64,000 bases of DNA from assembly GCF_040675875.1 (NCBI RefSeq), contig NZ_JBEGII010000001.1, positions 2,542,001 through 2,606,000 on the forward strand, written 5' to 3'. Positions within the stretch are counted from its first letter, which is position 1, and every line of letters begins with the position of its first letter. This document shows positions 1 to 64,000 of the stretch, one piece after another. The stretch is from Microbacterium sp. LWO12-1.2. GTDB taxonomy: Bacteria; Actinomycetota; Actinomycetes; Actinomycetales; Microbacteriaceae. The notes under the pieces were generated by a model, which made no database searches, was not told the origin of the DNA, and saw nothing but the letters and a program-made list of their open reading frames with translations. The position numbers and the translations under genes are program-made.

Positions 1-1374
1 TCGGGCGAAGGTCCGACCGTCATCGAGGCCGAGGTCTACCGGTTCTTCCACCAGAACGGCGCGTACCCCGGCAGTGCTTTCGGGTATCGCACAAAGGAAG
101 AGGAGGCGCACTGGCTTGCCCGTGACCCTCTGGACCTCGTTGCCCGGCACATGATCCGCCGTGGACTCATCGACGATGCCGGTGTCACAGCCCTTCGCGA
201 GCGTGTTCAGGCCGCGATGACCGAGGCCACCGCTCAGCTTCTCGAGCCGGACCCGGACCGTCCCGGAAAGCGCCGCATCCGACCGGAGCTGTGGCCGGAG
301 ACGAGCTTCGTCAACGTGGGCGTCCGCGGCGACGGCACCGAGTTGCAGGGTCTCCCCGCGCTCGACGAGTCCACTCCCCTACGCCCGGTGAAGTTCATCG
401 ACGCCGTCTCCCAGGTGATGGACCGCCGCATGGAGACGGACCCGCGCATCGTCGTGATGGGCGAGGACGTGCACCGCCTCAACGGAGGCACCAACGGCGC
501 CACCAAGGGGCTGCCGAAGAAGTACGGCGAGGAGCGCATCCTGGGCACCCCGATCAGCGAGAACGCGTTCGTCGGCCTCGCCGGTGGCCTCGCCCTGGAC
601 GGTCGCTTCCGCCCGGTCGTCGAGTTCATGTACCCCGACTTCATGTGGGTGGCCGCCGACCAGGTCTTCAACCAGATCGGTAAGGCGCGTCACATGTTCG
701 GCGGGGACAATGATGTACCCCTGGTGCTGCGCACCAAGGTCGCGATGGGGTCCGGCTACGGGTCGCAGCACCTGATGGACCCCGCGGGCATCTTCGCGAC
801 CAGCCCCGGCTGGCGCATCGTCGCCCCCTCGAACGCGAGGGACTACGTCGGTCTGATGAATGCGGCTCTCGCACTGCAGGACCCCGTGCTCGTGATCGAG
901 CACGTCGACCTCTACGGCACCGCCGACGAGATCCCGGAGGGCGATCTCGACTACATCATCGAGCCAGGCTCGGCCGCGGTGCTTCGCGAAGGCTCCGACG
1001 TCACGGTCCTCACCTACCTGTCCATGGTCGCCCACTCCAAGGAGGCCATCGAGCAGACCGGGATCGATGCCGAACTCATCGACCTGCGTTGGCTCGACCG
1101 GGCATCCATCGACTGGGACACGATCGGTGAGAGCATCCGCAAGACGAATGCCGTGCTGATCGTCGAACAGGGTTCGCAGGGCACGTCCTACGGCGCATGG
1201 CTGTCCGACGAGATCCAGCGGCGGTTCTTCGACTGGCTCGATCAGCCGATCGCCCGCGTCACCGGCGAAGAGGCATCGCCCAGCATCTCTCGCGTGTTGG
1301 AGCGGGCAGCCATCGCCCGCACGGAAGAAGTGGTCGCGGGGCTCGAAGCCGTCCGCGCCGGATTCGGATCCTGA
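1..1374 (+). CDS. 2-oxoacid dehydrogenase E1, fused alpha/beta subunits (5' partial)
   Basis: Thiamine-diphosphate-dependent E1 of a branched-chain-2-oxoacid, pyruvate or acetoin dehydrogenase-type complex. The reading frame is open from base 1, so the start lies outside the window; 457 residues are visible. The first ~80 visible residues resemble the tail of an E1 alpha chain. From about visible residue 125 an E1 beta chain follows (GEDV, then GTPISENAFVGLAGGLAL, then the C-terminal transketolase domain with VIVEQG-like LIVEQGSQG). Alpha and beta are therefore one polypeptide. The E2 gene starts two bases after the stop. No E3 gene is in the window. Substrate cannot be decided from this fragment. 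Confidence 0.85.
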   Translation, partial: SGEGPTVIEAEVYRFFHQNGAYPGSAFGYRTKEEEAHWLARDPLDLVARHMIRRGLIDDAGVTALRERVQAAMTEATAQLLEPDPDRPGKRRIRPELWPETSFVNVGVRGDGTELQGLPALDESTPLRPVKFIDAVSQVMDRRMETDPRIVVMGEDVHRLNGGTNGATKGLPKKYGEERILGTPISENAFVGLAGGLALDGRFRPVVEFMYPDFMWVAADQVFNQIGKARHMFGGDNDVPLVLRTKVAMGSGYGSQHLMDPAGIFATSPGWRIVAPSNARDYVGLMNAALALQDPVLVIEHVDLYGTADEIPEGDLDYIIEPGSAAVLREGSDVTVLTYLSMVAHSKEAIEQTGIDAELIDLRWLDRASIDWDTIGESIRKTNAVLIVEQGSQGTSYGAWLSDEIQRRFFDWLDQPIARVTGEEASPSISRVLERAAIARTEEVVAGLEAVRAGFGS

Positions 1375-1376
1375 TC

Positions 1377-2678
1377 ATGGTGGAAATCATCCGTATGCCC
1401 GCGATCCTCGCCGGCGCCGAGGAAGCGGCCGTTCAGGCGTGGCTCGTCGCCGCGGGCGAGACCATCGCACAGAATCAGCCGATCGCCGAGATCGAGACCG
1501 ACAAGGCGAGCGTGGAGATGCTCTCGGAAGTCGCCGGAGTGGTCGGACGACTCCTCGTGCCCCAGGGCGACAGCGTCGCGGTGGGCGATCCGATCTTCGT
1601 GATGCTCGCCCCCGGCGACACCGAGAAGGACATCGACACCGCGCTCGCCGCGATCGGGCTGGGGGCGCCGGCATCGCCCCCGCCATCAGAGCCGGAACCG
1701 GCGAGCGCCGTCCCGACGGTTGCATCGACGGCATCGTCGGATAAGACGAGCGCGCTCGCCGAGGAGCGGAGCGACGAGCTCGAGACACGCCGGCTCTTCG
1801 CAACCCCCATCGTTCGCCGGCTCGCCGCTCAGCACGGCGTGGCGTTGAGCGATGTGCGGGGAACCGGCCCGCACGGCCGGATCGTGCGTCGCGACTTCGA
1901 GGCTCATCTTGCACAGCTGACGGCGGCTCCCTCCGCCGCTCCAGCACAGGAACTCTCCGACGCGAACCCCGCAGCGGCAGCGCCGAGCAGTGGAGCGGCT
2001 TACGAGGATATCCCCCTCGATCGGATGCGCAAGGCGATCGCCCGCCGCCTCACCGAGAGCAAGTCCACGGTGCCGCACTTCTACCTCGTGGCCGACTGCC
2101 GCGTGGACGCGTTGATGGCCCTGCGTGCGACGGTGAATGAGACGGCGAGCCGCAAGATCTCCGTCAACGACTTCGTGGTGAAGGCCGTCGGTGCGGCTCT
2201 CATGGAGGTCACGCAGGCGAACGCGACGTGGAACGGCGACAGCATCCGCCAGTTCTCGTCCGCTGATGTGTCGGTCGCGGTCGCCACGGAAGGCGGCCTG
2301 ACGACCCCGGTCCTGCGCGGCATCGAACGCATGTCCCTGACGGAGGTGAGCGCGACCATCGCCGAGATGGCCGAGCGCGCACGCGCAGGGCGGCTCAAGC
2401 AGCACGAGCTTGAAGGAGGCAGCTTCTCCGTCTCCAACCTCGGGATGTACGGCACGTCGCAGTTCACCGCCATCCTCAACCCGCCGCAGGCGGGAATCCT
2501 CGCGGTCGGGGCCGCGCGGTCGGTGCCGGTGATCGACGCGGACGGGGCGCTCGCGACCGGGAAGGTCATGACCGTGACCCTCTCGGCTGACCATCGCGTG
2601 CTCGACGGGGCGGTCGCGGCCCAGTGGCTCGCCGCCTTCCAGCGACGCATCGAGAACCCTCTCACCATCCTGATCTGA
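1377..2678 (+). CDS. Dihydrolipoamide acyltransferase (E2) of 2-oxoacid dehydrogenase complex
   Basis: E2 core of the complex, transferring the acyl group from E1 to CoA; 433 residues. A single lipoyl domain spans residues 1-80 with the lipoylated lysine at Lys43 (EIETDKASVEM). An Ala/Pro/Glu-rich linker follows, then a peripheral subunit-binding domain at about 140-178 (FATPIVRRLA, GTGPHGRI). The catalytic chloramphenicol-acetyltransferase-like domain from about 205 carries HRVLDG with the active His and Asp. The ATG lies two bases after the E1 stop, so translation is probably coupled. Only one lipoyl domain is present, as in many branched-chain E2 proteins. Confidence 0.93.
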   Translation: MVEIIRMPAILAGAEEAAVQAWLVAAGETIAQNQPIAEIETDKASVEMLSEVAGVVGRLLVPQGDSVAVGDPIFVMLAPGDTEKDIDTALAAIGLGAPASPPPSEPEPASAVPTVASTASSDKTSALAEERSDELETRRLFATPIVRRLAAQHGVALSDVRGTGPHGRIVRRDFEAHLAQLTAAPSAAPAQELSDANPAAAAPSSGAAYEDIPLDRMRKAIARRLTESKSTVPHFYLVADCRVDALMALRATVNETASRKISVNDFVVKAVGAALMEVTQANATWNGDSIRQFSSADVSVAVATEGGLTTPVLRGIERMSLTEVSATIAEMAERARAGRLKQHELEGGSFSVSNLGMYGTSQFTAILNPPQAGILAVGAARSVPVIDADGALATGKVMTVTLSADHRVLDGAVAAQWLAAFQRRIENPLTILI

Positions 2679-2698
2679 TCTGAGGAAAGAAGACAACC

Positions 2699-4081
2699 AT
2701 GGCAATCATGCGAAGTGTCAACCCCACCACCGGGGAGGAGCTGGCGACGTTCGAGCACGACAGCGACGATGTCGTCGAGCAGAAGCTGGCCGCCGCCAGC
2801 GCCGCCGTGCCCCAGCTCAAAGCGGCAGGGTGGGCACGACGAGCCGAACTCATGAACGCCGCCGCCGATCTACTGGAAGCAGACCTCGAGCAGGTCGCCG
2901 CGATGATCACCGACGAGATGGGCAAGCCCATCGCACAATCGCGTGGGGAGGTGACGAAGTCCGTCTACGCCATGCGCTACTACGCGGAGAATGCCGAAGC
3001 CTTCCTCAGCGGACGCACCCTCGACGACCCCTCCGCCGTCGGGGCGACCCGGGCCGGAACGCGCTTCGACCCGCTCGGCGTCGTCCTCGCCGTCATGCCG
3101 TGGAACTACCCCATCTGGCAGGTCGTCCGCTTCGCCGCACCGGCTCTGATGGCGGGGAACGCCGGCGTCCTGAAGCACGCCTCGAATGTGCCGCAGGCCG
3201 CGGTATACCTCGGCCGCCTCTTCACCCGGGCGGGGTTCCCCGAAGGATCCTTCTCGACCCTGCTCATCGGCGCCGGACGGGTTGAGGGCGTGATACGGGA
3301 CCCGCGCGTGTCCGCCGTCACCCTGACCGGTTCGGAGCCGGCAGGGCGTTCGGTCGCGTCGATCGCGGGAGACGTGTTGAAGAAGGTCGTGCTCGAACTC
3401 GGCGGATCCGACCCATTCATCGTGATGCCCTCCGCCGACCTCGATGCCGCCGCGGAGATGGCCGTGAAGGCCCGCACCACCAACAACGGCCAGGCCTGTA
3501 TCAACGCGAAGCGCTTCATCGTGCACACCGACGCATACGCCGGGTTCTCCGAGAAGTTCGCCCAGAAGATGGCACAGCTGCGGATCGGCGACCCGCAGGA
3601 CGAGAGCACGGACATTGGCCCCCTGGCCACTTCCTCGGGCCGCAACGACATCGTCGAGCTCGTCGACGATGCCCGGGAGAAGGGCGCGAGCATCATCGTG
3701 GGCGGCTCCTTCGACGACAGCGCCGACGGCTGGTTCTACCCGCCGACGGTGATCGCGGGGATCACCCCCGAGATGCGCCTGTTCGAGGAGGAGGCCTTCG
3801 GACCGGTCGCGAGCCTGTATGAGGCGGCTTCGCTCGAAGACGCCCTGGCGATCGCCAACAGTCTGGACTTCGGCCTGGGTTCGGCGTTCTGGAGTTCGGA
3901 CGAAGCGGAGATCGACCACGCCATCAAGACGATCGAGTCCGGCGCCGTCTTCGTCAACGGCATGACGATCTCCTATCCCGAGCTGCCCTTCGGAGGCATC
4001 AAGCGCTCCGGGTACGGCCGCGAGCTGTCCGCCGAGGGTATCCGGGAGTTCTGCAATCTCAAGACCGTGTGGGTCGCTTGA
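2699..4081 (+). CDS. NAD(P)-dependent aldehyde dehydrogenase, succinate-semialdehyde dehydrogenase-like
   Basis: Oxidises an aldehyde to the acid; 460 residues, the size of the short SSADH-like branch. Visible motifs are MPWNYP, the general-base Glu233 in LELGGSDPF and the catalytic Cys267 in NNGQACINAKRF. ATG follows a good AGGAAAGAAG ribosome site, 20 bases after the E2 stop, so it is the third gene of the E1-E2 operon. The gene is closed by a strong terminator. In the family such enzymes act on succinate, malonate or aromatic semialdehydes. The actual substrate is not visible. Confidence 0.9.
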   Translation: MAIMRSVNPTTGEELATFEHDSDDVVEQKLAAASAAVPQLKAAGWARRAELMNAAADLLEADLEQVAAMITDEMGKPIAQSRGEVTKSVYAMRYYAENAEAFLSGRTLDDPSAVGATRAGTRFDPLGVVLAVMPWNYPIWQVVRFAAPALMAGNAGVLKHASNVPQAAVYLGRLFTRAGFPEGSFSTLLIGAGRVEGVIRDPRVSAVTLTGSEPAGRSVASIAGDVLKKVVLELGGSDPFIVMPSADLDAAAEMAVKARTTNNGQACINAKRFIVHTDAYAGFSEKFAQKMAQLRIGDPQDESTDIGPLATSSGRNDIVELVDDAREKGASIIVGGSFDDSADGWFYPPTVIAGITPEMRLFEEEAFGPVASLYEAASLEDALAIANSLDFGLGSAFWSSDEAEIDHAIKTIESGAVFVNGMTISYPELPFGGIKRSGYGRELSAEGIREFCNLKTVWVA

Positions 4082-4123
4082 CCCACCACGCGGCGTAAGG
4101 AGCTCACCAGCGAGCGCCCACGC

Positions 4124-4165
4124 CGCAAGACGGCCCCGTGGAGAAATCCACGGGGCCGTCTTGCG
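4124..4165 (+). terminator. Strong intrinsic terminator after the E1-E2-ALDH operon
   Basis: Perfect 18-bp inverted repeat (arms 4124-4141 and 4148-4165, sequence CGCAAGACGGCCCCGTGG and its complement) with a six-base loop. No long T-run follows, typical for high-GC actinobacteria. Confidence 0.9.
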
Positions 4166-4195
4166 TGTCCCGGACGAAGCATCTCGGCGACACGA

Positions 4196-4245
4196 GAAGG
4201 GCCCTCGCGGCGGTCGACGTCTCCGTCACCGCCCCGAGGGCCTTC
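4196..4245 (-). terminator. Terminator of the minus-strand monooxygenase gene
   Basis: Imperfect inverted repeat with arms GAAGGGCCCTCGCGGCGGT (4196-4214) and ACCGCCCCGAGGGCCTTC (4228-4245), one bulge and one mismatch. It lies directly after the stop of the gene at 4255-5499, so the two convergent operons have back-to-back terminators. Confidence 0.75.
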
Positions 4246-4254
4246 CCCTGACGA

Positions 4255-5499
4255 TCAGAAGGGTTGGACGTTGTCCTCGATGCCGAAGAGGAACTTGCCG
4301 TAGACCTCGGCGCCGATCTCCGGGTGCACCAGAGCGTGACGGCTCGCCGTCTCGCTGTTGCGCCAGAAACGCTGCAGAGGGTTGATCTCGGCGAAGCTGA
4401 AAGCCCCGGCGATGCTGAGGCAGCGGTTGATCGACTTGCGCACGAGCGCTGCCGCCTGGCCGTTGTCCATGCGAGTCCTGGCACGCTCCTCCACCGTCAT
4501 CGGACGACGGTCGCGGGCGGCGGAATCGATGGTCGCGACACTGCGAGTGACGAGCAGGTACGCCTGGTCGGCCTCGGACTGTGCCTTGGCCAGCTCGATC
4601 TGGTGCACGACCGAGTTCTTCGCGTGCTGGTACACGGAGTACGTGATCGGCTTCTCACCGACGCCGCGGGCGATCTCGATGGCTCCGCGCGCCATGCCGA
4701 TCTGCGCAGCGCTCAGCACGATCTCCGCGACGGGAACGAAGGAGGCGTTGTAGTTGTCCTCCTCGGCCCACTCCCGCGGGTACTGCTCGGTTGCCAGGTC
4801 GCCGATCGGCACGATCCGGTGCTCGGGGATGAAGATGTCCTCGACGAAGACAGTGTTCGAGCCCGTTGCGCGCATGCCCGCCACGTACCAGGTGTCCCTG
4901 ATGTTCGAGTCCGCCCGCGGGATCAGGACGAGCGAGTTCACGGGGAGCCCGTTCTCGTCCTCGCTGGTGCGTACCGGAACGATCGACCAGTCCGCGTGCA
5001 GCGAACCGGTGGAGTAGCCCCACTCACCCGTGAGGCGAATGCCGCCTTCGACGTGCTCGACCTTCTTGGTGGAGTTCGCCTGCATGAAGGGGCCGCCGGG
5101 CGAGAGGACTGCGGCGACGGATGCGCGGGGGTTCGAACCGAAGACGTCTTCCTGAGCCTGTTCGGGGAAAAGAGTGGCGAACCACGTGGACGAGTTCAGC
5201 AGCGCTGAAACCCAACCAGTCGCTCCGTCCGCCTGCCCGACAGCCGCGACGGTGTCGATGAAGGTGCGGAAGTTTCCGCCGAGACCGCCCCAGCGCTTCG
5301 GGATCGAGATGTGCAGAAGCCCTGCATCCCGCATCGCCGTGATGACCTCATCCGAGACACGACGGTTCTCCTCACCCTGCTGGGCGTACTCGCGAATCAG
5401 AGGCTGCAGTGCCTGCGCCTTCGCGATGATGTCGTAGTCGGGGCCGGGGGCGCCGAAGAAGGCGTCCATGGCCGGTGCTTCTTGTACTGAACTGCTCAC
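4255..5499 (-). CDS. Group-D flavin-dependent monooxygenase (acyl-CoA dehydrogenase fold, HsaA/DszC-like)
   Basis: 414 residues. The fold family covers acyl-CoA dehydrogenases and two-component FMNH2/FADH2 monooxygenases. The C-terminal PLQRFWRNSETASRHAL resembles the HsaA/HpaB-type monooxygenase signature rather than a dehydrogenase with a catalytic Glu. It therefore probably hydroxylates or oxygenates a small organic substrate using reduced flavin from a separate reductase. GTG at 5499 is chosen because AAGGAGA (5506-5512) sits six bases upstream; longer in-frame starts lack a ribosome site. No reductase is adjacent. A LacI-type operator-like site lies at 5544-5557. It is divergent from the ABC importer operon. 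Substrate unknown. Confidence 0.8.
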   Translation of the reverse strand: MSSSVQEAPAMDAFFGAPGPDYDIIAKAQALQPLIREYAQQGEENRRVSDEVITAMRDAGLLHISIPKRWGGLGGNFRTFIDTVAAVGQADGATGWVSALLNSSTWFATLFPEQAQEDVFGSNPRASVAAVLSPGGPFMQANSTKKVEHVEGGIRLTGEWGYSTGSLHADWSIVPVRTSEDENGLPVNSLVLIPRADSNIRDTWYVAGMRATGSNTVFVEDIFIPEHRIVPIGDLATEQYPREWAEEDNYNASFVPVAEIVLSAAQIGMARGAIEIARGVGEKPITYSVYQHAKNSVVHQIELAKAQSEADQAYLLVTRSVATIDSAARDRRPMTVEERARTRMDNGQAAALVRKSINRCLSIAGAFSFAEINPLQRFWRNSETASRHALVHPEIGAEVYGKFLFGIEDNVQPF

Positions 5500-5543
5500 T
5501 GTCGCTCTCCTTAGGTGACGCTGGCTCGGGTCCTGCGTACGAT

Positions 5544-5557
5544 TGCAATCGTTTGCT
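5544..5557. promoter_or_regulatory. LacI-type operator-like site 1
   Basis: TGCAATCGTTTGCT, a near-palindrome with the central CG typical of LacI/GalR operators, embedded in the perfect palindrome ACGATTGCAATCGT (5539-5552). It lies 45 bases upstream of the monooxygenase GTG. Two near-identical sites occur at 5748 and 15863. Confidence 0.6.
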
Positions 5558-5747
5558 TCTGATCCTGATGCTATACGCCCGGCGGCCACTTTTGTGTTTC
5601 GGTTTTGAAAACTTCTCCACGAAAGGCACCGGGGCGATGGGAATCTTCTTCAGCGCGGGCGGCCGGATTCTTGTGGACGCCTCCCGCAGGCGCCGCCCCC
5701 CTGGGCCCGCATTGCGAATTTAACTTCCATGTAACGAATTCGATACA

Positions 5748-5761
5748 TGCAATCGATTGTA
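5748..5761. promoter_or_regulatory. LacI-type operator-like site 2 at the ABC-importer promoter
   Basis: TGCAATCGATTGTA, matching site 1 at 12 of 14 bases. A plausible -35 (TTGACG) begins at about 5763, immediately after it, with a TACGTT-like -10 about 18 bases on. This would place the site against the promoter of the importer operon starting at 5941. The rest of the 5500-5940 intergenic region is AT-richer than its surroundings and holds no gene I can support. Confidence 0.6.
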
Positions 5762-5940
5762 TTGACGAGTTGTTCAACCACACCATACGTTGGCGCCGCA
5801 CGTTCACACCGAATCCGGAACCTCGGCTGTACGCGATCCCTGATGCGAGTGCGACGTCATGCGTCACAAAGCTGTGCCGGCCTGTCGAGCACCCGCTCGA
5901 GCCCAGATGTGCTGGCCCGTCCAACGGATCGAGAAAAGCC

Positions 5941-6948
5941 ATGCAATCGTTCTCCGCGTCACGTCGTCTCGCGATCATGACAACCACCGCCATCGCCATC
6001 GCCCTGGTTGCGACGGCGTGTTCCCCCGCCGGCTCCGGCGGCTCAGCCAGCTCTTCGTGCGAAGAGGAATACACCATCGGATTCAGCCATCCCGCGAGCG
6101 AAGCCTCCGCCGTCAAGGTCGTGAAGGAGGCCGCAGTGGCGCACGCGAAAGAGCTCGGATGCGTGACGGTGCTGCTCGACAACACGAGCGGAATGAACCT
6201 CGAAACTCAGCGCTCGACTCTCGAAAGCTGGGTCACACAGAAGGTCGACGCCATCGTCGTACTCCCCGTAGACCCTGCGGCGCTCGAGAACCTGCGCGAG
6301 AAGGCGCAGGGCCAGGGCACCAAGTGGCTGACGTACGTGGCCGGCAACCCCGAAGAAGACGGCACAGTCGGGTTCGACAATCAGTCCGCCGGCGAGGACA
6401 TGGCCGCCTACCTCGAACAGTGGATCGCCGAGAAGCACCCTGAGGGCGACATCTCCGCTGCCGTGACGACAGCCACGCCGCTGCCGTCGATCCAACCGCG
6501 CGTGCTGCCGGCGATCGACCTGTTGGAGAAGGCTGGCATCGACGTCGTCTCGCAGCAGGACTGCGCCGCACAAGACTGTGGCCTGCAGCTTGCCGAGGAT
6601 GCCCTCCGCGCGCACCCCGACCTGCGCGTGTTCATCGGGCTGAACGACGATGCAGCGCTCGGGGCACTACGTGCTTTCCAGAACGCGAAGATCGACCTCG
6701 ATGAGACGTTCATCGCAGGATTCGACGGAGCTGAAGAAGCCCTCGTCTCACTCCAGGACAAGACCGGCTACACCGCGTCGTCGGCGATCCCGTCGGTCGA
6801 ACTGGGCGCGTCGGTCGTCGACAACGCCCTCGCTGCGATCACCGGCGACGGCGATGCAGGCAAGCAGACGCCGATGTTCCTCGTCACGCCCGCCGACAGC
6901 GACGAGATCGCTGAACTGCTCAAGGCCTACACCACGTTCGGCGGTTGA
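5941..6948 (+). CDS. Sugar-type ABC transporter substrate-binding lipoprotein
   Basis: Extracytoplasmic binding protein of the periplasmic-binding-protein type 1 / Peripla_BP_4 family (ribose-binding-like), 335 residues. The N-terminus is a lipoprotein signal (hydrophobic residues 12-25, lipobox VATAC), so it should be membrane-anchored by its Cys. It is followed by the cognate ATPase and permease, giving a three-gene importer. In this family substrates include sugars, but also autoinducer-2, purines and aromatic or small organic ligands. The neighbouring monooxygenase and esterase suggest a non-sugar ligand, which is inference. Confidence 0.9.
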   Translation: MQSFSASRRLAIMTTTAIAIALVATACSPAGSGGSASSSCEEEYTIGFSHPASEASAVKVVKEAAVAHAKELGCVTVLLDNTSGMNLETQRSTLESWVTQKVDAIVVLPVDPAALENLREKAQGQGTKWLTYVAGNPEEDGTVGFDNQSAGEDMAAYLEQWIAEKHPEGDISAAVTTATPLPSIQPRVLPAIDLLEKAGIDVVSQQDCAAQDCGLQLAEDALRAHPDLRVFIGLNDDAALGALRAFQNAKIDLDETFIAGFDGAEEALVSLQDKTGYTASSAIPSVELGASVVDNALAAITGDGDAGKQTPMFLVTPADSDEIAELLKAYTTFGG

Positions 6949-6983
6949 TCGGCGGATCGAGGAAGAGGCGAGAGGAGCGGTCG

Positions 6984-8495
6984 ATGGTTGTCGCGCTGGA
7001 GACGAGGAATCTGGAGAAGAGCTTCGGCTCGAACCGAGTACTCAAGGGAATAAGCCTGGAGTTTCGCTCCGGAGAGGTAACGGCGCTGCTAGGAGCGAAC
7101 GGGGCGGGAAAGTCGACTTTCCTCGGCTGCATCAGCGGCGCCGAGGTGCCCTCGTCCGGGCAGATCCTGATCCACGGGGAGGAACACTCGGGATCAAGCC
7201 CCCGGGAGTCGATCGAGGCCGGGGTCGGAATGATCTATCAGCATTTTCAGCTGATCGCTTCTCTCAGCATCGCTGACAACGTCTTCCTCGGTTCCGAAGT
7301 GCGCACCGCTCTGGGCGCGACTGATCGTCGCGCCCAGGAGCGGGAGACGCTGAGGTTGTTGTTGTCGCTCGGGCTGACGCTGAATCCCGCTGCAACGGTC
7401 GGGAGCCTCAGCGTGGGCCAGCAGCAGGTGGTCGAGATCGTGCGCGCGCTGCGACGTGATCCGAAGGTGCTGATTCTGGACGAACCGACGGCGGCACTCA
7501 GCCACAGCGAGGTGACGGCCCTGCTGGAACTGATCTCCACGCTCACACGCACGCGGGATATCGCCGTCATCTACGTCAGTCACATCTTGTCCGAGATCGT
7601 TCAGGTTGCCGACCGTGCTGTCGTGTTGCGGGACGGCACCGTCTACGAGGACCGGGTGCGCGGCGAGTTCGAGGTGTCGGATCTCGTCGACTTCATCTCG
7701 CCCGACAAACGGTCGTCCTCGGTGCGAGACAGGGGTGATGCGAGTGGCGAGATTGCGTTGCGGCTCTCCTCATTCGGCGGTTCAGCCAGCGGCCCGGTCG
7801 ATCTCGGAGTGCGCGAAGGCGAGATCATCGGCGTCTTCGGGCTACTGGGATCGGGCCGGACGAACCTGGTCGAGACGTTGGCAGGTGTTCGCCCCACCTA
7901 CACCGGCACGGCAACGGTGAACGGCACAATTCTAAAGGCACGGACTCCCCGCCATGCCGCTGCGCAAGGAGTCGTGCTCGTGCCCTCAGACCGCAAACTC
8001 CAAGCTCTGTTCCCCGACATGACGGCTGTCGACAACGTCGTACTTCCGCACATGAGGAAGCTGGGGAGGTTCGGCGTTCGATCGAAGCGAGCGGAACGCG
8101 CCGCTTTCGGCGCCATCGCCGACGCACTTGCCGTGCGCCCACGCGAGCCGGATCACGCAGGCGGTGCTTTCTCCGGCGGCAATGCGCAGAAGCTGATGAT
8201 CGGGCGATGGACCAATCCGGCCAGCGAGGCCAAGGTGCTGCTCTTCGACGAGCCAACCCAGGGCGTGGATGTCGGCGCCCGAGAGGACATCTACGCCTTC
8301 GTCAGGACCTTCGTGGCCGAGCCCGGTCGGTGCGCGATGTTCACGACCAGCGACTACGAAGAGGCTGCCACCCTCGCCGATCGAATCGTGGTGCTGCACG
8401 AGGGCGAGGTTCAAGCGATCATCGACTCCTCCGCGAGCGAGGCGGAACTCATGTCACTCGCCTTCGGCGAAGACACGGTTCTCAGCCCCCGATGA
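6984..8495 (+). CDS. Sugar-type ABC transporter ATP-binding protein (duplicated domain, RbsA-like)
   Basis: 503 residues with two ABC domains, the usual RbsA/MglA layout. Domain 1 has Walker A GANGAGKST (37-45), signature LSVGQQQ and Walker B VLILDEPTAAL. Domain 2 has the degenerate Walker A GLLGSGRTN, signature FSGGNAQK and Walker B VLLFDEPTQGVD. Start at ATG 6984 after GAGAGGAG; an in-frame upstream ATG (6945) overlaps the preceding gene and lacks a ribosome site. It energises import together with the permease at 8533. Confidence 0.95.
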   Translation: MVVALETRNLEKSFGSNRVLKGISLEFRSGEVTALLGANGAGKSTFLGCISGAEVPSSGQILIHGEEHSGSSPRESIEAGVGMIYQHFQLIASLSIADNVFLGSEVRTALGATDRRAQERETLRLLLSLGLTLNPAATVGSLSVGQQQVVEIVRALRRDPKVLILDEPTAALSHSEVTALLELISTLTRTRDIAVIYVSHILSEIVQVADRAVVLRDGTVYEDRVRGEFEVSDLVDFISPDKRSSSVRDRGDASGEIALRLSSFGGSASGPVDLGVREGEIIGVFGLLGSGRTNLVETLAGVRPTYTGTATVNGTILKARTPRHAAAQGVVLVPSDRKLQALFPDMTAVDNVVLPHMRKLGRFGVRSKRAERAAFGAIADALAVRPREPDHAGGAFSGGNAQKLMIGRWTNPASEAKVLLFDEPTQGVDVGAREDIYAFVRTFVAEPGRCAMFTTSDYEEAATLADRIVVLHEGEVQAIIDSSASEAELMSLAFGEDTVLSPR

Positions 8496-8532
8496 ACTCC
8501 CACACTTCACGTTCCCACAAAGGATCCACCGC

Positions 8533-9603
8533 ATGATGACGACGACAGCAGTAGACACATCGAACGAACAGGCACCATCGCCTGCCACACCGCGCCGGAG
8601 CACATGGCAACGGTTCCGCCAAGCCATGGATCTCCAGCTGGTGATCCTGATCATCGCGACTGTGCTGCTGATGGGCTTCTTCGCCGCTGCCTCCCCCATG
8701 TTCTTCACAGCGGATAACCTGCTCAACATCGCGAACCAGAATGCCTCGACGTTCATCGTCGCTGCCGCAGCCGGCATGCTTCTCATGGCCGGATACGTCG
8801 ACATGTCGGTGGGATCGGTCATGGCGCTCGCCGGCGTCTGCGCTGCTTTCGTGTCGATCGACTACGGAACGGTTGCCGGCATCATCTGCGCCGTGCTGGT
8901 GGGGACGCTGGTCGGCACGCTCAACGGCATCTTGATCGGCCAGATCGGCATGTCCCCGATCGTCGTGACGCTCGGCGTGCTCGCCGCCGCACGTGGACTC
9001 GCACAATTGCTCTCCCCCGGATCGCTTTACGGGCTACCTGAGGATCTCATCGGCATGGGATCCGGTTCCTTCCTCGGAGTCCCCATCCTGGTGTGGATCG
9101 CAGGAGTGATCTGCGCGATCTTCTGGTTCGTGTCCGCGCGGATGCCTGCAGGCAAGCACACGCTCGCTGTCGGTGCCAATCCACGCGCAGCGTTCTTGAC
9201 CGGCATCCCGGTCAAGAAGTTCGTCATGGTGCTGTACATCGTCGTCGGAGTCAGCGTGGGCATCGCGGCGATCATGCAGGTCGCCCGACTCGGCAGCGCC
9301 CCCTCCGGCACGCTCGGCCTGGGATTCGAAGTGGTTGTCCTGACCGCGGTGCTCCTGGGAGGCGTGCCCTTCACAGGTGGACGAGGCAGCGTCATCGGGG
9401 TGCTCATCGGCGTGTGGCTGATCGCCGTGCTCGGGAACGGACTCACGTTGCTCAACGTTCCGACTGAGATTTCCGGAATCGTCACCGGCGTCGTTCTCGT
9501 CCTCGCCGCTGCAAGCTCGTTGAGCGGATTTCAGCGCCGCCGGAGGCGCCCACGCCGGGTGCAGTTGAGCGCCCGAACCGCTGCAGTACGCGTGTCCAAA
9601 TAG
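8533..9603 (+). CDS. Sugar-type ABC transporter permease (RbsC-like)
   Basis: Integral membrane permease of the BPD_transp_2 family, 356 residues with about ten hydrophobic segments after a ~35-residue cytoplasmic N-terminus. The GARGLAQLL-like AARGLAQLL and the VLLGGVPFTGGRGS loop match the conserved RbsC coupling region. Two tandem ATGs (8533 and 8536) follow AAAGGA; either may be used. It is the only permease, so it probably forms a homodimer. Third gene of the importer operon; the next two genes run in the same direction with short gaps. Confidence 0.93.
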   Translation: MMTTTAVDTSNEQAPSPATPRRSTWQRFRQAMDLQLVILIIATVLLMGFFAAASPMFFTADNLLNIANQNASTFIVAAAAGMLLMAGYVDMSVGSVMALAGVCAAFVSIDYGTVAGIICAVLVGTLVGTLNGILIGQIGMSPIVVTLGVLAAARGLAQLLSPGSLYGLPEDLIGMGSGSFLGVPILVWIAGVICAIFWFVSARMPAGKHTLAVGANPRAAFLTGIPVKKFVMVLYIVVGVSVGIAAIMQVARLGSAPSGTLGLGFEVVVLTAVLLGGVPFTGGRGSVIGVLIGVWLIAVLGNGLTLLNVPTEISGIVTGVVLVLAAASSLSGFQRRRRRPRRVQLSARTAAVRVSK

Positions 9604-9655
9604 CCGCCATCCCCCCGGCGGACGTGCGTCGTTCGCTTCACCAGAGGAGAATCAC

Positions 9656-10618
9656 ATGAACTCACAAGCACCGGTAACCGCAGACGCAGGCGCGTTCCTT
9701 GCGATAGTCAAAGACGCCCCGCCTCTTGACACTCAGAGCGCGGCGCAGAACCGTGCCGACCTCGAGCAGGCACTCCCATTGACCGGCGTCGGGGCAGAGG
9801 TCGCGCACGTCGAAGATACGGAGATCGCCGGAGTGAAGGTGCGTATCCACGCATACTCCGACGAGCCGAACCAACCGTGCATCGTGTATTTCCACGGCGG
9901 CGGCTGGGTCATCGGCGATCCGGACCTCGCGGACTCCACCACTCGTGACCTCGCCGTTCATGCCCAGGCGACGGTCGTCAGCGTCGACTACCGGCGCGCG
10001 CCCGAGAATCCGTTCCCCGCCGCGCATGAGGACGCCCTCGCCGTAACGCAGGCGCTGCTCTCAGGCAGCACCGCGCTGCCGATCAATCCGGACGCCGTGG
10101 CGGTCGCGGGAGACAGTGCCGGTGGCAATCTGGCAGCAGGCGTAGCGCTGAAGCTACGCCATGCCGACCGCCGACCGGTTCATCAGGTGTTGATCTACCC
10201 GAACCTGGATTGGGACATGATCCGCGAGTCCGAGGCGTGGCGCCTCTACGGCGAGGGATACTTCCTCACCGCTCGTGATCTCGAGTACTTCTACGCCAAC
10301 TACGCGCCGAATGCGGATGGTGCGGATGGTGGTGATCTGCGCCTGAACCCGGGGAAGGCCACAGACCTCGCCGGGCTCCCGAAAGCACTCGTCATCACCG
10401 CAGAGTGCGATCCGATCCGCGACAGTGGGGAAGACTACGCGCGACGGCTGAGCGACGCCGGCGTCGAGACGACATGCGTACGTTTTCAGGGACAGGTGCA
10501 CCCGTTCTTCTTCATGGGCGGGATCATCAAGGATGCGCTTGCCGCACGGCGGTTCGTAGGAGCGGAGCTCCGGGCCACGTTCACCGAGGTGGCGGCGACC
10601 ACCGGCGCGAAGAGTTGA
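9656..10618 (+). CDS. Alpha/beta hydrolase, hormone-sensitive-lipase family esterase
   Basis: 320 residues. The oxyanion-hole motif HGGGW, the nucleophile motif GDSAGG, the acid in AECDPIRDSG and the His in GQVHPFFF are all present, so the catalytic triad is complete. It lacks a signal peptide and should act in the cytoplasm on short acyl esters or lactones. ATG 9656 follows GAGGAGA. It lies 52 bases after the permease, so its substrate may be the imported compound. Confidence 0.9.
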   Translation: MNSQAPVTADAGAFLAIVKDAPPLDTQSAAQNRADLEQALPLTGVGAEVAHVEDTEIAGVKVRIHAYSDEPNQPCIVYFHGGGWVIGDPDLADSTTRDLAVHAQATVVSVDYRRAPENPFPAAHEDALAVTQALLSGSTALPINPDAVAVAGDSAGGNLAAGVALKLRHADRRPVHQVLIYPNLDWDMIRESEAWRLYGEGYFLTARDLEYFYANYAPNADGADGGDLRLNPGKATDLAGLPKALVITAECDPIRDSGEDYARRLSDAGVETTCVRFQGQVHPFFFMGGIIKDALAARRFVGAELRATFTEVAATTGAKS

Positions 10619-10658
10619 GCGCGCGCGACGCCGGCCGCCCCCGCCCGCGAGATCGGGC

Positions 10659-11615
10659 ATGAGGAAGGTCGATCGGAAGTTCCCCGTGTGGTTCGCCCTG
10701 CTCGGTTCCGGTGTCGCCGGCGTTCTCGTCGCGGTGCAGTCACAGTCCAACGCCGCGTTGAGCGGGGAGATCGGCGACGGCTATCTGGCGTCGTCGATCT
10801 CCTTCTGCTCCGGGATGCTCGTCATGCTCACGCTCCTGCTGTTCTCCGCGCGCAGCCGGCAGAGTCTGCGACGCGTTCACGCGCAGGTGAGGGCGGGCGT
10901 CCTCCCCGTGTGGACGCTCACCGGCGGGGCATGCGGCGCCTTCTTCGTCCTCGGGCAAGGACTCGCAGCGCCGGCGACGGGACTTGCGCTCTTCACCGTC
11001 GGCATCGTCGGCGGACAGGTGCTGGGTGGTTTGCTGATCGACAGGATCGGTATCGGTCCGGGCGGCGTCGTCATGCCGAGCCTTCAGCGAATCATCGGAA
11101 TGGTCCTGGCCGTCGGCGCAGTAGCCATATCGGTACTGACTGACCCTGGCTCCTTCGATGCTGTCGGCCGACAGGCATGGTTGATTCTCATCCCTATCGC
11201 AGCGGGAATCGCCGTCGCGTGGCAGTCAGCGGTCAACGGTCGTTTGCGCATAGCTGCAGATAGCGCTACGACGGCGACGACCGTCAACTTCGCCGTCGGC
11301 TCGGCCGTGCTGCTCATCGCGGCCATCGTCTCGGTCAGCCTCCACGGGTGGCCTCAGCATTGGCCGGGCAGCCCGGCTTACTACATCGGCGGGTTCGTCG
11401 GCACCCTGTTCATCGGCCTCGCGGCCATCTTCGTACGAACTGTCGGTGTTCTGCTGCTGAGCATGTCGAACGTGGCCGGGCAGCTGTTGGCCGCAATCGT
11501 GTTCGAGTCCGCTCTTCCCCTGGCCGGCGGGTCGACACCAGGGCTGCTCGGCGGAGTCGCCGTCGCGCTGTGCGCGGTCACGATCGCCGCGCTGCCCCGC
11601 AGAACTGCACGGTGA
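10659..11615 (+). CDS. DMT-superfamily transporter, YdcZ/DUF606 type (two repeats)
   Basis: 318 residues, about ten transmembrane segments, formed from two ~150-residue DUF606 repeats in tandem (each begins with a membrane segment followed by an NAALSGEIGDGYLASS-like or NGRLRIAADSATTATTVNF motif). The family is poorly characterised; members are presumed small-molecule exporters or importers. Last gene of the 5941-11615 transcription unit. Its ribosome site is weak. Direction and substrate are unknown. Confidence 0.85.
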   Translation: MRKVDRKFPVWFALLGSGVAGVLVAVQSQSNAALSGEIGDGYLASSISFCSGMLVMLTLLLFSARSRQSLRRVHAQVRAGVLPVWTLTGGACGAFFVLGQGLAAPATGLALFTVGIVGGQVLGGLLIDRIGIGPGGVVMPSLQRIIGMVLAVGAVAISVLTDPGSFDAVGRQAWLILIPIAAGIAVAWQSAVNGRLRIAADSATTATTVNFAVGSAVLLIAAIVSVSLHGWPQHWPGSPAYYIGGFVGTLFIGLAAIFVRTVGVLLLSMSNVAGQLLAAIVFESALPLAGGSTPGLLGGVAVALCAVTIAALPRRTAR

Positions 11616-11650
11616 GCGAGCACTCTGTCTCCGCTGGCGGCGAGGGTGTA

Positions 11651-11686
11651 CCCGTCTTCCTTTCACGGACGTGCAAGGAAGACGGG
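11651..11686. terminator. Bidirectional terminator between the importer operon and the M24 gene
   Basis: Perfect 12-bp stem CCCGTCTTCCTT (11651-11662) and AAGGAAGACGGG (11675-11686) around a 12-base loop, located between two convergent genes. AAGG/CCTT bases at the loop side make it usable in both directions. Confidence 0.75.
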
Positions 11687-11688
11687 GC

Positions 11689-13071
11689 TCAGGCCTGGTC
11701 CCGTCCCCAAATCGTGTTCAGGTGCGACTGCGAGTCCCGCTCATTCTTCAACGGTCCACCGACAGCGATGTATCGCGGGCCCGCGATGAGCAACTCTTCG
11801 GCCGGGAACTTCGTGATGACCTCGCACCCGGCCGCAGTGACGACGACCTCCTCCTCGATGCGCGCGGCACCCCATCCATCCGCAGATGGCCAGTACGTCT
11901 CCAGCGCGAAGACCATGCCCTCCTTCAACTCTTCCGGGTGGTCGAAAGAAGTGAGGCGCGAGAAGATCGGCTTCTCCCAGATCGACAAGCCCACGCCATG
12001 GCCGTACTGCAGAGCAAAAGCAGCCTCCTCATCTGCGAATCCGAACTCCTGCGCGGTCGGCCACACCGCGCAGATGTCGGCCGTCGTCGCCCCCGGCTTC
12101 ACCAGCGCGATCGCGCGATCCATGTACTCCCTCGCGCGCGAATACGCGTCTTTCTGCTGCCTCGAAGCCGACCCGACGGCGAATGTGCGGTAGTAGCAGG
12201 TCCGGTAGCCGTTCCAACTGTGCAGGATGTCGAAGAACGCGGGGTCGCCAGGGCGGATGAGACGGTCGCTGAACACGTGGGGATGCGGCGAGCAACGCTC
12301 TCCGGAGATCGCGTTCACACCTTCTACGTACTCGGAGCCGAGATCGTACAAGGTCTTGGCGACGAGACCGACGGCCTCGTTCTCGCGCACACCCGGACGA
12401 AGGAACCGATAGAGCTCCTCGTAGGCGGCATCCACCATCGAGGCGGCCTGCGTGAGCAACCGGATCTCGTCGTGGGTCTTGATGCGCCGGGCTTCCATGA
12501 AGACCTGCTGGCCATCGACGACCGTGATCCCTTCCTTCTGCAGCGCGAAGAGGATAGGTAGCTCGATGACGTCGACTCCCAGCGGCTCGTGAGCAACGCC
12601 GAACTTCTCCAACTCCCGCTTGATCTTGCGGGCGACCTCCTCGGCGATTCCCGCATCGGGTGGGAAAGCGCCGCGAAGCGTCGAGATTCCCGCCCTCGCT
12701 CCCGATTCCAGGCGCGGCCGCTTCGTGCCCTCATGCGGCGCGTGCGGGTCGGCATCCATCTCAGACGAAGTCACATCGAGCCACGGGTTGTAGAGAGCGT
12801 GGTGCTTCGCTGCGCTACCGAAGTCCCACGAGATGGGGTCGGTGTTGCGAGTGAGGAGGCTGAACCGGATCAGCTTGTCCATCGCCCAGGTTCCGATGTG
12901 CGTCGATGTCATGTACCGGATATTGGAGAAATCGAATGCCAGCACGGCTCCGAGATCCGAGGACGACAGTTGCTGCTTGAGCCGCCCGAGGCGCTCGTCC
13001 CGCAGGCGATCGAAGTCGACGCGCGCCTCCCAGTCGACGCCGTTGGTGCCGGTCGTGCCTGTGCTCTTCAT
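11689..13071 (-). CDS. M24 (creatinase/aminopeptidase P fold) protein with altered metal site
   Basis: 460 residues: creatinase-type N-terminal domain, then a pita-bread domain from about residue 200. Of the five canonical dimetal ligands, Asp281 (FFDILHSWNGY), His358 (QYGHGVG), Glu391 (FALETY) and a Glu in 406-408 (RIEEEVV) are present. The position 11 residues after the first Asp, normally the bridging Asp, is Cys292 (RTCYYRTF). It may thus be mononuclear or act as a creatinase- or DddP-like lyase/hydrolase rather than a prolidase. ATG follows AAGGAAA. Probably co-transcribed with the monooxygenase at 13144, 72 bases upstream. Confidence 0.85.
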   Translation of the reverse strand: MKSTGTTGTNGVDWEARVDFDRLRDERLGRLKQQLSSSDLGAVLAFDFSNIRYMTSTHIGTWAMDKLIRFSLLTRNTDPISWDFGSAAKHHALYNPWLDVTSSEMDADPHAPHEGTKRPRLESGARAGISTLRGAFPPDAGIAEEVARKIKRELEKFGVAHEPLGVDVIELPILFALQKEGITVVDGQQVFMEARRIKTHDEIRLLTQAASMVDAAYEELYRFLRPGVRENEAVGLVAKTLYDLGSEYVEGVNAISGERCSPHPHVFSDRLIRPGDPAFFDILHSWNGYRTCYYRTFAVGSASRQQKDAYSRAREYMDRAIALVKPGATTADICAVWPTAQEFGFADEEAAFALQYGHGVGLSIWEKPIFSRLTSFDHPEELKEGMVFALETYWPSADGWGAARIEEEVVVTAAGCEVITKFPAEELLIAGPRYIAVGGPLKNERDSQSHLNTIWGRDQA

Positions 13072-13143
13072 CGAATTTCCTTTTGCGTAGTCGCGATATG
13101 CACCACGACCGTGGTTAACCGTAAGTAGACGCGGTTGAGGCCG

Positions 13144-14340
13144 TCAGACGATCGGAAGGACGAAGCGTGCGTCTTCCTCCCGACCGAAGATCACCTTTCC
13201 GAACGCCTCATAGCCGCTCGCTCCGAGGGTGTGACCGTGGCGCGACGCCGTGGCCTGGTCGCGCCAGATCCTCTGGAGCGGAGACACATCAGCGAAGCCG
13301 CCAGACCCATGCGCCGTCATGAGGTCGTGGATCATGTCGGTGATGGTCTCGACCACCCACGCGGCCTTGGCGCGCATCTCGATGCGCTCGGCGTACGGTG
13401 CGTAGTACCCCGTCTCCGTCGCCTTGTAGATCTCGTCCGCGACCTGCGCGGCGACGAGCTCGGCGGCGACGAGGTCGACCGTCGCCTTGGCGATCGCAGT
13501 CTGGAAGAGGACGGAATCCGCCTGCTTCGCGTAGCCCGTGTAGGCGATCGGCTTGGTCTCGGCCTTCTCGATCACGAGGTCGAGAGCCGCGCGCCCCATT
13601 CCCAGGTGCGGGCCGATGAGCTTCATGAACAGCGAAGGCACGAAGATCGTCTTGTAGGTGGGCTCCGGATTGTCACCGAGATACCCGCCCTCGACGGCTG
13701 CCGTCAGCGGGAAGACCCGGTGCGCGGGAACGAACACGTCGTCGGCGATCTGCATCACGCTCGCCGTCGACTTCATACCGGCGACGAACCAGTTGTCGTC
13801 GTAGGTGAGTTCCGACGTCGGGATCAGCGCGAGTCCGGCATCGACGACTTCACCCGCGTCGTTCTTCAGCGGGATGCCGAGCAGCGACCACGTGGCGTGC
13901 ATGCTGCCGGTGCCGTAGCCCCACTTGCCGGTGACACGGTATCCGCCTTCGACGGGCTCCGCCTCAGAGGTGGTGGCGAGCACGATCGAGATGAACGAAT
14001 CGAGACCGTCGCCCCATACGTCCTGCTGCGCGCGCTCGTCCATCAGGCTGAGCACCCAGGCACCGGAGTCCAGGATGCCGTCCACCCAGGCCAGGCTTCC
14101 GTCACCACGACCGATGGCTCTGGCCACGGCGTGGGCCTCGCGCGTGTTCGCTGCGAGTCCGCCGAACTTCGTCGGCGCCGAGATGCTGAAGGCACCCGTC
14201 GCGGCGATTGCCTCGAACACCTCGGGCGAGATGCGGCGGGTCTGATCAGCCTCGCGCCCGCCTGCGACGAGCTGAGGTCGCAACTGGTCGATCTTCTCGA
14301 CGATCGCTGCGATTTCGGGCCTGATTGCTGTCGTTGCCAT
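13144..14340 (-). CDS. Group-D flavin-dependent monooxygenase, second paralogue
   Basis: 398 residues, same family as the 4255-5499 protein: shared are the GSLAWV/GATGWV segment, a WGYGTGSMHATWS motif matching WGYSTGSLHADWS, and the C-terminal PLQRIWRDQATASRHGH. It should use reduced flavin from an unlinked reductase to oxygenate a small molecule. ATG 14340 follows GAGGAGA. Upstream lies an inverted repeat (14421-14446) that probably controls it. Downstream on the same strand is the M24 protein, suggesting oxygenation and C-N or C-S cleavage in one route. Confidence 0.8.
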   Translation of the reverse strand: MATTAIRPEIAAIVEKIDQLRPQLVAGGREADQTRRISPEVFEAIAATGAFSISAPTKFGGLAANTREAHAVARAIGRGDGSLAWVDGILDSGAWVLSLMDERAQQDVWGDGLDSFISIVLATTSEAEPVEGGYRVTGKWGYGTGSMHATWSLLGIPLKNDAGEVVDAGLALIPTSELTYDDNWFVAGMKSTASVMQIADDVFVPAHRVFPLTAAVEGGYLGDNPEPTYKTIFVPSLFMKLIGPHLGMGRAALDLVIEKAETKPIAYTGYAKQADSVLFQTAIAKATVDLVAAELVAAQVADEIYKATETGYYAPYAERIEMRAKAAWVVETITDMIHDLMTAHGSGGFADVSPLQRIWRDQATASRHGHTLGASGYEAFGKVIFGREEDARFVLPIV

Positions 14341-14674
14341 GGAGCTCTCCTCGTGGCGTCGCGGTCGGCTGTTCCGGCCTGGCTGATGCGTTCACCAACA
14401 ATGACCTAAGAGTATTCACATGTCAAGTGTCACTGAACACTTGACAGGTGTCGACCATCCGCCAACGCAATCAACCCGAACACGCAGGGCGCGGCATGAA
14501 GGCCGACACCTCGGGCCGCCCTCTTCCTTCGCATTCACGGCCGAGCACGGCACGGGCATCGAGACCGGAGGGGGGTCGGCTGATCGACGATCATGAGCAT
14601 GGGAGACCCCGCAACCGCATGAGCCCGAGCCGCTCAGCGAACGTGCGAGAGCGATGTGCAGCTCGAAGGCGGGC
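14341..14674. other. Intergenic region, no gene supported
   Basis: The 334 bases between the monooxygenase start and the XRE-cupin stop contain the inverted repeat at 14421-14446. Open frames here show no protein-like composition or ribosome sites. Confidence 0.6.
14421..14446. promoter_or_regulatory. Inverted-repeat operator upstream of the second monooxygenase
   Basis: Perfect 10-bp arms TGTCAAGTGT (14421-14430) and ACACTTGACA (14437-14446) with a six-base spacer; the symmetry continues outward by CAC/GTG after one mismatch. Located 81 bases upstream of the ATG at 14340. A dimeric regulator is expected to bind; which one is unknown. The half-site TGTCAAG also occurs in the MerR-type operators at 22235 and 38518. 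Confidence 0.65.
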
Positions 14675-15268
14675 TCAGACGCTGGTGGTCTCGTGTCTTC
14701 CGAGGACGAACCAGACGCCGCGCGCCGTGACCGCCCCCCGGTTGGCCAACAAGTGAGGACGCGAAGATTCGAAGTGAAGCGAGTCGCCGGGCGAGAGCTC
14801 GTAGGTGTCGAAATCGAGCTGAAGCGTCAAGACACCTTCCAGCATGTATCCGAATTCGACTCCGGCATGCCGCATCAGCTTTCCCTCGACCGAACTGGCC
14901 GCCCCGGGCTCATAAGTGATGAGCAACGCCTCAACCGCGCCCCCCTGTGGCATCGCGAGACGCTCCCAGCGCACGCCGTTCTCCATCTCGATCACCGCGC
15001 CATCACCGGCTCGCTGCACATCCAGGCGGGCGAGAGAGGAGGACGCATCTCGCGAATGCCCAGAATTCATGCCGAGCAGCTCATCGGCTGACACTTCGAG
15101 CAGATTGGCGAGCGCATACAGCGTTGCCACCGAGGGCTGAGACTTGCCGGTCTCGACCTGTGAGATGAGGCTGGGCGACACTCCGAGAGACTGCGCGACA
15201 CTTCGGAGGCTCAGACGCCGCGACTGTCGAGCTTGTCGCAGGCGCGTGCCCAGTTCATCGGCAGCCAC
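14675..15268 (-). CDS. XRE-family regulator with C-terminal cupin sensor
   Basis: 197 residues. A helix-turn-helix of the XRE type covers residues 5-65 (RSVAQSLGVSPSLISQVETGKSQPSVATLYALA), followed by a cupin domain at about 105-190 (AGVEFGYMLEGVLTLQLD, ELSPGDSLHFES). Such two-domain proteins sense a small metabolite in the cupin and often control neighbouring catabolic genes. GTG 15268 follows CGGAG with proper spacing. It is tandem with RidA upstream (15390) and the monooxygenase downstream, so these are its likely targets. Confidence 0.92.
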   Translation of the reverse strand: MAADELGTRLRQARQSRRLSLRSVAQSLGVSPSLISQVETGKSQPSVATLYALANLLEVSADELLGMNSGHSRDASSSLARLDVQRAGDGAVIEMENGVRWERLAMPQGGAVEALLITYEPGAASSVEGKLMRHAGVEFGYMLEGVLTLQLDFDTYELSPGDSLHFESSRPHLLANRGAVTARGVWFVLGRHETTSV

Positions 15269-15389
15269 AATAGATCTCCGTTGCCTCGTTCGTGCGATGA
15301 GGCCACACTATCGCCATACGTCTCACAGTCGTGCAACGCCACTGCACAGACTTTCCGTCGATGCAGCCGAGATCTTCGGACTGCCGAGT

Positions 15390-15761
15390 TCACACGGCAG
15401 CTATTGCGTCGATCTCGATCACCGCTCCGCCGTAGAGCGAATGCACACCGACCGCAGTGCTCGCAGGAAGCTGATCCGGATCGAGGATCGAATCACGGAC
15501 ACGTCGGTAGGCCTGCAGCTTCTCCTCGTCGAGATGCTTGATGTAGACGTTCACACGCACCAGGTCCGCAAAGGTCGCGCCGCCTCGGTGCAGAGCCTCT
15601 TCCAGCGCTCCGAAGGTCAGCCTGATGGAATGCTCGTCATCTTCGGGATACGGGGCATACACCCCCGACACATACAGGAGCCCCGTGGCCGTGTCCAGAA
15701 CGCTGTCGGATATCCCCGGGACCACAGGGGCGGGAATCCGTACAAGCCGATCAGTAGGCAT
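15390..15761 (-). CDS. RidA/YjgF/UK114 family enamine/imine deaminase
   Basis: 123 residues, full family length. The family fold forms a trimer that hydrolyses reactive enamines or imines to ketones and ammonia. Visible features are TGLLYVSG near the N-terminus and VRVNVYIKHLDE in the middle. Catabolic-cluster members act on specific pathway imines (for example 2-aminomuconate deaminase types), which fits a pathway that releases nitrogen. The canonical C-terminal Arg/Glu pair is not clearly visible (ends GAVIEIDAIAAV, with the Glu). ATG 15761 follows GGAGAGAAG. Divergent from the lactonase. Confidence 0.88.
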   Translation of the reverse strand: MPTDRLVRIPAPVVPGISDSVLDTATGLLYVSGVYAPYPEDDEHSIRLTFGALEEALHRGGATFADLVRVNVYIKHLDEEKLQAYRRVRDSILDPDQLPASTAVGVHSLYGGAVIEIDAIAAV

Positions 15762-15861
15762 CTTCTCTCCACATCCTCAGGGCGACGGCAAGGTCGGGAG
15801 GACTCGGCGATTCGGCCCTCTCCTGCGCCGCTGCGTCGACGTTACCGTCTGATTAAAACTA

Positions 15862-15890
15862 TTGCAATCGTTTGTAATTCTGGGTACACC
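15862..15890 (+). promoter_or_regulatory. Predicted promoter with LacI-type operator-like site 3
   Basis: TGCAATCGTTTGTA (15863-15876) is the third copy of the motif found at 5544 and 5748. It overlaps a -35-like TTGCAA (15862-15867), followed after 17 bases by TACACC (15885-15890). A repressor bound here would block the lactonase promoter; the site also lies 101 bases upstream of the divergent RidA start. Confidence 0.6.
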
Positions 15891-15962
15891 TAGGGGGACT
15901 GCTCAATCCGTGCAGCATCGCCCACTCTCGCACGAAGCCCGAACCCGCGAAGGACCCCCATC

Positions 15963-16862
15963 ATGAGCGAACGCAAGACCGACTATTCGATCTACTCCCT
16001 CGAGTTCTGCCAGGGCACCATGCCCCACGACTTCTTCGGAGGCTCCGGCCTCTACAGCAACGCGGGAACAGTTCGGATCCCGATGCTCTACACCCTCCTC
16101 ATCGGCGGAGAGGTCGGCGGCAAGCAGCACGTCGCACTCGTGGACTGCGGCTTCCGCAACGACTACTGGCTCGACCGCTACCCGTTCCAGAGCTGGGAGA
16201 GCCCCGCCGAAGTCCTCGCGAAAGTCGACCTCACCCCCGAAGACATCGACGTCATCCTCGTCTCCCACATGCACTTCGACCACATGGGCAACTTCGAAGC
16301 ATTCCCCAACGCCCAGCTCTACGTCCAGTTCGACGAATACGTCGGCTGGTCCGAAGCCGTGGACCTGGCTAACCAGATGCCGACCGACGCCGACCGTGCA
16401 TGGATCTTCTCCTCATTCGACCCCACCGACCTGACCCGCGCAGCCAAAGGAATCGCCGACGGACGCATCCGCTTCGTCAACGGCGACGAGGAACTCCTCC
16501 CCGGCGTCACCGCACGCCTGGCCCGTGACTCCCACACCTTCGGATCCCAATGGTTCAAGGTCGAGACCCAGAGCGGCCCCTTCGTCGTCGCCGGAGACAC
16601 CGTCTACTGGTACTCGAACGTCGAGAAGATGTGGACCCCCGGCTACGGCCAGGGCAACGACTTCAACCTCATCAGGCTCTACAAGACCCTCAAAGAAGAA
16701 CTCAAAGACGAAACCAGCCGCATCATTCCCGGCCACGATATCGACATCGTCCAGCGCTACAAGTCCTGGACCACCGACAGCGGCAACTACGTCATCGAAG
16801 TCAACACACGCGAGAACGAAGCCTCCCGCGCACCCGCCAACGCCGGCATCCTCCTGACCTGA
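15963..16862 (+). CDS. Metallo-beta-lactamase-fold hydrolase, N-acylhomoserine-lactonase-like
   Basis: 299 residues. The dizinc motif HxHxDH is intact (SHMHFDHMG), with further ligands in DSHTFGSQ, VAGDTVYW and IPGHD. The family includes AHL lactonases (AiiA/AttM type), which open lactone rings, and related lactone hydrolases. No signal peptide, so it is cytoplasmic. ATG 15963 follows GAAGGA. It is controlled by the LacI-type site that also marks the monooxygenase and importer promoters, so it probably opens a lactone in that pathway rather than quenching quorum signals. Confidence 0.88.
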   Translation: MSERKTDYSIYSLEFCQGTMPHDFFGGSGLYSNAGTVRIPMLYTLLIGGEVGGKQHVALVDCGFRNDYWLDRYPFQSWESPAEVLAKVDLTPEDIDVILVSHMHFDHMGNFEAFPNAQLYVQFDEYVGWSEAVDLANQMPTDADRAWIFSSFDPTDLTRAAKGIADGRIRFVNGDEELLPGVTARLARDSHTFGSQWFKVETQSGPFVVAGDTVYWYSNVEKMWTPGYGQGNDFNLIRLYKTLKEELKDETSRIIPGHDIDIVQRYKSWTTDSGNYVIEVNTRENEASRAPANAGILLT

Positions 16863-16880
16863 TCCGACAGATGAGGTAGT

Positions 16881-16914
16881 CCGCGCTTGCACCCGACAAC
16901 GTGTGCAAGCGCGG
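16881..16914 (+). terminator. Terminator after the lactonase gene
   Basis: Perfect 12-bp stem CCGCGCTTGCAC (16881-16892) and GTGCAAGCGCGG (16903-16914), 18 bases after the lactonase stop. The remaining ~135 bases to the TerC stop hold nothing I can support. Confidence 0.85.
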
Positions 16915-17049
16915 TTCCGTCTTCAGCGTCGAGAGCGTTGCTGAACGCGCGACGCCGCTTTCGATCCGAGGTTTCGGATCAGGTATCCGGAAGAACTTCT
17001 CGGCGACATCGATGCGATCCACCCGATGCTCGACACGCTCGACCGCGCC

Positions 17050-18066
17050 TCAGTCCGACGTGAAGTGCGCGACCTCGTCGGTGAGGCGGTGTCCGCGCTT
17101 GGCTGCGTCGCGTCGAGCCTTGATGACGCTCGCCATAGTCGATACTGCCATGGCTGCGACGATGACACCGAGAGATGTCCAGGTGTTGATCTCAGGCGCC
17201 CAGTCGATGTGCTCGCCGCCGTTGAGGAATGGGAGCTCGTTGACGTGCATGGCGTGGAAGACGAGCTTGACGCCGATGAAGGCGAGGATGAACGCGATGC
17301 CGTATTTGAGGTACTCAAGCCGTTCGAGCAGACCTCCGAGGAGGAAGTACAGCTGGCGCAGACCCATGAGCGCGAAGACGTTGGCGGTGAAGACGATGAA
17401 CGGGCTCTGCGTGATCCCGAAGATCGCGGGGATGGAATCGAGCGCGAAGAGGAGGTCCGTGGTGCCGATGGCGATGAGGACGATGAGCATCGGCGTGAAG
17501 TGCTTGTGGCCGTTCTCGGTCACCTTCAGCTTGATGCCGTTGTACGTGTCGGTGATGCGGATGCGCTTGCGCAGCGCGCGGACGATGAAGCTGTCGGAGT
17601 CGTCGTCTTCGTGGTCACGCAACTGCTGGATAGCAGTCCAGACGAGCCATGCGCCGAAGATGTAGAAGATCCAGGAGAAGTTCTCGATGAGCTGTGCGCC
17701 GAGGAGGATGAAGATGCCTCGCAGGAGCAGCGCGATGATGATCCCAATCATCAGCACTTCCTGCTGGATCTTCTTCGGTACGGAGAAGCGGGCCATGATG
17801 ATGACGAAAACGAACAGGTTGTCGATGGAGAGGCTGTACTCGGTCAGCCATCCTGCGAGGAACTGCCCTGCCCACTCCCCGCCCGCGAAGTTGAGCATCA
17901 GCAGGGCGAACACGAGCGCAAGACCGACGTAGAGGCTCACCCACAGCGTGGCTTCCTTCATGGAGGGTACGTGCGGGCGTCGAACGACGATGAGCAGGTC
18001 GATGATGAGGATCGCGACGAGGGCGACCATCGAACCAATCTCGAAGAGAGGGGGCAGTTCAGGCAT
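17050..18066 (-). CDS. TerC-family integral membrane protein
   Basis: 338 residues with about nine transmembrane segments. The family motifs EYSLSIDNLFVFVIIM and LFALDSIPAIF, with the paired acidic residues in membrane segments, are present. TerC/Alx proteins are linked to manganese efflux and metal loading of exported enzymes, historically tellurite resistance. ATG 18066 follows AAGGAG. It is 26 bases downstream of the gapB-type gene on the same strand, so likely co-transcribed. Confidence 0.95.
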   Translation of the reverse strand: MPELPPLFEIGSMVALVAILIIDLLIVVRRPHVPSMKEATLWVSLYVGLALVFALLMLNFAGGEWAGQFLAGWLTEYSLSIDNLFVFVIIMARFSVPKKIQQEVLMIGIIIALLLRGIFILLGAQLIENFSWIFYIFGAWLVWTAIQQLRDHEDDDSDSFIVRALRKRIRITDTYNGIKLKVTENGHKHFTPMLIVLIAIGTTDLLFALDSIPAIFGITQSPFIVFTANVFALMGLRQLYFLLGGLLERLEYLKYGIAFILAFIGVKLVFHAMHVNELPFLNGGEHIDWAPEINTWTSLGVIVAAMAVSTMASVIKARRDAAKRGHRLTDEVAHFTSD

Positions 18067-18092
18067 CGGAATGCTCCTTGTCTGGTCCGCGC

Positions 18093-19544
18093 CTATGCGG
18101 GGAGGGTCTCGGCCAGCACGCGCTCGCGTGCGGGGATGACGATGGGGTGGATGCCGGCCATGCGTTCGAGGACGCGCACGACCTGGCAGCTGTAGCCGTA
18201 CTCGTTGTCGTACCAGACGTAGAGGGTGAGGTTGACTCCGTCAGCGATGGTCGCGAGCCCGTCGACGATGCCGGCGCGGTGGGAGCCGACGAAGTCGGTC
18301 GACACGATCTCCGGTGATTCGACGTAGTCGATCTGCTGGCGCAAGGGCGAGTGCAATGACACTCGGCGCAGATAGTCGTTGACCTCGTCGCGAGTGACCT
18401 CACGCTGCAGGGTGAGGTTGAGGATGGCGAGGGACACATCCGGGGTGGGCACGCGGATGCTGGATCCGGTGAGTTTTCCTTCCAGCTGAGGAAGTGCTTT
18501 CGCGGCGGCCTTCGCGGCGCCCGTCCCGGTGATGACCATGTTCAGGACCGCGGAACGTCCTCGTCGGTCGCCCTTATGGAAGTTGTCGATGAGGTTCTGG
18601 TCATTGGTGAACGAGTGGACGGTCTCGACGTGTCCCCGTGCGACGCCATAGGCATCGTCGAGTGCTTTCAGCACAGGAGTAATGGCGTTCGTCGTACAGG
18701 ACGCCGCGGAAAGGATCCGATCCGCAGGCTGAATCGTGTCGTCGTTGATGCCGTGGACGATGTTCTTCAGCGGCGTCTTGCCGGGCGCCGTGAGGAGAAC
18801 GCGAGACGCGCCGGGACTGGAGAGATGCTGCGCCAGGCCCTCGTCATCACGCCAGCGGCCAGTGTTGTCCACGACGACCGCGTCGTGGATGCCGTAGCTG
18901 GTGTAGTCGATGGCGGCGGGGTCGTCGGAGTAGATGACCTGCACGCGCACACCGTTGGCGATGAGGACGCTGGCCTCGTGGTCCACCGAGACGGACCCGG
19001 CGAACGGGCCGTGGACGGAGTCGCGCAAGAGGAGGCTGGCGCGCTTGTCGAGGTCGTTGTCCGATCCGCGGCGCACGACGATGGCGCGAAGCCGCAGTCC
19101 GTGCCCGTTGCCGGCCTGGGCGATGAGGATGCGAGCGAGCAGTCTGCCGATTCGGCCGAATCCGTAGAGGACAACGTCCGTGCTTCCGGTTTCGGTGGCA
19201 GGGATCTCAGCAAACAGCGCACTGAGGACGTCAGTCTCAGACGCCGCGACTGCGGCGGCGACGCGGGCGGTGTCGACCGAGGATGGCGCCGGCGCTGCGG
19301 CAAGGAGAGCCTCGAGGACGGAGGCGCTCTGCTCCAGAGCGATGGCGGGGTGCCCCATGCCGGTCGCTCGGTCGTGTGCGGCGATGACGCCAGTCGCCGA
19401 GAGGTTGATGAGGTGATGTCCGTGGATGGATGTCACCACTCCGTGGTCCCGGTAGAGCTTGCCGATGAGAGGGATGAGGTTCTCGGCGACCTCTTCGCGA
19501 CGGACCCAGCTGTTGCGGTGGGATTCGAAGGCGGATTCGGTCAC
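18093..19544 (-). CDS. gap: Glyceraldehyde-3-phosphate dehydrogenase, long GapB type
   Basis: 483 residues, about 140 longer than classical GapA, matching the actinobacterial GapB class (as in Corynebacterium glutamicum). A ~125-residue N-terminal extension precedes the Rossmann motif GFGRIGR. The catalytic Cys lies in SAASCTTNAITPV and the conserved YDNEYGYS is near the C-terminus. GapB-type enzymes work mainly in the gluconeogenic direction, which fits growth on aromatic or organic acids. Probably a core gene. Confidence 0.93.
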   Translation of the reverse strand: MTESAFESHRNSWVRREEVAENLIPLIGKLYRDHGVVTSIHGHHLINLSATGVIAAHDRATGMGHPAIALEQSASVLEALLAAAPAPSSVDTARVAAAVAASETDVLSALFAEIPATETGSTDVVLYGFGRIGRLLARILIAQAGNGHGLRLRAIVVRRGSDNDLDKRASLLLRDSVHGPFAGSVSVDHEASVLIANGVRVQVIYSDDPAAIDYTSYGIHDAVVVDNTGRWRDDEGLAQHLSSPGASRVLLTAPGKTPLKNIVHGINDDTIQPADRILSAASCTTNAITPVLKALDDAYGVARGHVETVHSFTNDQNLIDNFHKGDRRGRSAVLNMVITGTGAAKAAAKALPQLEGKLTGSSIRVPTPDVSLAILNLTLQREVTRDEVNDYLRRVSLHSPLRQQIDYVESPEIVSTDFVGSHRAGIVDGLATIADGVNLTLYVWYDNEYGYSCQVVRVLERMAGIHPIVIPARERVLAETLPA

Positions 19545-19565
19545 GGCTGTTCTCTCGGTCTGGCG

Positions 19566-19928
19566 TCAGTCGATGCTGAGGCGGAAGGCGTGTGCGAGTT
19601 CGGTGATGCGTTGCGCGCGTCCGAGGCGCGGAAGGTCGCTGCCGTCGCGGACGACACCGCCCCGGCTCTCGAAGTCGGCGAGGAAGCCGCGAGCCCAGAC
19701 GACATCGGACCGAGATGGGCTGAAGGACTCGTTGACGACGGTGGGCTGTTCATCGAAAAGACAGAGCTTTCCCGTCATCCCCAAGGACACTCCGACGGCG
19801 GACTGGTCTCGCAAGAGCGCATGCCCCGGCATGACGGTCGGGCCGTCGATGGGTCCGGGCAATCCGCCGATGCGGGAAGCGACGACCAGGCGAGACCTCG
19901 GGTACGCCATAGCGAGGTCGTCGGCACT
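19566..19928 (-). pseudogene. CitE-like (HpcH/HpaI aldolase family) C-terminal fragment
   Basis: About 120 residues homologous to the C-terminal third of citrate-lyase-beta/malyl-CoA-lyase-type proteins: RSRLVVASRIGGLPGPIDGP, GMTGKLCLFDEQPTVVNESFSPS and VVWARGFL. The homology stops at about 19,920; the remaining in-frame codons upstream are antisense to other genes. The N-terminal two thirds of the barrel, with the metal and CoA sites, are missing. It lies just upstream of the gap gene. I read it as a decayed gene cut by the same deletion that beheaded the GntR fragment on the other strand. Confidence 0.65.
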
Positions 19929-20040
19929 TGCTCTTGTAGCTGACGGCGATGTCGAAGGCGCTCGTCGGATGGCCTTCCAGCACGTGATTGACGCGCGGGA
20001 CGAGGCGCTGCGCGCTATCGGCGCGAATCTGGATCGATGA
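19921..20040 (+). pseudogene. Putative GntR/FCD-regulator C-terminal remnant
   Basis: The plus-strand frame reads LALVADGDVEGARRMAFQHVIDAR and ends in a TGA that overlaps the MFS ATG (ATGA). The pattern 'AxxxGDxxxARRMxxxHV' is typical of the last helix of FCD-domain GntR regulators. Upstream in this frame only antisense of the CitE fragment is found, so about 80 percent of the regulator is missing. Short and therefore tentative. Confidence 0.4.
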
Positions 20041-21204
20041 AGCCGTTCGGGCGTCTGTCGCTCGCGTCGCTTCTGCTGCATTCGGCGCTGATCCAGGCCG
20101 CCATCTTCCTCATCCGTCCTACCGCTTCGTATCGAGCACTGGAGCTGGGGGCGCCGCCAGCGGCGCTCGGCGCGATCGGGGCAGCGTTCGCCGTGCTCCC
20201 TCTCCTCTTCGCCGTACCCGCGGGCCTTCTCGCTGACCGCATCGGCTCTCGGCCGATGATCCTCATGGGATCCGTCGTCACACTTGGTGCGGCAGTGACA
20301 TTCCTCTTCTGGGGCGGCGACCTCGTTGGCCTGATAGTCGCGACAGCGGTCCTCGGCGCCGGACACCTGGCGTGTATCGTCGGCCAGCAGAGCGCGGTTG
20401 CCAACACCTCGCGAGGTGGGCGGCTGGACTCGATGTTCGGCTACTACACGTTCATGGCTTCGCTTGGTCAGGCCGCCGGACCGTTGCTGATCCCGCTTGT
20501 CGGGGGCCACGGGCTTACGCCTTCGACGAACGCCCTGCAGCGCGGGAGTGTGCATCGCGGGTGCGCTCGTCGTCTTCGGTGCGCTGATGCGTAACGCGAA
20601 GTCCGAGAAGTCCTTGAACCGCGCCACCGACGGCAACACGTGGTCGATCCTCCGAACCCCAGGCGTCGCCCGGGCTATCGGCACGAGCGCGCTCATCGTC
20701 GCAGCCGTGGACCTCACCGTGGTCTACATCCCGGCGCTGGGCATCGAACGGGAGATGACCGCCGCATCCGTCGGCGCGTTGCTCACCATCCGGGCGGTCG
20801 CGTCGATGCTGTCCAGGCTGTTCCTCGGTCGTGCCGCCGCGCGCATCGGGCGAGCCCGGCTGATGGGGGTGAGCATCGCCATGGCCGCTATCTCGTTCCT
20901 GATCCTCGCCACCCCCGTGCCCGAGTGGGCGATCTTCGCCACGATGGTCACTGTCGGCCTCGGCCTCGGGGTCGGACAGCCGCTGACCATGTCCTGGGTG
21001 ACGGAGCAGGTCCCACCCGGGCGTCGGGGAACAGCCCTTGCGGTGCGCCTGGCCGGGAACCGGTTGAGCCAGGTCGTGCTCCCGTCCGCAGTCGGATCTC
21101 TCGGCAGCATCGCGAGCGCCGGCGCCGTGCTGGGAGTGACGGGCCTGCTGTTGGTCGGCACTTTGGTGCTGATCGGGACCGTGCGTTTCGATGAAGACCC
21201 CTAG
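20037..21204 (+). pseudogene. MFS transporter with internal frameshift
   Basis: Two overlapping frames together encode a standard ~389-residue major facilitator. The first (20037 to about 20,540) carries segments 1-5/6 and the LADRIGSRP loop. The second, shifted by one base, resumes at about 20,525-20,550 (VCIAGALVVFGALMR) and runs to 21204 with the remaining segments and the ARIGRARLMG loop. Within the 20,521-20,550 stretch one base has been gained (or two lost). It is either a real inactivating mutation or a sequencing error. It overlaps the upstream regulator remnant by ATGA, suggesting a former regulator-transporter operon. Confidence 0.75.
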
Positions 21205-21233
21205 CTCCGCCAGCGTGATGCGTATGCCGCCGG

Positions 21234-22175
21234 TCAGGGGACCAGGTTGGCCCTTACCCACTCGCGGAGCGTCGTCGTCCTGATTTCCTGACGGGCATTG
21301 TAGGTAGTTGCCTTATCCCAGGCAACACCGCGCCCCTGCGCGAAGGCGGCACGATACTTCCGCGTCATATCATGAGGGTCGTCGGCGAGTTCCTCCATGA
21401 GCTGAGATTCCGACCACACCCTCAGCGCGAACGGATGTCCGAGCGCGTCCCCGAGCGTCTCGGCGACCTCTCCGTAGGTTACGGTGTCGCCGGCGATGTA
21501 GACGATCTCATTCTGAATTCGAGGTTCAGCGAAGAGGATCTCTGCGGTGAGCGCACCGATATCCTCCGGCGTCGTCACGGTGACGGCGGTCTCTGCTGAC
21601 CCGAGTGCGTTGACGGTGCGACTGGGCAGATCAACCATCCCCGAGCCGGGTTCAAAGAGGTAGTTCATGAACATGCCGGTCGAAATGATCACCCACTCGG
21701 TCTCTTCCTGCGACCGCAGGAGGTCTCGGACATCGAGTTGCGAGTCGAAGATATCCTGGGGGCTTCCGCGACCGATGACATCGAAGTCCACGCCGAACTG
21801 CCAAGGGAAGTACCGGGGTACTTTCGCCGCCAGTGCCGCGTGGGCGACCTTCATGGGAGCGTCGAGGCCCGCGGTGATCCCCGTGCATCCGATGACGGTG
21901 TCGTACCGGGTGAAGATGCTCACAAGCTCGTCGATCGTGTTCTGCACCAGGTCGCCGGGAACAATACCTATCCCCAGATCGCGAATCTCGGCGAGATCGC
22001 GCTGCTTCGCCGGTGCCCCGGAATCGATTGTGGCGGGGCGGAGCAGAACGTCCACCGAGGAGCCTGGGACATCGATGGCGCGGCGCATGACGTTCCGCAG
22101 CACGGGCATGCCTAGCTCTCCTGCTCCGATTACGAGAATTTTCCTGGACTGGCCGTCCCACTCATGTCCTGACAT
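21234..22175 (-). CDS. NmrA-like NAD(P)-binding reductase (isoflavone/aromatic alcohol reductase type)
   Basis: 313 residues from ATG 22175, which follows AAGGAAAGGAG. An N-terminal Rossmann motif GAGELGMPVLRN is followed by the atypical-SDR NmrA core (VIGCTGITAGLDAPMKVAHAAL, YFPWQFGVDFD). Members are NADPH-dependent reductases or redox sensors. It is divergent from a MerR regulator, with a perfect palindrome (22235-22250) in the gap, so it is probably the MerR target. A truncated relative lies at 38054. Confidence 0.85.
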   Translation of the reverse strand: MSGHEWDGQSRKILVIGAGELGMPVLRNVMRRAIDVPGSSVDVLLRPATIDSGAPAKQRDLAEIRDLGIGIVPGDLVQNTIDELVSIFTRYDTVIGCTGITAGLDAPMKVAHAALAAKVPRYFPWQFGVDFDVIGRGSPQDIFDSQLDVRDLLRSQEETEWVIISTGMFMNYLFEPGSGMVDLPSRTVNALGSAETAVTVTTPEDIGALTAEILFAEPRIQNEIVYIAGDTVTYGEVAETLGDALGHPFALRVWSESQLMEELADDPHDMTRKYRAAFAQGRGVAWDKATTYNARQEIRTTTLREWVRANLVP

Positions 22176-22234
22176 CAGTGCTCCTTTCCTTGCGTCTCGC
22201 GTGTCGAGGCGCCTGCATCCAAAGAGCGTAAACT

Positions 22235-22250
22235 TTGACACTAGTGTCAA
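22235..22250. promoter_or_regulatory. MerR-type palindromic operator
   Basis: Perfect 16-bp palindrome, half-sites TTGACACT and AGTGTCAA, between the divergent NmrA-like and MerR genes. MerR proteins typically bind such sites between -35 and -10 elements with long spacers. A related site occurs at 38518-38545. Confidence 0.75.
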
Positions 22251-22282
22251 GGTCAAATCGGGATCGGTAGAGGAGAGTGAGC

Positions 22283-22666
22283 ATGAAGATCAGCGAAGCC
22301 GCGGCCAAGGTCGGGGCGCCTGCAAGGATGCTCCGCTACTACGAGCAGCAAGGCCTCATCGCGGCCTCGCGCTCAGGGAATGGATATCGCGACTACTCGG
22401 AGGAGCAGGTCGAGCATGCCCGCCACGTCCGGGCTCTGGTTGAAGCCGGTCTTTCGACACGCATGATCAAGATCGTCCTGGATATCGAGGCACCGCTCGA
22501 ACGACAGCAGGCGGTTTCGTGCAGCCGTGCGTCAGCCGAGGACCTGGCCCGGGAGTTGCGTGTGGTCGAGAACCGCATCTCGTGCTTGGAGAAGAGCCGC
22601 GATGCCGTGATCCGCTACCTTCGAAGCTCGGAACATTCTGACGTGCTAGCCTCCTTCGCGCGATGA
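22283..22666 (+). CDS. MerR-family transcriptional regulator
   Basis: 127 residues. The N-terminal winged helix KISEAAAKVGAPARMLRYYEQQGLI is diagnostic, followed by a dimerisation helix (residues 80-115) with a leucine-rich heptad pattern. No cysteine cluster of the metal-sensing type is visible near the C-terminus; single Cys residues occur at about 76 and 95. ATG 22283 follows AGGAGA at six bases. Likely regulator of the divergent NmrA-like gene and perhaps of the related fragment at 38054. Confidence 0.93.
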   Translation: MKISEAAAKVGAPARMLRYYEQQGLIAASRSGNGYRDYSEEQVEHARHVRALVEAGLSTRMIKIVLDIEAPLERQQAVSCSRASAEDLARELRVVENRISCLEKSRDAVIRYLRSSEHSDVLASFAR

Positions 22667-22703
22667 AGGAGATCATCCTGCAGATGCGAGCCGCATGATG
22701 CTC

Positions 22704-23051
22704 TCAGCAGATGTACACCTTGCGCAGGGTCTCGGTGACCGTCCACACGGTGCGTTGCCCTTCGGTCAGATACACGATCGATCCAGGACCGACTTCGATC
22801 GCGGTGAGCGGAGGCTCGACGAAGTCGATGCGCGCATGACCGGCCAGCACGACGAAAACTTCGTCGACCTCGATGTCCGATGCCGTGCCGGGCGTCATCT
22901 CCCAGATGCCGACCTCGATCTCACCGAGGGCAGCCAGCGCACGCGTGGCGGTCGTCGGCTGACCGAGCACCACCTCGTCGACAGGCAGCGGCTCGTGCAC
23001 GAGCGGTAGTGCCGCGGCATCCACTCCCGCCCCGGCGGCGAGCAGGCTCAC
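22704..23051 (-). CDS. Small cupin protein (DUF861-like)
   Basis: 115 residues. A single cupin fold: IEVGIWEMTPGTASDIEVDEVFVVLAGHARI and VGPGSIVYLTEGQRTVWTVTETLRKVYI, resembling the Cupin_3/DUF861 family. GTG 23051 overlaps the oxidoreductase stop (GTGA), so the two are translationally coupled. Cupins of this type often accompany amine or polyamine oxidation genes. Function unknown. Confidence 0.85.
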   Translation of the reverse strand: MSLLAAGAGVDAAALPLVHEPLPVDEVVLGQPTTATRALAALGEIEVGIWEMTPGTASDIEVDEVFVVLAGHARIDFVEPPLTAIEVGPGSIVYLTEGQRTVWTVTETLRKVYIC

Positions 23052-24454
23052 GAGTCGAATCCCATGCCGACGGCGTCGAGCGTCCGGAGGAAGAGGTTGC
23101 GCTTTCCCTCGTTGTGATCGGCGCGGTCCATCGCGGCGCGCACGAGGTTGATGCCGATCGCGGCGGCGGGCTCCGGCGGGAACGGGATGGGCTTCTCGCG
23201 CACCATCGCCAGCTCCGTGCGTTCGGTCTGCTCTCCCGAGAGTTCGTCGAGCATGACGTCGGCGGCGAACCGGGCGGCGCCGACGCCGAGCCCCGTGAAG
23301 CCGGTCGCGTAGGCGACCCGTCCCCGGCGGGCGGTGCCGAAGAAAGCGCAGAACCGGCTCGACGAGTCGATGGCGCCCGCCCAGCGGTGCGTGAAGCGCA
23401 GCCCTTCGAGCTGCGGGAACGTCGTGAAGAAGTGCGAGGCGAGTCTGCGGTGGCTCTCCATCCGGTCCTCGTACTCGGGGCGCACCTTGCCGCCGAAGTG
23501 ATACACGGCGTCGTAGCCGCCGAAGAGGATCCGGTTGTCGGCGGTGAGGCGGTAGTAGTGGAACTGGTTGGCGCTGTCTGCGAGGCCCTGGCGGTTCGAC
23601 CAGCCGATCGACGTGAGCTGTTCGTCGCTCAGCGGTTCGCTCATCAGCACGTAGTCGTACACGGGGACGGTCATGAGCCGATTGCGCCTGAGGAGCGACG
23701 GGAAGACGTTCGTGGCGAGCGCGACGTCGTCGGCGATCACGCGTCCGCCGTCGCGGGTGACGACGGTCATCGGTCCCGTGCCGTCGCCCTCGATGCCTCG
23801 CACGAGCGAGTGCTCGAAGATCTCGACGCCCAGGTCGGCGGCGACCCGCGCGAGCTCGAGGCCGAGCTTCGCGGGATGCACGAGCGCCGTGGCATCGCGG
23901 TCCCACGCGCCGGCGAGGAAGGTCGGCGAATGCACTTCGGCCTGCACGGCCTCGCGGTCGAGGAAGCCGTCCTCCTCGCGGAGCCAGTCGACCTGATGAC
24001 GTTCGACGGCGAGCGTGATCGCGCCGGTGCGTTCGAAGTCGGCATCCATCCCGTATCGCTCCACGGTCCGGGCGATGCCGTCGAGGTTCTCGAGTCCGAG
24101 CTCCTCGAGTCGGTCAATCTCCTGCGGCCAGCGGGTCAGTCCGTTCTCGTGGCCGTGCGTGAGGCTCGCCTCGCAGAAGCCGCCGTTGCGGCCGGAGGCC
24201 GCCCACGCGATGCGCGACGCCTCGAGCAGCACGACCCGGCGCTGCGGGTCGCGCTCCTTCGCACGCACCGCGGTCCACAGTCCTGCGTACCCGCCGCCGA
24301 CGATCACGAGATCGGCGGACACCGGGCCGGTGAGCGCCGGATGCGTCGGCCGCTCGACGTCGTCGAGCCAGAAGACGCTCAGCGCCGTCCCCTGCAGAGA
24401 CGCGTCGATGACGGCATCCGAGGGGCGCTGGCGTTCGAAGACGGTGGTTCCCAT
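23048..24454 (-). CDS. FAD-dependent amine oxidoreductase (DAO family, PuuB-like)
   Basis: 468 residues. The dinucleotide-binding motif VGGGYAGLWTA lies near residue 55, followed by SGRNGGFC and, near the C-terminus, GFTGLGVGAARFAADVM, which are typical of gamma-glutamylputrescine oxidase-like DAO proteins. It would oxidise an amine to an aldehyde with release of ammonia and peroxide. ATG 24454 follows AAGGAGA. The aldehyde dehydrogenase at 25043 would take the product, and the AsnC regulator lies between them. Substrate (putrescine derivative or other amine) is inferred from family and neighbours. Confidence 0.85.
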   Translation of the reverse strand: MGTTVFERQRPSDAVIDASLQGTALSVFWLDDVERPTHPALTGPVSADLVIVGGGYAGLWTAVRAKERDPQRRVVLLEASRIAWAASGRNGGFCEASLTHGHENGLTRWPQEIDRLEELGLENLDGIARTVERYGMDADFERTGAITLAVERHQVDWLREEDGFLDREAVQAEVHSPTFLAGAWDRDATALVHPAKLGLELARVAADLGVEIFEHSLVRGIEGDGTGPMTVVTRDGGRVIADDVALATNVFPSLLRRNRLMTVPVYDYVLMSEPLSDEQLTSIGWSNRQGLADSANQFHYYRLTADNRILFGGYDAVYHFGGKVRPEYEDRMESHRRLASHFFTTFPQLEGLRFTHRWAGAIDSSSRFCAFFGTARRGRVAYATGFTGLGVGAARFAADVMLDELSGEQTERTELAMVREKPIPFPPEPAAAIGINLVRAAMDRADHNEGKRNLFLRTLDAVGMGFDS

Positions 24455-24483
24455 GAATCTCTCCTTGTTTCCGGGCCGCGCGG

Positions 24484-24951
24484 TCAGCGCGTACCCCAGT
24501 TGTAGAGGTCTTTGTAGAGGCCGGCGTAGAGCAGGCTCTCGGTGTGGATGACGCCGGGGATGGTGCGGATGCGGGTGGCGATGAGGTCGAGCAGATGGGC
24601 GTCGCTCTCGCACACCGCTTCGACGAGGATGTCGTAGGTGCCGAGGGTCACGACCACGTAGGCGAGTTCGGTGATCTCGGTCAGCTGCTCCGCGACCGCA
24701 CGGGGGTCGCCGGTGACGCGGATGCCGATCATCGACATGCGCTTGAAGCCGAGCTGCATCGGGTCGGTGACGGCGACGATCTGGATGATGCCCGCCTCCG
24801 TCATCCGCTGCACGCGCTGCCGGGCCGCGGCCTCGCTGAGCCCGACCTCGCGGCCGATCTCGGCGTAGGGGCGCCGGCCGTCCTCCTGCAGCAGCTCGAC
24901 GATCCGCTTCGAGATGTCATCAAGGACTGGCTGTTTCGTTGCGGCACTCAT
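24484..24951 (-). CDS. Lrp/AsnC-family regulator
   Basis: 155 residues. N-terminal winged helix (LDDISKRIVELLQEDGRRPYAEIGREVGLSEAAARQRVQRM) and a C-terminal RAM/Lrp ligand-binding domain (VVTLGTYDILVEAVCESDAHLLDLI). It is divergent from the aldehyde dehydrogenase and directly upstream of the FAD oxidase on its own strand, so it probably controls both. Two ATTCGCAA repeats in the intergenic gap are candidate binding sites. Confidence 0.93.
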   Translation of the reverse strand: MSAATKQPVLDDISKRIVELLQEDGRRPYAEIGREVGLSEAAARQRVQRMTEAGIIQIVAVTDPMQLGFKRMSMIGIRVTGDPRAVAEQLTEITELAYVVVTLGTYDILVEAVCESDAHLLDLIATRIRTIPGVIHTESLLYAGLYKDLYNWGTR

Positions 24952-24978
24952 GTGATGATATTGACAGCATCTTCCAAC

Positions 24979-25029
24979 ATTCGCAACCGATTCCATTGCG
25001 TAGCCCCCGTAGAACTTCCGTATTCGCAA
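24979..25029. repeat. ATTCGCAA direct repeats in the AsnC/ALDH promoter gap
   Basis: The octamer ATTCGCAA occurs at 24979-24986 and 25022-25029, 43 bases apart (about four helical turns), in the gap between the divergent AsnC and aldehyde dehydrogenase genes. Compatible with Lrp-type wrapping; not proven. Confidence 0.4.
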
Positions 25030-25042
25030 TATTGTGGCTACT

Positions 25043-26485
25043 ATGACCGTCATGACCACAGAATCCCTGCAGAACTTCATCGGCGGTCGACGCGTTCCCG
25101 TGAACGGAGCAGGGCGGATGCCGCTGATCGACCCGGCGACGGAGGAGACGTACGGCGAGCTGCCGGTGTCGGACGCCTCCGACGTCGACGCCGCGTACGC
25201 CGCGGCCGCCGCCGCGTTCCCCGTCTGGCGCGACACGACCCCGGCCGACCGGCAGCTGGCACTGTTCCGCATCGCCGACGAGATGCAGGCCCGCGCCGAG
25301 GAGTTCGCCGACCTGGAGTCGAAGGACACGGGCAAGCCGCGGGCCAGCCTCGTCGCCGACGAGATCCTGCAGTCCATCGACCAGCTGCGGTTCTTCGCCG
25401 GCGCCGCCCGCAGCCTCGAGGGTCGCGCCGCCGCCGAGTACCTCGCCGGCCACACCTCGTTCGTGCGCCGCGAGCCGATCGGCGTCATCGGACAGGTCAC
25501 GCCGTGGAACTACCCGCTCAACATGGCGGTGTGGAAGATCGCACCGGCGCTCGCCGCCGGCAACACCGTGGTGCTGAAGCCCGCCGAGTCGACCCCGCTG
25601 ACCACGCTGCTGCTCGCCGAGATCGTGGCCGTGCACACGCCCGCCGGCACTCTGAACGTCGTGCTCGGCGACCGCGACACCGGGGTGGCGCTCGTCGAGC
25701 ATCCGACGCCGCAGATGGTCGCGATCACCGGGTCGGTGCGGGCGGGCATGGCGGTGGCCCGCTCGGCCGCCGCCGACGTGAAGCGCGTGCACCTCGAACT
25801 CGGCGGCAAAGCGCCGGCGATCGTCTTCCCCGACGCCGACCTCGACAGGGCGGCCTCGGGCATCGTCACCGGCGCGTTCTTCAACGCCGGGCAGGACTGC
25901 ACGGCCGCCACCCGCGTGCTCGTGCACTCCTCTGTGCACGACGAGTTCGTCGCGGCGCTGGTCGAGAAGACGAAAACGGATGCCCGCACCGGTGCACCGC
26001 ATGAGGAGGGAGTCCTGTACGGGCCCCTCAGCAGCGCGGCCCAGCTCGCCCAGGTGCAGGGCTTCGTCGACCGGCTGCCGCCTCACGCCACGATCGAGAC
26101 CGGCGGGCGTCACCAGGGAGACGCGGGCTACTTCTTCGAGGCCACCATCGTCTCGGGTCTGCACCAGGACGACGAGGCCGTGCAGAGCGAGATCTTCGGA
26201 CCGGTGCTCACCGTGCAGGCCTTCGACACCGACGAGGAGGCGCTGGCGATGGCGAACGACGTCCCCTACGCTCTGGCCTCGTCGGTGTGGACGCGTGACC
26301 ACACCAGGGCGATGCGCTTCTCCCGCGACCTCGACTTCGGGTGCGTGTGGATCAACACCCACATCCCGTTCGTGTCCGACATGCCGCACGGCGGCTTCAA
26401 GCACTCGGGCTACGGCAAGGACCTCTCACAATACGGCTTCGACGACTACACCCGCATCAAGCACGTCATGACCGCGCTCGACTGA
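25043..26485 (+). CDS. Aldehyde dehydrogenase, gamma-aminobutyraldehyde-dehydrogenase-like
   Basis: About 480 residues. TPWNYPLN, the general-base Glu in HLELGGKAPAIVF and the catalytic Cys in NAGQDCTAATR are present; the PatD/PuuC-type branch shows the same NAGQDC motif. It would oxidise the amino-aldehyde made by the FAD oxidase. Start is uncertain: GTG 25034, ATG 25043 and ATG 25052 are in frame, none with a clear ribosome site. An AATATTGT-like -10 just upstream suggests a leaderless transcript beginning near ATG 25043. Confidence 0.88.
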   Translation: MTVMTTESLQNFIGGRRVPVNGAGRMPLIDPATEETYGELPVSDASDVDAAYAAAAAAFPVWRDTTPADRQLALFRIADEMQARAEEFADLESKDTGKPRASLVADEILQSIDQLRFFAGAARSLEGRAAAEYLAGHTSFVRREPIGVIGQVTPWNYPLNMAVWKIAPALAAGNTVVLKPAESTPLTTLLLAEIVAVHTPAGTLNVVLGDRDTGVALVEHPTPQMVAITGSVRAGMAVARSAAADVKRVHLELGGKAPAIVFPDADLDRAASGIVTGAFFNAGQDCTAATRVLVHSSVHDEFVAALVEKTKTDARTGAPHEEGVLYGPLSSAAQLAQVQGFVDRLPPHATIETGGRHQGDAGYFFEATIVSGLHQDDEAVQSEIFGPVLTVQAFDTDEEALAMANDVPYALASSVWTRDHTRAMRFSRDLDFGCVWINTHIPFVSDMPHGGFKHSGYGKDLSQYGFDDYTRIKHVMTALD

Positions 26486-26508
26486 GCGCGACCCGCCGCC
26501 AGACGATC

Positions 26509-27396
26509 ATGATTCGTTACGAGCCAGCCATCGACCTCGAGACGATCTCCGCGATCGACGTGCATGTGCACATCGAGGTCGACAGACACGGACGCACCTC
26601 GCTGCCTGATGACCTCTCGAGTGCCGCATCGGAGTACTTCTCTATTGACGGCCCGCGCCCGGACCTCGACTCGGTTGCGAAGTATTATCGGGAGCGCCGA
26701 ATGGCAGCGGTCGTGTTCACGGTCGGCGCGACGACGCAGTTGGGACACACAGGCATCTTCAGCGAGGAAATCGCCGAGGGCGCAGCGCACAACAACGACG
26801 TCCTCATCCCTTTCGGATCGGTCGATCCACGCCTCGGCGCCGCGGCTGTGGATCGCGCACGCCGTTTGATCGACGACTACGGTGTGCGCGGCTTCAAGTT
26901 CCACCCCCCTCTGCAGGGATTCGATCCGAGCGACGAAACGCATCACGCGCTTTACGGGCTCCTTGAGGGTGCCGGAGTGATCGCCCTCTTCCACACGGGA
27001 CAAACCGGCATCGGCGCCGGACTCCGAGGAGGGCGCGGTCTGCGCCTGGGGCTCTCGAACCCGATGCTGCTCGACCCGGTGGCTGCGGACTTCCCCGACC
27101 TACAGATCATCATGGCCCACCCGTCCGTGCCCTGGCAGGACGAGGCGCTGTCTGTAACGACCCACAAGCCCAACACCTGGATCGACCTGTCCGGTTGGAG
27201 CCCCAAGTACTTCCCCGAGAACCTCGTGAGTCATGCCAACTCGCTTCTCCGTTCCCGCATCCTGTTCGGATCGGACTTCCCGCTCCTCACCCCCGAACGC
27301 TGGATGAGGGACGCCGAGAAGACCTCGCTCAAGCCCGAGGTGATGCCGGGGATTCTCAAGGACAACGCGGCGCGACTACTCGGTCTCGCAGACTGA
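26509..27396 (+). CDS. COG2159-type amidohydrolase, paralogue of CouO
   Basis: 295 residues. The metal motif HVHIE (DVHVHIEVD) at residues 16-24, FKFHP, and the C-terminal FGSDFPLLTP mark an amidohydrolase of the LigW/CouO group. It is about 80-85 percent identical by eye to the protein at 57796-58689. The latter sits in a hydroxycinnamate cluster where this family hydrolyses beta-ketoacyl-CoA to an aromatic acid and acetyl-CoA. Here it lies between the amine-oxidation genes and pobA. Third codon positions differ widely between the copies, so they are not a recent duplication. ATG 26509 has only a weak ribosome site. Confidence 0.88.
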   Translation: MIRYEPAIDLETISAIDVHVHIEVDRHGRTSLPDDLSSAASEYFSIDGPRPDLDSVAKYYRERRMAAVVFTVGATTQLGHTGIFSEEIAEGAAHNNDVLIPFGSVDPRLGAAAVDRARRLIDDYGVRGFKFHPPLQGFDPSDETHHALYGLLEGAGVIALFHTGQTGIGAGLRGGRGLRLGLSNPMLLDPVAADFPDLQIIMAHPSVPWQDEALSVTTHKPNTWIDLSGWSPKYFPENLVSHANSLLRSRILFGSDFPLLTPERWMRDAEKTSLKPEVMPGILKDNAARLLGLAD

Positions 27397-27415
27397 CCCC
27401 ATCGGAAGGAGCACC

Positions 27416-27480
27416 ATGACCACCACCGTCGCCTCCTGCTCTCCCTCGTCATCGGATTCCAGGCCTTCATCAAGCTGATG
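27416..27480 (+). pseudogene. Apparent remnant of a MaoC-like hydratase gene
   Basis: The ribosome site and first codons (ATGACCACCACCGTCGCC, 27416-27433) match the start of the MaoC gene at 58709. They also sit at the same distance after the amidohydrolase stop. The next bases (CTGCTCTCCCTCGTCATC) resemble an internal MaoC segment coding for LSLSLVIKFW. About 170 bases between the two parts and everything downstream are missing. It is inferred to be the collapsed copy of the couM gene. Confidence 0.55.
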
Positions 27481-28281
27481 GCGAATTCTTCGACTGGCGA
27501 TTCCGTCGTCGCCCGCGTACTCCGTGTCTTGGACACGTTCACACCCACTCGCACGGTCCAGACGCGCAGTGAGATCGGCCGTCGAGCGGGCCTCCCGAGC
27601 TCGACCGCCCATCGCATCGTGAACGACCTGGTCGAGAGCGGTGTGCTGGAACGCGACGAGCACAACGGCATGCGGGTGGGTGTGCGCCTGTGGGAGCTGG
27701 CGACTCGGTCGTCCGACGCGCTCCGTCTGCGTCAAGCTGCGTTGCCCTCGATGGAGCGGGTGCAGGCGCGGATCGGGGAGCACACCCAACTCGCCGTCAG
27801 GGAGGCCGACGAGGCGCTGTTCCTGGAACGCCTCAGTAGCCCCGAGTCCGGAGCGAACATCACCAAGATCGCCGGCCGCCTTCCCCTGCACGCATCATCC
27901 TCGGGATTGGTTCTGCTCGCGTTTGCAGATCGCGCGACTCGGGAGCGGGTTCTGAGCCTACCGATGAAGCGTCTGACGAAAAGCACGATCACGGAGAGTT
28001 CCGACCTGCGGAGGAAGCTCAACGAGGTCCGCAGTGTCGGGTTCAGCATCGCTCCCGGTTACGTCGAAGAGGTCTCCACAGGTGTCGCAGTGCCCATCCG
28101 CGGCGAGCGCGGTGTCATCGCTGCGCTTTCGGTGGTCCTGCCCCGCGACTCCCCTACGGAAGGCCCGTTGGTGGCGATCATTCAAGCCGCGCGAGACATC
28201 GAACGCGCGCTCGGCGCTCATCGGCAGCGATCGATCGGATCCCCATTGAATGGGAATCTCGGTGGTGTAGCGCCCCGCTGA
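27478..28281 (+). CDS. IclR-family transcriptional regulator
   Basis: 267 residues. N-terminal winged helix (VVARVLRVLDTF, RRAGLPSSTAHRIVNDLVESGVLERDE) and C-terminal IclR effector domain (LPLHASSSGLVLLAFAD, SAPGY-like SIAPGYVEEVSTGVAVPI). PobR/PcaR-type IclR proteins regulate 4-hydroxybenzoate and protocatechuate genes, and this gene ends 53 bases before pobA, so pobA is the likely target. The ATG lies at the edge of the MaoC remnant and has no clear ribosome site; the true start may be a few codons away. Confidence 0.9.
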   Translation: MANSSTGDSVVARVLRVLDTFTPTRTVQTRSEIGRRAGLPSSTAHRIVNDLVESGVLERDEHNGMRVGVRLWELATRSSDALRLRQAALPSMERVQARIGEHTQLAVREADEALFLERLSSPESGANITKIAGRLPLHASSSGLVLLAFADRATRERVLSLPMKRLTKSTITESSDLRRKLNEVRSVGFSIAPGYVEEVSTGVAVPIRGERGVIAALSVVLPRDSPTEGPLVAIIQAARDIERALGAHRQRSIGSPLNGNLGGVAPR

Positions 28282-28334
28282 TTGGAGACTGAGACGGGCC
28301 CGCAGGCCTCGAGAATCACGTCAGAGGAGACGAC

Positions 28335-29519
28335 ATGCCCGCTCCCAGCCGCACCCGGGTCGCCATCATCGGCGCAGGCCCCGCAGGCCTCCTTCTCTCG
28401 CACCTGCTCTCGAGCGCCGGGATCGAGTCGATCGTCATCGATTCCCGCACCCGCGAGGAGATCGAGTCGACCATTCGCGCGGGGATCCTCGAGCAGGGCA
28501 CTGTCGAGCTTTTCGAGCAGACCGGCGCCTCGACGCGGGCGCGCGCCGAGGGGCACCGTCACGAGGGCATCGAGCTCCGCTTCGCGGGCGAAGGACACCG
28601 CATCGACTTCGCGGGGCTGACCGGACGTGCCGTATGGCTGTATCCGCAGCACGAGGCACTGAAGGACCTCATCGCCGCGCGCCTCGCCGACGGTCAGGAC
28701 CTCCGCTTCGGGGTCACGGCGAAGTCGGTGGAGGATGCCGAGGGCGACCGCCCTCGTGTCGTCGCCACGGACGCGGCCGGCGAGCGGTTCGAGATCGAGG
28801 CCGATTTCGTCGTGGGCGCGGATGGCTCGCGCAGCGTCGCACGCGCAGCCGTCACCGGCTCGCGCTCGGGCGGATACTTCCGCGAGTACCCGTTCGCCTG
28901 GTTCGGCATTCTCTGCGAGGCACCGCCGAGCGCGGACGAGCTGATCTACTCCAACTCCCCCGACGGCTTCGCGCTCATCAGCCAGCGCAGCGACACGGTG
29001 CAGCGCATGTACTTCCAGTGCGATCCCGACGACGACCCCACGGCCTACAGCGAAGCGCAGCTGTGGGAGGAGCTGCAGAAGCGGGTGCCCGGCACCACCC
29101 TCATCGAGGGCCGCATCTTCCAGCGCGACATCCTGCGGTTCCGCAGCTTCGTGGCACACCACCTGCTGAGGGGGCGCGTCGCCCTCATCGGCGACGCCGC
29201 CCACACCGTGCCGCCCAGCGGGGCGAAGGGCATGAACCTCGCGGTCGCCGACGTGGTCATCCTCGCGAAGGCGCTCCGCGCCCTGCTTCTCGAGAACGAC
29301 TCCCGTCTCATCGAGGCGTTCCCCGAGACCGCGCGACAGCGCATCTGGAAAGCGCAGCAGTTCTCGTGGTGGATGACGAGCCTGCTGCATGTCGCCCCGG
29401 ACGCGACCGACTTCGACCGCCTGCGCCAACTCGGCGAACTGCGCACGGTCGTGGAGTCCGAGGCCGGACGCACCTACCTCGCCGAGGCGTATACGGGATG
29501 GCCGCTCGCCGGTCTCTGA
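28335..29519 (+). CDS. pobA: 4-hydroxybenzoate 3-monooxygenase
   Basis: 394 residues, the normal PobA length. FAD-dependent NAD(P)H aromatic hydroxylase converting 4-hydroxybenzoate to protocatechuate. GAGPAG near residue 14, RAGILEQGTVEL, YPQHEALK, the DG motif VGADGSRS, SQRSDTVQRMYFQ (the PobA Ser/Arg substrate-carboxylate region) and GDAAHTVPPSGAKGMNLA are all present. ATG 28335 follows AGAGGAGA. Downstream, across a terminator and on the other strand, is the protocatechuate 4,5-cleavage operon that uses its product. Confidence 0.95.
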   Translation: MPAPSRTRVAIIGAGPAGLLLSHLLSSAGIESIVIDSRTREEIESTIRAGILEQGTVELFEQTGASTRARAEGHRHEGIELRFAGEGHRIDFAGLTGRAVWLYPQHEALKDLIAARLADGQDLRFGVTAKSVEDAEGDRPRVVATDAAGERFEIEADFVVGADGSRSVARAAVTGSRSGGYFREYPFAWFGILCEAPPSADELIYSNSPDGFALISQRSDTVQRMYFQCDPDDDPTAYSEAQLWEELQKRVPGTTLIEGRIFQRDILRFRSFVAHHLLRGRVALIGDAAHTVPPSGAKGMNLAVADVVILAKALRALLLENDSRLIEAFPETARQRIWKAQQFSWWMTSLLHVAPDATDFDRLRQLGELRTVVESEAGRTYLAEAYTGWPLAGL

Positions 29520-29529
29520 GCGGGTGCCT

Positions 29530-29559
29530 CTGCTGCGCCGGCCTCGGCCGGCGCAGCAG
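29530..29559. terminator. Bidirectional terminator between pobA and the lig operon
   Basis: Perfect 13-bp stem CTGCTGCGCCGGC (29530-29542) and its complement (29547-29559) around the tetraloop CTCG, between convergent transcription units. Confidence 0.88.
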
Positions 29560-29568
29560 GCGGCGTCG

Positions 29569-30276
29569 TCACGAGGCGGATGCCGCGTGGAAGCTGTGCG
29601 CGATCGCGATCGCCGAGGCCTCCGGCGAGGCGAAGAACTCGAGGACCGCACGGGCCGCCCCCGGATCATTAGAGCTCCGCGAGACGGCACCCGAGAACAC
29701 GGTGTCGATCGCGCAGTCGTCGGGGAGCACCCCGGTCACCCGGATGCCCGGCTGGCCCACGAGCTCGCTGAGCTGCTGGAAGCCCAGATCGACAGATCCC
29801 TGCGCCAGCAGCTGCGCCACCGGCACGCCGGGGTGGGCCTGCAGGAGCTTGGGGCCGACGGCATCCGTGAGACCCCATGCCCGGATCATCTCGAGCAGCG
29901 CCGTACCGCTCGGCCCTGTCGAGTACCCGACCCTCGCCGCTGAGCGCAGCGCGTCGCGCACGCCGGCCGCATCCGCGAAGGCGGCTTCGTCCGGCCGCTC
30001 GGCTCGACCGGCGCCGCCTGCGGGCACGGCGACCGCCACCTGCGAGATCACGAGCGGTGTGAGCGAGTCGTCGTCGACATGCCCCTGGGCGGCGAGGGCG
30101 GAAAGGGCTCCGGCGGCGAGGAAGACGAGGTCGAATCCCTCGCCCTCGGCGACGCGTCGGGCGGCCTCGACCCCTCCCGTCGACTCGATGTGCACGCGCG
30201 GGAGACCCACCTCGGCCGCGGCGACCGTGAGATCGGCGAGCAGATGCCGGGTGGCCATCGACGACACGGCTCTCAT
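29569..30276 (-). CDS. Substrate-binding-domain protein without signal peptide (ModA/PBP-like)
   Basis: 235 residues resembling a type-2 periplasmic-binding domain of the ModA-like kind (GFDLVFLAAGALSALAAQG, SVDLGFQQLSELVGQPGIRVTGVLPDD, VLEFFASPEASAI). It begins directly with the domain: no signal peptide, lipobox or helix-turn-helix is visible, so it appears cytoplasmic. ATG 30276 overlaps the stop of the aldo/keto reductase (ATGA). It is the last gene of the lig operon with no transporter nearby. Possible roles are a ligand-sequestering or sensor protein, or a tautomerase/isomerase-like recruited fold; unknown. Confidence 0.75.
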   Translation of the reverse strand: MRAVSSMATRHLLADLTVAAAEVGLPRVHIESTGGVEAARRVAEGEGFDLVFLAAGALSALAAQGHVDDDSLTPLVISQVAVAVPAGGAGRAERPDEAAFADAAGVRDALRSAARVGYSTGPSGTALLEMIRAWGLTDAVGPKLLQAHPGVPVAQLLAQGSVDLGFQQLSELVGQPGIRVTGVLPDDCAIDTVFSGAVSRSSNDPGAARAVLEFFASPEASAIAIAHSFHAASAS

Positions 30277-31244
30277 GCGGCCTCGAAGGTCTCGGTGTCG
30301 ACGTCCGCAGCGGGACCCGGCGCGTACCGCGGTCCGGAGACGGTGTCGGTGCCGATGAGCCGTCCCGCCCTGCGCAGGATCTCCGGCGGCACCTCGACGT
30401 CGACGGCGGCGAGATCCTCGCGCAGATGCGTCGGATCCGTCGTGCCGGGGATCGCGACGACGTGCTCTCCGCGCGAGAGCACCCACGCGAGGGCGAGCTG
30501 CGCGGGAGTGCACCCGGCCTCGTCGGCGAGCGCGTGCCAGTCCGGAAGCAGCGCGGCGTTGATGGGCCAGTGCTCGGGCTGGAAGCGGGGCATGGAGCGA
30601 CGGATGTCGTTCGACGCCAGGTGCGCCGGGTCCGACACCCCGCGGCTCAGGAAGCCGCGGGCGACGGGCGAGAAGGCGACGAACGCCACGCCGGACTCGC
30701 GGGTGGCGTCGAGCATGCCGAGTTCGGGGTTCCGACTCCAGAGCGAGTACTCGTTCTGCACGGCGGCGATCGGAGCAGTCCGCTGCGCCTCTCGAAGACG
30801 CGCGACCGACACCTCCGAGAGCCCGATCGCGCCGATCCTGCCGTCATCGACGAGCTCCGCCAGCGCGCCGACGCTCTCGCCGATCGGCACCGAGCGGTCC
30901 CAGCGGTGCAGATAGTAGAGGTCGATGCGGTCCACGCCGAGGCGACGCAGCGATTCGTCGACCTGGGTGCGCAGGGTGTCGGGGCGTCCGTCGATCGTGC
31001 GCACGCCGTCAACGAGCGCCATCCCGCCCTTGCTCGCGAGCAGCACCTCGTCGCGCCGACCGGCGACCGCCCTCCCGACGAGCTCCTCGTTGCGACCGCC
31101 GCCGTACAGGGTCGCGGTGTCGAGCATCCCCACTCCCGCGTCGAGCGCCGCACACAGCAGAGCCAGGCCGTCCGCGTCCGACGGGGGCACTCCGTAGGCG
31201 TGGCTCAGCGACATGCAGCCGAGGCCGATGCGGGGCAGGATCAC
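30273..31244 (-). CDS. Aldo/keto reductase
   Basis: 323 residues of the AKR superfamily (TIM barrel). LDTATLYGGGRNEELVGRA, LLASKGGM with the catalytic Lys, DLYYLHRWD with the catalytic His and the NADP-binding IPGTTDPTHLRED are present. GTG 31244 overlaps the ligC stop (GTGA), so it is translationally coupled to the lig operon. It has no counterpart in the textbook 4,5-cleavage pathway. It could reduce an aromatic aldehyde or a ring-cleavage by-product. Confidence 0.9.
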   Translation of the reverse strand: MILPRIGLGCMSLSHAYGVPPSDADGLALLCAALDAGVGMLDTATLYGGGRNEELVGRAVAGRRDEVLLASKGGMALVDGVRTIDGRPDTLRTQVDESLRRLGVDRIDLYYLHRWDRSVPIGESVGALAELVDDGRIGAIGLSEVSVARLREAQRTAPIAAVQNEYSLWSRNPELGMLDATRESGVAFVAFSPVARGFLSRGVSDPAHLASNDIRRSMPRFQPEHWPINAALLPDWHALADEAGCTPAQLALAWVLSRGEHVVAIPGTTDPTHLREDLAAVDVEVPPEILRRAGRLIGTDTVSGPRYAPGPAADVDTETFEAA

Positions 31245-32194
31245 GCGAGCTGCTCCTCCAGCGCGCCGAGCACGCGGTAGCAGTCGATGACCTGACGCAG
31301 CGACGAGTTCGGCTCGCGTCCTTCGCGGATCGCGGCGACGAACTCGCGGTCCTGCAGCTCGATGCCGTTGAAGCTCACGGCCACCTGCGACACGTCGATC
31401 TGCTGATCCCTGCCGTCGTAGAGGTCGTCGTAGCGGGCGACGTACGTGGCGGTGTCTCCGATGTAGCGGAAGAACGTGCCGAAGGGCCCGTCGTTGTTGA
31501 ACGACAGCGACAGCGTGCAGATTGCCCCGGTCTCGCTCTTCAGCTGGATCGACATGTCCATCGCGATGCCGAGCTCGGGGTGGATCGGGCCCTGGATCGC
31601 GTGCGCCTGCACGATGCGCCCCGCCTGGTAAGCGAAGAGGTCGACGGTGTGGGCCGCGTGATGCCAGAGGAGGTGGTCGGTCCACGAGCGCGCCTCGCCC
31701 TTGGCGTTCGTGTTCGTGCGGCGGAAGAAGTACGTCTGCACGTCCATCTGCTGCACGGCGAACTCGCCGGCGGCGATGCGCTCGTGCACCAGCTGGTGGG
31801 AGGGGTTGAACCGCCGCGTGTGGCCGACCATTGCGACGCGGTCCGAGGCCTCGGCCACGGCGAGGGTGGCCTCGGCGTCGGCCAGCGAGTCCGCGAGCGG
31901 GATCTCGACCTGCACGTGCTTGCCGGCCGCGAGCACCGCCTGGGTCTGTGCGGCGTGCAGTCCGGTGGGAGTCGCGAGGATCACGGCGTCCACGTCGTCG
32001 CGCTCGAGCACGGCATCCAGCCCCACGACGGCGGTCGCGACGCCGTACTGCGCGGCGACGGCATCCGCCTTCTCCTGCGAAGTCGCGCTGACGACCGTCA
32101 CCTCCGCGTCCTCGATGTTCGCGAGGCCGTCGAGGTGCTTCATGCCGAAGGCGCCGTTGGCGCCGACAACCGCGATTCGGATCTTGTCTGTCAT
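31241..32194 (-). CDS. ligC: 4-carboxy-2-hydroxymuconate-6-semialdehyde dehydrogenase (Gfo/Idh/MocA family)
   Basis: 317 residues, the length of LigC. NAD(P)-dependent oxidation of the LigAB ring-cleavage product (hemiacetal form) to 2-pyrone-4,6-dicarboxylate. The N-terminal Rossmann motif VGANGAFGMKHL and the Gfo/Idh/MocA core (EIPLADSLADAEA, WTDHLLWHHAAHTVDLFAYQ) are clear. Assignment as LigC rests on family, size and its position between the dioxygenase and the other lig genes. ATG 32194 follows GGGAGGAAA. Confidence 0.85.
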   Translation of the reverse strand: MTDKIRIAVVGANGAFGMKHLDGLANIEDAEVTVVSATSQEKADAVAAQYGVATAVVGLDAVLERDDVDAVILATPTGLHAAQTQAVLAAGKHVQVEIPLADSLADAEATLAVAEASDRVAMVGHTRRFNPSHQLVHERIAAGEFAVQQMDVQTYFFRRTNTNAKGEARSWTDHLLWHHAAHTVDLFAYQAGRIVQAHAIQGPIHPELGIAMDMSIQLKSETGAICTLSLSFNNDGPFGTFFRYIGDTATYVARYDDLYDGRDQQIDVSQVAVSFNGIELQDREFVAAIREGREPNSSLRQVIDCYRVLGALEEQLA

Positions 32195-32227
32195 GCGGGT
32201 TTCCTCCCGGGGCTCCGGTTCAGGACG

Positions 32228-33631
32228 TCAGGCGTTCGACAGCGCTGCCGTCGCCTCGGGCTCGCTCGAGCCCTCGGGCGCGGAGCTGCGCGTCGGCACG
32301 GCCGCATCGGCGTCGTCTTCGGCGAGGGCGGGCGTGCGGACCGGGTTCGACAGGACGAGGTGTCCGACCGCGGTGTTCGACGCGGGGACGTGATAGAACC
32401 GGTGGCCCACCTCGGGAGCCTCGCCGCCGAACTGGTCGTCCATCGCGCCGCGGGCGATGAGCCAGTCGACGAGCTCGATCCCCTCAGAGCCCGCCTCGTC
32501 GACGTACTCCATGTGAGGCCACTCCGTGAGTCCGAGCGGGTCGGCGATCAGGTGGTCGAGGAACGCGTTGTCCCACTCCTTGTTGATGAGTCCGGCGCGC
32601 GGTCCCTGCAGCTGGTGGCTCATGCCGCCGGTTCCCCAGATCTGCACGTTCAGCTCTTCGCCGTCCCACTTGTCGATCGCGCGGCGCAGAGCCTTGCCCA
32701 GCTCGTAGCAGCGTCGGCCGGACGGCACCGGGTACTGCACGACGTTCACGGCGAGCGGGATGACTCGGACCGGCCACTCCTCGACCTCGCCGTACACGAG
32801 GGACAGCGGCACGGTCAGGCCGTGGTCGACGACCATCTCGTTGACGAGGGTGAGGTCGAAGTCGTCCTGGATGATCGACTGCGCGAGGTGCGCGGCGAAC
32901 TCCGGGTAGCCCTTCACATCCGGAACGGGACGAGGACCATAACCCTCGTCGGCGACCGGGTACTCGGCACCCGTGCCGAGGACGAAGGTGGGGATGATCG
33001 AGGCGTCGAAGGCCGTGGCGTGGTCGTTGTACACGAGGATCACGACATCGGGGGTGTTCTCCTTCGCCCATGTGCGGGTCCACCGGTAGCCGTCGAAGAC
33101 CTTCTTCCAGTACGGCTCCTCCGTCTTGCCGAGATCCATCGCCGCACCGATCGCCGGGACGTGCGACGTGAACAGCGCCGAGGTGTAGCGGGCGGGGGCG
33201 TCCGGCCGGACGGCGGTCGCCTTCTCGGTCGACCGGGGCGTCCATCCGTCGAGGTCCTTCAGGCGGTTGCCCTCGGGGCGACGGCCGCCGGCGACCATCA
33301 TGTCCCGGTACGCGGCCTCCGACATCCCGGTCATCGAGCCCGCCATCTGCTGGAAGCTGAGTCCGTGGGTCGCGCCGATCTTGCTGAGGAAGTAGATGTT
33401 CCCTCCCTCGGCGATCATGGTGTTGAGGTCCATGTCGAGCACCGCCTGGCGCTGCACCGGGTTCAGCGGCCACTCGTCGAGGTACGCCTCCTGATCCGCG
33501 AGGAACCGCTCCCGGTTCTCGGGCTTCATCAGCGACATCGAGAACTGGTTGAGGTGGTATCCCTTGCGCGCCTGCTCGGCGTCGTAGATCGTCGTGCCGG
33601 GGACGTCCTTGTACGGCTTGTCGAGTGCCAT
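32228..33631 (-). CDS. ligAB: Protocatechuate 4,5-dioxygenase, fused alpha-beta (LigA-LigB)
   Basis: 467 residues. Residues 1-120 are the LigA-type alpha domain (MALDKPYKDVPGTTIYDAEQA ... WPLNPVQRQAVL). Residues ~145-430 are the LigB extradiol domain with Fe(II) ligands in TSHVPAIG and YNDHATAFD and the catalytic His region GTGGMSHQLQGPR. An acidic, low-complexity tail of ~35 residues follows. It cleaves protocatechuate (or gallate) between C4 and C5. ATG 33631 has AAGGAG at a seven-base spacing; ATG 33637 overlaps the ligI stop (ATGA) but lies too near the ribosome site. In Sphingobium LigA and LigB are separate chains; gallate dioxygenases are fused, so gallate activity is possible. Confidence 0.9.
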   Translation of the reverse strand: MALDKPYKDVPGTTIYDAEQARKGYHLNQFSMSLMKPENRERFLADQEAYLDEWPLNPVQRQAVLDMDLNTMIAEGGNIYFLSKIGATHGLSFQQMAGSMTGMSEAAYRDMMVAGGRRPEGNRLKDLDGWTPRSTEKATAVRPDAPARYTSALFTSHVPAIGAAMDLGKTEEPYWKKVFDGYRWTRTWAKENTPDVVILVYNDHATAFDASIIPTFVLGTGAEYPVADEGYGPRPVPDVKGYPEFAAHLAQSIIQDDFDLTLVNEMVVDHGLTVPLSLVYGEVEEWPVRVIPLAVNVVQYPVPSGRRCYELGKALRRAIDKWDGEELNVQIWGTGGMSHQLQGPRAGLINKEWDNAFLDHLIADPLGLTEWPHMEYVDEAGSEGIELVDWLIARGAMDDQFGGEAPEVGHRFYHVPASNTAVGHLVLSNPVRTPALAEDDADAAVPTRSSAPEGSSEPEATAALSNA

Positions 33632-33633
33632 GG

Positions 33634-34569
33634 TCATTCTCCTTCTGGCCAGTACAGCCGCCGCGGGTTGTCGACGAGCAGCTGCCGCTGCAGGTCGGCG
33701 GTCGGGGCGATCTGCGGGATGTAGTCGACCAGGAGCCCGTCGTCGGGCATGTGGTCCTTGAGATTGGGGTGGGGCCAGTCGGTGCCCCACAGCACGCGGT
33801 CGGGGAACTCCTCGACCACGCGACGGGCGAAGGGCACGACGTCGGTGTACGCGTGCTGCTCGCCGTGCAGAGCGCGTGGACCGTCGATGCTGAGCCGCTC
33901 GGGGCACGACACCTTGGTCCACACGCGGGGGTTCTCGCGCAGGAAGCTCAGGAACAGCTCGAACTCCGGGCCGTCCGGATCCTTCGAGACATCGGGGCGA
34001 CCCATGTGGTCGACGACGATATCCGTCGGGATGCCGGAGAAGAAGTCGTACAGCTCGGGGAGGTCGTCGGCTTCGAAGTAGATCACGACGTGCCAGCCGA
34101 GCGGCGCGACCTTCGCGACGATCTCTTCGAGCGAGTCGGTCGGCACCCGGTCGACCAGGCGCTTGACGAAGTTGAAGCGCACGCCGCGCACACCCGCCTC
34201 GTGCAGCTCGGCGAGCTCTTCGTCGGTCACATCGCGCCGCACGGTCGCGACGCCCCGGGCGCGGCCCTCGCTGCGGCGGAGGGCATCGAGGAGTGCGCTG
34301 TTGTCGGCGCCGTGGCAGGTGGCCTGCACGATCACGTTGCGGTCGAAGCCGAGGTGGTCCCGCAGGGCGAACAGCTGCTCCGCCGACGCATCGCACGGTG
34401 TGTACTTGCGTTCCGGCGCGTAGGGGAACTCAGCCCCCGGCCCGAACACATGGCAATGCGCGTCCACCGCACCCTCCGGCACCTGGAACATCGGGGTGCT
34501 GGGGCCGTCGTACCAGTCCAGCCATCCGGCGGTCTTCTCGAAGCCGCCGCTCGTGTCTCCGTGCGACAC
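33634..34569 (-). CDS. ligI: 2-pyrone-4,6-dicarboxylate hydrolase
   Basis: 311 residues, amidohydrolase superfamily (COG3618/LigI type). DAHCHVFGPGAEFPYAPERKYTP is the characteristic N-terminal metal and substrate motif of LigI; VVDHMGRPD and LWGTDWPHPN complete the site. It hydrolyses 2-pyrone-4,6-dicarboxylate to 4-oxalomesaconate. GTG 34569 is chosen because GGAGGA lies seven bases upstream and the coding start then follows directly on the ligK stop; the open frame further upstream is antisense-like. Confidence 0.93.
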   Translation of the reverse strand: MSHGDTSGGFEKTAGWLDWYDGPSTPMFQVPEGAVDAHCHVFGPGAEFPYAPERKYTPCDASAEQLFALRDHLGFDRNVIVQATCHGADNSALLDALRRSEGRARGVATVRRDVTDEELAELHEAGVRGVRFNFVKRLVDRVPTDSLEEIVAKVAPLGWHVVIYFEADDLPELYDFFSGIPTDIVVDHMGRPDVSKDPDGPEFELFLSFLRENPRVWTKVSCPERLSIDGPRALHGEQHAYTDVVPFARRVVEEFPDRVLWGTDWPHPNLKDHMPDDGLLVDYIPQIAPTADLQRQLLVDNPRRLYWPEGE

Positions 34570-34570
34570 G

Positions 34571-35263
34571 TCAGTCCTCCCGGTACTCGAGGCCGGCGGC
34601 GGCGAGCTTCTCGCGCATGCCGTAGATGTCGAGGCCGAGCATGCCCTCGCGGAACTTCTCGCGCTTGGCCTCTTCGTTGTCCTCGCGTGCGCGGCTCGCG
34701 TCGGCGACCGCTCCGACCAGCGCGCGCGGCACCACGACGACGCCGTCGACGTCGGCCACGACGACATCACCCGGGTTGACCAGGGCATTGGCGACCACCA
34801 CCGGGACGTTCACCGAGCCGAGCGTCGCCTTGACCGTCCCCTTGGAGTGGATCGCCCGCGAGAACACGGGGAAGTTCATCCGCTCAAGGTCGGCGACGTC
34901 TCGAACTCCGCCGTCGATCACGAGCCCCTTGCACCCGCGCGCGGTGAGCGAGGTTGCGAGCAGCTCGCCGAAGAAGCCGTCCTCGCTCTCCGTCGTACAG
35001 CCCGCGACGAGGACATCACCCGCGCTCACATGCTCCGCCGCGACGTGGAACATCCAGTTGTCACCTGGCTGCAGGAGCACGGTCACCGCGACGCCGCACA
35101 GCTTCGCTTCGGGATATACCGGACGGATGTAGGGGCGGAGAAGCCCGACCCTGCCCATCGCCTCATGAATGGTGGCGACGCCGAACTGGGAGATCCGCTC
35201 GACGTCGTCAGGATCGGGTCGCTCGATGTTCGTGTGGACGATACCGAGGTCGTTCAGGCGCAT
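34571..35263 (-). CDS. ligK: 4-carboxy-4-hydroxy-2-oxoadipate aldolase (RraA-like class II)
   Basis: 230 residues. The RraA/HMG-CHA aldolase fold shows GVAVTVLLQPGDN, GDVLVAGC, the pyruvate-binding GFFGELLATSLTARG and the metal/proton-relay Arg-Asp in IDGGVRDVADL. It splits 4-carboxy-4-hydroxy-2-oxoadipate into pyruvate and oxaloacetate, the last step of the pathway. The start ATG follows GAAAGG ten bases after the ligJ stop. Confidence 0.93.
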   Translation of the reverse strand: MRLNDLGIVHTNIERPDPDDVERISQFGVATIHEAMGRVGLLRPYIRPVYPEAKLCGVAVTVLLQPGDNWMFHVAAEHVSAGDVLVAGCTTESEDGFFGELLATSLTARGCKGLVIDGGVRDVADLERMNFPVFSRAIHSKGTVKATLGSVNVPVVVANALVNPGDVVVADVDGVVVVPRALVGAVADASRAREDNEEAKREKFREGMLGLDIYGMREKLAAAGLEYRED

Positions 35264-35273
35264 GGCGTACCTT

Positions 35274-36302
35274 TCAGAGCCCGCGGGCGGTCAGTGCTCG
35301 GTCGAGCCGCGGGTACACCCGGCGGGCGTTGCCCTCGAAGACGGCGAAGCGCTCGATATCGGTCAGGTTCGGCGTCGCGTCGACATAGCGCCTCGTGTCA
35401 TCGAAATAATGCCCGGTGCGCGGGTCGATGTCGCGCACGGCACCGATCATCTCGCTGGCGAACAGGATGTTCCTCGTCGGAATGACTTCGGCCAGCAGAT
35501 CGATCCCCGACTGGTGGTAGACACACGTGTCGAAGAACACGTTGCCCAGAAGATGCTCCTCGAGCTCCGGCTTCCCCAGTGCCATGGCCAGTCCACGAAA
35601 GCGACCCCAGTGATACGGGACCGCTCCGCCGCCGTGCGGGATCACGAACTTGAGGTCGGGGAAGTCGCGGAACAGATCGCCTTTGAGTAGTTGCATGAAG
35701 GCAGTGGTATCGGCACCGAGATAGTGGTCGCCGGTTGTGTGGAATACCGGCTTGCAAGACGTGCTGACGTGGATCATGGCCGGCAGCTCGTACTCCACGA
35801 GCTTCTCGTAGATCGGGTACCAGGATCGATCCGTGAGCGCGGGAGCCGTCCACAGCCCGCCGGCCGGGTCGGGGTTGAGATTGACCGTGACGACGCCGAG
35901 CTCTTCGACCGCACGCGTAATCTCGGCGACGCTCGTCGCGGGATCAGCCCCTGGGGATTGCGGGAGCATCGCGCCGGGGAGGAACCGGTCAGGGAAAAGC
36001 TCGCTCACCCGGGCGCACAGGTCATTGCAGATGCGCGCCCAGGTCTCGCTCACATTCAGATCGCCGATGTGGTGCGCCATGAAGGACGCGCGAGGGCTGA
36101 ACAGGGTGAGGTCGCTGCCGCGGTCGTTCATCAGGCGAAGCTGGTTCGCCTCGATCGTCTCGCGGATATCGTCGTCGTCGATGCGGAGAGCAGCCGGATC
36201 GGGGGATTCTCCGTCGCCGTTCGTGAATGCGATCTGCAGATCCCGCCACGCACCGAGTTGAGCGGGGGCTGTCGTGTAGTGCCCGTGTACATCGATGATC
36301 AC
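35274..36302 (-). CDS. ligJ: 4-oxalomesaconate hydratase (amidohydrolase-type LigJ)
   Basis: 342 residues, the size of LigJ. An amidohydrolase-fold zinc hydratase: N-terminal DVHGHY, central MIHVST and FVIPHGGGAVPYHWGRFRG, and C-terminal FASEMIGAVRDIDP are LigJ-typical. It hydrates 4-oxalomesaconate to 4-carboxy-4-hydroxy-2-oxoadipate. GTG 36302 follows AAGGA. It is the first gene of the seven-gene lig operon and is divergent from the LysR regulator. Confidence 0.92.
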   Translation of the reverse strand: MIIDVHGHYTTAPAQLGAWRDLQIAFTNGDGESPDPAALRIDDDDIRETIEANQLRLMNDRGSDLTLFSPRASFMAHHIGDLNVSETWARICNDLCARVSELFPDRFLPGAMLPQSPGADPATSVAEITRAVEELGVVTVNLNPDPAGGLWTAPALTDRSWYPIYEKLVEYELPAMIHVSTSCKPVFHTTGDHYLGADTTAFMQLLKGDLFRDFPDLKFVIPHGGGAVPYHWGRFRGLAMALGKPELEEHLLGNVFFDTCVYHQSGIDLLAEVIPTRNILFASEMIGAVRDIDPRTGHYFDDTRRYVDATPNLTDIERFAVFEGNARRVYPRLDRALTARGL

Positions 36303-36368
36303 GGCGTGTCGTCCTTCTCACTGGAGGTGTGAATACTTCGAACGTAGATCGCCGCCGCTCAGCAGTCC

Positions 36369-36407
36369 AATAGATGCGTGCCGCCACCCGCATAGATAGG
36401 GTCTATT
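36369..36407. promoter_or_regulatory. LysR-type dyad in the ligJ-lysR intergenic region
   Basis: Nested inverted repeats: AATAGA (36369-36374) with TCTATT (36402-36407), and ATGCG (36374-36378) with CGCAT (36389-36393, an ATGCG-N10-CGCAT dyad). Position and size fit a LysR regulatory site between divergent regulator and target operon. Confidence 0.5.
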
Positions 36408-36408
36408 C

Positions 36409-37332
36409 GTGGACATCGTCGATCTGAACCAGCTACGCACCTTCGTCGTGCTCTACGAAATGCGCAGCGTGACCGCCGCGGCCGCGCGGCTTCATGTGAC
36501 GCAGCCGACGGTGAGCTATACGCTGCGCCGTCTGCGGGAGCGCTTCGAGGATGACCTCTTCCGACGCGAGGGGCACGACATGGTCCCGACAGCCAGGGCG
36601 ACAGCCCTCTTCGTGCCGTTGCACGAAGCACTCGCGCAGATCGACTCCGCGGTGGGCGACCCCCGTACGTTCGAGCCCGCAGGCTTTCGCGGAGAGCTCG
36701 TCATGGGGCTCACGTCCATCGGCGAACAGACGTTTCTCCCGCCGGTGATGGCCGCCCTGGCTCGACAAGGGTCTCGCCCCCACCTGAAGGTCGAACGACT
36801 AGACGCGGACCACGTGGAAGATGGACTCACCCGAGGCAAGATCGACCTCGCCATGACCGTCTCGATGGTCGGCAGCCCACGGCTGTGGCGCACGCACGTG
36901 CGCGCCGTGGAGTACGTCGCGCTCTCCTCGACGCGCCACCCCTTACCACCGACTGCTCCTGACATGTTCGACGGCCGACACTTCATCCGAGTGTCCGCCC
37001 GCGGGGGTCATGTCTTCCCGCTGCAGGCGTTGATCGAGCACGGACTGATGTCGCAGGTATCGCTCACCGTGGAGGAATACGCCACCGTACCCGCCGTGGT
37101 TCAGACAACCGACCTGGTGGTTTTGCTGCCGCGGCACGTCGCCGAGGTCTTCCGCGGATGGTTCCCTGACCTCGACATCACTGACCTCCCGTGGCCAGGA
37201 CAGAGCACACCGGTTTCGCTGTACACCAGACGGGAGGCAGCACTATCCCCCGCGCAGAAATGGTTCCGGGAGCTCGTACGCGAGGCAGTGAGCACAGAGG
37301 AGTATCGACGCGCGTCGGCGGACGCCCTCTAA
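36409..37332 (+). CDS. LysR-family regulator of the lig operon
   Basis: 307 residues. N-terminal helix-turn-helix (LNQLRTFVVLYEMRSVTAAAARLHVTQPTVSYTLRRLRERFEDDLFRRE) and a LysR substrate-binding domain. GTG 36409 has no ribosome site and lies within a few bases of a TAGGGT-like -10, so the transcript may be leaderless. Divergence from ligJ makes it the probable activator responding to a pathway intermediate. Its stop overlaps the stop of the convergent nucleotidyltransferase gene by four bases. Confidence 0.92.
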   Translation: MDIVDLNQLRTFVVLYEMRSVTAAAARLHVTQPTVSYTLRRLRERFEDDLFRREGHDMVPTARATALFVPLHEALAQIDSAVGDPRTFEPAGFRGELVMGLTSIGEQTFLPPVMAALARQGSRPHLKVERLDADHVEDGLTRGKIDLAMTVSMVGSPRLWRTHVRAVEYVALSSTRHPLPPTAPDMFDGRHFIRVSARGGHVFPLQALIEHGLMSQVSLTVEEYATVPAVVQTTDLVVLLPRHVAEVFRGWFPDLDITDLPWPGQSTPVSLYTRREAALSPAQKWFRELVREAVSTEEYRRASADAL

Positions 37333-37988
37333 GGCTGCCGCTTTCGATCCCAACTCGCCTTCGCGGGGGCGAACGGACTCCGCTCGTGGATCGACCAGGT
37401 CGAGTGCGGGTGTATCGAGAGAATCGCCTGCTCGTACCACGCGCGGGCATCCGGGTCGAGAGCAGCCAGGACGGCGTCCTTATCCACGTCATCCTCTGGT
37501 CGTGGTCGAAGCGCCTTCCACACGAGCTGCACCTCGGGAGCACCGGTGGGAACGCCGCCGATGTCGCGGACGGCACGATCCCACGGCAGCTGGAGCCGGG
37601 GGTCGCGCTTGTATACCCAAGCACGCTCCCCGCCGTCCTCGACGTTCACCTGGAGCACCCATTCCGTCGAAGAGTCATTCAAGATCTTCACACGATGAAC
37701 GTCAGCGTCTTCGGGGACATCCCGGAAGAGGAGATGATCACAGTCATCGCCGATCGCCGCCCACGCGCTGAAGCGATCCGGCAGAGCTCGCACCAAAGCG
37801 GGCAGATCGTCACGGATAACGCTGATGTCGACGTCACCGCGCTTTCTGATCTCGCGCCCGACCCACCGGTCGAGAGCCACCCCTCCTGACAGCCACCACC
37901 GGATTCCCGCCGCGGACAGCAGATCGACGATCTCGCCCGCTGCGAGCGGTCGCCAAGGGGCGTCGGAGTGCGGGGTGGAGTCAGCCAT
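37329..37988 (-). CDS. Nucleotidyltransferase-domain protein (aminoglycoside 2''-adenylyltransferase-like)
   Basis: 219 residues. The pattern GGVALDRWVGREIRKRGDVDISV matches the GG-W-x-D/E ... DxD nucleotidyltransferase core seen in PF10706-type proteins (ANT(2'') and lincosamide NTases). Real resistance activity cannot be assumed; most chromosomal relatives are uncharacterised. ATG 37988 is preferred over an in-frame upstream start. Its stop overlaps that of the lysR gene on the other strand. Unrelated to the catabolic genes around it. Confidence 0.75.
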   Translation of the reverse strand: MADSTPHSDAPWRPLAAGEIVDLLSAAGIRWWLSGGVALDRWVGREIRKRGDVDISVIRDDLPALVRALPDRFSAWAAIGDDCDHLLFRDVPEDADVHRVKILNDSSTEWVLQVNVEDGGERAWVYKRDPRLQLPWDRAVRDIGGVPTGAPEVQLVWKALRPRPEDDVDKDAVLAALDPDARAWYEQAILSIHPHSTWSIHERSPFAPAKASWDRKRQP

Positions 37989-38053
37989 GCGTCGAGAATA
38001 GGGCAAGAGCGGTGCCTTGTGATGAGCGGTCGGCGTCTATTCTCGGCAGGTGG

Positions 38054-38464
38054 TCAGCGACCGGACACCCTGCCGAAGAGCTGCGCGATCCCCGCGATCA
38101 CCACGGGTCGAGCGGCGACAACGCCACCGCCCATCACCGCGAGCGACGCCAAGAACAGCCCGAGGCCGAGCCAGCTCGCCGAGTCGTCGGCTGCGTAGAT
38201 GTGGTTGAGGTTGCGCAGAGCCCCTGTCGCGAGGACGAGATCCCCGGGAATGATCTCGATTTCGAGGGCCCGGATCTCGGCGATGTCCTTCTGCTTCGAC
38301 GACGATGCGGAACCGATGGCGGCTGGACGAAGCAGCACATTCACGGAGGCCCCGGGCACATCAGCCGCCCGGCGGGCGACGTTGCGCAGAACCGGCATCC
38401 CCAACTCCCCCGCTCCGATAACGAGGATCTTCCGCGATGATCCTTCCCGGTCTTGCGTGGTCAT
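38054..38464 (-). pseudogene. Chimeric NmrA fragment fused to a membrane-protein tail
   Basis: 136 codons. Residues 1-~75 repeat the N-terminus of the NmrA protein at 21234-22175 (SSRKILVIGAGELGMPVLRN, then NVLLRPA and EIIPGDLV). The rest (LRNLNHIYAADDSASWLGLGLFLASLAVMGGGVVAARPVVIAG) is unrelated to NmrA and looks like the final membrane segments of another protein. The NmrA catalytic and substrate parts are missing. The upstream MerR-type operator is preserved, so it may still be transcribed. I read it as a deletion fusion, though a real short membrane protein cannot be excluded. Confidence 0.6.
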
Positions 38465-38517
38465 GTGCGTTCCATCCTCGGCGTCCCGCAGGTCGGTGCC
38501 GAGTTCAGATACGAGCG

Positions 38518-38545
38518 TAAACCTTGACATCATTGTCAAGGTTTA
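38518..38545. promoter_or_regulatory. MerR-type palindrome upstream of the NmrA fragment
   Basis: Perfect 12-bp arms TAAACCTTGACA (38518-38529) and TGTCAAGGTTTA (38534-38545) with the spacer TCAT. It shares TTGACA and TGTCAA half-sites with the operator at 22235-22250, but no MerR gene is adjacent here. Confidence 0.75.
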
Positions 38546-38602
38546 ATCTCGTCGATGGAGCGCTTGTGGGGTTCTCGGGAGAGCGACGGCGAACCCCGCG
38601 CA

Positions 38603-39292
38603 TCAGCCCGGGTGCAGCTCAGTCACCACTAGCTCCGTAGGCGCAGCGTCACGGTCCCAGAGGCCTGCGAAGGACTCCGCCAGAATGCCTTCGATGCCGG
38701 CTAGGGATCTGACGCGGAACACCGCGCCGAACGACCTGACCTCGCCGTGATCATTCAACCCGTGCGCTCGAAGACCATGGTCGACAGCAAGCATCCAGGT
38801 CTCCGCTGCCGACTTGAGGGCGGCGTAGTTCGCAGAGCTGCCAGTCGGGCGGGAGACGACGACGGAAGAGACGATCGCCGTGCGACCGGCCGAGGACAGT
38901 CTCAGATCAGTGTCGAACGCTCGCGACACATGCCTCAGGGCACTGAGACTCGACTCCAACGATCTGTACGCCTCGTCGGTCTGCCCGGCAAGACCACCGC
39001 CCCCGCTCCAACCGCCGACGAGATGGAGCACCCCGTCGACCGGCCCCCACGTGTCGAAGACTCGCTTGCGTAGCTCTGCGACCGATTCCTCGTTCGTGAG
39101 GTCAGCCCGCTGTACGTGCGCGTGCGGGAGTTCGTCTCGGCATCGAGCCAGCTTCCCCGCATCCCGACCAACGATGATCACTTGTGCGCCGCGGTCGAGA
39201 AGCGCCTTCGCGGAGGCGAATCCCGAAGCGGAGGTGCCCCCGGCAAGCAGCACGAGCCTGCCGGAAACGGGATGCTCGAGAGTGGTCTTCAT
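38603..39292 (-). CDS. Short-chain dehydrogenase/reductase
   Basis: 229 residues. The Rossmann motif is LAGGTSASGFASAKALL, the active-site Ser is in AIVSSVVV and the YxxxK pair in NYAALKSAA. It lacks the usual C-terminal cofactor loop of longer SDRs. ATG 39292 follows GAGGAA, and the gene is 45 bases downstream of the NDP-forming acyl-CoA synthetase on the same strand, so co-transcription is likely. Substrate unknown. Confidence 0.85.
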   Translation of the reverse strand: MKTTLEHPVSGRLVLLAGGTSASGFASAKALLDRGAQVIIVGRDAGKLARCRDELPHAHVQRADLTNEESVAELRKRVFDTWGPVDGVLHLVGGWSGGGGLAGQTDEAYRSLESSLSALRHVSRAFDTDLRLSSAGRTAIVSSVVVSRPTGSSANYAALKSAAETWMLAVDHGLRAHGLNDHGEVRSFGAVFRVRSLAGIEGILAESFAGLWDRDAAPTELVVTELHPG

Positions 39293-39337
39293 CTGAGTTC
39301 CTCGTTCATTCATTCCGACCCGCTTCTGCGGAGCGTT

Positions 39338-41518
39338 CTAGGAATCAGCCGCGGCGCCTTGCCGAAGCGCAGGAACGCCATCTCCGCTCCGCTCCTGCGC
39401 GACCAGCAACGCATCGACCACGAACGCGGCTCCCGTGGCCGGTTCGATGATCAGTGGGTTGAGGTCGCCCGCAGCGAGGGTGTCTTTCAGATCGTCTGCC
39501 ATCCACGAGAGCTTCACGAGGAGGTTGACGACGGATCCGACGTCAACGACGGGATGAAGGTTCCGGAACCCATCAAGGAGCTGTGAGAGTCGAGTACCGT
39601 CGAGTAGTCGGTGCGCTGACTCCGGCGAGAGGGGCGCGATCGCGTACTCCACGTCGTCGAGTAGCTCGACCAGCACTCCGCCTATGCCGATTCCTACAGC
39701 CACGCCGATGTCAGGGTCCGAGACGAAGCCGAGGAACGCTTCGATGCCCGCAGGGATCTGTCTCTGCACCTCGATGCCGCGAATATCAGCATCGGGTCGA
39801 TGGCGATGCACGGATTCGAGAATCGCCGCCCACGCATCGCGCAGTTGCCCCTCGTCCTGCAGGCCCAGCGCCACGCCACCGACATCTGAACGATGGGTGA
39901 TGTCGGGAGAGTCGATCTTGGCCACGACCGGGTATCCGTTGCGCTCGCACCACCGGACCGCCTCGTCCACATCGCCGAACGAGTGCGAACTGACGGGACT
40001 GATCCCGTAGGCACCGAGAACCCGTCGCATGGAGTCCCGGTCGAGCACGCCCGAGGTGCGGGCGAGAGAGTCGCGGATCTCTTCAACGATCGCAATGCTG
40101 GGAACCGACGATGGGCGGTCGAGCAGGCGCGGGCCTTGTCCCGAAACCCGAGCGGCTGCGCGGACGGCCGTCAAGGCGTTGCGGAGACCCCGGAGCACCG
40201 GGATGCTCGCGTCGGTCGCCGGCACCCGCACTGGATGCACCGTCATCGAGGAGCTGGAGGCGAGGAGCACGGGCACGTCGGCCTCAGCATTCAGAAGCGT
40301 GAAGGCGTCGACGATGTCGTCTTCGTACTCCAACTCGATCGCAGACAGGCTCGACTGCGCGTCGATGACGCCGAGTACGACGTCCACGCCATCGTCCTCA
40401 CTGACGATCTGCAGGGTACGGCGGAACGTCTCGTCGTCCGCGTCCGCGCTCCCCCACGCATCGAGCGGGTTGATCGCGTGCATGTCCGGAAGGACTTCCT
40501 CGAGTCGCCGCTGCGTCTCCGGCGAGAACCGCGCCAAAGTCGCGCCCACCTGTTCCGCCAGATCGGCTGCCAGGGCCGCCTGCCCCCCGGAGAGAGTGAC
40601 AATCGCGGTCCGCCCTGCTCCGATGGCTTGCCAGTCGACGCGGGCGAGCAGATCGATTGCGGCTGCCAACTCGTCATAGTCCGCCAGGAGGGGCACGCCG
40701 ATCTGCTCCATGTAGGCGTCGATGACCGTTCGGTTGCTGAGCATCGCTCCGGTGTGCGCGAGAGTCGCCGCCCGCCCTGAGTCGGACGAACCCACCTTCA
40801 ACGCCACGACCGGCTTACCGGCCTCCCGTGCGGCTTCGACGGCCCGCGCCAGGCCGTCGGAGTCGTACACCGACTCCAGGATGAGTGCGATGACGCCTGT
40901 TCTGGAGTCCTCTGCGAGATATCGCACGTAGTCGGCGGTGGTCAGGGCCGCTTCGTTTCCGGTCGACACGATGTGGGAGAAGCCGACGCCGCTCGTCGAC
41001 CGCGCGACGAAGATCGCCCCCGACCCCGACTGCGAGACGATGGCGACGTTTCCGGCGGGAAGGTCAGCCAGGATCCCCTCGTCCGCCCACAGCATCGTAC
41101 GGTCGTGCACGTTGATCAGTCCCATGCAGTTCGGCCCATGGATGTGCATGCCGGAGTCGCGCGAGAAGTCTTTGATCGCCCGGATCTCGTCGGGGGTGAA
41201 GCCCACACTCATCACGAGTCCTGCCGTGACACCGACAGCGGCGAGGTCATGCAACGCAGGGAGCACGGCGCCTGCGCGAAGAGTCACGACGGCGAGGTCG
41301 GCGCCGGCCGCCTCGCTCACGTCTGAAAGCGCCTCGATCCCCTCGATCGTGCCACCAGTCCGGCTGAGGACATCGATCCGGCCCGTGAACCCCCCATTAC
41401 GGAGGTTGCGGAGCACCTGGTTCCCGGTCGCGTCGGTCCGGGTCGAAGACGCGCCGACGACAACGACTCGCCTCGGGGAGACGAGTGTGATCAGCGGGAT
41501 GAGATCGGCGAGCGACAT
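39338..41518 (-). CDS. NDP-forming acyl-CoA synthetase (fused alpha-beta)
   Basis: 726 residues. Domain order is CoA-binding (1-130, VVVVGASSTRTDATGNQVLRNL), succinyl-CoA-synthetase-like flavodoxin domains with the phospho-His region ATLAHTGAML, and a C-terminal ATP-grasp domain (~500-726, GYPVVAKIDSPDITHRSDVGGVALGL). Enzymes of this family activate acetate, or aromatic acids such as feruloyl-CoA synthetase Fcs and pimeloyl types. In this window aromatic or hydroxycinnamic acids are plausible substrates. ATG 41518 follows AAAGGAG. An imperfect palindrome at 41531-41550 lies at its promoter. Confidence 0.9.
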   Translation of the reverse strand: MSLADLIPLITLVSPRRVVVVGASSTRTDATGNQVLRNLRNGGFTGRIDVLSRTGGTIEGIEALSDVSEAAGADLAVVTLRAGAVLPALHDLAAVGVTAGLVMSVGFTPDEIRAIKDFSRDSGMHIHGPNCMGLINVHDRTMLWADEGILADLPAGNVAIVSQSGSGAIFVARSTSGVGFSHIVSTGNEAALTTADYVRYLAEDSRTGVIALILESVYDSDGLARAVEAAREAGKPVVALKVGSSDSGRAATLAHTGAMLSNRTVIDAYMEQIGVPLLADYDELAAAIDLLARVDWQAIGAGRTAIVTLSGGQAALAADLAEQVGATLARFSPETQRRLEEVLPDMHAINPLDAWGSADADDETFRRTLQIVSEDDGVDVVLGVIDAQSSLSAIELEYEDDIVDAFTLLNAEADVPVLLASSSSMTVHPVRVPATDASIPVLRGLRNALTAVRAAARVSGQGPRLLDRPSSVPSIAIVEEIRDSLARTSGVLDRDSMRRVLGAYGISPVSSHSFGDVDEAVRWCERNGYPVVAKIDSPDITHRSDVGGVALGLQDEGQLRDAWAAILESVHRHRPDADIRGIEVQRQIPAGIEAFLGFVSDPDIGVAVGIGIGGVLVELLDDVEYAIAPLSPESAHRLLDGTRLSQLLDGFRNLHPVVDVGSVVNLLVKLSWMADDLKDTLAAGDLNPLIIEPATGAAFVVDALLVAQERSGDGVPALRQGAAADS

Positions 41519-41530
41519 GAGAACTCCTTT

Positions 41531-41550
41531 TATGTAGCACTAACTATATA
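41531..41550. promoter_or_regulatory. Operator-like dyad at the acyl-CoA synthetase promoter
   Basis: TATGTAG (41531-41537) and CTATATA (41544-41550) form an inverted repeat with one mismatch around CACTAA, immediately upstream of the ribosome site. AT-rich in an otherwise GC-rich region. Confidence 0.45.
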
Positions 41551-41589
41551 AAAAACGCGAGGACGCGTCCAGCGACGGTGCCAAAGACC

Positions 41590-41630
41590 GAGCGGTGGTC
41601 AGCCCGGAGCGGCCGGGCCGACCACCGCTC
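41590..41630 (-). terminator. Terminator after the first family-5 binding protein gene
   Basis: GAGCGGTGGTC (41590-41600) pairs perfectly with GACCACCGCTC (41620-41630), and an inner GCCCGG/CCGGGC pair extends the stem. Located 14 bases after the stop at 41644. Confidence 0.85.
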
Positions 41631-41643
41631 AACTCACAGGCGC

Positions 41644-43293
41644 CTAGTCGGCGCTCCCGATGAAGGACAGTGAAGGAAGGTTGACGTACACCGAAGAGGT
41701 GATGACCCCGCCCAGACGGTCACTGACGAAGTTCACCTGGTATGGATTGACGATGGAGATCGTCGCGGCACGCTCCTCGAAGAGATCCTGGATGTCGAGA
41801 GTGAGCTCGGTGCGGCGATCCTCGTCAAGCTCGGCGACAGCCTCGCCGAAGAGCCCCTCGAGTTGCTCGTCCACGTAGCCGTCCCAGTTGTAGAGGCCGT
41901 CGGGCAGGTAGTAATAGCGGATCGAGGCGAGCGGCTCCTGCACGACGTCGCCGCTGCTGCTCAGGAGCAGATCGCTGTCGCCGCGCACGGCCGGGTCGTA
42001 CATCGCCTGGGCGTACTCAAGCGGCTGGAGCGCCCTGATCGAGACGCTAAGGCCCGCAGCCTCCGCCTGGGCCTGAACGAGCTGGCCGAGCTGAGAAGCC
42101 GTCTCGTCTCCGCTCGCCACGATCAGCTCGATCTTCTGCCCCTCGGCTCCGGCCTCCTGCACCAGCCGCTTCGCCTTCTCCGGGTCGTAGCCGCGTTCGT
42201 CCGCGATCACGGACGTCCGCTTCTGCGTGCTCTCACGCACGGAGGCCGGCCACGAGTTGGGACTGATCGCGGTGCTCCACGGCCGGGCGGCACCGTGGAA
42301 GACCGTCTTCGCGATCGCGTCCCTGTCGATCATCTGCTGGAACGCCTGCCGCAGCGTGGCGTCGGTCGCGAGGATGCTGTCGGGGCTCGCGACACGGAGA
42401 GACCAGATCGTCGTGGTGTCGCCGTAGTACAGAGACCCGGTGTCGACGGCCTCCAAGGCAGGGATCGACGACGCGGGAATCTCCCATCCGCCATCGACTT
42501 CGCCGGTCGCCATCGCCTGAGTGAGCGCACTCGTATCGGTGATGAAGGTGAGGCGGACGTCGTCCACCTTTGCCGCTCGTTCTTCGTTCCAGTAGTTCTC
42601 ATTCTTGACGAGCTGGATGTCGGTGCCGACGTTCCACTGGGAGATCTCGAACGGGCCGGAACACATCAAGCCGCCGTCGGGGGTGCCGAGCGCCTCCCCG
42701 GCCTTCTCGCTGAACGCCTTCTCCATGACGACACCCCCGACGCCGACCATCGTTGGCAGGAAGGTGGCATCGGGGGCACTGAAGTCGATCGCGACCTCCG
42801 TGTCGGAGATGGCCGAGATCGACGCCACGTTGGCGAACGTCGGCGCGAGGTAGGACGGCGGCGACGCCGCCCGGTTGAGGCTGTAAGCGATGTCCTCGGT
42901 CGTCAGCGGCGTCCCATCCCAGAACGTCGCGTCCGCACGGAGGGTGAACACCGCCCTCAGCGGGGACTCCTGGGTCACGGACGCGAGGCCGGGCACGATC
43001 GCCCCCGACTCGTCCACCGAGAGCAGGGAGTCGCAGACACTGGTGACGACGGCCATCGCCGAGTAGGTCGGGACGTTCGGCGGGTCCAGAGTGGCGGGTT
43101 CTCCGGACCCGAGGTTCCAGGTGATCGAGTCGACAGGCCCGTCCCCTCCCGGAGATCCGAGCACCGTCTTCACAGCGGCGTCCGGCGTCGTGTCCGGCGT
43201 CACCGCCGTACATCCGACCACCGAGCTTGCGGTCGCGATGCTGACGGCGGCGACGAGTGCGGCCCTGCGCAGGGTCCGGCGCGATCGGTTCAT
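41644..43293 (-). CDS. Oligopeptide-type ABC substrate-binding lipoprotein 1 (SBP family 5)
   Basis: 549 residues. A lipoprotein signal peptide precedes the lipobox SVVGC; the family-5 core shows LRADATFWDGTPLTTEDIAYSLNRA and GPFEISQWN. It delivers peptides, amides or other organic ligands to a Dpp/Opp-type permease, probably the one at 45972-49655. ATG 43293 follows GAGAGGA; upstream in-frame ATGs (43317, 43413) are less likely as they would bury the signal peptide. It is similar throughout to the second SBP (54536-56191), with the same ITWNL.GEPATLDP start and LGGxITSxxYxxxPSxxFxG ending. Its promoter shares a 20-base element with that gene. Confidence 0.93.
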   Translation of the reverse strand: MNRSRRTLRRAALVAAVSIATASSVVGCTAVTPDTTPDAAVKTVLGSPGGDGPVDSITWNLGSGEPATLDPPNVPTYSAMAVVTSVCDSLLSVDESGAIVPGLASVTQESPLRAVFTLRADATFWDGTPLTTEDIAYSLNRAASPPSYLAPTFANVASISAISDTEVAIDFSAPDATFLPTMVGVGGVVMEKAFSEKAGEALGTPDGGLMCSGPFEISQWNVGTDIQLVKNENYWNEERAAKVDDVRLTFITDTSALTQAMATGEVDGGWEIPASSIPALEAVDTGSLYYGDTTTIWSLRVASPDSILATDATLRQAFQQMIDRDAIAKTVFHGAARPWSTAISPNSWPASVRESTQKRTSVIADERGYDPEKAKRLVQEAGAEGQKIELIVASGDETASQLGQLVQAQAEAAGLSVSIRALQPLEYAQAMYDPAVRGDSDLLLSSSGDVVQEPLASIRYYYLPDGLYNWDGYVDEQLEGLFGEAVAELDEDRRTELTLDIQDLFEERAATISIVNPYQVNFVSDRLGGVITSSVYVNLPSLSFIGSAD

Positions 43294-43380
43294 ATCGTGC
43301 GTCCTCTCGACGTTCATCGCAGAGCCCTCGGGACGGACTCCGGTTCCGTCATTGAACCGCAGATCGACCTTAATGTGGTG

Positions 43381-43400
43381 ACTTTTATATAACGATCGCT
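43381..43400. promoter_or_regulatory. Promoter element shared with the second binding-protein gene
   Basis: Sequence ACTTTTATATAACGATCGCT matches 16 of 20 positions at 56220-56239, upstream of the homologous binding protein. On the coding strand it contains the -10-like TATAAA. The gap 43294-43501 is AT-rich and holds no further gene. Confidence 0.55.
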
Positions 43401-43443
43401 CCATCACGCGCATCCATGGGAATTTGAATAATCTTCTTGCAAA

Positions 43444-43463
43444 TGTCTATCTATTGATACACA
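43444..43463. promoter_or_regulatory. TetR-like dyad upstream of the third monooxygenase
   Basis: TGTCTATC (43444-43451) and GATACACA (43456-43463) form an inverted repeat with one mismatch around TATT, 38 bases upstream of the monooxygenase GTG at 43502. Confidence 0.45.
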
Positions 43464-43501
43464 CTGTGACTACTCGTACCTATTATGTGACAGGAGATGT
43501 T

Positions 43502-44770
43502 GTGAACACCATCGTCAGCACTGCAGAGACCACCCTCCTCGAGCGCGTGACCGAGATCTTCCCCCTGGTCCGCGATGCCGAGGAGATCATCGAGAACGAG
43601 CGGAGGATGCCTGCAGAGATCACCGACGCCCTCTACGAGTGCGGGATGTACCGCGCGTTCCTCCCGAAAGAGCTGGGTGGGTTGGAAGCGCACCCCGTCG
43701 AATGGCTCGAAGCCGTCGAGGCTCTCTCCCACGTGAACGGCTCCGCCGGTTGGCTCTGCATGCTGCACACGGGGCAGACCTGGGCCGGGAAGGATGCGAT
43801 GCGACGCATCCTCGAGGACGAACGATGGATCATCGCAGGCAACGGAGGCCGCGCCGGCGGGGTTGCGCGCGCCGTGGAAGGAGGCTACTGGGTATCAGGA
43901 CGCTGGCCGTTCTCGAGTGGTTCCCCGGAAGCTACCCATCTCTTCGGCCTGTGCGTGCTCCACGACGACAACGGCGAGGTCGTGCTCTCTCCGAAGGACG
44001 GCACTCCGTGGTTCGTCGTTCCCTACTTCCGCAGGGAGGACGTGACTCTTCACGACACCTGGGACGGTCTGGGTCTGCGCGGAACAGGAAGTGGCGACTT
44101 CTCGGTCGACGAAGAGGTCTTCGTTCCCGCCGACATGGTGGACGAGCGCGGCATCTGGGGGATCACCTACGGCACGCCGCATGAGAAGGGGCCATTCATC
44201 CAGGCCGCACACTCCGCCCATGCGCTCGGACTGGCAACCGCCGCGCTGGAGGAGCTGATCAAGCAGACACACCTCAAAGCCCGTCGCGGCTCCTACCGTC
44301 AGCTTCGCTTCGCGACCGACGAGAACCTGCACATCGCCATCGCCCGGTCGGACGCGCGGATCCGCGCATCGCGGCTGCTGCAGAACGATGTGATCTCCCG
44401 CGCGTTCGAGAGTGCACAGAACAACCGCTTCATCGACTACGAGCTCCGCGTGCTCATGGCGGAGATCAACACGTTCATCGTTCACGAGTGCCGAGACATC
44501 GTGAACACCCTGTTCGTCGAGAGCGGCGTGGGCGGTGTCGGGGCGAAGTCCCGTCTCGCACGGATCTTCCGCGACATGGCGGTGGCAGCGAACCACATCA
44601 TCATCGCCCAGAACCAGCTTCCCTCCGTCGGCGCCTACTGGATGACGCGCGACATGGAAGACGGACCCTTCATCGACAACATCGAGATGTCCGCCATCTA
44701 CCCCCCTCACCCGCAGTTCGCCGATCGCGCGAACATCCGGGTCGACCTCCCCACCCGGAAGCGGTCGTGA
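43502..44770 (+). CDS. Group-D flavin-dependent monooxygenase, third paralogue (oxygenase component)
   Basis: 422 residues, acyl-CoA-dehydrogenase fold. The segment NGSAGWLCMLHTGQTWAG and the C-terminal SRLARIFRDMAVAANHIIIAQ resemble the IacA/PigM-like branch of two-component monooxygenases more than the HsaA-like paralogues at 4255 and 13144. GTG 43502 follows CAGGAGA. Its TGA overlaps the ATG of a flavin reductase (TGATG), so the pair is a complete two-component system. Located beside a peptide/amide importer and amidase, so it may oxygenate the imported amide's aromatic part; inference. Confidence 0.85.
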   Translation: MNTIVSTAETTLLERVTEIFPLVRDAEEIIENERRMPAEITDALYECGMYRAFLPKELGGLEAHPVEWLEAVEALSHVNGSAGWLCMLHTGQTWAGKDAMRRILEDERWIIAGNGGRAGGVARAVEGGYWVSGRWPFSSGSPEATHLFGLCVLHDDNGEVVLSPKDGTPWFVVPYFRREDVTLHDTWDGLGLRGTGSGDFSVDEEVFVPADMVDERGIWGITYGTPHEKGPFIQAAHSAHALGLATAALEELIKQTHLKARRGSYRQLRFATDENLHIAIARSDARIRASRLLQNDVISRAFESAQNNRFIDYELRVLMAEINTFIVHECRDIVNTLFVESGVGGVGAKSRLARIFRDMAVAANHIIIAQNQLPSVGAYWMTRDMEDGPFIDNIEMSAIYPPHPQFADRANIRVDLPTRKRS

Positions 44771-45255
44771 TGAGCGCGCCGACACTGTCTGCCCTGCCCC
44801 TACTCGATGCGCAGGCACTGCGTGGCGCGTTCTCGCGTTTCGCCACGGGCGTCACGATCGTCGGCTTCGAGGACCAGGACGGCATCCACGGACTCACCGT
44901 CAACGCCTTCACCTCTGTGTCACTGGATCCCCCTCTCCTTCTCGTGTCGATCCAGAAGACGTCTCGGTCACACGAGCGGCTCCTGCAGCAGTCGTTCTCT
45001 GTGAGCATCCTCGCGGACACGCACGCGGCGGCTGCGCGGTCCTTCGCCTCGAAGGACCGCGCAGGGGCACCGGACTGGGATCGTTCCGGTCGAGTGCCTC
45101 GAATCGCTGACGCGATCGGATGGTTCGAATGCGAGCACTGGGCGCAGTACGATGCCGGCGATCACACCCTCGTGATCGGGAAGATCACGGCCTTCGGGAC
45201 GACCGAAGGAGAGCCGTTGCTATTCTTCAATGGTGCGCTCACCGGACTCAACTGA
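44770..45255 (+). CDS. Flavin reductase (two-component monooxygenase partner)
   Basis: 161 residues of the Flavin_Reduct/HpaC-like family. RGAFSRFATGVTIVGFEDQDGIHGLTVNAFTSVSLDPPLLLVSIQKTSRSHERL is the FMN-binding core. It supplies reduced flavin from NAD(P)H to the oxygenase encoded by the overlapping upstream gene. It might also serve the two orphan group-D monooxygenases at 4255 and 13144. Confidence 0.92.
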   Translation: MSAPTLSALPLLDAQALRGAFSRFATGVTIVGFEDQDGIHGLTVNAFTSVSLDPPLLLVSIQKTSRSHERLLQQSFSVSILADTHAAAARSFASKDRAGAPDWDRSGRVPRIADAIGWFECEHWAQYDAGDHTLVIGKITAFGTTEGEPLLFFNGALTGLN

Positions 45256-45260
45256 CGACC

Positions 45261-45965
45261 ATGGCTATGCCGGCCTTCTTCGTCATGTCCCGCGGGAAGC
45301 GACACGCTGAGTTGGCGACATCCGATTCTTCGACGACCGTGGAGCGGTCGATCGCCCTGCTCTGGGAGCTCTACGCGAATCCAGAGGGGCTCTCCGCATC
45401 CGACCTCGCGCGCCGGCTCGACACGCAGCGCACGGCTCTCTACCGTCTCTTGCGACCGTTCCTGCGGACGCAGTTCATCCGCAGGGACGATCGCAAGCGC
45501 TACTACCTCGGGTTCGGCATCACTGCGCTTGCTCGAGCGGTCGCCGAGCCCATCGAGAACCTCGTCCGAGATTCGCTCCAGAAGCTCGCTGATGACACGG
45601 ACTGCTCGGCGATGATCATCGCCGACACGGACGGCATCCTGGTCACCGTCGCGAGCGCCGGACCGCAGCGTCCCGGCATGCATGTCGCCGCGCCGCCAGG
45701 ATTCGTGCATGAGAACAACGACGTCGCTCTCAGAGCGATCGACGCAGGCAGGGGGGTGGCGGCGACCGAACCGCTCGCGGATGCCGCAGGATTCAGCAAT
45801 GCGATCGGTGGACTGGCGACGACGATCGCGCTCCCCCTTCACGTGCCGATCATCGGATCGGACGCGTGCATACTACTGGCCTCCGTCACTCCTTTCCGGC
45901 TCGACGACGTGCTCCCCCTTCTCTCACGAGCCGTCGAAGAGGTCGCTCGCTCACAGCGTTCCTGA
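45261..45965 (+). CDS. IclR-family transcriptional regulator
   Basis: 234 residues. N-terminal winged helix (ERSIALLWELYANPEGLSASDLARRLDTQRTALYRLLRPFL) and a shortened IclR effector domain (CSAMIIADTDGILVTVASAG, NAIGGLATTIALPL). ATG 45261 lies five bases after the flavin reductase stop, without a clear ribosome site, and ATG 45285 is an alternative; translation is probably coupled. It converges on the ABC ATPase gene with a six-base gap. Likely regulates the monooxygenase operon in which it sits. Confidence 0.87.
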   Translation: MAMPAFFVMSRGKRHAELATSDSSTTVERSIALLWELYANPEGLSASDLARRLDTQRTALYRLLRPFLRTQFIRRDDRKRYYLGFGITALARAVAEPIENLVRDSLQKLADDTDCSAMIIADTDGILVTVASAGPQRPGMHVAAPPGFVHENNDVALRAIDAGRGVAATEPLADAAGFSNAIGGLATTIALPLHVPIIGSDACILLASVTPFRLDDVLPLLSRAVEEVARSQRS

Positions 45966-45971
45966 TCTCTC

Positions 45972-46772
45972 TCACCGACGTTTGCGCTGCGGCGGTGTCC
46001 AGCCCGGTACCGGCACGGACTCTATGAGCCTGCGGGTATAGGCGGCCTGAGGATCGTCCAGCACCTTGTCGATGGGGCCTTCCTCGACCACGGTTCCGTC
46101 CCGCATCACCAGAACGCGATCGCAGATCTGACGGACGACGGCCAGGTCGTGCGAGACGAACAGATACGCCAGCTGAGTCTCCTCGCGGAGGTCACTGAGC
46201 AATCTGAGCACCTGCGCCTGGACGCTGACGTCGAGCGCCGACACCGCCTCGTCCAGGATCAGCAGGTGCGGCTGCGGCGCCAAGGCCCGCGCGATCGCGA
46301 ATCGCTGCCGCTGACCTCCGGACAGATGCCGGGGATAGGAATCGGCGTGGTGCCCCTCCAGCCCGACACGCTCCAGCAGCGTGCGTGCGAACTCGTTCGT
46401 CGATTGACCAGCCGGTGTGCCATGGATGGCGAAGATCTCCGCGAGACACGCTCCGAGCTTCTGGCGAGGGTCCAAGGATCCGAACGGGTCCTGGAAGACC
46501 ATCTGCACTCGTCGGGCCTGGGCGCGGCGAGCGACCGCTGTCCGGGCGGGTCTCGTCTGCTCGCCCCAGAAGGTGATCCGCCCCTCTGTGGTCCGCTCGA
46601 GTCCCGCGATCATTCGCGCGGTGGTGGACTTCCCCGAACCCGACTCACCGACGATTCCGACGGATTCACCGGGCATCAGGTCGAAACTCACGTCGTCCAC
46701 GGCTCGAAACTCACCCCCGGGGGAGGGGAAGACCTTCGTCACGTGTTCCAGTGAGACAAGAGATGCGGTCAC
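45972..46772 (-). CDS. Oligopeptide ABC transporter ATP-binding protein (DppF-like)
   Basis: 266 residues. Walker A GESGSGKST, Q-loop VFQDPFGSLDPRQ, signature LSGGQRQRF, Walker B LLILDEAVSALD and the H-loop FVSHD are all intact. GTG 46772 overlaps the stop of the upstream ATPase (GTGA). Last gene of the large minus-strand operon. It lacks the C-terminal oligopeptide-specific extension seen in its partner. Confidence 0.93.
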   Translation of the reverse strand: MTASLVSLEHVTKVFPSPGGEFRAVDDVSFDLMPGESVGIVGESGSGKSTTARMIAGLERTTEGRITFWGEQTRPARTAVARRAQARRVQMVFQDPFGSLDPRQKLGACLAEIFAIHGTPAGQSTNEFARTLLERVGLEGHHADSYPRHLSGGQRQRFAIARALAPQPHLLILDEAVSALDVSVQAQVLRLLSDLREETQLAYLFVSHDLAVVRQICDRVLVMRDGTVVEEGPIDKVLDDPQAAYTRRLIESVPVPGWTPPQRKRR

Positions 46773-47779
46773 TGTGCGGTCCTCTCCAGCAGGGTACGAA
46801 TCTCTTGAGTCCGCACGCACGCCGACACGCTGTCTTCACCCACCGGCCGCAAGCGCGGTTCGCTCTCGACGCATTCGGGCTCGACGAAGCGGCATCGATC
46901 CGCGAAGGCGCAGCGATCATGCACGGATGATGCGAGCGTCGGGACTCCCGGGATGCTGGCGGGGAGCTCGCGTCTCGTCAGGGAGGGGCGCGCGGCCAGC
47001 AACGCCGAGGTGTAGGGGTGGGTCGGAGTGCTCGTCACCGAGCGCGCCGGCCCCGCCTCGATGATGCGCCCCGCGTACATCACCACCAGTCGATCGGTCG
47101 TGGCCGCGGCGAGATCGAGATCATGGGTCACGAAGAGGAGCCCGACATCGTGAGCCCGGATCACATCTCCGAAGATAGACATGACCTCCGCCTGAACGGT
47201 GACGTCGAGCGCCGTGGTCGGCTCGTCGGCGAGCAGGAGCTGAGGTTCGGGCATCAGGGCGGCGACGATCATCACGCGCTGCAGCAGACCCCCCGAGAGC
47301 TGCGCGGGGTACTGCTTCATCTGCCGCGCGGGATCGCGGAATCCCACCTCTTCGAGAAGTCGCGCCGCGCGATCCCGCGCCTCGCGGCGGGACAGGCGGC
47401 GATCGGCCACGACCGCCTCCGTAAGGAAGTCGCCGATGGTCCACAGCGGGTTGATGTGCGCTCGAGGGTCCTGGTAGATCATCCCCACCCGACGAGACCG
47501 AAACCTCGCGAGGTGCGAAGGTCGCATCGAGAGGATGTCCTCGCCGTCGAACTCGATGCGGCCCTCACTGCTGAACCCCTTGGGCAGTTGTCCCATCACC
47601 GCTCGCAACGTCATCGACTTGCCCGAGCCGGACTCGCCGACGACGCCGACGGCTTCGCCAGGGCGCACGTCGAGGTCGACTCCGCTGAGGACCGGGACGA
47701 GCTCACGTCCGATCCGATTGCGCACGTGCAGGCCCCGGATCGAGAGCAGTGGCGGCCGAGATGCTTCTGTGTGTGTCAT
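46769..47779 (-). CDS. Oligopeptide ABC transporter ATP-binding protein (DppD-like)
   Basis: 336 residues. Walker A GESGSGKSM, Q-loop YQDPRAHINP, signature LSGGLLQR, Walker B LLLADEPTTALD and H-loop FVTHD. The C-terminal Cys-rich extension (DRCAFADRCRFVEPEC) is the Fe-S-type oligo_HPY region of Dpp/Opp ATPases. ATG 47779 overlaps the permease stop (ATGA). The Walker A Met instead of Thr after Ser (GKSM) is common in DppD proteins. Confidence 0.95.
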   Translation of the reverse strand: MTHTEASRPPLLSIRGLHVRNRIGRELVPVLSGVDLDVRPGEAVGVVGESGSGKSMTLRAVMGQLPKGFSSEGRIEFDGEDILSMRPSHLARFRSRRVGMIYQDPRAHINPLWTIGDFLTEAVVADRRLSRREARDRAARLLEEVGFRDPARQMKQYPAQLSGGLLQRVMIVAALMPEPQLLLADEPTTALDVTVQAEVMSIFGDVIRAHDVGLLFVTHDLDLAAATTDRLVVMYAGRIIEAGPARSVTSTPTHPYTSALLAARPSLTRRELPASIPGVPTLASSVHDRCAFADRCRFVEPECVESEPRLRPVGEDSVSACVRTQEIRTLLERTAQ

Positions 47780-48639
47780 CGACTCGCTCCCAGCATCCTC
47801 TGCAGACGTTCCCCCAAGAGAGTGAAAGAGATCACGGTGAGGACGATCATGACTCCGGCCGCGGTCGTCTGTTGGGGGTTCCCCGCGAGGAGCTCGGTAC
47901 GGCCGGCGATGACCATGGCCCCCCACTCCGCGGTCGGCGGCTGGACTCCAAGTCCGATGAACGACAGCGCACCGAACTCGAGCAGCGCGACACTGAAGCC
48001 GAAAGTGGCCTGAGCGAGCACGATCGGCAGGACACCGCGCAGAATATGCGCATTGATTCGCACGGTGGACACTCCGGAGAGCGCAAGCGCCTCGACGTAG
48101 GGGCGGTGACGCTCCTGCAGCGCGGTTCCCCTGATCACTCGCGCTACGTAGGGCGAGCTCGCGAATGCCATGGCCAGCACAGGCGCCCAGAATCCGGCAC
48201 CGAGAACCGTGACCGCGATGATCGCCACGATCATCCCGGGTATGGCGATGAACACGTTGAGAACCGAGGACGTCGCACTGTCCACGAACCCGCCGTACCA
48301 GGACGACAGCAGAGCGAGGAAGGTGCCGATGACGACGCTGATGCAGACGATGAGCACCGCTGCCGCGTAGCTGATCTGTGCGCCCCAGAGAATCCGGGAG
48401 AGCAGGTCTCGTCCGAGCGAATCCGTGCCGAGGAGGTGCGCCGGACTCGGACCTTGGTTGGCGGCGAGGAGATCAGTGGAATCCGGGGCGTACGGTGCGA
48501 CCAGCGGCCCGATCGCGGCCATCACGATCAGCGCCCCGCAGAGGACGATGAGGAAGATCGTGTACGGATCCAGGGTACGCAGGCGTGTCCGGCTCCATCG
48601 AGGAATGCGCAGAGCTGAGGTGATCCCGGCGAGTGTCAT
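47776..48639 (-). CDS. Oligopeptide ABC transporter permease (DppC-like)
   Basis: 287 residues, six membrane segments. The N-terminal OppC_N segment LIVLCGALIVMAAIGPLVAPY and the GTDSLGRDLLSRILWGAQIS motif are typical. The EAA loop (YVEALALSGVSTVRINAHILRGVLP) is present. ATG 48639 overlaps the stop of the DppB-like gene. Part of a fully overlapping gene string. Confidence 0.95.
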   Translation of the reverse strand: MTLAGITSALRIPRWSRTRLRTLDPYTIFLIVLCGALIVMAAIGPLVAPYAPDSTDLLAANQGPSPAHLLGTDSLGRDLLSRILWGAQISYAAAVLIVCISVVIGTFLALLSSWYGGFVDSATSSVLNVFIAIPGMIVAIIAVTVLGAGFWAPVLAMAFASSPYVARVIRGTALQERHRPYVEALALSGVSTVRINAHILRGVLPIVLAQATFGFSVALLEFGALSFIGLGVQPPTAEWGAMVIAGRTELLAGNPQQTTAAGVMIVLTVISFTLLGERLQRMLGASR

Positions 48640-49655
48640 GCTTTCTCCTTTCGGGATCGGAGCGACGGATCCAGGAGCACATGGATCACATCGACCAGTG
48701 CCATGACGATCACGTACACGGCGACGACGATGACGGAGACCGCCGCGACCACAGGGACATCCTTGGTCCCCACGCTGCGGACGAGCAGGGATCCGATCCC
48801 GTCGAGGGTGAAGGCCGTCTCGACGATCACGCTGCCCGCGACGAGTGCGGCGAGAGTGAGACCTGTCGCTGTGACGATCGGGACCCCGGCATTGCGCAGC
48901 ACATGCTTCCCGATCACCAGATGCCGCGGCAGTCCCCTGCCGACCGCCGTACGGACATGCTCCTTCGACCGCTGATCGTCGATGGACGCCATCGAGATCT
49001 GCGCCATGTAAGCGATCCACGACACCGAGAGCGCGATCGCCGGGAGAGTCAGATGCCAGAGCCGATCCACGCCAGGCGCGCCCGCGCCGAAGCTCGGAAA
49101 CCACCGCAGGTTCACTGCGAAGAGCCCGAGGAGCGCCGTCGCCGCAACATAGCTCGGTATCGAGATCAACAGGGCGATCAGTCCTGCGATCGCAGGTCTG
49201 ATGCGCTCGGTGAGCCCGCCGATCAGACCGAGCGCGATACCGAGCAGCACGATCAGGACGGCGGCGTAGAGGACGAGCTGCAGAGTGACCTCTGCGCGAG
49301 GCGCGAGCACGGAGATGACAGAGTCCCGGTAGGTGTACGAGGTGCCGAGGTCTCCACGCAGCAGACCTCCGATCCACTCGACATAGCGCACGATCAGCGG
49401 CTTGTCCAGGCCCAGCTGCTCTCGCATGGCCGCGCGGGCCTCCTCGGTCGCCTTCCCTCCGAGGATCTGAGCGATCGGGTCTCCCGGCGTGAGGGACAGC
49501 GCCGAGAAGACGAGGAACGACGTCACGAGTATCGTCGCCACGGGGAGCACGATCCAGCGCACGAGCCGTTGGCGCACTCTGGTCGCCGCAGAGGCGCGCC
49601 TTCCGATCGCCCGCACGCTCACGGTCGATGGCCCCAGATCGATCCCCGCCGTCAC
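48636..49655 (-). CDS. Oligopeptide ABC transporter permease (DppB-like)
   Basis: 339 residues, six membrane segments after a ~45-residue N-terminal region. TPGDPIAQILGG, LGLDKPLIVRYVEWIGGLLRGDLGTSYTYRDSV and the EAA-type HVRTAVGRGLPRHLVIGKHVLRNA are typical DppB features. GTG 49655 overlaps the amidase stop (GTGA) and has GGAG eight bases upstream; the open frame further upstream overlaps amidase coding sequence. The partner of the DppC-like permease. Confidence 0.93.
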   Translation of the reverse strand: MTAGIDLGPSTVSVRAIGRRASAATRVRQRLVRWIVLPVATILVTSFLVFSALSLTPGDPIAQILGGKATEEARAAMREQLGLDKPLIVRYVEWIGGLLRGDLGTSYTYRDSVISVLAPRAEVTLQLVLYAAVLIVLLGIALGLIGGLTERIRPAIAGLIALLISIPSYVAATALLGLFAVNLRWFPSFGAGAPGVDRLWHLTLPAIALSVSWIAYMAQISMASIDDQRSKEHVRTAVGRGLPRHLVIGKHVLRNAGVPIVTATGLTLAALVAGSVIVETAFTLDGIGSLLVRSVGTKDVPVVAAVSVIVVAVYVIVMALVDVIHVLLDPSLRSRKEKA

Positions 49656-51079
49656 TGCCGGAACTCCGGGCGCAGGTGAGCCCACGGTTGCAGAGTCTCC
49701 CAGACGGCGGCCATCTGCAGAAGCCGCGCGTCGTGATGCTGAGGCATGTGCAGCTGCATGCCGACGGGCATCCCGTCGGAATCGAACCCCGCCGGCACCG
49801 TGATCGCGGGGATCCCGGCATGAGATGCGGGTTCGGTGTACCGATGAAAGTCGATCGCCGGGTGCGCGACGGGCACCCCGTCTATCTCGGTGTTGCCCCC
49901 TGCTGCGCCCGGATGCGGGAACGCCGCCACCGGGCTCGTGGGAGTGATGAGCAGATCGAACTCCTCGAACACGCGGTTGTAGGTCCGGGTGATCTCGGCT
50001 CGAGTCTCGGAAGCCGTGTGAAGGTATCTCTCCAGCGTGAGACGCTGCGCTGCCTCGCTGACGCTGCGCATGGCGGGATGCGGCAGCGGGGCGTTCGGAT
50101 CGAGGAAGGCGGGCCCCCAGAAATCGATGAAGTACTCCACCGGGTCCGGCAGAGGCAGCTCGATGAGATTGACCTCGGCTCCTGCACCTGCCAGCACGTC
50201 GATGGCCCGACGGACGACGGCGGCCACCTCCGCACTCGGGGCCGCACCGGACGGGCTCTGCGCGTAGGCGATGCGGACACCGGCGAGGTCGGCGGGAAGG
50301 GCGCGCACGACGCTGACGAAGTCTCGGGCGGGCAGCGGCGTCGAGAACGGAGCCGATGGGTGATGCCCTGCCGTGACCTCCAGCAGAAGAGCCTGATCGA
50401 CGACGGTACGGGTGAGCGGACCGTCGGTCACCGCCGAGTCCCAGGGGTGCTCACCCGGGATCCAACGCAGCGAGGCCTTGAGTCCGACCACACCGCAGTA
50501 GGACGCGGGGATGCGCACCGACCCGCCGCCGTCTGAGCCCCAGGCGAGCTGTCCCATGCCGGATGCGCTCGCCACTGCTGCACCGCCGCTGGATCCGCCG
50601 GCGGTGCGCGACAGCCGCCAAGGGTTGTTGGTGACTCCGGTGAGCGCGCTCTCGGTGACTCCGAGCATCCCGAACTCCGGGGTGGTCGTCTTGCCGATGA
50701 GGATAGCCCCAGCGCCTCGAAGACGGCCCACTGCGAGAGAATCCGCATCGGGGACGTGCTCGGCGAACTGCGTGCTGCCGAAGGTCGTTCTGATCCCCGC
50801 TGTGGCCGAGAGGTCCTTGACGGTGAGCGGCACGCCGAACAGCGGAGGCAGGTCTGCGGGATCTGCTCGCATCACCTCGTCGTCCGCACGCGCCGCGTGC
50901 TCCATGGCCTGCTCTGCGAGAACAGTGACGAAGGCGTTCGTCGCCTCCTCGTGCGCATCGATCTGACGAAGCGCCGCAGCCACCGCTTCGGATGGCTTGA
51001 CGCTGCGAGAGCGGATGAGGGACGCCACGTCTGCACCGGACATCCAGGCCAGCTCGTCGGAGGGCGGGGTCGTCAGCAT
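49652..51079 (-). CDS. Amidase (amidase-signature family)
   Basis: 475 residues. The Ser-cisSer-Lys triad is visible: Lys in VPLTVKDLSA, cis-Ser in GGSSGGAAVA and the nucleophile in the following GSDGGGSVRIPAS. No signal peptide, so it acts on imported amides. ATG 51079 overlaps the hotdog gene stop (TGATG). Direct coupling to DppB suggests the importer takes up an amide that this enzyme hydrolyses. Substrates range from aryl amides to 6-aminohexanoate oligomers in this family. Confidence 0.93.
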   Translation of the reverse strand: MLTTPPSDELAWMSGADVASLIRSRSVKPSEAVAAALRQIDAHEEATNAFVTVLAEQAMEHAARADDEVMRADPADLPPLFGVPLTVKDLSATAGIRTTFGSTQFAEHVPDADSLAVGRLRGAGAILIGKTTTPEFGMLGVTESALTGVTNNPWRLSRTAGGSSGGAAVASASGMGQLAWGSDGGGSVRIPASYCGVVGLKASLRWIPGEHPWDSAVTDGPLTRTVVDQALLLEVTAGHHPSAPFSTPLPARDFVSVVRALPADLAGVRIAYAQSPSGAAPSAEVAAVVRRAIDVLAGAGAEVNLIELPLPDPVEYFIDFWGPAFLDPNAPLPHPAMRSVSEAAQRLTLERYLHTASETRAEITRTYNRVFEEFDLLITPTSPVAAFPHPGAAGGNTEIDGVPVAHPAIDFHRYTEPASHAGIPAITVPAGFDSDGMPVGMQLHMPQHHDARLLQMAAVWETLQPWAHLRPEFRQ

Positions 51080-51561
51080 CACGCCTCGTCCTCCTCGTCC
51101 ACGCTCCACAGCGCCTTCCACGTCGCGACCATCGCCGGTCGCTCGGCTCCCTCGAGCTCCATGACGCAGTCGTACGTGACGAGGTAGCCATCGGTCCGCG
51201 GCTGCAGCTGCGTGATCTCGCCCGCGACTCGCACACGGTCGGAGCTGGTCACCGGAGAGGTGAATCGAACTCGATCGAGTCCGTAGTTCCACCCCGTCCA
51301 CGCGTCCGCCTCGACGTAAGACACCTGGCCGACGAGGTGATCCAGGAGCGCGAGCAGATGGAACCCCTCGACCAGGCCTTCCGGATACCCCGCAGGATCG
51401 AAAGGGCTCTCGGTGTGATCCAGGTAGGACGCCTTATCGAAATGGGTTCTGGCTTCGTCGGATATCTCGAGCCACTCGCTGACGAACCGTCGTCCTACGA
51501 GACTTTCGATCTCGTTCCACGGTGCCACGGCGCTCTCGGCGCCGGATGGGATAGTGCTCAC
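51079..51561 (-). CDS. MaoC-like hotdog-fold protein with altered active site
   Basis: 160 residues, related to the MaoC hydratase at 58709 (shared NYGLDRVRFTSPVTSSDRVRVAG block versus NYGLDKVRFISPVTVGAQVRGNA). The catalytic region that reads DATDDHQWIH in the paralogue reads ASYLDHTES here; by eye the His may be retained and the Asp replaced. It may bind an acyl-CoA or amide without normal hydratase activity, or act as a thioesterase-like hotdog enzyme. GTG 51561 follows GAGGAG. Coupled to the amidase. Confidence 0.8.
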   Translation of the reverse strand: MSTIPSGAESAVAPWNEIESLVGRRFVSEWLEISDEARTHFDKASYLDHTESPFDPAGYPEGLVEGFHLLALLDHLVGQVSYVEADAWTGWNYGLDRVRFTSPVTSSDRVRVAGEITQLQPRTDGYLVTYDCVMELEGAERPAMVATWKALWSVDEEDEA

Positions 51562-51654
51562 GGTGCTCCTCGGGTACTCGCACTCAAGGTCGGGTGAAAG
51601 CACTCTACGAAAAAACCCGCCGTTTGTATAGAGCTCGTCACAAAATAAAAATCG

Positions 51655-52248
51655 TCAGCCGTTCGCGCTCTGCGCGCTCACCAAGCCAAGCGCCGCCAAG
51701 CCGCGCTCCACTGTCCTTCGCTGACGCTCTTCCGTCCAGTACTGCGGGTGCTCGACCGCGGAGAGCACGGCGCCGTTGACCAGCATGCGAAGGAAATCGA
51801 CCGCCTCCTCCATCACGTCCTCATCGATCAGACCGTCGAGTCTCGTCCGGAACGCCGAGCGGGCCCTGCCCTCCATCGAGTCGAAGAAGCTCGCGATCGT
51901 GCTGTTCTCCGCAGAGTGGACGAGCGCCACCCTGCAGCGCTCGATATCGATCTCCTCAGGTGTCAGCGGAACCATCCACAGCAGGTATGCACGCAGGTCG
52001 TCGACGCGATCGCCGGTCAGGGGGAGCGTCGCGAGATCGTCGTCGTAGTTCGTGGACAACTCATCGATGATGCCGGCCAGAAGCGTCTGACGATCCGCAT
52101 AGAAGTGCGTCACCAACGTGATGGAGCCGTTGAGTTCGCGCGCCAGCGCCCGAAGGGTCAGCCCGTCTGGGCCGCTGCGCGCGAGCACGCGCATCGCCGC
52201 CACACTGATCTCGTGCCTGCGCTCCGCGTGGTCGACGATCTTCGGCAT
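51655..52248 (-). CDS. TetR-family transcriptional regulator
   Basis: 197 residues. N-terminal helix-turn-helix (RRHEISVAAMRVLARSGPDGLTLRALARELNGSITLVTHFYADRQTLLAGI) and an all-helical ligand domain. It lies inside the amidase/importer operon between the DUF3237 and hotdog genes, so it is probably its own-operon repressor. ATG 52248 follows GAGGAG. Possible binding site is the large palindrome at 56207-56239. Confidence 0.93.
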   Translation of the reverse strand: MPKIVDHAERRHEISVAAMRVLARSGPDGLTLRALARELNGSITLVTHFYADRQTLLAGIIDELSTNYDDDLATLPLTGDRVDDLRAYLLWMVPLTPEEIDIERCRVALVHSAENSTIASFFDSMEGRARSAFRTRLDGLIDEDVMEEAVDFLRMLVNGAVLSAVEHPQYWTEERQRRTVERGLAALGLVSAQSANG

Positions 52249-52280
52249 GATTACTCCTCTGCGTACGGGCCACCGCCCCG

Positions 52281-52745
52281 TCAGAGCAGCTGGAAGACGC
52301 GGATCCGGATCCGCTCGCCCTCATCGCTTGCCACCCCGATGAACTGATTCTCGGCCAACCATCGGTACGTGGGCGAATCCGTGCGGAAGGTGAAGGCCGT
52401 ACGGAAATAGTACGAGCCATCCTCGACGGGCCCCCCCGCTTCGAGGAGCTCTTCGACCTCGAGAGTCGCGCGGAAGTAGCCGACGTTGGTCACATCCACC
52501 ACGACGCCATCGCTCGTCTTGATGAGGTATCGCGCCTCGACGCGCGTCGTGTCCTGGCGCTTCACCGACCAGTCGCCGCCGCCCGGGAGCACCTCGCCGA
52601 CGAGCCGTGGCCCTTCGAGGCTCCCTCCCGTGATGGGGGTGAACCACAGCTTCTCGTCTTCTCCGACGCCGATGTGCCACCCCTCGGCGATATCCACGAG
52701 GAGGTCGAAGGCAAACTCGAAGGTCGGCATGGTCGGGTCGGGCAT
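52281..52745 (-). CDS. DUF3237 family protein
   Basis: 154 residues. The family pattern is visible: GWHIGVGEDEKLWFTPITGGSLEGPRLVGEVLPGGGDW and VEARYLIKTSDGVVVDVTNVGYF. DUF3237 is a small beta-barrel-like domain of unknown activity, recurrent in catabolic and secondary-metabolite clusters. No signal peptide. ATG 52745 has a weak AAAAGGAA site upstream. Position between the amidohydrolase and TetR genes suggests a role in the same pathway. Confidence 0.85.
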   Translation of the reverse strand: MPDPTMPTFEFAFDLLVDIAEGWHIGVGEDEKLWFTPITGGSLEGPRLVGEVLPGGGDWSVKRQDTTRVEARYLIKTSDGVVVDVTNVGYFRATLEVEELLEAGGPVEDGSYYFRTAFTFRTDSPTYRWLAENQFIGVASDEGERIRIRVFQLL

Positions 52746-52811
52746 GGGGGTTCCTTTTGTCGTGGTCCTTCAGGTGTGTTCCTCGGCGGTCATGCGCAGA
52801 CCCGAGCGGAA

Positions 52812-54506
52812 TCATCGGGGCGCCGGCAGATGTCCCGACACGACCGCCCCCCGGTAGACGACCGCGGACGGACGAACGGCGGCGAGATCCTGACCGGGAG
52901 TCGTGAACGGGTCGACGTTGAGCACGACGAGGTTCGCGAGCTTTCCCGGCGACACGTTGCCGTAGTCCTTCTCGATGCGCAGCTGGACCGCGGCATCGAT
53001 CGTGTATCCCCGGAGCAGCCTGGACAGCGACAGCGACGCTGCGGCGGCAGGGCGCCTGCTCTCGACGAACCGTTCAGCATCCAGCGGCACCTCCGGATCG
53101 ATCCGGGTGACGGCGATCTGCATGCCGAAGAAGGGCGCCGCCCGGTGCAGTTCAGCGGCCGACACCACATCACTCGAGAACGTGACCCGCGCACCGGCGT
53201 CGGCGATCGCGGCCACGTCGTACATACGCTCCCAGCGATGCGTACCGAGATGGCGCGCGGCCTCCTCCCCGAAGTATCCGCCGGACCAATGATTGGTCCA
53301 GTTGACGATCACTCCGAGCTCAGCGGGTCGAGCCAGATCGGCCGGATCCACGAGCTCGCAGTGAGCGAATGTGACCTGGACGTTCCATGCGATGCCCTCT
53401 GCCTCCACCTGAGACCGTGCACGCTCTACCGCGTCGCACGCCGTGCGGAAGGCCCTGTCGCCGACCATGTGGATGTGAAGGTCCACGGCTGCTCCGTTGC
53501 ACAGACGCAGGCACTCGACGAGATCGTCGAGCTCCATCTGGATCGCCCCCAGCGGGCCCGCATTGTCTTCGCTGAGCAGCGGATCGATGACGGCCCCGCT
53601 GCCGAGTTCGTTCGTGCCGTCGAGGAACAGCTTGACGGTGCGCACCCGCACCTTGCTCGAGTCGGAGTCATCATCGAGCGCAGCCACCATCTCGAGCGCC
53701 TCTGGCAGATCGTCCAGGGTGCGGAACCGAATCGCTCCCTCGTAGTGCATGTGGAGGTCTCCGCGGCTGTCGAGCTCTCGCATCGCAGTGATGACCTCCG
53801 GCGACTCGATGAGCGCGTCGAACACGGCCACCACTCCGGTGCTCCCGAGGAAGTCCAGGACCGGCCGGATGATCTCCGGCGTCGGCCGCTCCGGCGGTGT
53901 CCAGCCCAACGCTTCATACATTCGCGGAAGGAACCCCGCGTGCGCATTCTCGAAGATGTACCCGGTCGGGCGTCCACCGGCATCCCTCGCGAATCGCTCA
54001 AGTCCTGGCACAGGGTCCGGAGTGTTCTCGTCGACACCGAGGAGCTCGAGCATCCGGGTGTTGACCCAGCTCGCATGATCGCCGGAGTCCTGTACGAGCA
54101 CCGGACGATCGGAGATAGCGCTATCGAGCAGCTCCTTCGTCGCGCCGGCTTCGCCGAGGAGCGCAGTCGGGAAGTACTCGAAATACAGGTACGGTGCCTC
54201 CTCTTTCGGATGCGCTGCGCCGTGGTCGCGAATGGCATCGAGGACCTCGTCCACACTGTGCGTCTCCGGCAGCTGTACATGCCATCTGCTCATCGCCACG
54301 AGGGCGGGGTGGGAGTGGGCATCGATCAGACCGGGGATCACCGTCCTCCCATCGAGATCCACCGTCGGGAGATCGTGATCCACGGGGAGATCGGAGGCAC
54401 GACCCACCCACTCGAAGCGGCCGTCTCGGATCACGACGGTGTCCGCCACGGGACACTGGTCGTCGGAGGTGTGGATCACCGCATTCGTCAGGATCATGCC
54501 GGACAT
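52812..54506 (-). CDS. Amidohydrolase, YtcJ-like (Amidohydro_3)
   Basis: 564 residues. Metal motif GLIDAHSHPAL near residue 62, further ligands in DLHIHMVGDRA, FAHCEL and FSSDVVSA, typical of YtcJ/N-substituted formamide deformylase-like proteins. No signal peptide. It would cleave an N-formyl or amide bond. ATG 54506 precedes the conserved ILTNAVIHT start with AAAGGG just upstream; ATG 54539 overlaps the binding-protein stop (ATGA) and is an alternative. Gene two of the amide operon. Confidence 0.9.
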   Translation of the reverse strand: MSGMILTNAVIHTSDDQCPVADTVVIRDGRFEWVGRASDLPVDHDLPTVDLDGRTVIPGLIDAHSHPALVAMSRWHVQLPETHSVDEVLDAIRDHGAAHPKEEAPYLYFEYFPTALLGEAGATKELLDSAISDRPVLVQDSGDHASWVNTRMLELLGVDENTPDPVPGLERFARDAGGRPTGYIFENAHAGFLPRMYEALGWTPPERPTPEIIRPVLDFLGSTGVVAVFDALIESPEVITAMRELDSRGDLHMHYEGAIRFRTLDDLPEALEMVAALDDDSDSSKVRVRTVKLFLDGTNELGSGAVIDPLLSEDNAGPLGAIQMELDDLVECLRLCNGAAVDLHIHMVGDRAFRTACDAVERARSQVEAEGIAWNVQVTFAHCELVDPADLARPAELGVIVNWTNHWSGGYFGEEAARHLGTHRWERMYDVAAIADAGARVTFSSDVVSAAELHRAAPFFGMQIAVTRIDPEVPLDAERFVESRRPAAAASLSLSRLLRGYTIDAAVQLRIEKDYGNVSPGKLANLVVLNVDPFTTPGQDLAAVRPSAVVYRGAVVSGHLPAPR

Positions 54507-54535
54507 CACCCTTTCGCGGGGCAGGACTCCCCGAT

Positions 54536-56191
54536 TCATTCACCACCACCGGTGCCGCCGAGGTAGGCGACGGAGGGCATCGACATGTACGCGAAAGAAG
54601 TGATCGCGCCGCCGAGACGGCTGTTGAGGAACGTCGTGGTGTGCAGGCTCAGCAGCGGGATCGCGGCCGACGTCGCCTCCCCGATCTCCTGCGCCTGGAT
54701 CACGAGGCGCGCACGGTCCTCCGGATCGACGGCCGCTCGCGCCCGCTCGAGGAGAGTGGCGAGCTCGGGATCGGCGATCTGCGTGTAGTTGTAAGGGGCG
54801 CCTTCCGTCAGGGTGAATCCGAGGGGCTCCAGCGGCTCCGCCGTCGCGTTGAAGGACTCGCCGAGCAGCAGGTCCAAGCCGAAGCGCTCCCTGGTCACCG
54901 TGTCGTAGGAGGCGGTCGAATAGTCGAGGGGCTGGAGATCCTTGATCTCGATCTGCACACCGACCGTCTCTGCCTGCTGCTGCACCAGCTGCGCCACCCT
55001 CGAGAGGGTGGCCTGCCCCGCGGGCACGCCCAGCACCAGCGTCTCGCCGCCATAGCCTGAACCTTCGACGAGCTTCTTCGCGGCCTCGGGATCGAACGTC
55101 CGCTCAGCCGCCCACTTCTCATATGCGTCCTGGTACAGCTCGCGCTGCGCGGTCGGCCACGTGCGCGGGGTCACCGTGGCGTAGAGAGGGGCCGCCGCTC
55201 CGGAGTAGACGGTCGTCGCGAGCGCTTCTCTGTCGATGGCCTTCTGCAAGCCATCCCGGAGGGCGACGTCGGCCAGCGGCCCGTCCGCCCTGGCCACATA
55301 CAGCTGCAGGCTCTCCATCGACGGACCGAAGAAGAGCTGCCCGTTCGAGGCTGCCCCGAGAGTAGGCACTGCGGAGGGATCGATGCGGTATGCGCCGTCG
55401 ATCTCGCCGGTCGACAGCGCCTGGGATGCGGCCGTGCTGTCCGTGATGAAGGTGAACTTCGCGCGCTCGACGAGCAGAGGGAGCTCCTTGTTCCAGTAGT
55501 CGGGGTTGCGCTCGATGGTGATGTCGCTTCCCGGGCGCCACTGGTCGAGCGTGTACGGCCCGCTGCACATGATCCCTCCTGCCGCAGTTCCGAACGACGC
55601 ACCGGCCGTCTCGGCGAAGGAGCGTTCCACGACGGCACCGGCGAAAGTCGCCATCTGCGCGTTGAACATCGCGTCAGGCTGGGCGAACCGAACCGTCACC
55701 GTGTCATCATCCGTCTTCTCGACGTCGGCGACGTTCGCGAACAGGAACGCGGTGATCGCAGCCGGGTCCGCGGCACGGTCCAGGCTGTAGACGATGTCGT
55801 CGGCGGTCACCGGCTGACCGTCCCAGAATGCCGCCTTCGCTTCGATCGTGTAGACGAGCGTCAGCGGATCCGGCATCTCGAAGCTGACGAGGTTCGGGTG
55901 CAGGTTGTATTCCTCATCGATCGCCAGGAGCGGGTCGCAGAGGTTCGCGACCACCGTCGCGCTCGAGTACGTCGCGGACTCCCTGGGATCGAGTGTCGCA
56001 GGCTCACCATCGGGGAGGTTCCAGGTGATCTCCGACACCGGCGCTGCACCAGACGGTGCGCGGTCGGTCAGCTCGACCTCGATCTCGGCTGATCCTGTCG
56101 AGGGAGAGCATGCGGTCACCGCCAGGAGAGCGACGATGACCCCCGCGGTCATCGAAGCCTTGCGGCGCTGAGGGGACGTGCGTTCTGCCAT
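54536..56191 (-). CDS. Oligopeptide-type ABC substrate-binding lipoprotein 2 (SBP family 5)
   Basis: 551 residues. Signal peptide with lipobox AVTAC, then the family-5 fold (VYTIEAKAAFWDGQPVTADDIVYSLDRA, GPYTLDQWRPGSDITIERNPDYWN). Closely related to the protein at 41644-43293. First gene of the operon that ends with the DppBCDF-like importer. ATG 56191 follows TGGAGGA. Two homologous binding proteins with one importer suggest different ligands or conditions for the same transporter. Confidence 0.95.
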   Translation of the reverse strand: MAERTSPQRRKASMTAGVIVALLAVTACSPSTGSAEIEVELTDRAPSGAAPVSEITWNLPDGEPATLDPRESATYSSATVVANLCDPLLAIDEEYNLHPNLVSFEMPDPLTLVYTIEAKAAFWDGQPVTADDIVYSLDRAADPAAITAFLFANVADVEKTDDDTVTVRFAQPDAMFNAQMATFAGAVVERSFAETAGASFGTAAGGIMCSGPYTLDQWRPGSDITIERNPDYWNKELPLLVERAKFTFITDSTAASQALSTGEIDGAYRIDPSAVPTLGAASNGQLFFGPSMESLQLYVARADGPLADVALRDGLQKAIDREALATTVYSGAAAPLYATVTPRTWPTAQRELYQDAYEKWAAERTFDPEAAKKLVEGSGYGGETLVLGVPAGQATLSRVAQLVQQQAETVGVQIEIKDLQPLDYSTASYDTVTRERFGLDLLLGESFNATAEPLEPLGFTLTEGAPYNYTQIADPELATLLERARAAVDPEDRARLVIQAQEIGEATSAAIPLLSLHTTTFLNSRLGGAITSFAYMSMPSVAYLGGTGGGE

Positions 56192-56206
56192 GGAGTCCTC
56201 CAGGTG

Positions 56207-56239
56207 AGCAACTGTTCAGACTTTTATAGAACAGTTGCT
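56207..56239. promoter_or_regulatory. 33-bp palindromic operator around the -10 of the amide/importer operon
   Basis: Perfect 11-bp arms AGCAACTGTTC (56207-56217) and GAACAGTTGCT (56229-56239). On the minus strand the 11-base spacer carries TATAAA (-10, 56223-56228), with TTGCTT (-35, 56247-56252) 18 bases away. A bound repressor would cover the promoter. The half next to the spacer is repeated at 43381-43400. Confidence 0.75.
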
Positions 56240-56295
56240 ATTAAAAAAGCAAGGAACGATCCGGGAAGAGACCCCCGACTTCGAGAGCACGCGCA

Positions 56296-56775
56296 TCAGC
56301 CGCGCGGCGAGAAGGCGACCTCACGCAGAATCTCGGCCAGCCGACCTTGCGCCTCCTCGTCGAGCACCGAGTACAACCGCTCTTCCGCCGCGCGCGCCGC
56401 GTGGTGGGCGACCCGGTGCAGGCGCACTCCGGCATCCGTCGCGACGACGACGTTCGCCCGGCGATCTCGAGGGTCAGGCTGCCGCTCGACAAGACCATCG
56501 GCCTGCAGTTCGTCGATGAGCGCCACGACCTGACTGGGATCGAGCCGGAGGAAGTCGGCGAGCTCGCGCTGCGACGGACGCTCGCCGGAGACGGCGAGTG
56601 CGAGCACCGAATAGGACCTCACACGCAGTCCGTGCGCCGCGAGCGCCACGTTTCCTGCGGCGAGCGACAGCGCGTTCGTCCGGGCGAGCAGGAAACTGAG
56701 CTCGTCGGCGAGGTCGCTCTCGCGCAGCCGGTCCACAGCCACGCTCACATCGTCGGTCGGAATCGGGGAGGTCAC
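56296..56775 (-). CDS. couR: MarR-family regulator, CouR-like
   Basis: 159 residues. Winged helix-turn-helix: VRSYSVLALAVSGERPSQRELADFLRLDPSQVVALIDELQADGLVERQPDPRDRR, the classical MarR DxR wing. In Rhodococcus jostii, CouR is a MarR repressor of hydroxycinnamate genes released by the CoA thioester; the gene context here is the same. GTG 56775 is preferred; no ribosome site is seen and the transcript may be leaderless. Divergent from the SDR with a 27-bp palindrome between. Confidence 0.85.
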   Translation of the reverse strand: MTSPIPTDDVSVAVDRLRESDLADELSFLLARTNALSLAAGNVALAAHGLRVRSYSVLALAVSGERPSQRELADFLRLDPSQVVALIDELQADGLVERQPDPRDRRANVVVATDAGVRLHRVAHHAARAAEERLYSVLDEEAQGRLAEILREVAFSPRG

Positions 56776-56804
56776 GACGCAACGATAACAAATGATGAGA
56801 TAAG

Positions 56805-56831
56805 ACAATGATTGACTTTCTCAATCATTGT
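56805..56831. promoter_or_regulatory. MarR/CouR operator
   Basis: Perfect 11-bp arms ACAATGATTGA (56805-56815) and TCAATCATTGT (56821-56831) with a five-base spacer, between the divergent MarR gene and the SDR-led operon. Confidence 0.8.
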
Positions 56832-56863
56832 GTGATTCGATCATCGTGATTCGAAAGGACATC

Positions 56864-57799
56864 ATGTCGCTCAACGGAAAAGTCGCCATCGTCACCGGCT
56901 CCGGCCGCGGACTGGGCCTCGCCTACGCGCAGGAACTCGCACGCCAGGGAGCCTCCGTCGTGATCAACGACGTCGACGCCGCCATCGCAGACTCAGCGGT
57001 CGACAGCATCCGCGCCACCGGTGGAGAGGCCGTCGCCGTCGCGGCGCCGGTCGGGTCGTCCGACACCGCGCAGGCTCTGGTCGACGCCGCCGTCTCCAGT
57101 TTCGGACGCCTCGACATCCTTGTGACGAATGCGGGAGTCCTGCGCGACACAGTGCTCTGGAAGATGAGCGACGACGACTTCGACACCGTGATCGACGTCC
57201 ACCTGCGCGGAACGTTCACGACGGTCCGCGCCGCCGCGACCTACATGCGTGAGAACGAGATCGCCGGCCGCATCGTCTGCATCGGATCGCCGACCGGACA
57301 GCGCGGCAACTTCGGTCAGACCAACTATGCCGCCGCGAAGGCTGGAATCGTCGGGATGGTGCGCACGTGGGCGCTCGAGCTCCGTCGCGCGGGGATCACT
57401 GCCAACGCGGTCATCCCCGTCGCCGCCACCGCCATGACCGCGACGGTGCCGTACTTCGCCGCCGCCGTCGAGGCGGATGCCGCAGGAAAGCCGATGCCCG
57501 ACTTCTTCCGGCACGACCTCGGCTTCGGCACCGCTGACGACGTCAGCGGGCTCATCGCCTATTTGGCTTCGGACGACGCGTCCGGCGTGACCGGACAGGC
57601 GATCGGCATCGGCGGCGACCGCATCCAGCTCTGGTCCCACCCCGAGCCCGTGGTCACCGAGTACCGCACAGGCGGTTGGACGACCGCCGACCTCGAGGAG
57701 CGTTTCCCCGCTCTCATCGGCGAGAGGTTGCAGGAGGTCGGCGAGAAATTCCCGGCGCTTCCCGCAGAGCTCCAGCGCCCTGCACCCCAGGACCAATGA
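56864..57799 (+). CDS. couN: SDR-family beta-hydroxyacyl-CoA dehydrogenase, CouN-like
   Basis: 311 residues. TGSGRGLGLAYA is the NAD-binding motif, NAGVLRD and YAAAKAG (Tyr-x3-Lys) the catalytic region; the C-terminal ~60 residues (WSHPEPVVTEYRTGGWTTADLEERFPALI) extend beyond the SDR core, as in peroxisomal/actinobacterial 3-hydroxyacyl-CoA dehydrogenases. It would oxidise the hydrated hydroxycinnamoyl-CoA to the beta-keto thioester. ATG 56864 follows GAAAGGA. Its stop overlaps the amidohydrolase start (ATGA). Confidence 0.87.
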   Translation: MSLNGKVAIVTGSGRGLGLAYAQELARQGASVVINDVDAAIADSAVDSIRATGGEAVAVAAPVGSSDTAQALVDAAVSSFGRLDILVTNAGVLRDTVLWKMSDDDFDTVIDVHLRGTFTTVRAAATYMRENEIAGRIVCIGSPTGQRGNFGQTNYAAAKAGIVGMVRTWALELRRAGITANAVIPVAATAMTATVPYFAAAVEADAAGKPMPDFFRHDLGFGTADDVSGLIAYLASDDASGVTGQAIGIGGDRIQLWSHPEPVVTEYRTGGWTTADLEERFPALIGERLQEVGEKFPALPAELQRPAPQDQ

Positions 57800-58689
57800 G
57801 CGTGGCACGGTACGAATCGGCCATCGATCTCGCGTCGATCACCGCCATCGACATGCACGTGCACATCGAGGTCGACGAACACGGACACACCTCGTTGCCG
57901 TCCGACCTCGCTGACGCTGCCTCCGCCTACTTCTCGACAGAGGGGCCGCGCCCCGATCTCGACTCGGTGGCGGCCTACTATCGCGCTCACCGCATGGCCG
58001 CGGTCGTCTTCACGGTCGACGCGTCGACGCAGCTGGGCCACAGGGGCATCGCGAGCGAGGAAGTCGCCGAAGGCGCGGCGCGCAACAACGACGTGCTCAT
58101 CCCCTTCGGTTCGGTGGACCCGCGCCTCGGGGACGAGGCTGTCGATCGCGCACGGCGCCTCATCGACCGGCACGGCGTTCTCGGTTTCAAGTTCCACCCC
58201 ACCGTGCAGGGGTTCGATCCCAGCGATCAGACCCACTACCCGCTCTACGAGGTGCTGCAGGATGCCGGGGTGGTCGCGCTCTTCCACACAGGCCAGACGG
58301 GCATCGGCGCCGGGCTCCCGGGCGGGCGTGGCCTGCGTCTCGGACTGTCGAACCCGATCCTGCTCGACCCGGTGGCCGCGGACTTCCCCGACCTGCAGAT
58401 CGTCATGGCACACCCGTCGGTGCCCTGGCAGGACGAGGCACTGTCCGTGGCCACCCATAAGCACAACACCTGGATCGACCTGTCGGGCTGGAGCCCGAAG
58501 TACTTCCCCGAGAACCTCGTCCGACACGCGAACACGCTCCTCCGATCGCGCGTGCTCTTCGGCTCCGACTTCCCCCTCCTCACCCCCGAACGCTGGATGA
58601 GAGACGTCGAAACGACGGCGCTCAAGCCTGAGGTGATGCCAGGCATCCTCAAGGACAACGCCGCACGCCTGCTCGGACTCGCACGCTGA
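57796..58689 (+). CDS. couO: CouO-like amidohydrolase (beta-ketoacyl-CoA hydrolase)
   Basis: 297 residues, COG2159 amidohydrolase. Metal motif HVHIE (MHVHIEVD), FKFHPTVQGF, and FGSDFPLLTPERWM. In Rhodococcus jostii this family member cleaves 4-hydroxyphenyl-beta-ketoacyl-CoA hydrolytically to 4-hydroxybenzoate and acetyl-CoA, replacing a thiolase. Coupled to couN by ATGA overlap. A second copy of the gene lies at 26509. The assignment comes from gene order (MarR, SDR, amidohydrolase, MaoC, ligase) and family. Confidence 0.85.
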   Translation: MSVARYESAIDLASITAIDMHVHIEVDEHGHTSLPSDLADAASAYFSTEGPRPDLDSVAAYYRAHRMAAVVFTVDASTQLGHRGIASEEVAEGAARNNDVLIPFGSVDPRLGDEAVDRARRLIDRHGVLGFKFHPTVQGFDPSDQTHYPLYEVLQDAGVVALFHTGQTGIGAGLPGGRGLRLGLSNPILLDPVAADFPDLQIVMAHPSVPWQDEALSVATHKHNTWIDLSGWSPKYFPENLVRHANTLLRSRVLFGSDFPLLTPERWMRDVETTALKPEVMPGILKDNAARLLGLAR

Positions 58690-58708
58690 ACCCATCGAAA
58701 GGAACATC

Positions 58709-59161
58709 ATGACCACCACCGTCGCCTATGCCGACGTCAACGGCCTCGCCGGCACCGATCTCGGCTGGTCCGAGTGGCTCGAGGTCACGCAGGACCGTGT
58801 GAACCTCTTCGCCGACGCCACCGACGACCACCAGTGGATCCACACCGACCCCGAGCGCGCGAAGGACGGCCCCTTCGGAGGACCGATCGCGCATGGCTTC
58901 CTGTCCCTCTCGCTCGTCATCAAGTTCTGGACCGAGCTGTTCGACGTCGACGGCGTCTCCACCAAAGTCAACTACGGCCTCGACAAGGTCCGCTTCATCT
59001 CCCCCGTGACCGTCGGCGCTCAGGTCCGCGGCAATGCCGTGATCGCCGAGGTCACCGAGATCCCCGGTGGCTACCAGCTCGCCGTCGATCACGCCATCGA
59101 GATCCAGGGCGCGGCCAAGCCAGCCGTCGCCGCGAGGAGCCTCTATCGCTTCTACGCGTGA
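58709..59161 (+). CDS. couM: MaoC-type enoyl-CoA hydratase, CouM-like
   Basis: 150 residues. The MaoC motif DATDDHQWIHTDPERAKDGPFGGPIAHGFLSLSL contains the catalytic Asp and His and the second hydratase region. It would hydrate hydroxycinnamoyl-CoA. ATG 58709 follows GAAAGGA 19 bases after couO. A matching but collapsed copy of the gene start lies at 27416. Confidence 0.87.
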   Translation: MTTTVAYADVNGLAGTDLGWSEWLEVTQDRVNLFADATDDHQWIHTDPERAKDGPFGGPIAHGFLSLSLVIKFWTELFDVDGVSTKVNYGLDKVRFISPVTVGAQVRGNAVIAEVTEIPGGYQLAVDHAIEIQGAAKPAVAARSLYRFYA

Positions 59162-59166
59162 CACCC

Positions 59167-59192
59167 CGGCGCCCGGCATCCGCCGGGCGCCG
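59167..59192. terminator. Hairpin between couM and couL
   Basis: 11-bp perfect stem CGGCGCCCGGC (59167-59177) and its complement (59182-59192) around ATCC. It would attenuate or end transcription between the two genes. A perfect 18-bp palindrome, half-site GGGCGCATC, follows at 59203-59220. Confidence 0.65.
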
Positions 59193-59202
59193 ACATCACT
59201 TC

Positions 59203-59220
59203 GGGCGCATCGATGCGCCC
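59203..59220. promoter_or_regulatory. Perfect 18-bp palindrome before the couL gene
   Basis: Half-sites GGGCGCATC and GATGCGCCC meet without spacer, 17 bases upstream of the preferred couL start. It could be an operator or a structured mRNA element. Confidence 0.4.
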
Positions 59221-59236
59221 CGCCTCAATGAAGAGA

Positions 59237-60769
59237 ATGATGCACACACAAGGACTGGGAGCCTGGCTCCCTCGACGCCGTCTGCGCAACCCCAGCAAGG
59301 CGGCGATCGTCTTCGGAGACGGTCAGCAGCTCTCCTATGCGCAGCTCGCACACTCGGCGGAGCGCATGTCCGCGGTTCTCGTCGAACGCGGCGTGCGCCA
59401 GGGCGACAGCGTCGCCTACCTCGGCGAGAACAGCCCGGACTTCCTCATCACGCTGTTCGCCACGGCGCGGATCGGCGCCGTGTTCGTCCCCGTCAACACC
59501 CGCCTCGCGGTACCCGAGATCGCGCATGTCCTCACGGACAGCAGCGCTCGCATGCTGATCCACGATCCGGATTTCGCCCATCGGCTCGAGCGCATGCTCG
59601 CCTCGCCCGGCGCCCCGGCCCTTGCCATCCGCACCGGATCGTCACGACGCGACGGCTCCCTCGGGCTCACCCGTCTGATCGATCAGGCCACGGACGTCCC
59701 GCCATTGCAGGCGGCCGACGACGACACTCCTGCGGCCATCGTCTACACCTCGGGGACCACGGGTCGGGCCAAGGGCGCCGTCCTCACGCACGCGAACCTG
59801 ACCGCGGTGGCTGTCAACAACCTCATCGACTATGACATCTGCTCCGACGACGTCGCACTGATGATCTCCCCCCTGTTCCACGTCGCGGCTCTGGGCATGG
59901 GAGCGCTGCCGGTGCTCCTCAAGGGCGGCACCCTCGTTCTCGAGAGGGGCTTCGATGCCGGCACAGCGCTGGATCTGATCGAACGCCACCGCGTAACCAT
60001 GCTCTCCGGCGTCCCCACCACATTCCAGCTGCTTGCCGATCACCCGGCGTGGGCTTCGACCGACCTGTCGAGTCTCCGCACACTGACCTGCGGAGGGTCC
60101 GCGGTGCCCTCGCGTATCCTTGCAGCCTACGAGGAACGCGGGATGTCGTTCTCCCAGGGGTATGGGATGACCGAAACATCGCCTGGCGCGACCTCGCTAT
60201 CCCCCGAGATGACCGTGCACAAGCACGGCAGCGTCGGCCTTCCGCACTTCTTCACCGATGTCCGCGTGGCCGATGAGCACGGCAGGGAGGTCACGGCGGG
60301 AACCGTCGGCGAGATCCAGATCACGGGGCCCAACGTCTTCGCGGGCTATCACGGCCTTCCCGATGCGACGGCCGCTTCGCTCACTTCGGATGGCTGGTTC
60401 CGCTCGGGTGACCTCGGATACGTCGACGACCACGGCTACCTCTACATCGCCGACCGGTTGAAGGACATGATCATCTCCGGCGGGGAGAACATCTATCCCG
60501 CCGAGGTCGAATCACTCATCGCGGACATCGACGGGGTGACCGGAGCCGCCGTGATCGGCGTCCCCGACGATCGGTGGGGCGAGGTGCCGATCGCGGTCCT
60601 CACGGTTCGAGACGGCTTCGAGATCACGCTCGAAACCGTTCGCGGCGCGCTGGAAGGACGTATCGCCCGCTACAAGCTGCCCACCCGCGTTGAGATCGTG
60701 GACTCGCTGCCGCGAACCGCCTCGGGCAAAGTTCGCAAACACGGAGTGCGGGAACTGTTCCCGCGTTGA
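59237..60769 (+). CDS. couL: AMP-forming acyl-CoA synthetase, CouL-like hydroxycinnamate-CoA ligase
   Basis: About 510 residues of the ANL superfamily: P-loop YTSGTTGRAKGAVLTH, GYGMTETSPG, the hinge YIADRLKDMIISGGENIYPAEVE, and the acetylatable Lys in PRTASGKVRKH. It activates an aromatic or hydroxycinnamic acid to its CoA ester, the first step of the cou pathway. Several in-frame ATGs (59213, 59228, 59237, 59240) exist; 59237/59240 give the usual family start (MHTQGLGAWL). A hairpin and palindrome separate it from couM, so its expression may be set separately. Confidence 0.88.
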   Translation: MMHTQGLGAWLPRRRLRNPSKAAIVFGDGQQLSYAQLAHSAERMSAVLVERGVRQGDSVAYLGENSPDFLITLFATARIGAVFVPVNTRLAVPEIAHVLTDSSARMLIHDPDFAHRLERMLASPGAPALAIRTGSSRRDGSLGLTRLIDQATDVPPLQAADDDTPAAIVYTSGTTGRAKGAVLTHANLTAVAVNNLIDYDICSDDVALMISPLFHVAALGMGALPVLLKGGTLVLERGFDAGTALDLIERHRVTMLSGVPTTFQLLADHPAWASTDLSSLRTLTCGGSAVPSRILAAYEERGMSFSQGYGMTETSPGATSLSPEMTVHKHGSVGLPHFFTDVRVADEHGREVTAGTVGEIQITGPNVFAGYHGLPDATAASLTSDGWFRSGDLGYVDDHGYLYIADRLKDMIISGGENIYPAEVESLIADIDGVTGAAVIGVPDDRWGEVPIAVLTVRDGFEITLETVRGALEGRIARYKLPTRVEIVDSLPRTASGKVRKHGVRELFPR

Positions 60770-60875
60770 CGGCAGGAGCTCCGGACCCGACTCATCGAGG
60801 CGTAGGAGCGCGCCAGTCTCAGCCGGACATGGAAGCGGGAGGAGACCTATAAGCCCCCAGAACTACCGACGCAAA

Positions 60876-60912
60876 AACGGCTGAACCCCCGGAAACCGGG
60901 GGTTCAGCCGTT
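60876..60912. terminator. Strong terminator between couL and tRNA-Ser
   Basis: Perfect 17-bp stem AACGGCTGAACCCCCGG (60876-60892) and its complement (60896-60912) with an AAA loop. AA/TT ends allow use on both strands: it closes couL and the convergent tRNA transcript. Confidence 0.92.
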
Positions 60913-60934
60913 CACGATGTCCTGAAACATCACA

Positions 60935-61025
60935 TGGCGGTGACGGTGGGATTTGAACCCACGGTAGGGGGTTACCCTACACAACTTTTCGAGAGTTGCA
61001 CCTTCGGCCGCTCGGACACGTCACC
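60935..61025 (-). tRNA. tRNA-Ser (anticodon CGA)
   Basis: Class-II tRNA of 91 bases including an encoded CCA (60935-60937, read on the minus strand). Acceptor stem GGTGACG pairs with CGTCACC; the anticodon stem CAACT/AGTTG holds the loop CTCGAAA, giving anticodon CGA. A long variable arm and the TpsiC loop GTTCAAATC are present. Its 3' end points to lower coordinates, towards the cou cluster. Confidence 0.97.
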
Positions 61026-61079
61026 GCGGAACAGCTTACGCGAGACGGGGCGAGCGCGCGAATCGAGTCGTCGACCGGT

Positions 61080-62618
61080 TCAGGAGGCCGTGCCTCCGCG
61101 ACGGGCGAGCAGGGCGAGGTGGAGCGCGGCGAGCGTCTCGCCGTCGTCGAGATCGGCGTCGAGCAGGTCGCCGATCAGGGTGAGACGCTGGTAGAACACC
61201 GAGCGCGAGAGATGGCTCGCGGCGGCCGCGGCCGAGCGGTTGCCGGGGTGGGTGACCAGCGCGGTGAGCACGTCGAGCAGGTCGCCGCGGCGCTCGCGGT
61301 CGTAGGCGACGACGGGCGCCAGCATCCGCTCGCTGTGCGCGAGCAGGCGGTGGTCGTCGCGCAGCGAGGCGACGAAGCGCTCCAGCGGGCGGTCGTCCAC
61401 TCGTCGCACGCGCGGACCGACATCCGAGCGGTCGCTGGCGGCCAGGTCGAGCGCAGCCCGCAGCGAGGCGAGCAGGCCGAGCACGTCATCTGCAGGCGGC
61501 CCGACGAAGACCGTCCGGTCGGGGCCGGAGACGCGCGCGGCGATCGCATCCGAGAGCGGGACGGATGCCGGCAGCGACAGCAGCGCGACGTCGTCATCCC
61601 CCACCCGCGCGGCGACCACCGCCGCGCCGGCCTGCCGTGCGCGATACGCGAGCTGCGCCGCGGACTGGGCGCCGCGTGCCACGATGCCGTGGCAATGCCG
61701 CCCTTGCAGCATGAAGCCGCTGGTCGCGAGACGGGCCTCGATGTCATCCGGACTCGCGAAGCGCGCGCCGAGCAGGTCGTCGATGAGGCCGCGCTGAGCG
61801 AGCAGCGACCACTCGGAATCACCGCCGTCCGCCAGGCATCCGAAGGCGAGGGCCGTGGCTCCCTGCTCGAGCACCGTGAGGCGCCCGGCCGGGTGGGCGG
61901 GACCGGGCAGCGCGAGCAGGGTCCCCCACCGCACGCCGCGCGCCTGCACCGGCACGCGATCCGCGGAGCGCAGCTGTGTCAGCGCCTCGGCCACCGGCAT
62001 CCGCAGGGTCTCGTGGGCGATCACCTCGCGCGCCAGGTTCTCGAGCACGACCGGAGCGCCGAGCGCGCGGGCCGTCTCGGCGACGACGACGTCGGCCGGG
62101 GCTCCCCGCAGGCTCAGGGCGGTGAACAGCTCGTGCAGGTGCTGCCGTTCGTGCAGCGCCATGGTCTGCGCGGCGATCAGCGCCCGGTGCACGGCCTCGG
62201 TGACGGCGACGAACTTGACCTCGCTGGTCAGGGCGATCAGGGCGAGCCCGCGCTCCGTACACGCCTCGACGACGGCATCCGGGATGCGCGCCTGACCGGA
62301 CCCGAGCTCGATCACGATGCCGGCGACCCCGGCGTCGTGCAGCCCCCGCGCGAAGTCGCGCAGTTCCTCGGCAGCGGTCGGCCACCCCGCTCCGGTGCTG
62401 AGCAGGAGCTCCCCGCCGTCGAGCAGACGGGCGACCCCGGCGCTGTCCGACACGTGCACCCAGCGCACGGCGGCATCGAGAGCACGACCGCCGACGATCA
62501 CCTCGGGGGCCCCGGCCTGCACTACGGGCTCGGCCAGAACATCGGCGACCGTCAGGAGCGCGCCCTCGCGACTCGGACGATCTGTCCGGATGGAGCGGAA
62601 GTCCTGACGATCTGACAT
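61080..62618 (-). CDS. PucR-family transcriptional regulator
   Basis: 512 residues. An N-terminal PucR domain (LTVADVLAEPVVQAGAPEVIVGG, HVSDSAGVARLLDGGELLLSTG) and a C-terminal helix-turn-helix of the PucR/CdaR type (HPGNRSAAAAASHLSRSVFYQRLTLIGDLL). Such proteins control purine, amino-acid or amine catabolism. ATG 62618 follows AAGGAG. Divergent from the methylmalonate-semialdehyde dehydrogenase, with an inverted repeat between, so that gene is the likely target. Confidence 0.93.
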   Translation of the reverse strand: MSDRQDFRSIRTDRPSREGALLTVADVLAEPVVQAGAPEVIVGGRALDAAVRWVHVSDSAGVARLLDGGELLLSTGAGWPTAAEELRDFARGLHDAGVAGIVIELGSGQARIPDAVVEACTERGLALIALTSEVKFVAVTEAVHRALIAAQTMALHERQHLHELFTALSLRGAPADVVVAETARALGAPVVLENLAREVIAHETLRMPVAEALTQLRSADRVPVQARGVRWGTLLALPGPAHPAGRLTVLEQGATALAFGCLADGGDSEWSLLAQRGLIDDLLGARFASPDDIEARLATSGFMLQGRHCHGIVARGAQSAAQLAYRARQAGAAVVAARVGDDDVALLSLPASVPLSDAIAARVSGPDRTVFVGPPADDVLGLLASLRAALDLAASDRSDVGPRVRRVDDRPLERFVASLRDDHRLLAHSERMLAPVVAYDRERRGDLLDVLTALVTHPGNRSAAAAASHLSRSVFYQRLTLIGDLLDADLDDGETLAALHLALLARRGGTAS

Positions 62619-62664
62619 CACGATCGACTCCTTCGCTCTGTGATCATTGAGGAGCACAAGCCTA

Positions 62665-62688
62665 TCGAACACCGGTCAGAGTGTTCGA
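62665..62688. promoter_or_regulatory. Inverted-repeat operator between pucR-like and mmsA genes
   Basis: Perfect 8-bp arms TCGAACAC (62665-62672) and GTGTTCGA (62681-62688) with an eight-base spacer, in the 101-base gap between the divergent genes. Confidence 0.6.
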
Positions 62689-62719
62689 GCCCGCATTCTT
62701 CAGCAGTCGGAGGAACATC

Positions 62720-64000
62720 GTGGACATCGTCCGTCACGTCATCAACGGAGTGGAGACCGCCGAGGCGGCTCGCGCCGGCCAGGTCTTCGATCCCGCCACC
62801 GGCCAGGTGTCGAAGCAGGTCGCCTTCGCGTCTACCGCCGAGGTCGACTCCGCGATCGCCGCCGCCGCAGCCGCGGCACCCGCGTGGCGCGAGACCAGCC
62901 TGATCAAGCGCGCCGACGTCTTCTTCCGCCTGCGCCAGCTGCTCAAGGACCGCACCCCCGAGCTTGCCGCGATCGTCACCTCCGAGCACGGCAAGGTGCT
63001 CTCGGATGCGGCAGGCGAGGTGTCGCGCGGCATCGAGAACGTCGAGTTCGCGGCCGGCCTCGTGCACCTGCTCAAGGGCGAGCGCAGCGAGCAGGTCTCG
63101 CGCGGCGTCGACGTGCACTCGGTCAAGCAGCCGGTCGGCGTGGTCGCGGCGATCACCCCCTTCAACTTCCCCGTGATGGTGCCGCTGTGGATGGTGGCGT
63201 CGGCCATCGCCTGCGGCAACACGGTGGTGCTCAAGCCCAGCGAGAAGGACCCGTCCGCCGCGGTCTGGATCGCCAAGCTGTTCTCCGAGGCCGGGCTGCC
63301 CGACGGTGTGCTGAACGTCGTGCACGGCGACAAGGAGGCCGTCGATGCGCTGCTCGAGTCGCCGCAGGTCTCGGCGGTGAGCTTCGTCGGCTCCACCCCG
63401 ATCGCCCGCTCGATCTACCAGCGCGCCTCGGCCGCCGGCAAGCGCGTGCAGGCCCTCGGCGGCGCCAAGAACCACATGGTCGTGATGCCGGATGCCGACA
63501 TCGACGGCGCCGCCGACGCCGCGGTCTCCGCCGCCTACGGCTCCGCCGGCGAGCGCTGCATGGCCGTCTCGGTGTTGGTGGCCGTGGGCGACATCGCCGA
63601 CGAGCTGGTCTCGGCGATCGCCTCCCGCATCGACGGACTGAAGATCGGCCCCGGCACGGATGCCGCCAGCGAGATGGGTCCGCTCATCACGCGCGAGCAC
63701 CGTGACCGTGTGGCCTCCTACGTCACCGGCGCCGAGGCCGAGGGCGCGAAGGTCGTCGTCGACGGCACGCAGAAGCAGTTCGACTCCGAGGGCTTCTTCC
63801 TCGGCGTCAGCCTGATCGACCAGGTCGCCCCCGGCATGAAGGTCTACGACGACGAGATCTTCGGCCCCGTGCTCACGGTGGTCCGCGTCGAGACCTACGC
63901 CGAGGCGGTGGCGCTCGTCAACGCCAACGCGTACGGCAACGGCACCGCGATCTTCACGCGCGACGGCGGCACGGCCCGGCAGTACGAGTTCGATATCGAG
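62720..64000 (+). CDS. mmsA: CoA-acylating methylmalonate-semialdehyde dehydrogenase (3' partial)
   Basis: 427 codons are visible; the frame runs off the window end. GTG 62720 follows GGAGGA at six bases. TPFNFPVMVP, the missing general-base Glu (ALGGAKNHMVVMPDAD, as in MmsA, which has Asn there) and the catalytic Cys in SAGERCMAVSV identify the CoA-dependent branch. It converts (methyl)malonate semialdehyde to propionyl- or acetyl-CoA in valine, beta-alanine or inositol breakdown. Likely regulated by the PucR protein. Confidence 0.93.
   Translation, partial: MDIVRHVINGVETAEAARAGQVFDPATGQVSKQVAFASTAEVDSAIAAAAAAAPAWRETSLIKRADVFFRLRQLLKDRTPELAAIVTSEHGKVLSDAAGEVSRGIENVEFAAGLVHLLKGERSEQVSRGVDVHSVKQPVGVVAAITPFNFPVMVPLWMVASAIACGNTVVLKPSEKDPSAAVWIAKLFSEAGLPDGVLNVVHGDKEAVDALLESPQVSAVSFVGSTPIARSIYQRASAAGKRVQALGGAKNHMVVMPDADIDGAADAAVSAAYGSAGERCMAVSVLVAVGDIADELVSAIASRIDGLKIGPGTDAASEMGPLITREHRDRVASYVTGAEAEGAKVVVDGTQKQFDSEGFFLGVSLIDQVAPGMKVYDDEIFGPVLTVVRVETYAEAVALVNANAYGNGTAIFTRDGGTARQYEFDIE

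Follow-up and report, generated by a model that had tools for sequence, protein, structure and literature searches.

A Microbacterium chromosomal locus predicted to connect hydroxycinnamate side-chain removal with 4,5-cleavage of protocatechuate

Can a Microbacterium carry hydroxycinnamates through protocatechuate into 4,5-cleavage of the ring, and is such a combination of genes exceptional among actinobacteria? The question is raised by a stretch of 64,000 nucleotides (hereafter the window) from Microbacterium sp. LWO12-1.2, lying on a chromosome-sized contig of 4.07 Mb in a genome rated 100% complete. A preliminary description had placed couL-couM-couN-couO, pobA and ligAB-C-I-J-K in it, and profile searches and synteny recovered all of these genes near the places given (Table 1). 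Protein families, synteny and a regulator box support the route proposed there, and this chromosome very probably encodes the steps from hydroxycinnamates to 4-hydroxybenzoate, protocatechuate and 4,5-cleavage, with pobA linking the cou side-chain cluster to the pcm ring cluster.

Table 1. Features of the locus, in window coordinates.
Feature	Position	Strand	Evidence or remark
Second CouO-like amidohydrolase (CouO2)	26509..27396	+	84% to CouO (blastp)
iclR-type regulator, likely of pobA	27478..28281	+	IclR_C, HTH_IclR
pobA, predicted 4-hydroxybenzoate 3-monooxygenase	28335..29519	+	NF006091; structural relatives
Solute-binding-protein-like (SBP) domain protein of pcm operon	29569..30276	-	SBP_bac_11 114.7 bits; 60% to same-place A. 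keyseri gene
Aldo/keto reductase (AKR) of pcm operon	30273..31244	-	Aldo_ket_red; 75% to same-place A. keyseri gene
ligC-like 4-carboxy-2-hydroxymuconate-6-semialdehyde dehydrogenase	31241..32194	-	OxRdtase_C 309 bits, GFO_IDH_MocA; 86% to A. keyseri
Fused ligA-ligB, predicted protocatechuate 4,5-dioxygenase (PcmA/PcaA type, alpha part first)	32228..33637	-	PRK13372; 90-91% to A. keyseri and Sphe3
ligI-like 2-pyrone-4,6-dicarboxylate hydrolase	33634..34560	-	Amidohydro_2; 88% to same-place A. keyseri gene
ligK/pcmE aldolase	34571..35263	-	TIGR02798 ligK_PcmE 396.6 bits, cut-off 304.5; 87% to A. keyseri
ligJ-like 4-oxalomesaconate hydratase, operon gene 1	35274..36302	-	Amidohydro_2; 84% to A. 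keyseri gene 1
lysR-type regulator (pcmR/pcaR-like), divergent from pcm operon	36409..37332	+	Pfam HTH_1, LysR_substrate
couR-like MarR regulator, divergent from couN	56296..56775	-	start probably a GTG near 56775; ORF at its longest extends to 56808
Putative CouR box	56806..56830	.	10-base inverted repeat, 5-base spacer, overlaps -35-like TTGACT
couN short-chain dehydrogenase	56864..57799	+	adh_short; 72-85% to couN-position genes of 11 other Microbacterium cou clusters
couO amidohydrolase-superfamily, predicted beta-ketoacyl-CoA hydrolase	57796..58689	+	Amidohydro_2
couM MaoC-like hydratase	58709..59161	+	MaoC_dehydratas; 70-83% in 11 other Microbacterium cou clusters
couL, predicted hydroxycinnamoyl-CoA ligase	59213..60769	+	AMP-binding; 53-73% in 11 other Microbacterium cou clusters

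The four side-chain genes couL, couM, couN and couO lie together with a divergent regulator, the best solved relatives of which are the CouR structures 3fm5 and 5cyv (about 92 bits each), and in each of 38 further genomes of the genus the top match to CouO is 70-82% identical to it. Between couR and couN sits a perfect match to the CouR box, ATTGA-5-TCAAT, of a kind that occurred in none of 100 shuffles of the window; a second match with three mismatches overlaps it, the box is unique in the genome at up to two mismatches, and a scan of the window returned none near pobA or the pcm operon. Rhodococcus jostii RHA1 shares the divergence of couR from couN, the amidohydrolase-type CouO, and the core, 5-base spacer and overlap with the -35 element of the box (PMC4737184). 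In RHA1, four promoters (couN, couR, couT and couH) bear CouR boxes, whereas there is a single one here, and the RHA1 cou products feed the beta-ketoadipate pathway (PMC4737184) in place of a 4,5 ring route. By these likenesses the cluster would convert p-hydroxycinnamates to hydroxybenzoates: CouL would form the hydroxycinnamoyl-CoA ester, CouM would hydrate it, CouN would then oxidise it and CouO would split the product into hydroxybenzoate and acetyl-CoA, while CouR would repress the cluster until hydroxycinnamoyl-CoA appears.

The next step, from 4-hydroxybenzoate to protocatechuate, would fall to PobA, which scores above the cut-off of subfamily model NF006091 (499 bits, cut-off 351) and below that of equivalog TIGR02360 (389 bits, cut-off 539), and whose best solved relatives, headed by 8weq at 464 bits, are all 4-hydroxybenzoate hydroxylases. 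Many loci of Microbacterium and of Demequina have an iclR gene next to pobA. CouO2, at the start of which the region outlined in the preliminary description begins, is the sister of CouO in the tree (support 99/97), and its role is uncertain. The reading of an aldehyde dehydrogenase at 25034-26485 as acting on an aromatic aldehyde in this route was rejected: the protein exceeds the cut-off of the aminobutyraldehyde dehydrogenase subfamily model (675 vs 615 bits), though not that of the stricter TIGR03374, and the solved structures closest to it are betaine or aminobutyraldehyde dehydrogenases.

The ring genes follow, gene for gene, the layout of two known plasmid operons. With lysR divergent and the order ligJ-K-I-AB-C-AKR-SBP, the same eight genes stand in the same order and orientation as in the pcm operon of Arthrobacter keyseri 12B plasmid pRE1 (NZ_AF331043), and the order is also that of the meta-cleavage operon on pASPHE302 of Pseudarthrobacter phenanthrenivorans Sphe3; since the operon genes are 60-90% identical to those of pRE1 in the same order, chance is excluded. 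The dioxygenase is 90% identical to that of A. keyseri, from which it differs by about 35 extra C-terminal residues, and 91% identical to the Sphe3 enzyme PcaA, and the LysR regulator is 72-73% identical to its counterparts on both plasmids. Unlike the pRE1 operon, the present one lies on a chromosome-sized contig and has pobA and iclR beside it. A megablast comparison of window positions 1-24900 with plasmids gave only partial matches to single regions.

Within the 469-residue frame at 32231-33637, LigA (PCA_ligA at residues 9-125) precedes LigB (beta model PRK13366 at 149-431), and the fused alpha/beta equivalog PRK13372 is passed with 877.4 bits (cut-off 837), while the gallate dioxygenase model stays below its cut-off (332 bits, cut-off 412). 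Residues H159, H206, H272, H341 and E385 are invariant across six aligned fused enzymes, and we take them to be the catalytic and iron residues. This assumption is matched in part by PMC8431788, in which the Sphe3 dioxygenase genes form a single transcriptional unit, the operon organisation is of the Comamonas type, and the expressed enzyme is highly specific for protocatechuate, with gallate also converted. Among the ring enzymes, the only one with an assay in the cited papers is this Sphe3 dioxygenase, and 4,5-cleavage by its close relative here is a prediction. LigJ and LigI are assigned from synteny because no NCBIfam model reached its cut-off: the ligJ-like product gave no match at all and the ligI-like product none above a cut-off. 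The fused enzyme would open the protocatechuate ring at 4,5, and LigC, LigI, LigJ and LigK would take the ring product on to pyruvate and oxaloacetate, with the LysR protein as regulator.

In Sphingobium-type systems ligA and ligB are separate genes. There the lig genes are distributed over several transcriptional units (PMC8431788), whereas here they form one run with 4-base overlaps, among them that of the fused gene's start with the ligI stop. The ring pathway had been described as Sphingobium-type; the fused gene and the A. keyseri order rule out such an origin and identify it as an actinobacterial pcm operon. The route had also been called complete, which holds for all the genes named, but not for a PrpF-family (LigU/GalD-type) 4-oxalomesaconate tautomerase, which was not found in the genome with PF04303 and is likewise absent from the gene lists of the compared A. 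keyseri and Sphe3 stretches.

The preliminary description had suggested searching the genome for pcaGH, the genes of the 3,4 (ortho) route, and none was found at the thresholds used (PF00775; TIGR02422 at E up to 1e-30). The sole PF00775 match, at 35.7 bits weak though above the Pfam cut-off of 27.3, was rejected as pcaGH, being partial (23-97 of 182) and in a lipoprotein-like frame. Sphe3 differs in possessing a chromosomal pcaGH in addition to its meta-cleavage operon (PMC10815724). Of 119 Microbacterium genomes sampled, 11 have fused ligAB, 50 have pcaH and 58 have neither, with zero co-occurrence; each of the 39 that carry CouO has one ring route and not the other (6 lig, 33 pca). It is highly likely, judging from these gene counts, that most cou-bearing species of the genus pair cou with pcaGH and that a minority, the present strain included, pair it with pcm. 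Five of the 11 LigAB genomes have no CouO, and the association of CouO with LigAB taken alone does not reach significance (p 0.17; the Fisher tests on lig, pca and CouO take no account of relatedness). The exclusion is not absolute outside this sample: Microbacterium sp. CH12i combines a fused LigAB with a PcaH-like match of 263 bits, which falls short of the 296 required, and LigAB occurs together with an above-cut-off PcaH in two genomes of the Arthrobacter group. On an rpoB tree of 30 of the 119 genomes, hand-picked to hold all 11 lig, 15 of the 50 pca and 4 of the 58 with neither, and with good support on 15 of 27 inner branches, the lig and pca labels require at least eight switches over 26 labelled genomes. 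We lean slightly towards the view that cou is a shared upstream module in Microbacterium, and that the ring cassette, either pcaGH (ortho) or pcm (meta), has been swapped many times, these alternatives being nearly mutually exclusive.

Beyond the genus, an order sample of 198 genomes yielded 10 LigAB matches, seven of them counted as fused (full-length and in a single frame), and the remaining three (G101, G115 and G148) matching the LigB part only, at 51-52%. CouO is present in all seven and in two of the three; the CouO counts of the order sample include five genomes whose sole match is 39-40% identical. Both samples agree with the earlier statement that only a minority of actinobacteria use the 4,5 route. 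Among the best 80 of 577 LigAB relatives, 38 loci are actinobacterial, all with the fused enzyme, which is no census because the 80 were selected for their similarity to a profile of actinobacterial sequences; once a repeated strain (L032, the same as L022) and a 5.5-kb contig (L036) are set aside, CouO is found in 22 of the 36 named genomes. The LigAB tree took 6 of the 12 fused Pseudomonadota rows. With weak CouL- and CouN-like matches (26-35%) not scored as cou genes, cou, pobA and fused ligAB stand in one stretch in Microbacterium aurantiacum, Kitasatospora griseola and a Streptomyces plasmid. M. aurantiacum Sa12 holds the same genes as here, 58-91% identical, with couL-M-O-N, marR, lysR, ligJ-K-I-AB-C, SBP, pobA and iclR in a single stretch of about 14 kb; it has no aldo/keto reductase match, whereas the present locus has two clusters and a second couO.

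These clusters bear on the earlier suggestion that the join of Rhodococcus-type and Sphingobium-type pathways is unusual, which in its strongest form would make it an exceptional, one-off event. An older survey, cited in PMC8431788, found a 4,5-dioxygenase gene in 1 of 53 actinobacterial genomes, and fused LigAB is carried by a minority in both of our samples; yet clusters with both gene sets exist in three genera, which already refutes a join unique to this genome, and the consistently fused loci and the frequency of CouO beside them, in the order sample as among the best relatives, leave the one-off reading with next to no credence. Somewhat less remote, though very unlikely, is that the cou cluster acts on a different aryl or alkyl enoyl-CoA and not on p-coumarate or ferulate. 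CouL matches general acyl-CoA ligase models only, and CouO-like enzymes have been proposed for different pathways, for instance HpeF in the catabolism of acetovanillone (PMC9618137); against this stand the CouR structures as best solved relatives of the regulator, the operator with CouR core and spacer, and the grouping of four cou genes as in other cou clusters.

The alternative that deserves most attention, itself improbable, is that the pcm operon is fed by a different upstream route, from phthalate, vanillate or gallate, and lies near cou incidentally. A distance of 19 kb separates the two clusters (24 kb from LigAB to CouO), four of the five other genus genomes with both have LigAB and CouO on separate contigs, and the characterised pcm relatives are plasmid-borne; in Sphe3 protocatechuate derives from phenanthrene via phthalate, and its enzyme's activity on gallate points the same way (PMC8431788). 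Yet pobA adjoins the pcm operon here and lies close by in many relatives, no pcaGH turned up that could use protocatechuate from cou and pobA, each genome with CouO among the 119 of the genus carries a single ring route, and no ring-hydroxylating dioxygenase is among 40 window proteins examined with Pfam. The genes between the clusters are for transport and seemingly unrelated (Pfam). Flow from cou to pcm, like the enzyme activities and their regulation, is what we infer from sequence.

The gene set belongs to already known actinobacterial pcm and cou kinds, and is sound and largely ordinary, because its parts and their combination are common to a number of related bacteria. The mild novelty lies in a common cou module with interchangeable ring-opening cassettes; among papers judged by titles and abstract openings, none was found that describes actinobacteria coupling a hydroxycinnamate route to 4,5-cleavage. 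Fused LigAB is thinly but widely spread in actinobacteria, including Streptomyces and Kitasatospora, and the 4,5 route is therefore more than an Arthrobacter plasmid trait in this phylum. A pcaGH-free host moving lignin-derived hydroxycinnamates toward 2-pyrone-4,6-dicarboxylate could be helpful in work on lignin. With lig and pca nearly exclusive of each other within one genus, selection between ring routes becomes testable in close relatives, and the swapping of cassettes, if true, would make Microbacterium a natural experiment in why bacteria choose one protocatechuate route.

Profile searches located in the window every gene of the route from hydroxycinnamates to protocatechuate 4,5-cleavage that the preliminary description had named, and this reading, judged by gene family and place, is likely right. 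The stretch (G000:C1:2542001-2606000) belongs to a 4.1 Mb Microbacterium genome of four contigs with a completeness rating of 100%. The chemistry of this pathway is established, and the flow in this genome would most likely run from CouL to LigK, each step being assigned from family and place: CouL would form the CoA ester of p-coumarate (or of another p-hydroxycinnamate), CouM would turn this ester into the hydroxyacyl and CouN the hydroxyacyl into the ketoacyl form, from which CouO would yield 4-hydroxybenzoate and acetyl-CoA; PobA would then produce protocatechuate, to be converted by LigAB to CHMS, by LigC to PDC, by LigI to 4-oxalomesaconate, by LigJ to 4-carboxy-4-hydroxy-2-oxoadipate and by LigK to pyruvate and oxaloacetate. 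A genome search found no PrpF-type tautomerase.

Positions of the features in the window, with identity to their counterparts on A. keyseri plasmid pRE1
Feature	Position	Strand	Identity (%)
Acyl-CoA-dehydrogenase-fold protein	13144-14340
CouO2, second CouO-like gene	26509-27396
lig operon	36302 -> 29569	minus
ligJ		minus	84
ligK		minus	87
ligI		minus	88
Fused ligA-ligB		minus	90
C-terminal tail of the dioxygenase	32231-32338	minus
ligC		minus	86
Aldo/keto reductase	30273-31244	minus	75
Solute-binding-like protein	29569-30276	minus	60
lysR, divergent from lig operon	start 36409		72
Partial PF10706 match	37329-38006
Peptide-type ABC transport set	41644-56191
Acyl-CoA-dehydrogenase-fold protein	43424-44767
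MarR gene facing couN-couO-couM-couL	56.3-60.8 kb
Predicted CouR box	56806-56830

The lig operon, in the gene order of the table, has 4-base overlaps at three gene joints, and pobA and iclR adjoin its end on the opposite strand. It matches gene for gene the pcm operon of A. keyseri pRE1, whose genes presumably carry the names pcmDECABF in this order, and the plasmid of Pseudarthrobacter phenanthrenivorans Sphe3 gives the same picture. Because of these matches, and because the fused LigA-LigB protein scores over the cut-off of the fused equivalog model, the predicted 4,5-cleavage assignment is strong, and the earlier label of a Sphingobium-type ring pathway has to be dropped in favor of an A. 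keyseri-like operon with a fused dioxygenase. In a survey with a profile of actinobacterial LigAB, from which the best 80 of 577 relatives were kept, the protein was fused at 38/38 actinobacterial loci as against 12/41 Pseudomonadota loci, and in the LigAB tree a 100/100 branch separates the actinobacterial rows from six fused Pseudomonadota rows serving as outgroup. To our knowledge, neither the aldo/keto reductase nor the solute-binding-like protein (by eye, no signal peptide is evident) has an assigned role; both are retained in pcm operons, the latter, by our own count among these best 80 of 577 relatives, at 31 of the 38 actinobacterial loci and at several Pseudomonadota loci. The window dioxygenase ends in about 35 additional low-complexity residues relative to A. 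keyseri PcmA, a tail with a likeness in one other aligned relative (L007). In five Demequina genomes (L031, L033, L035, L037, L039) the operon next to lysR begins with ligI, and the stretch covered showed no match to ligJ or ligK. The PF10706 match (aminoglycoside-2''-adenylyltransferase family) is weak, at 31 bits (above the Pfam cut-off of 21). PMC10233912 describes 4,5-dioxygenases as a small fraction in Actinobacteria and takes two actinobacterial gene sets for tests.

The best solved relatives of the window MarR protein are CouR of Rhodococcus jostii RHA1 (3FM5 and 5CYV). The RHA1 box is described as the inverted repeat cATTGA--TCAATg, its halves 5 bp apart and the whole overlapping the -35 box; one such box sits between couR and couN (PMC4737184). 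The predicted box in the window, CAATGATTGA-CTTTC-TCAATCATTG, lies between the MarR gene and couN; it is perfect (0 matches in 100 window shuffles), is overlapped by a second match with 3 mismatches, and is the sole site in the genome at <=2 mismatches. When the couR-couN interval of the window was aligned with those of 11 other Microbacterium loci, all of the 12 but L153, which has one change, retained the core ATTGA-5-TCAA of the box. CouO is described as an amidohydrolase-superfamily enzyme producing an aromatic acid, which in RHA1 enters the beta-ketoadipate pathway (PMC4737184). CouO2 is the sister of CouO in a 39-row tree (support 99/97) and thus looks like a duplicate within the genome's own lineage; the two are 84% identical, about as far apart as CouO is from the CouO of other species (up to 82%). 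CouO2 is flanked by an aminobutyraldehyde dehydrogenase-type gene on one side and iclR-pobA on the other, and a window scan found no CouR box near it at <=3 mismatches. The transport set between pcm and cou (two SBP_bac_5 proteins, two permease frames, two ATPases, an amidase and an amidohydrolase) seemingly bears no relation to aromatics. The two acyl-CoA-dehydrogenase-fold proteins, whose nearest model is the HsaA-type flavin monooxygenase, below cut-off, are possibly other aromatic oxygenases.

The joining of cou and 4,5-ring genes had been thought unusual, which it is not: both sets occur together elsewhere. Microbacterium aurantiacum carries couL, couM, couO, couN, marR, lysR, ligJ, K, I, AB, C, the solute-binding gene, pobA and iclR within ~14 kb; in Kitasatospora griseola the cou set begins ~4 kb past the pobA-lig set; and a ~12-kb stretch of a plasmid of Streptomyces sp. 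NBC_00046 combines couN-O-L-M with lig genes, pobA and iclR. Among the best 80 of 577 relatives, cou genes lie <=10 kb from LigAB at 4 of 38 actinobacterial loci, some of the 38 being cut by contig ends; the four are M. aurantiacum, K. griseola and two loci with partial sets (L043, L044). CouO occurs anywhere in the genome (E <=1e-60) in 22 of the 36 named actinobacterial LigAB genomes from the same best 80. A sample of the order (n=198) gave a full-length single-frame LigAB match in seven genomes of four genera, the window's included, with CouO in 7/7 of these vs 22/191 others. Arthrobacter sp. FB24, whose pcmA is plasmid-borne, is reported to have a CouR homologue (PMC4737184).

As for an ortho route, the genome search for pcaGH proposed earlier yielded no PcaH (TIGR02422, E <=1e-30) and, with PF00775, only a weak partial match (35.7 bits) in a lipoprotein-like frame. 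Across 119 Microbacterium genomes, fused LigAB is present in 11, PcaH over cut-off at the same threshold in 50 and CouO (E <=1e-90) in 39, and LigAB and PcaH coincide in 0 of the 11 LigAB genomes (Fisher p 0.002, in a test that takes related genomes as independent). Each of the 39 genomes with CouO carries exactly one ring route, LigAB in 6 and PcaH in 33 (p 6e-16, with the relatedness of the 119 genomes again ignored); CouO and LigAB alone show no significant association in this sample (p 0.17). Genomes without CouO include 17 with PcaH and 5 with LigAB, and 58/119 are without all three. PcaH lies <=12 kb from CouO in 17 of 33 genomes, farther on the same contig in 8 and on another contig in 8; for LigAB the six cases are M. 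aurantiacum (<=12 kb), the window (24 kb) and four with different contigs. One genome, G313, has a pca cluster ~1.3 kb from couR, with PcaH, PcaG and PcaC over model cut-offs and PcaB and PcaD best matched by their own or a bifunctional model, below cut-offs. Thirty genus genomes were picked by hand for an rpoB tree, on which the lig or pca labels borne by 26 of them require at least 8 changes.

Against strict exclusion of the two routes stand P. sulfonivorans RIT817 and Arthrobacter SPG23, with PcaH over the TIGR02422 cut-off (2/36 named actinobacterial LigAB genomes from the best 80 of 577 relatives), Microbacterium sp. CH12i (263 bits, below cut-off) and Sphe3, reported to have both protocatechuate routes (PMC10815724). 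At E <=0.001, 19 of these 36 genomes match TIGR02422, the remaining matches reaching at best <=64 bits. CH12i has two fused LigAB genes on separate contigs (L022, L032) plus the PcaH-like match.

Microbacterium DEP1M is reported to produce a protein called protocatechuate 4,5-dioxygenase subunit alpha/beta, higher on diethyl phthalate than on protocatechuate, the full meta set not being detected (PMC13038979), so that expression of a 4,5-dioxygenase-type enzyme in this genus is already in print. By sequence, the window clusters are of known kinds, pcm and cou. A literature search of titles and abstract openings found no account of interchangeable ring cassettes in Microbacterium, and that these cassettes appear interchangeable at the level of the genus is a modest point.
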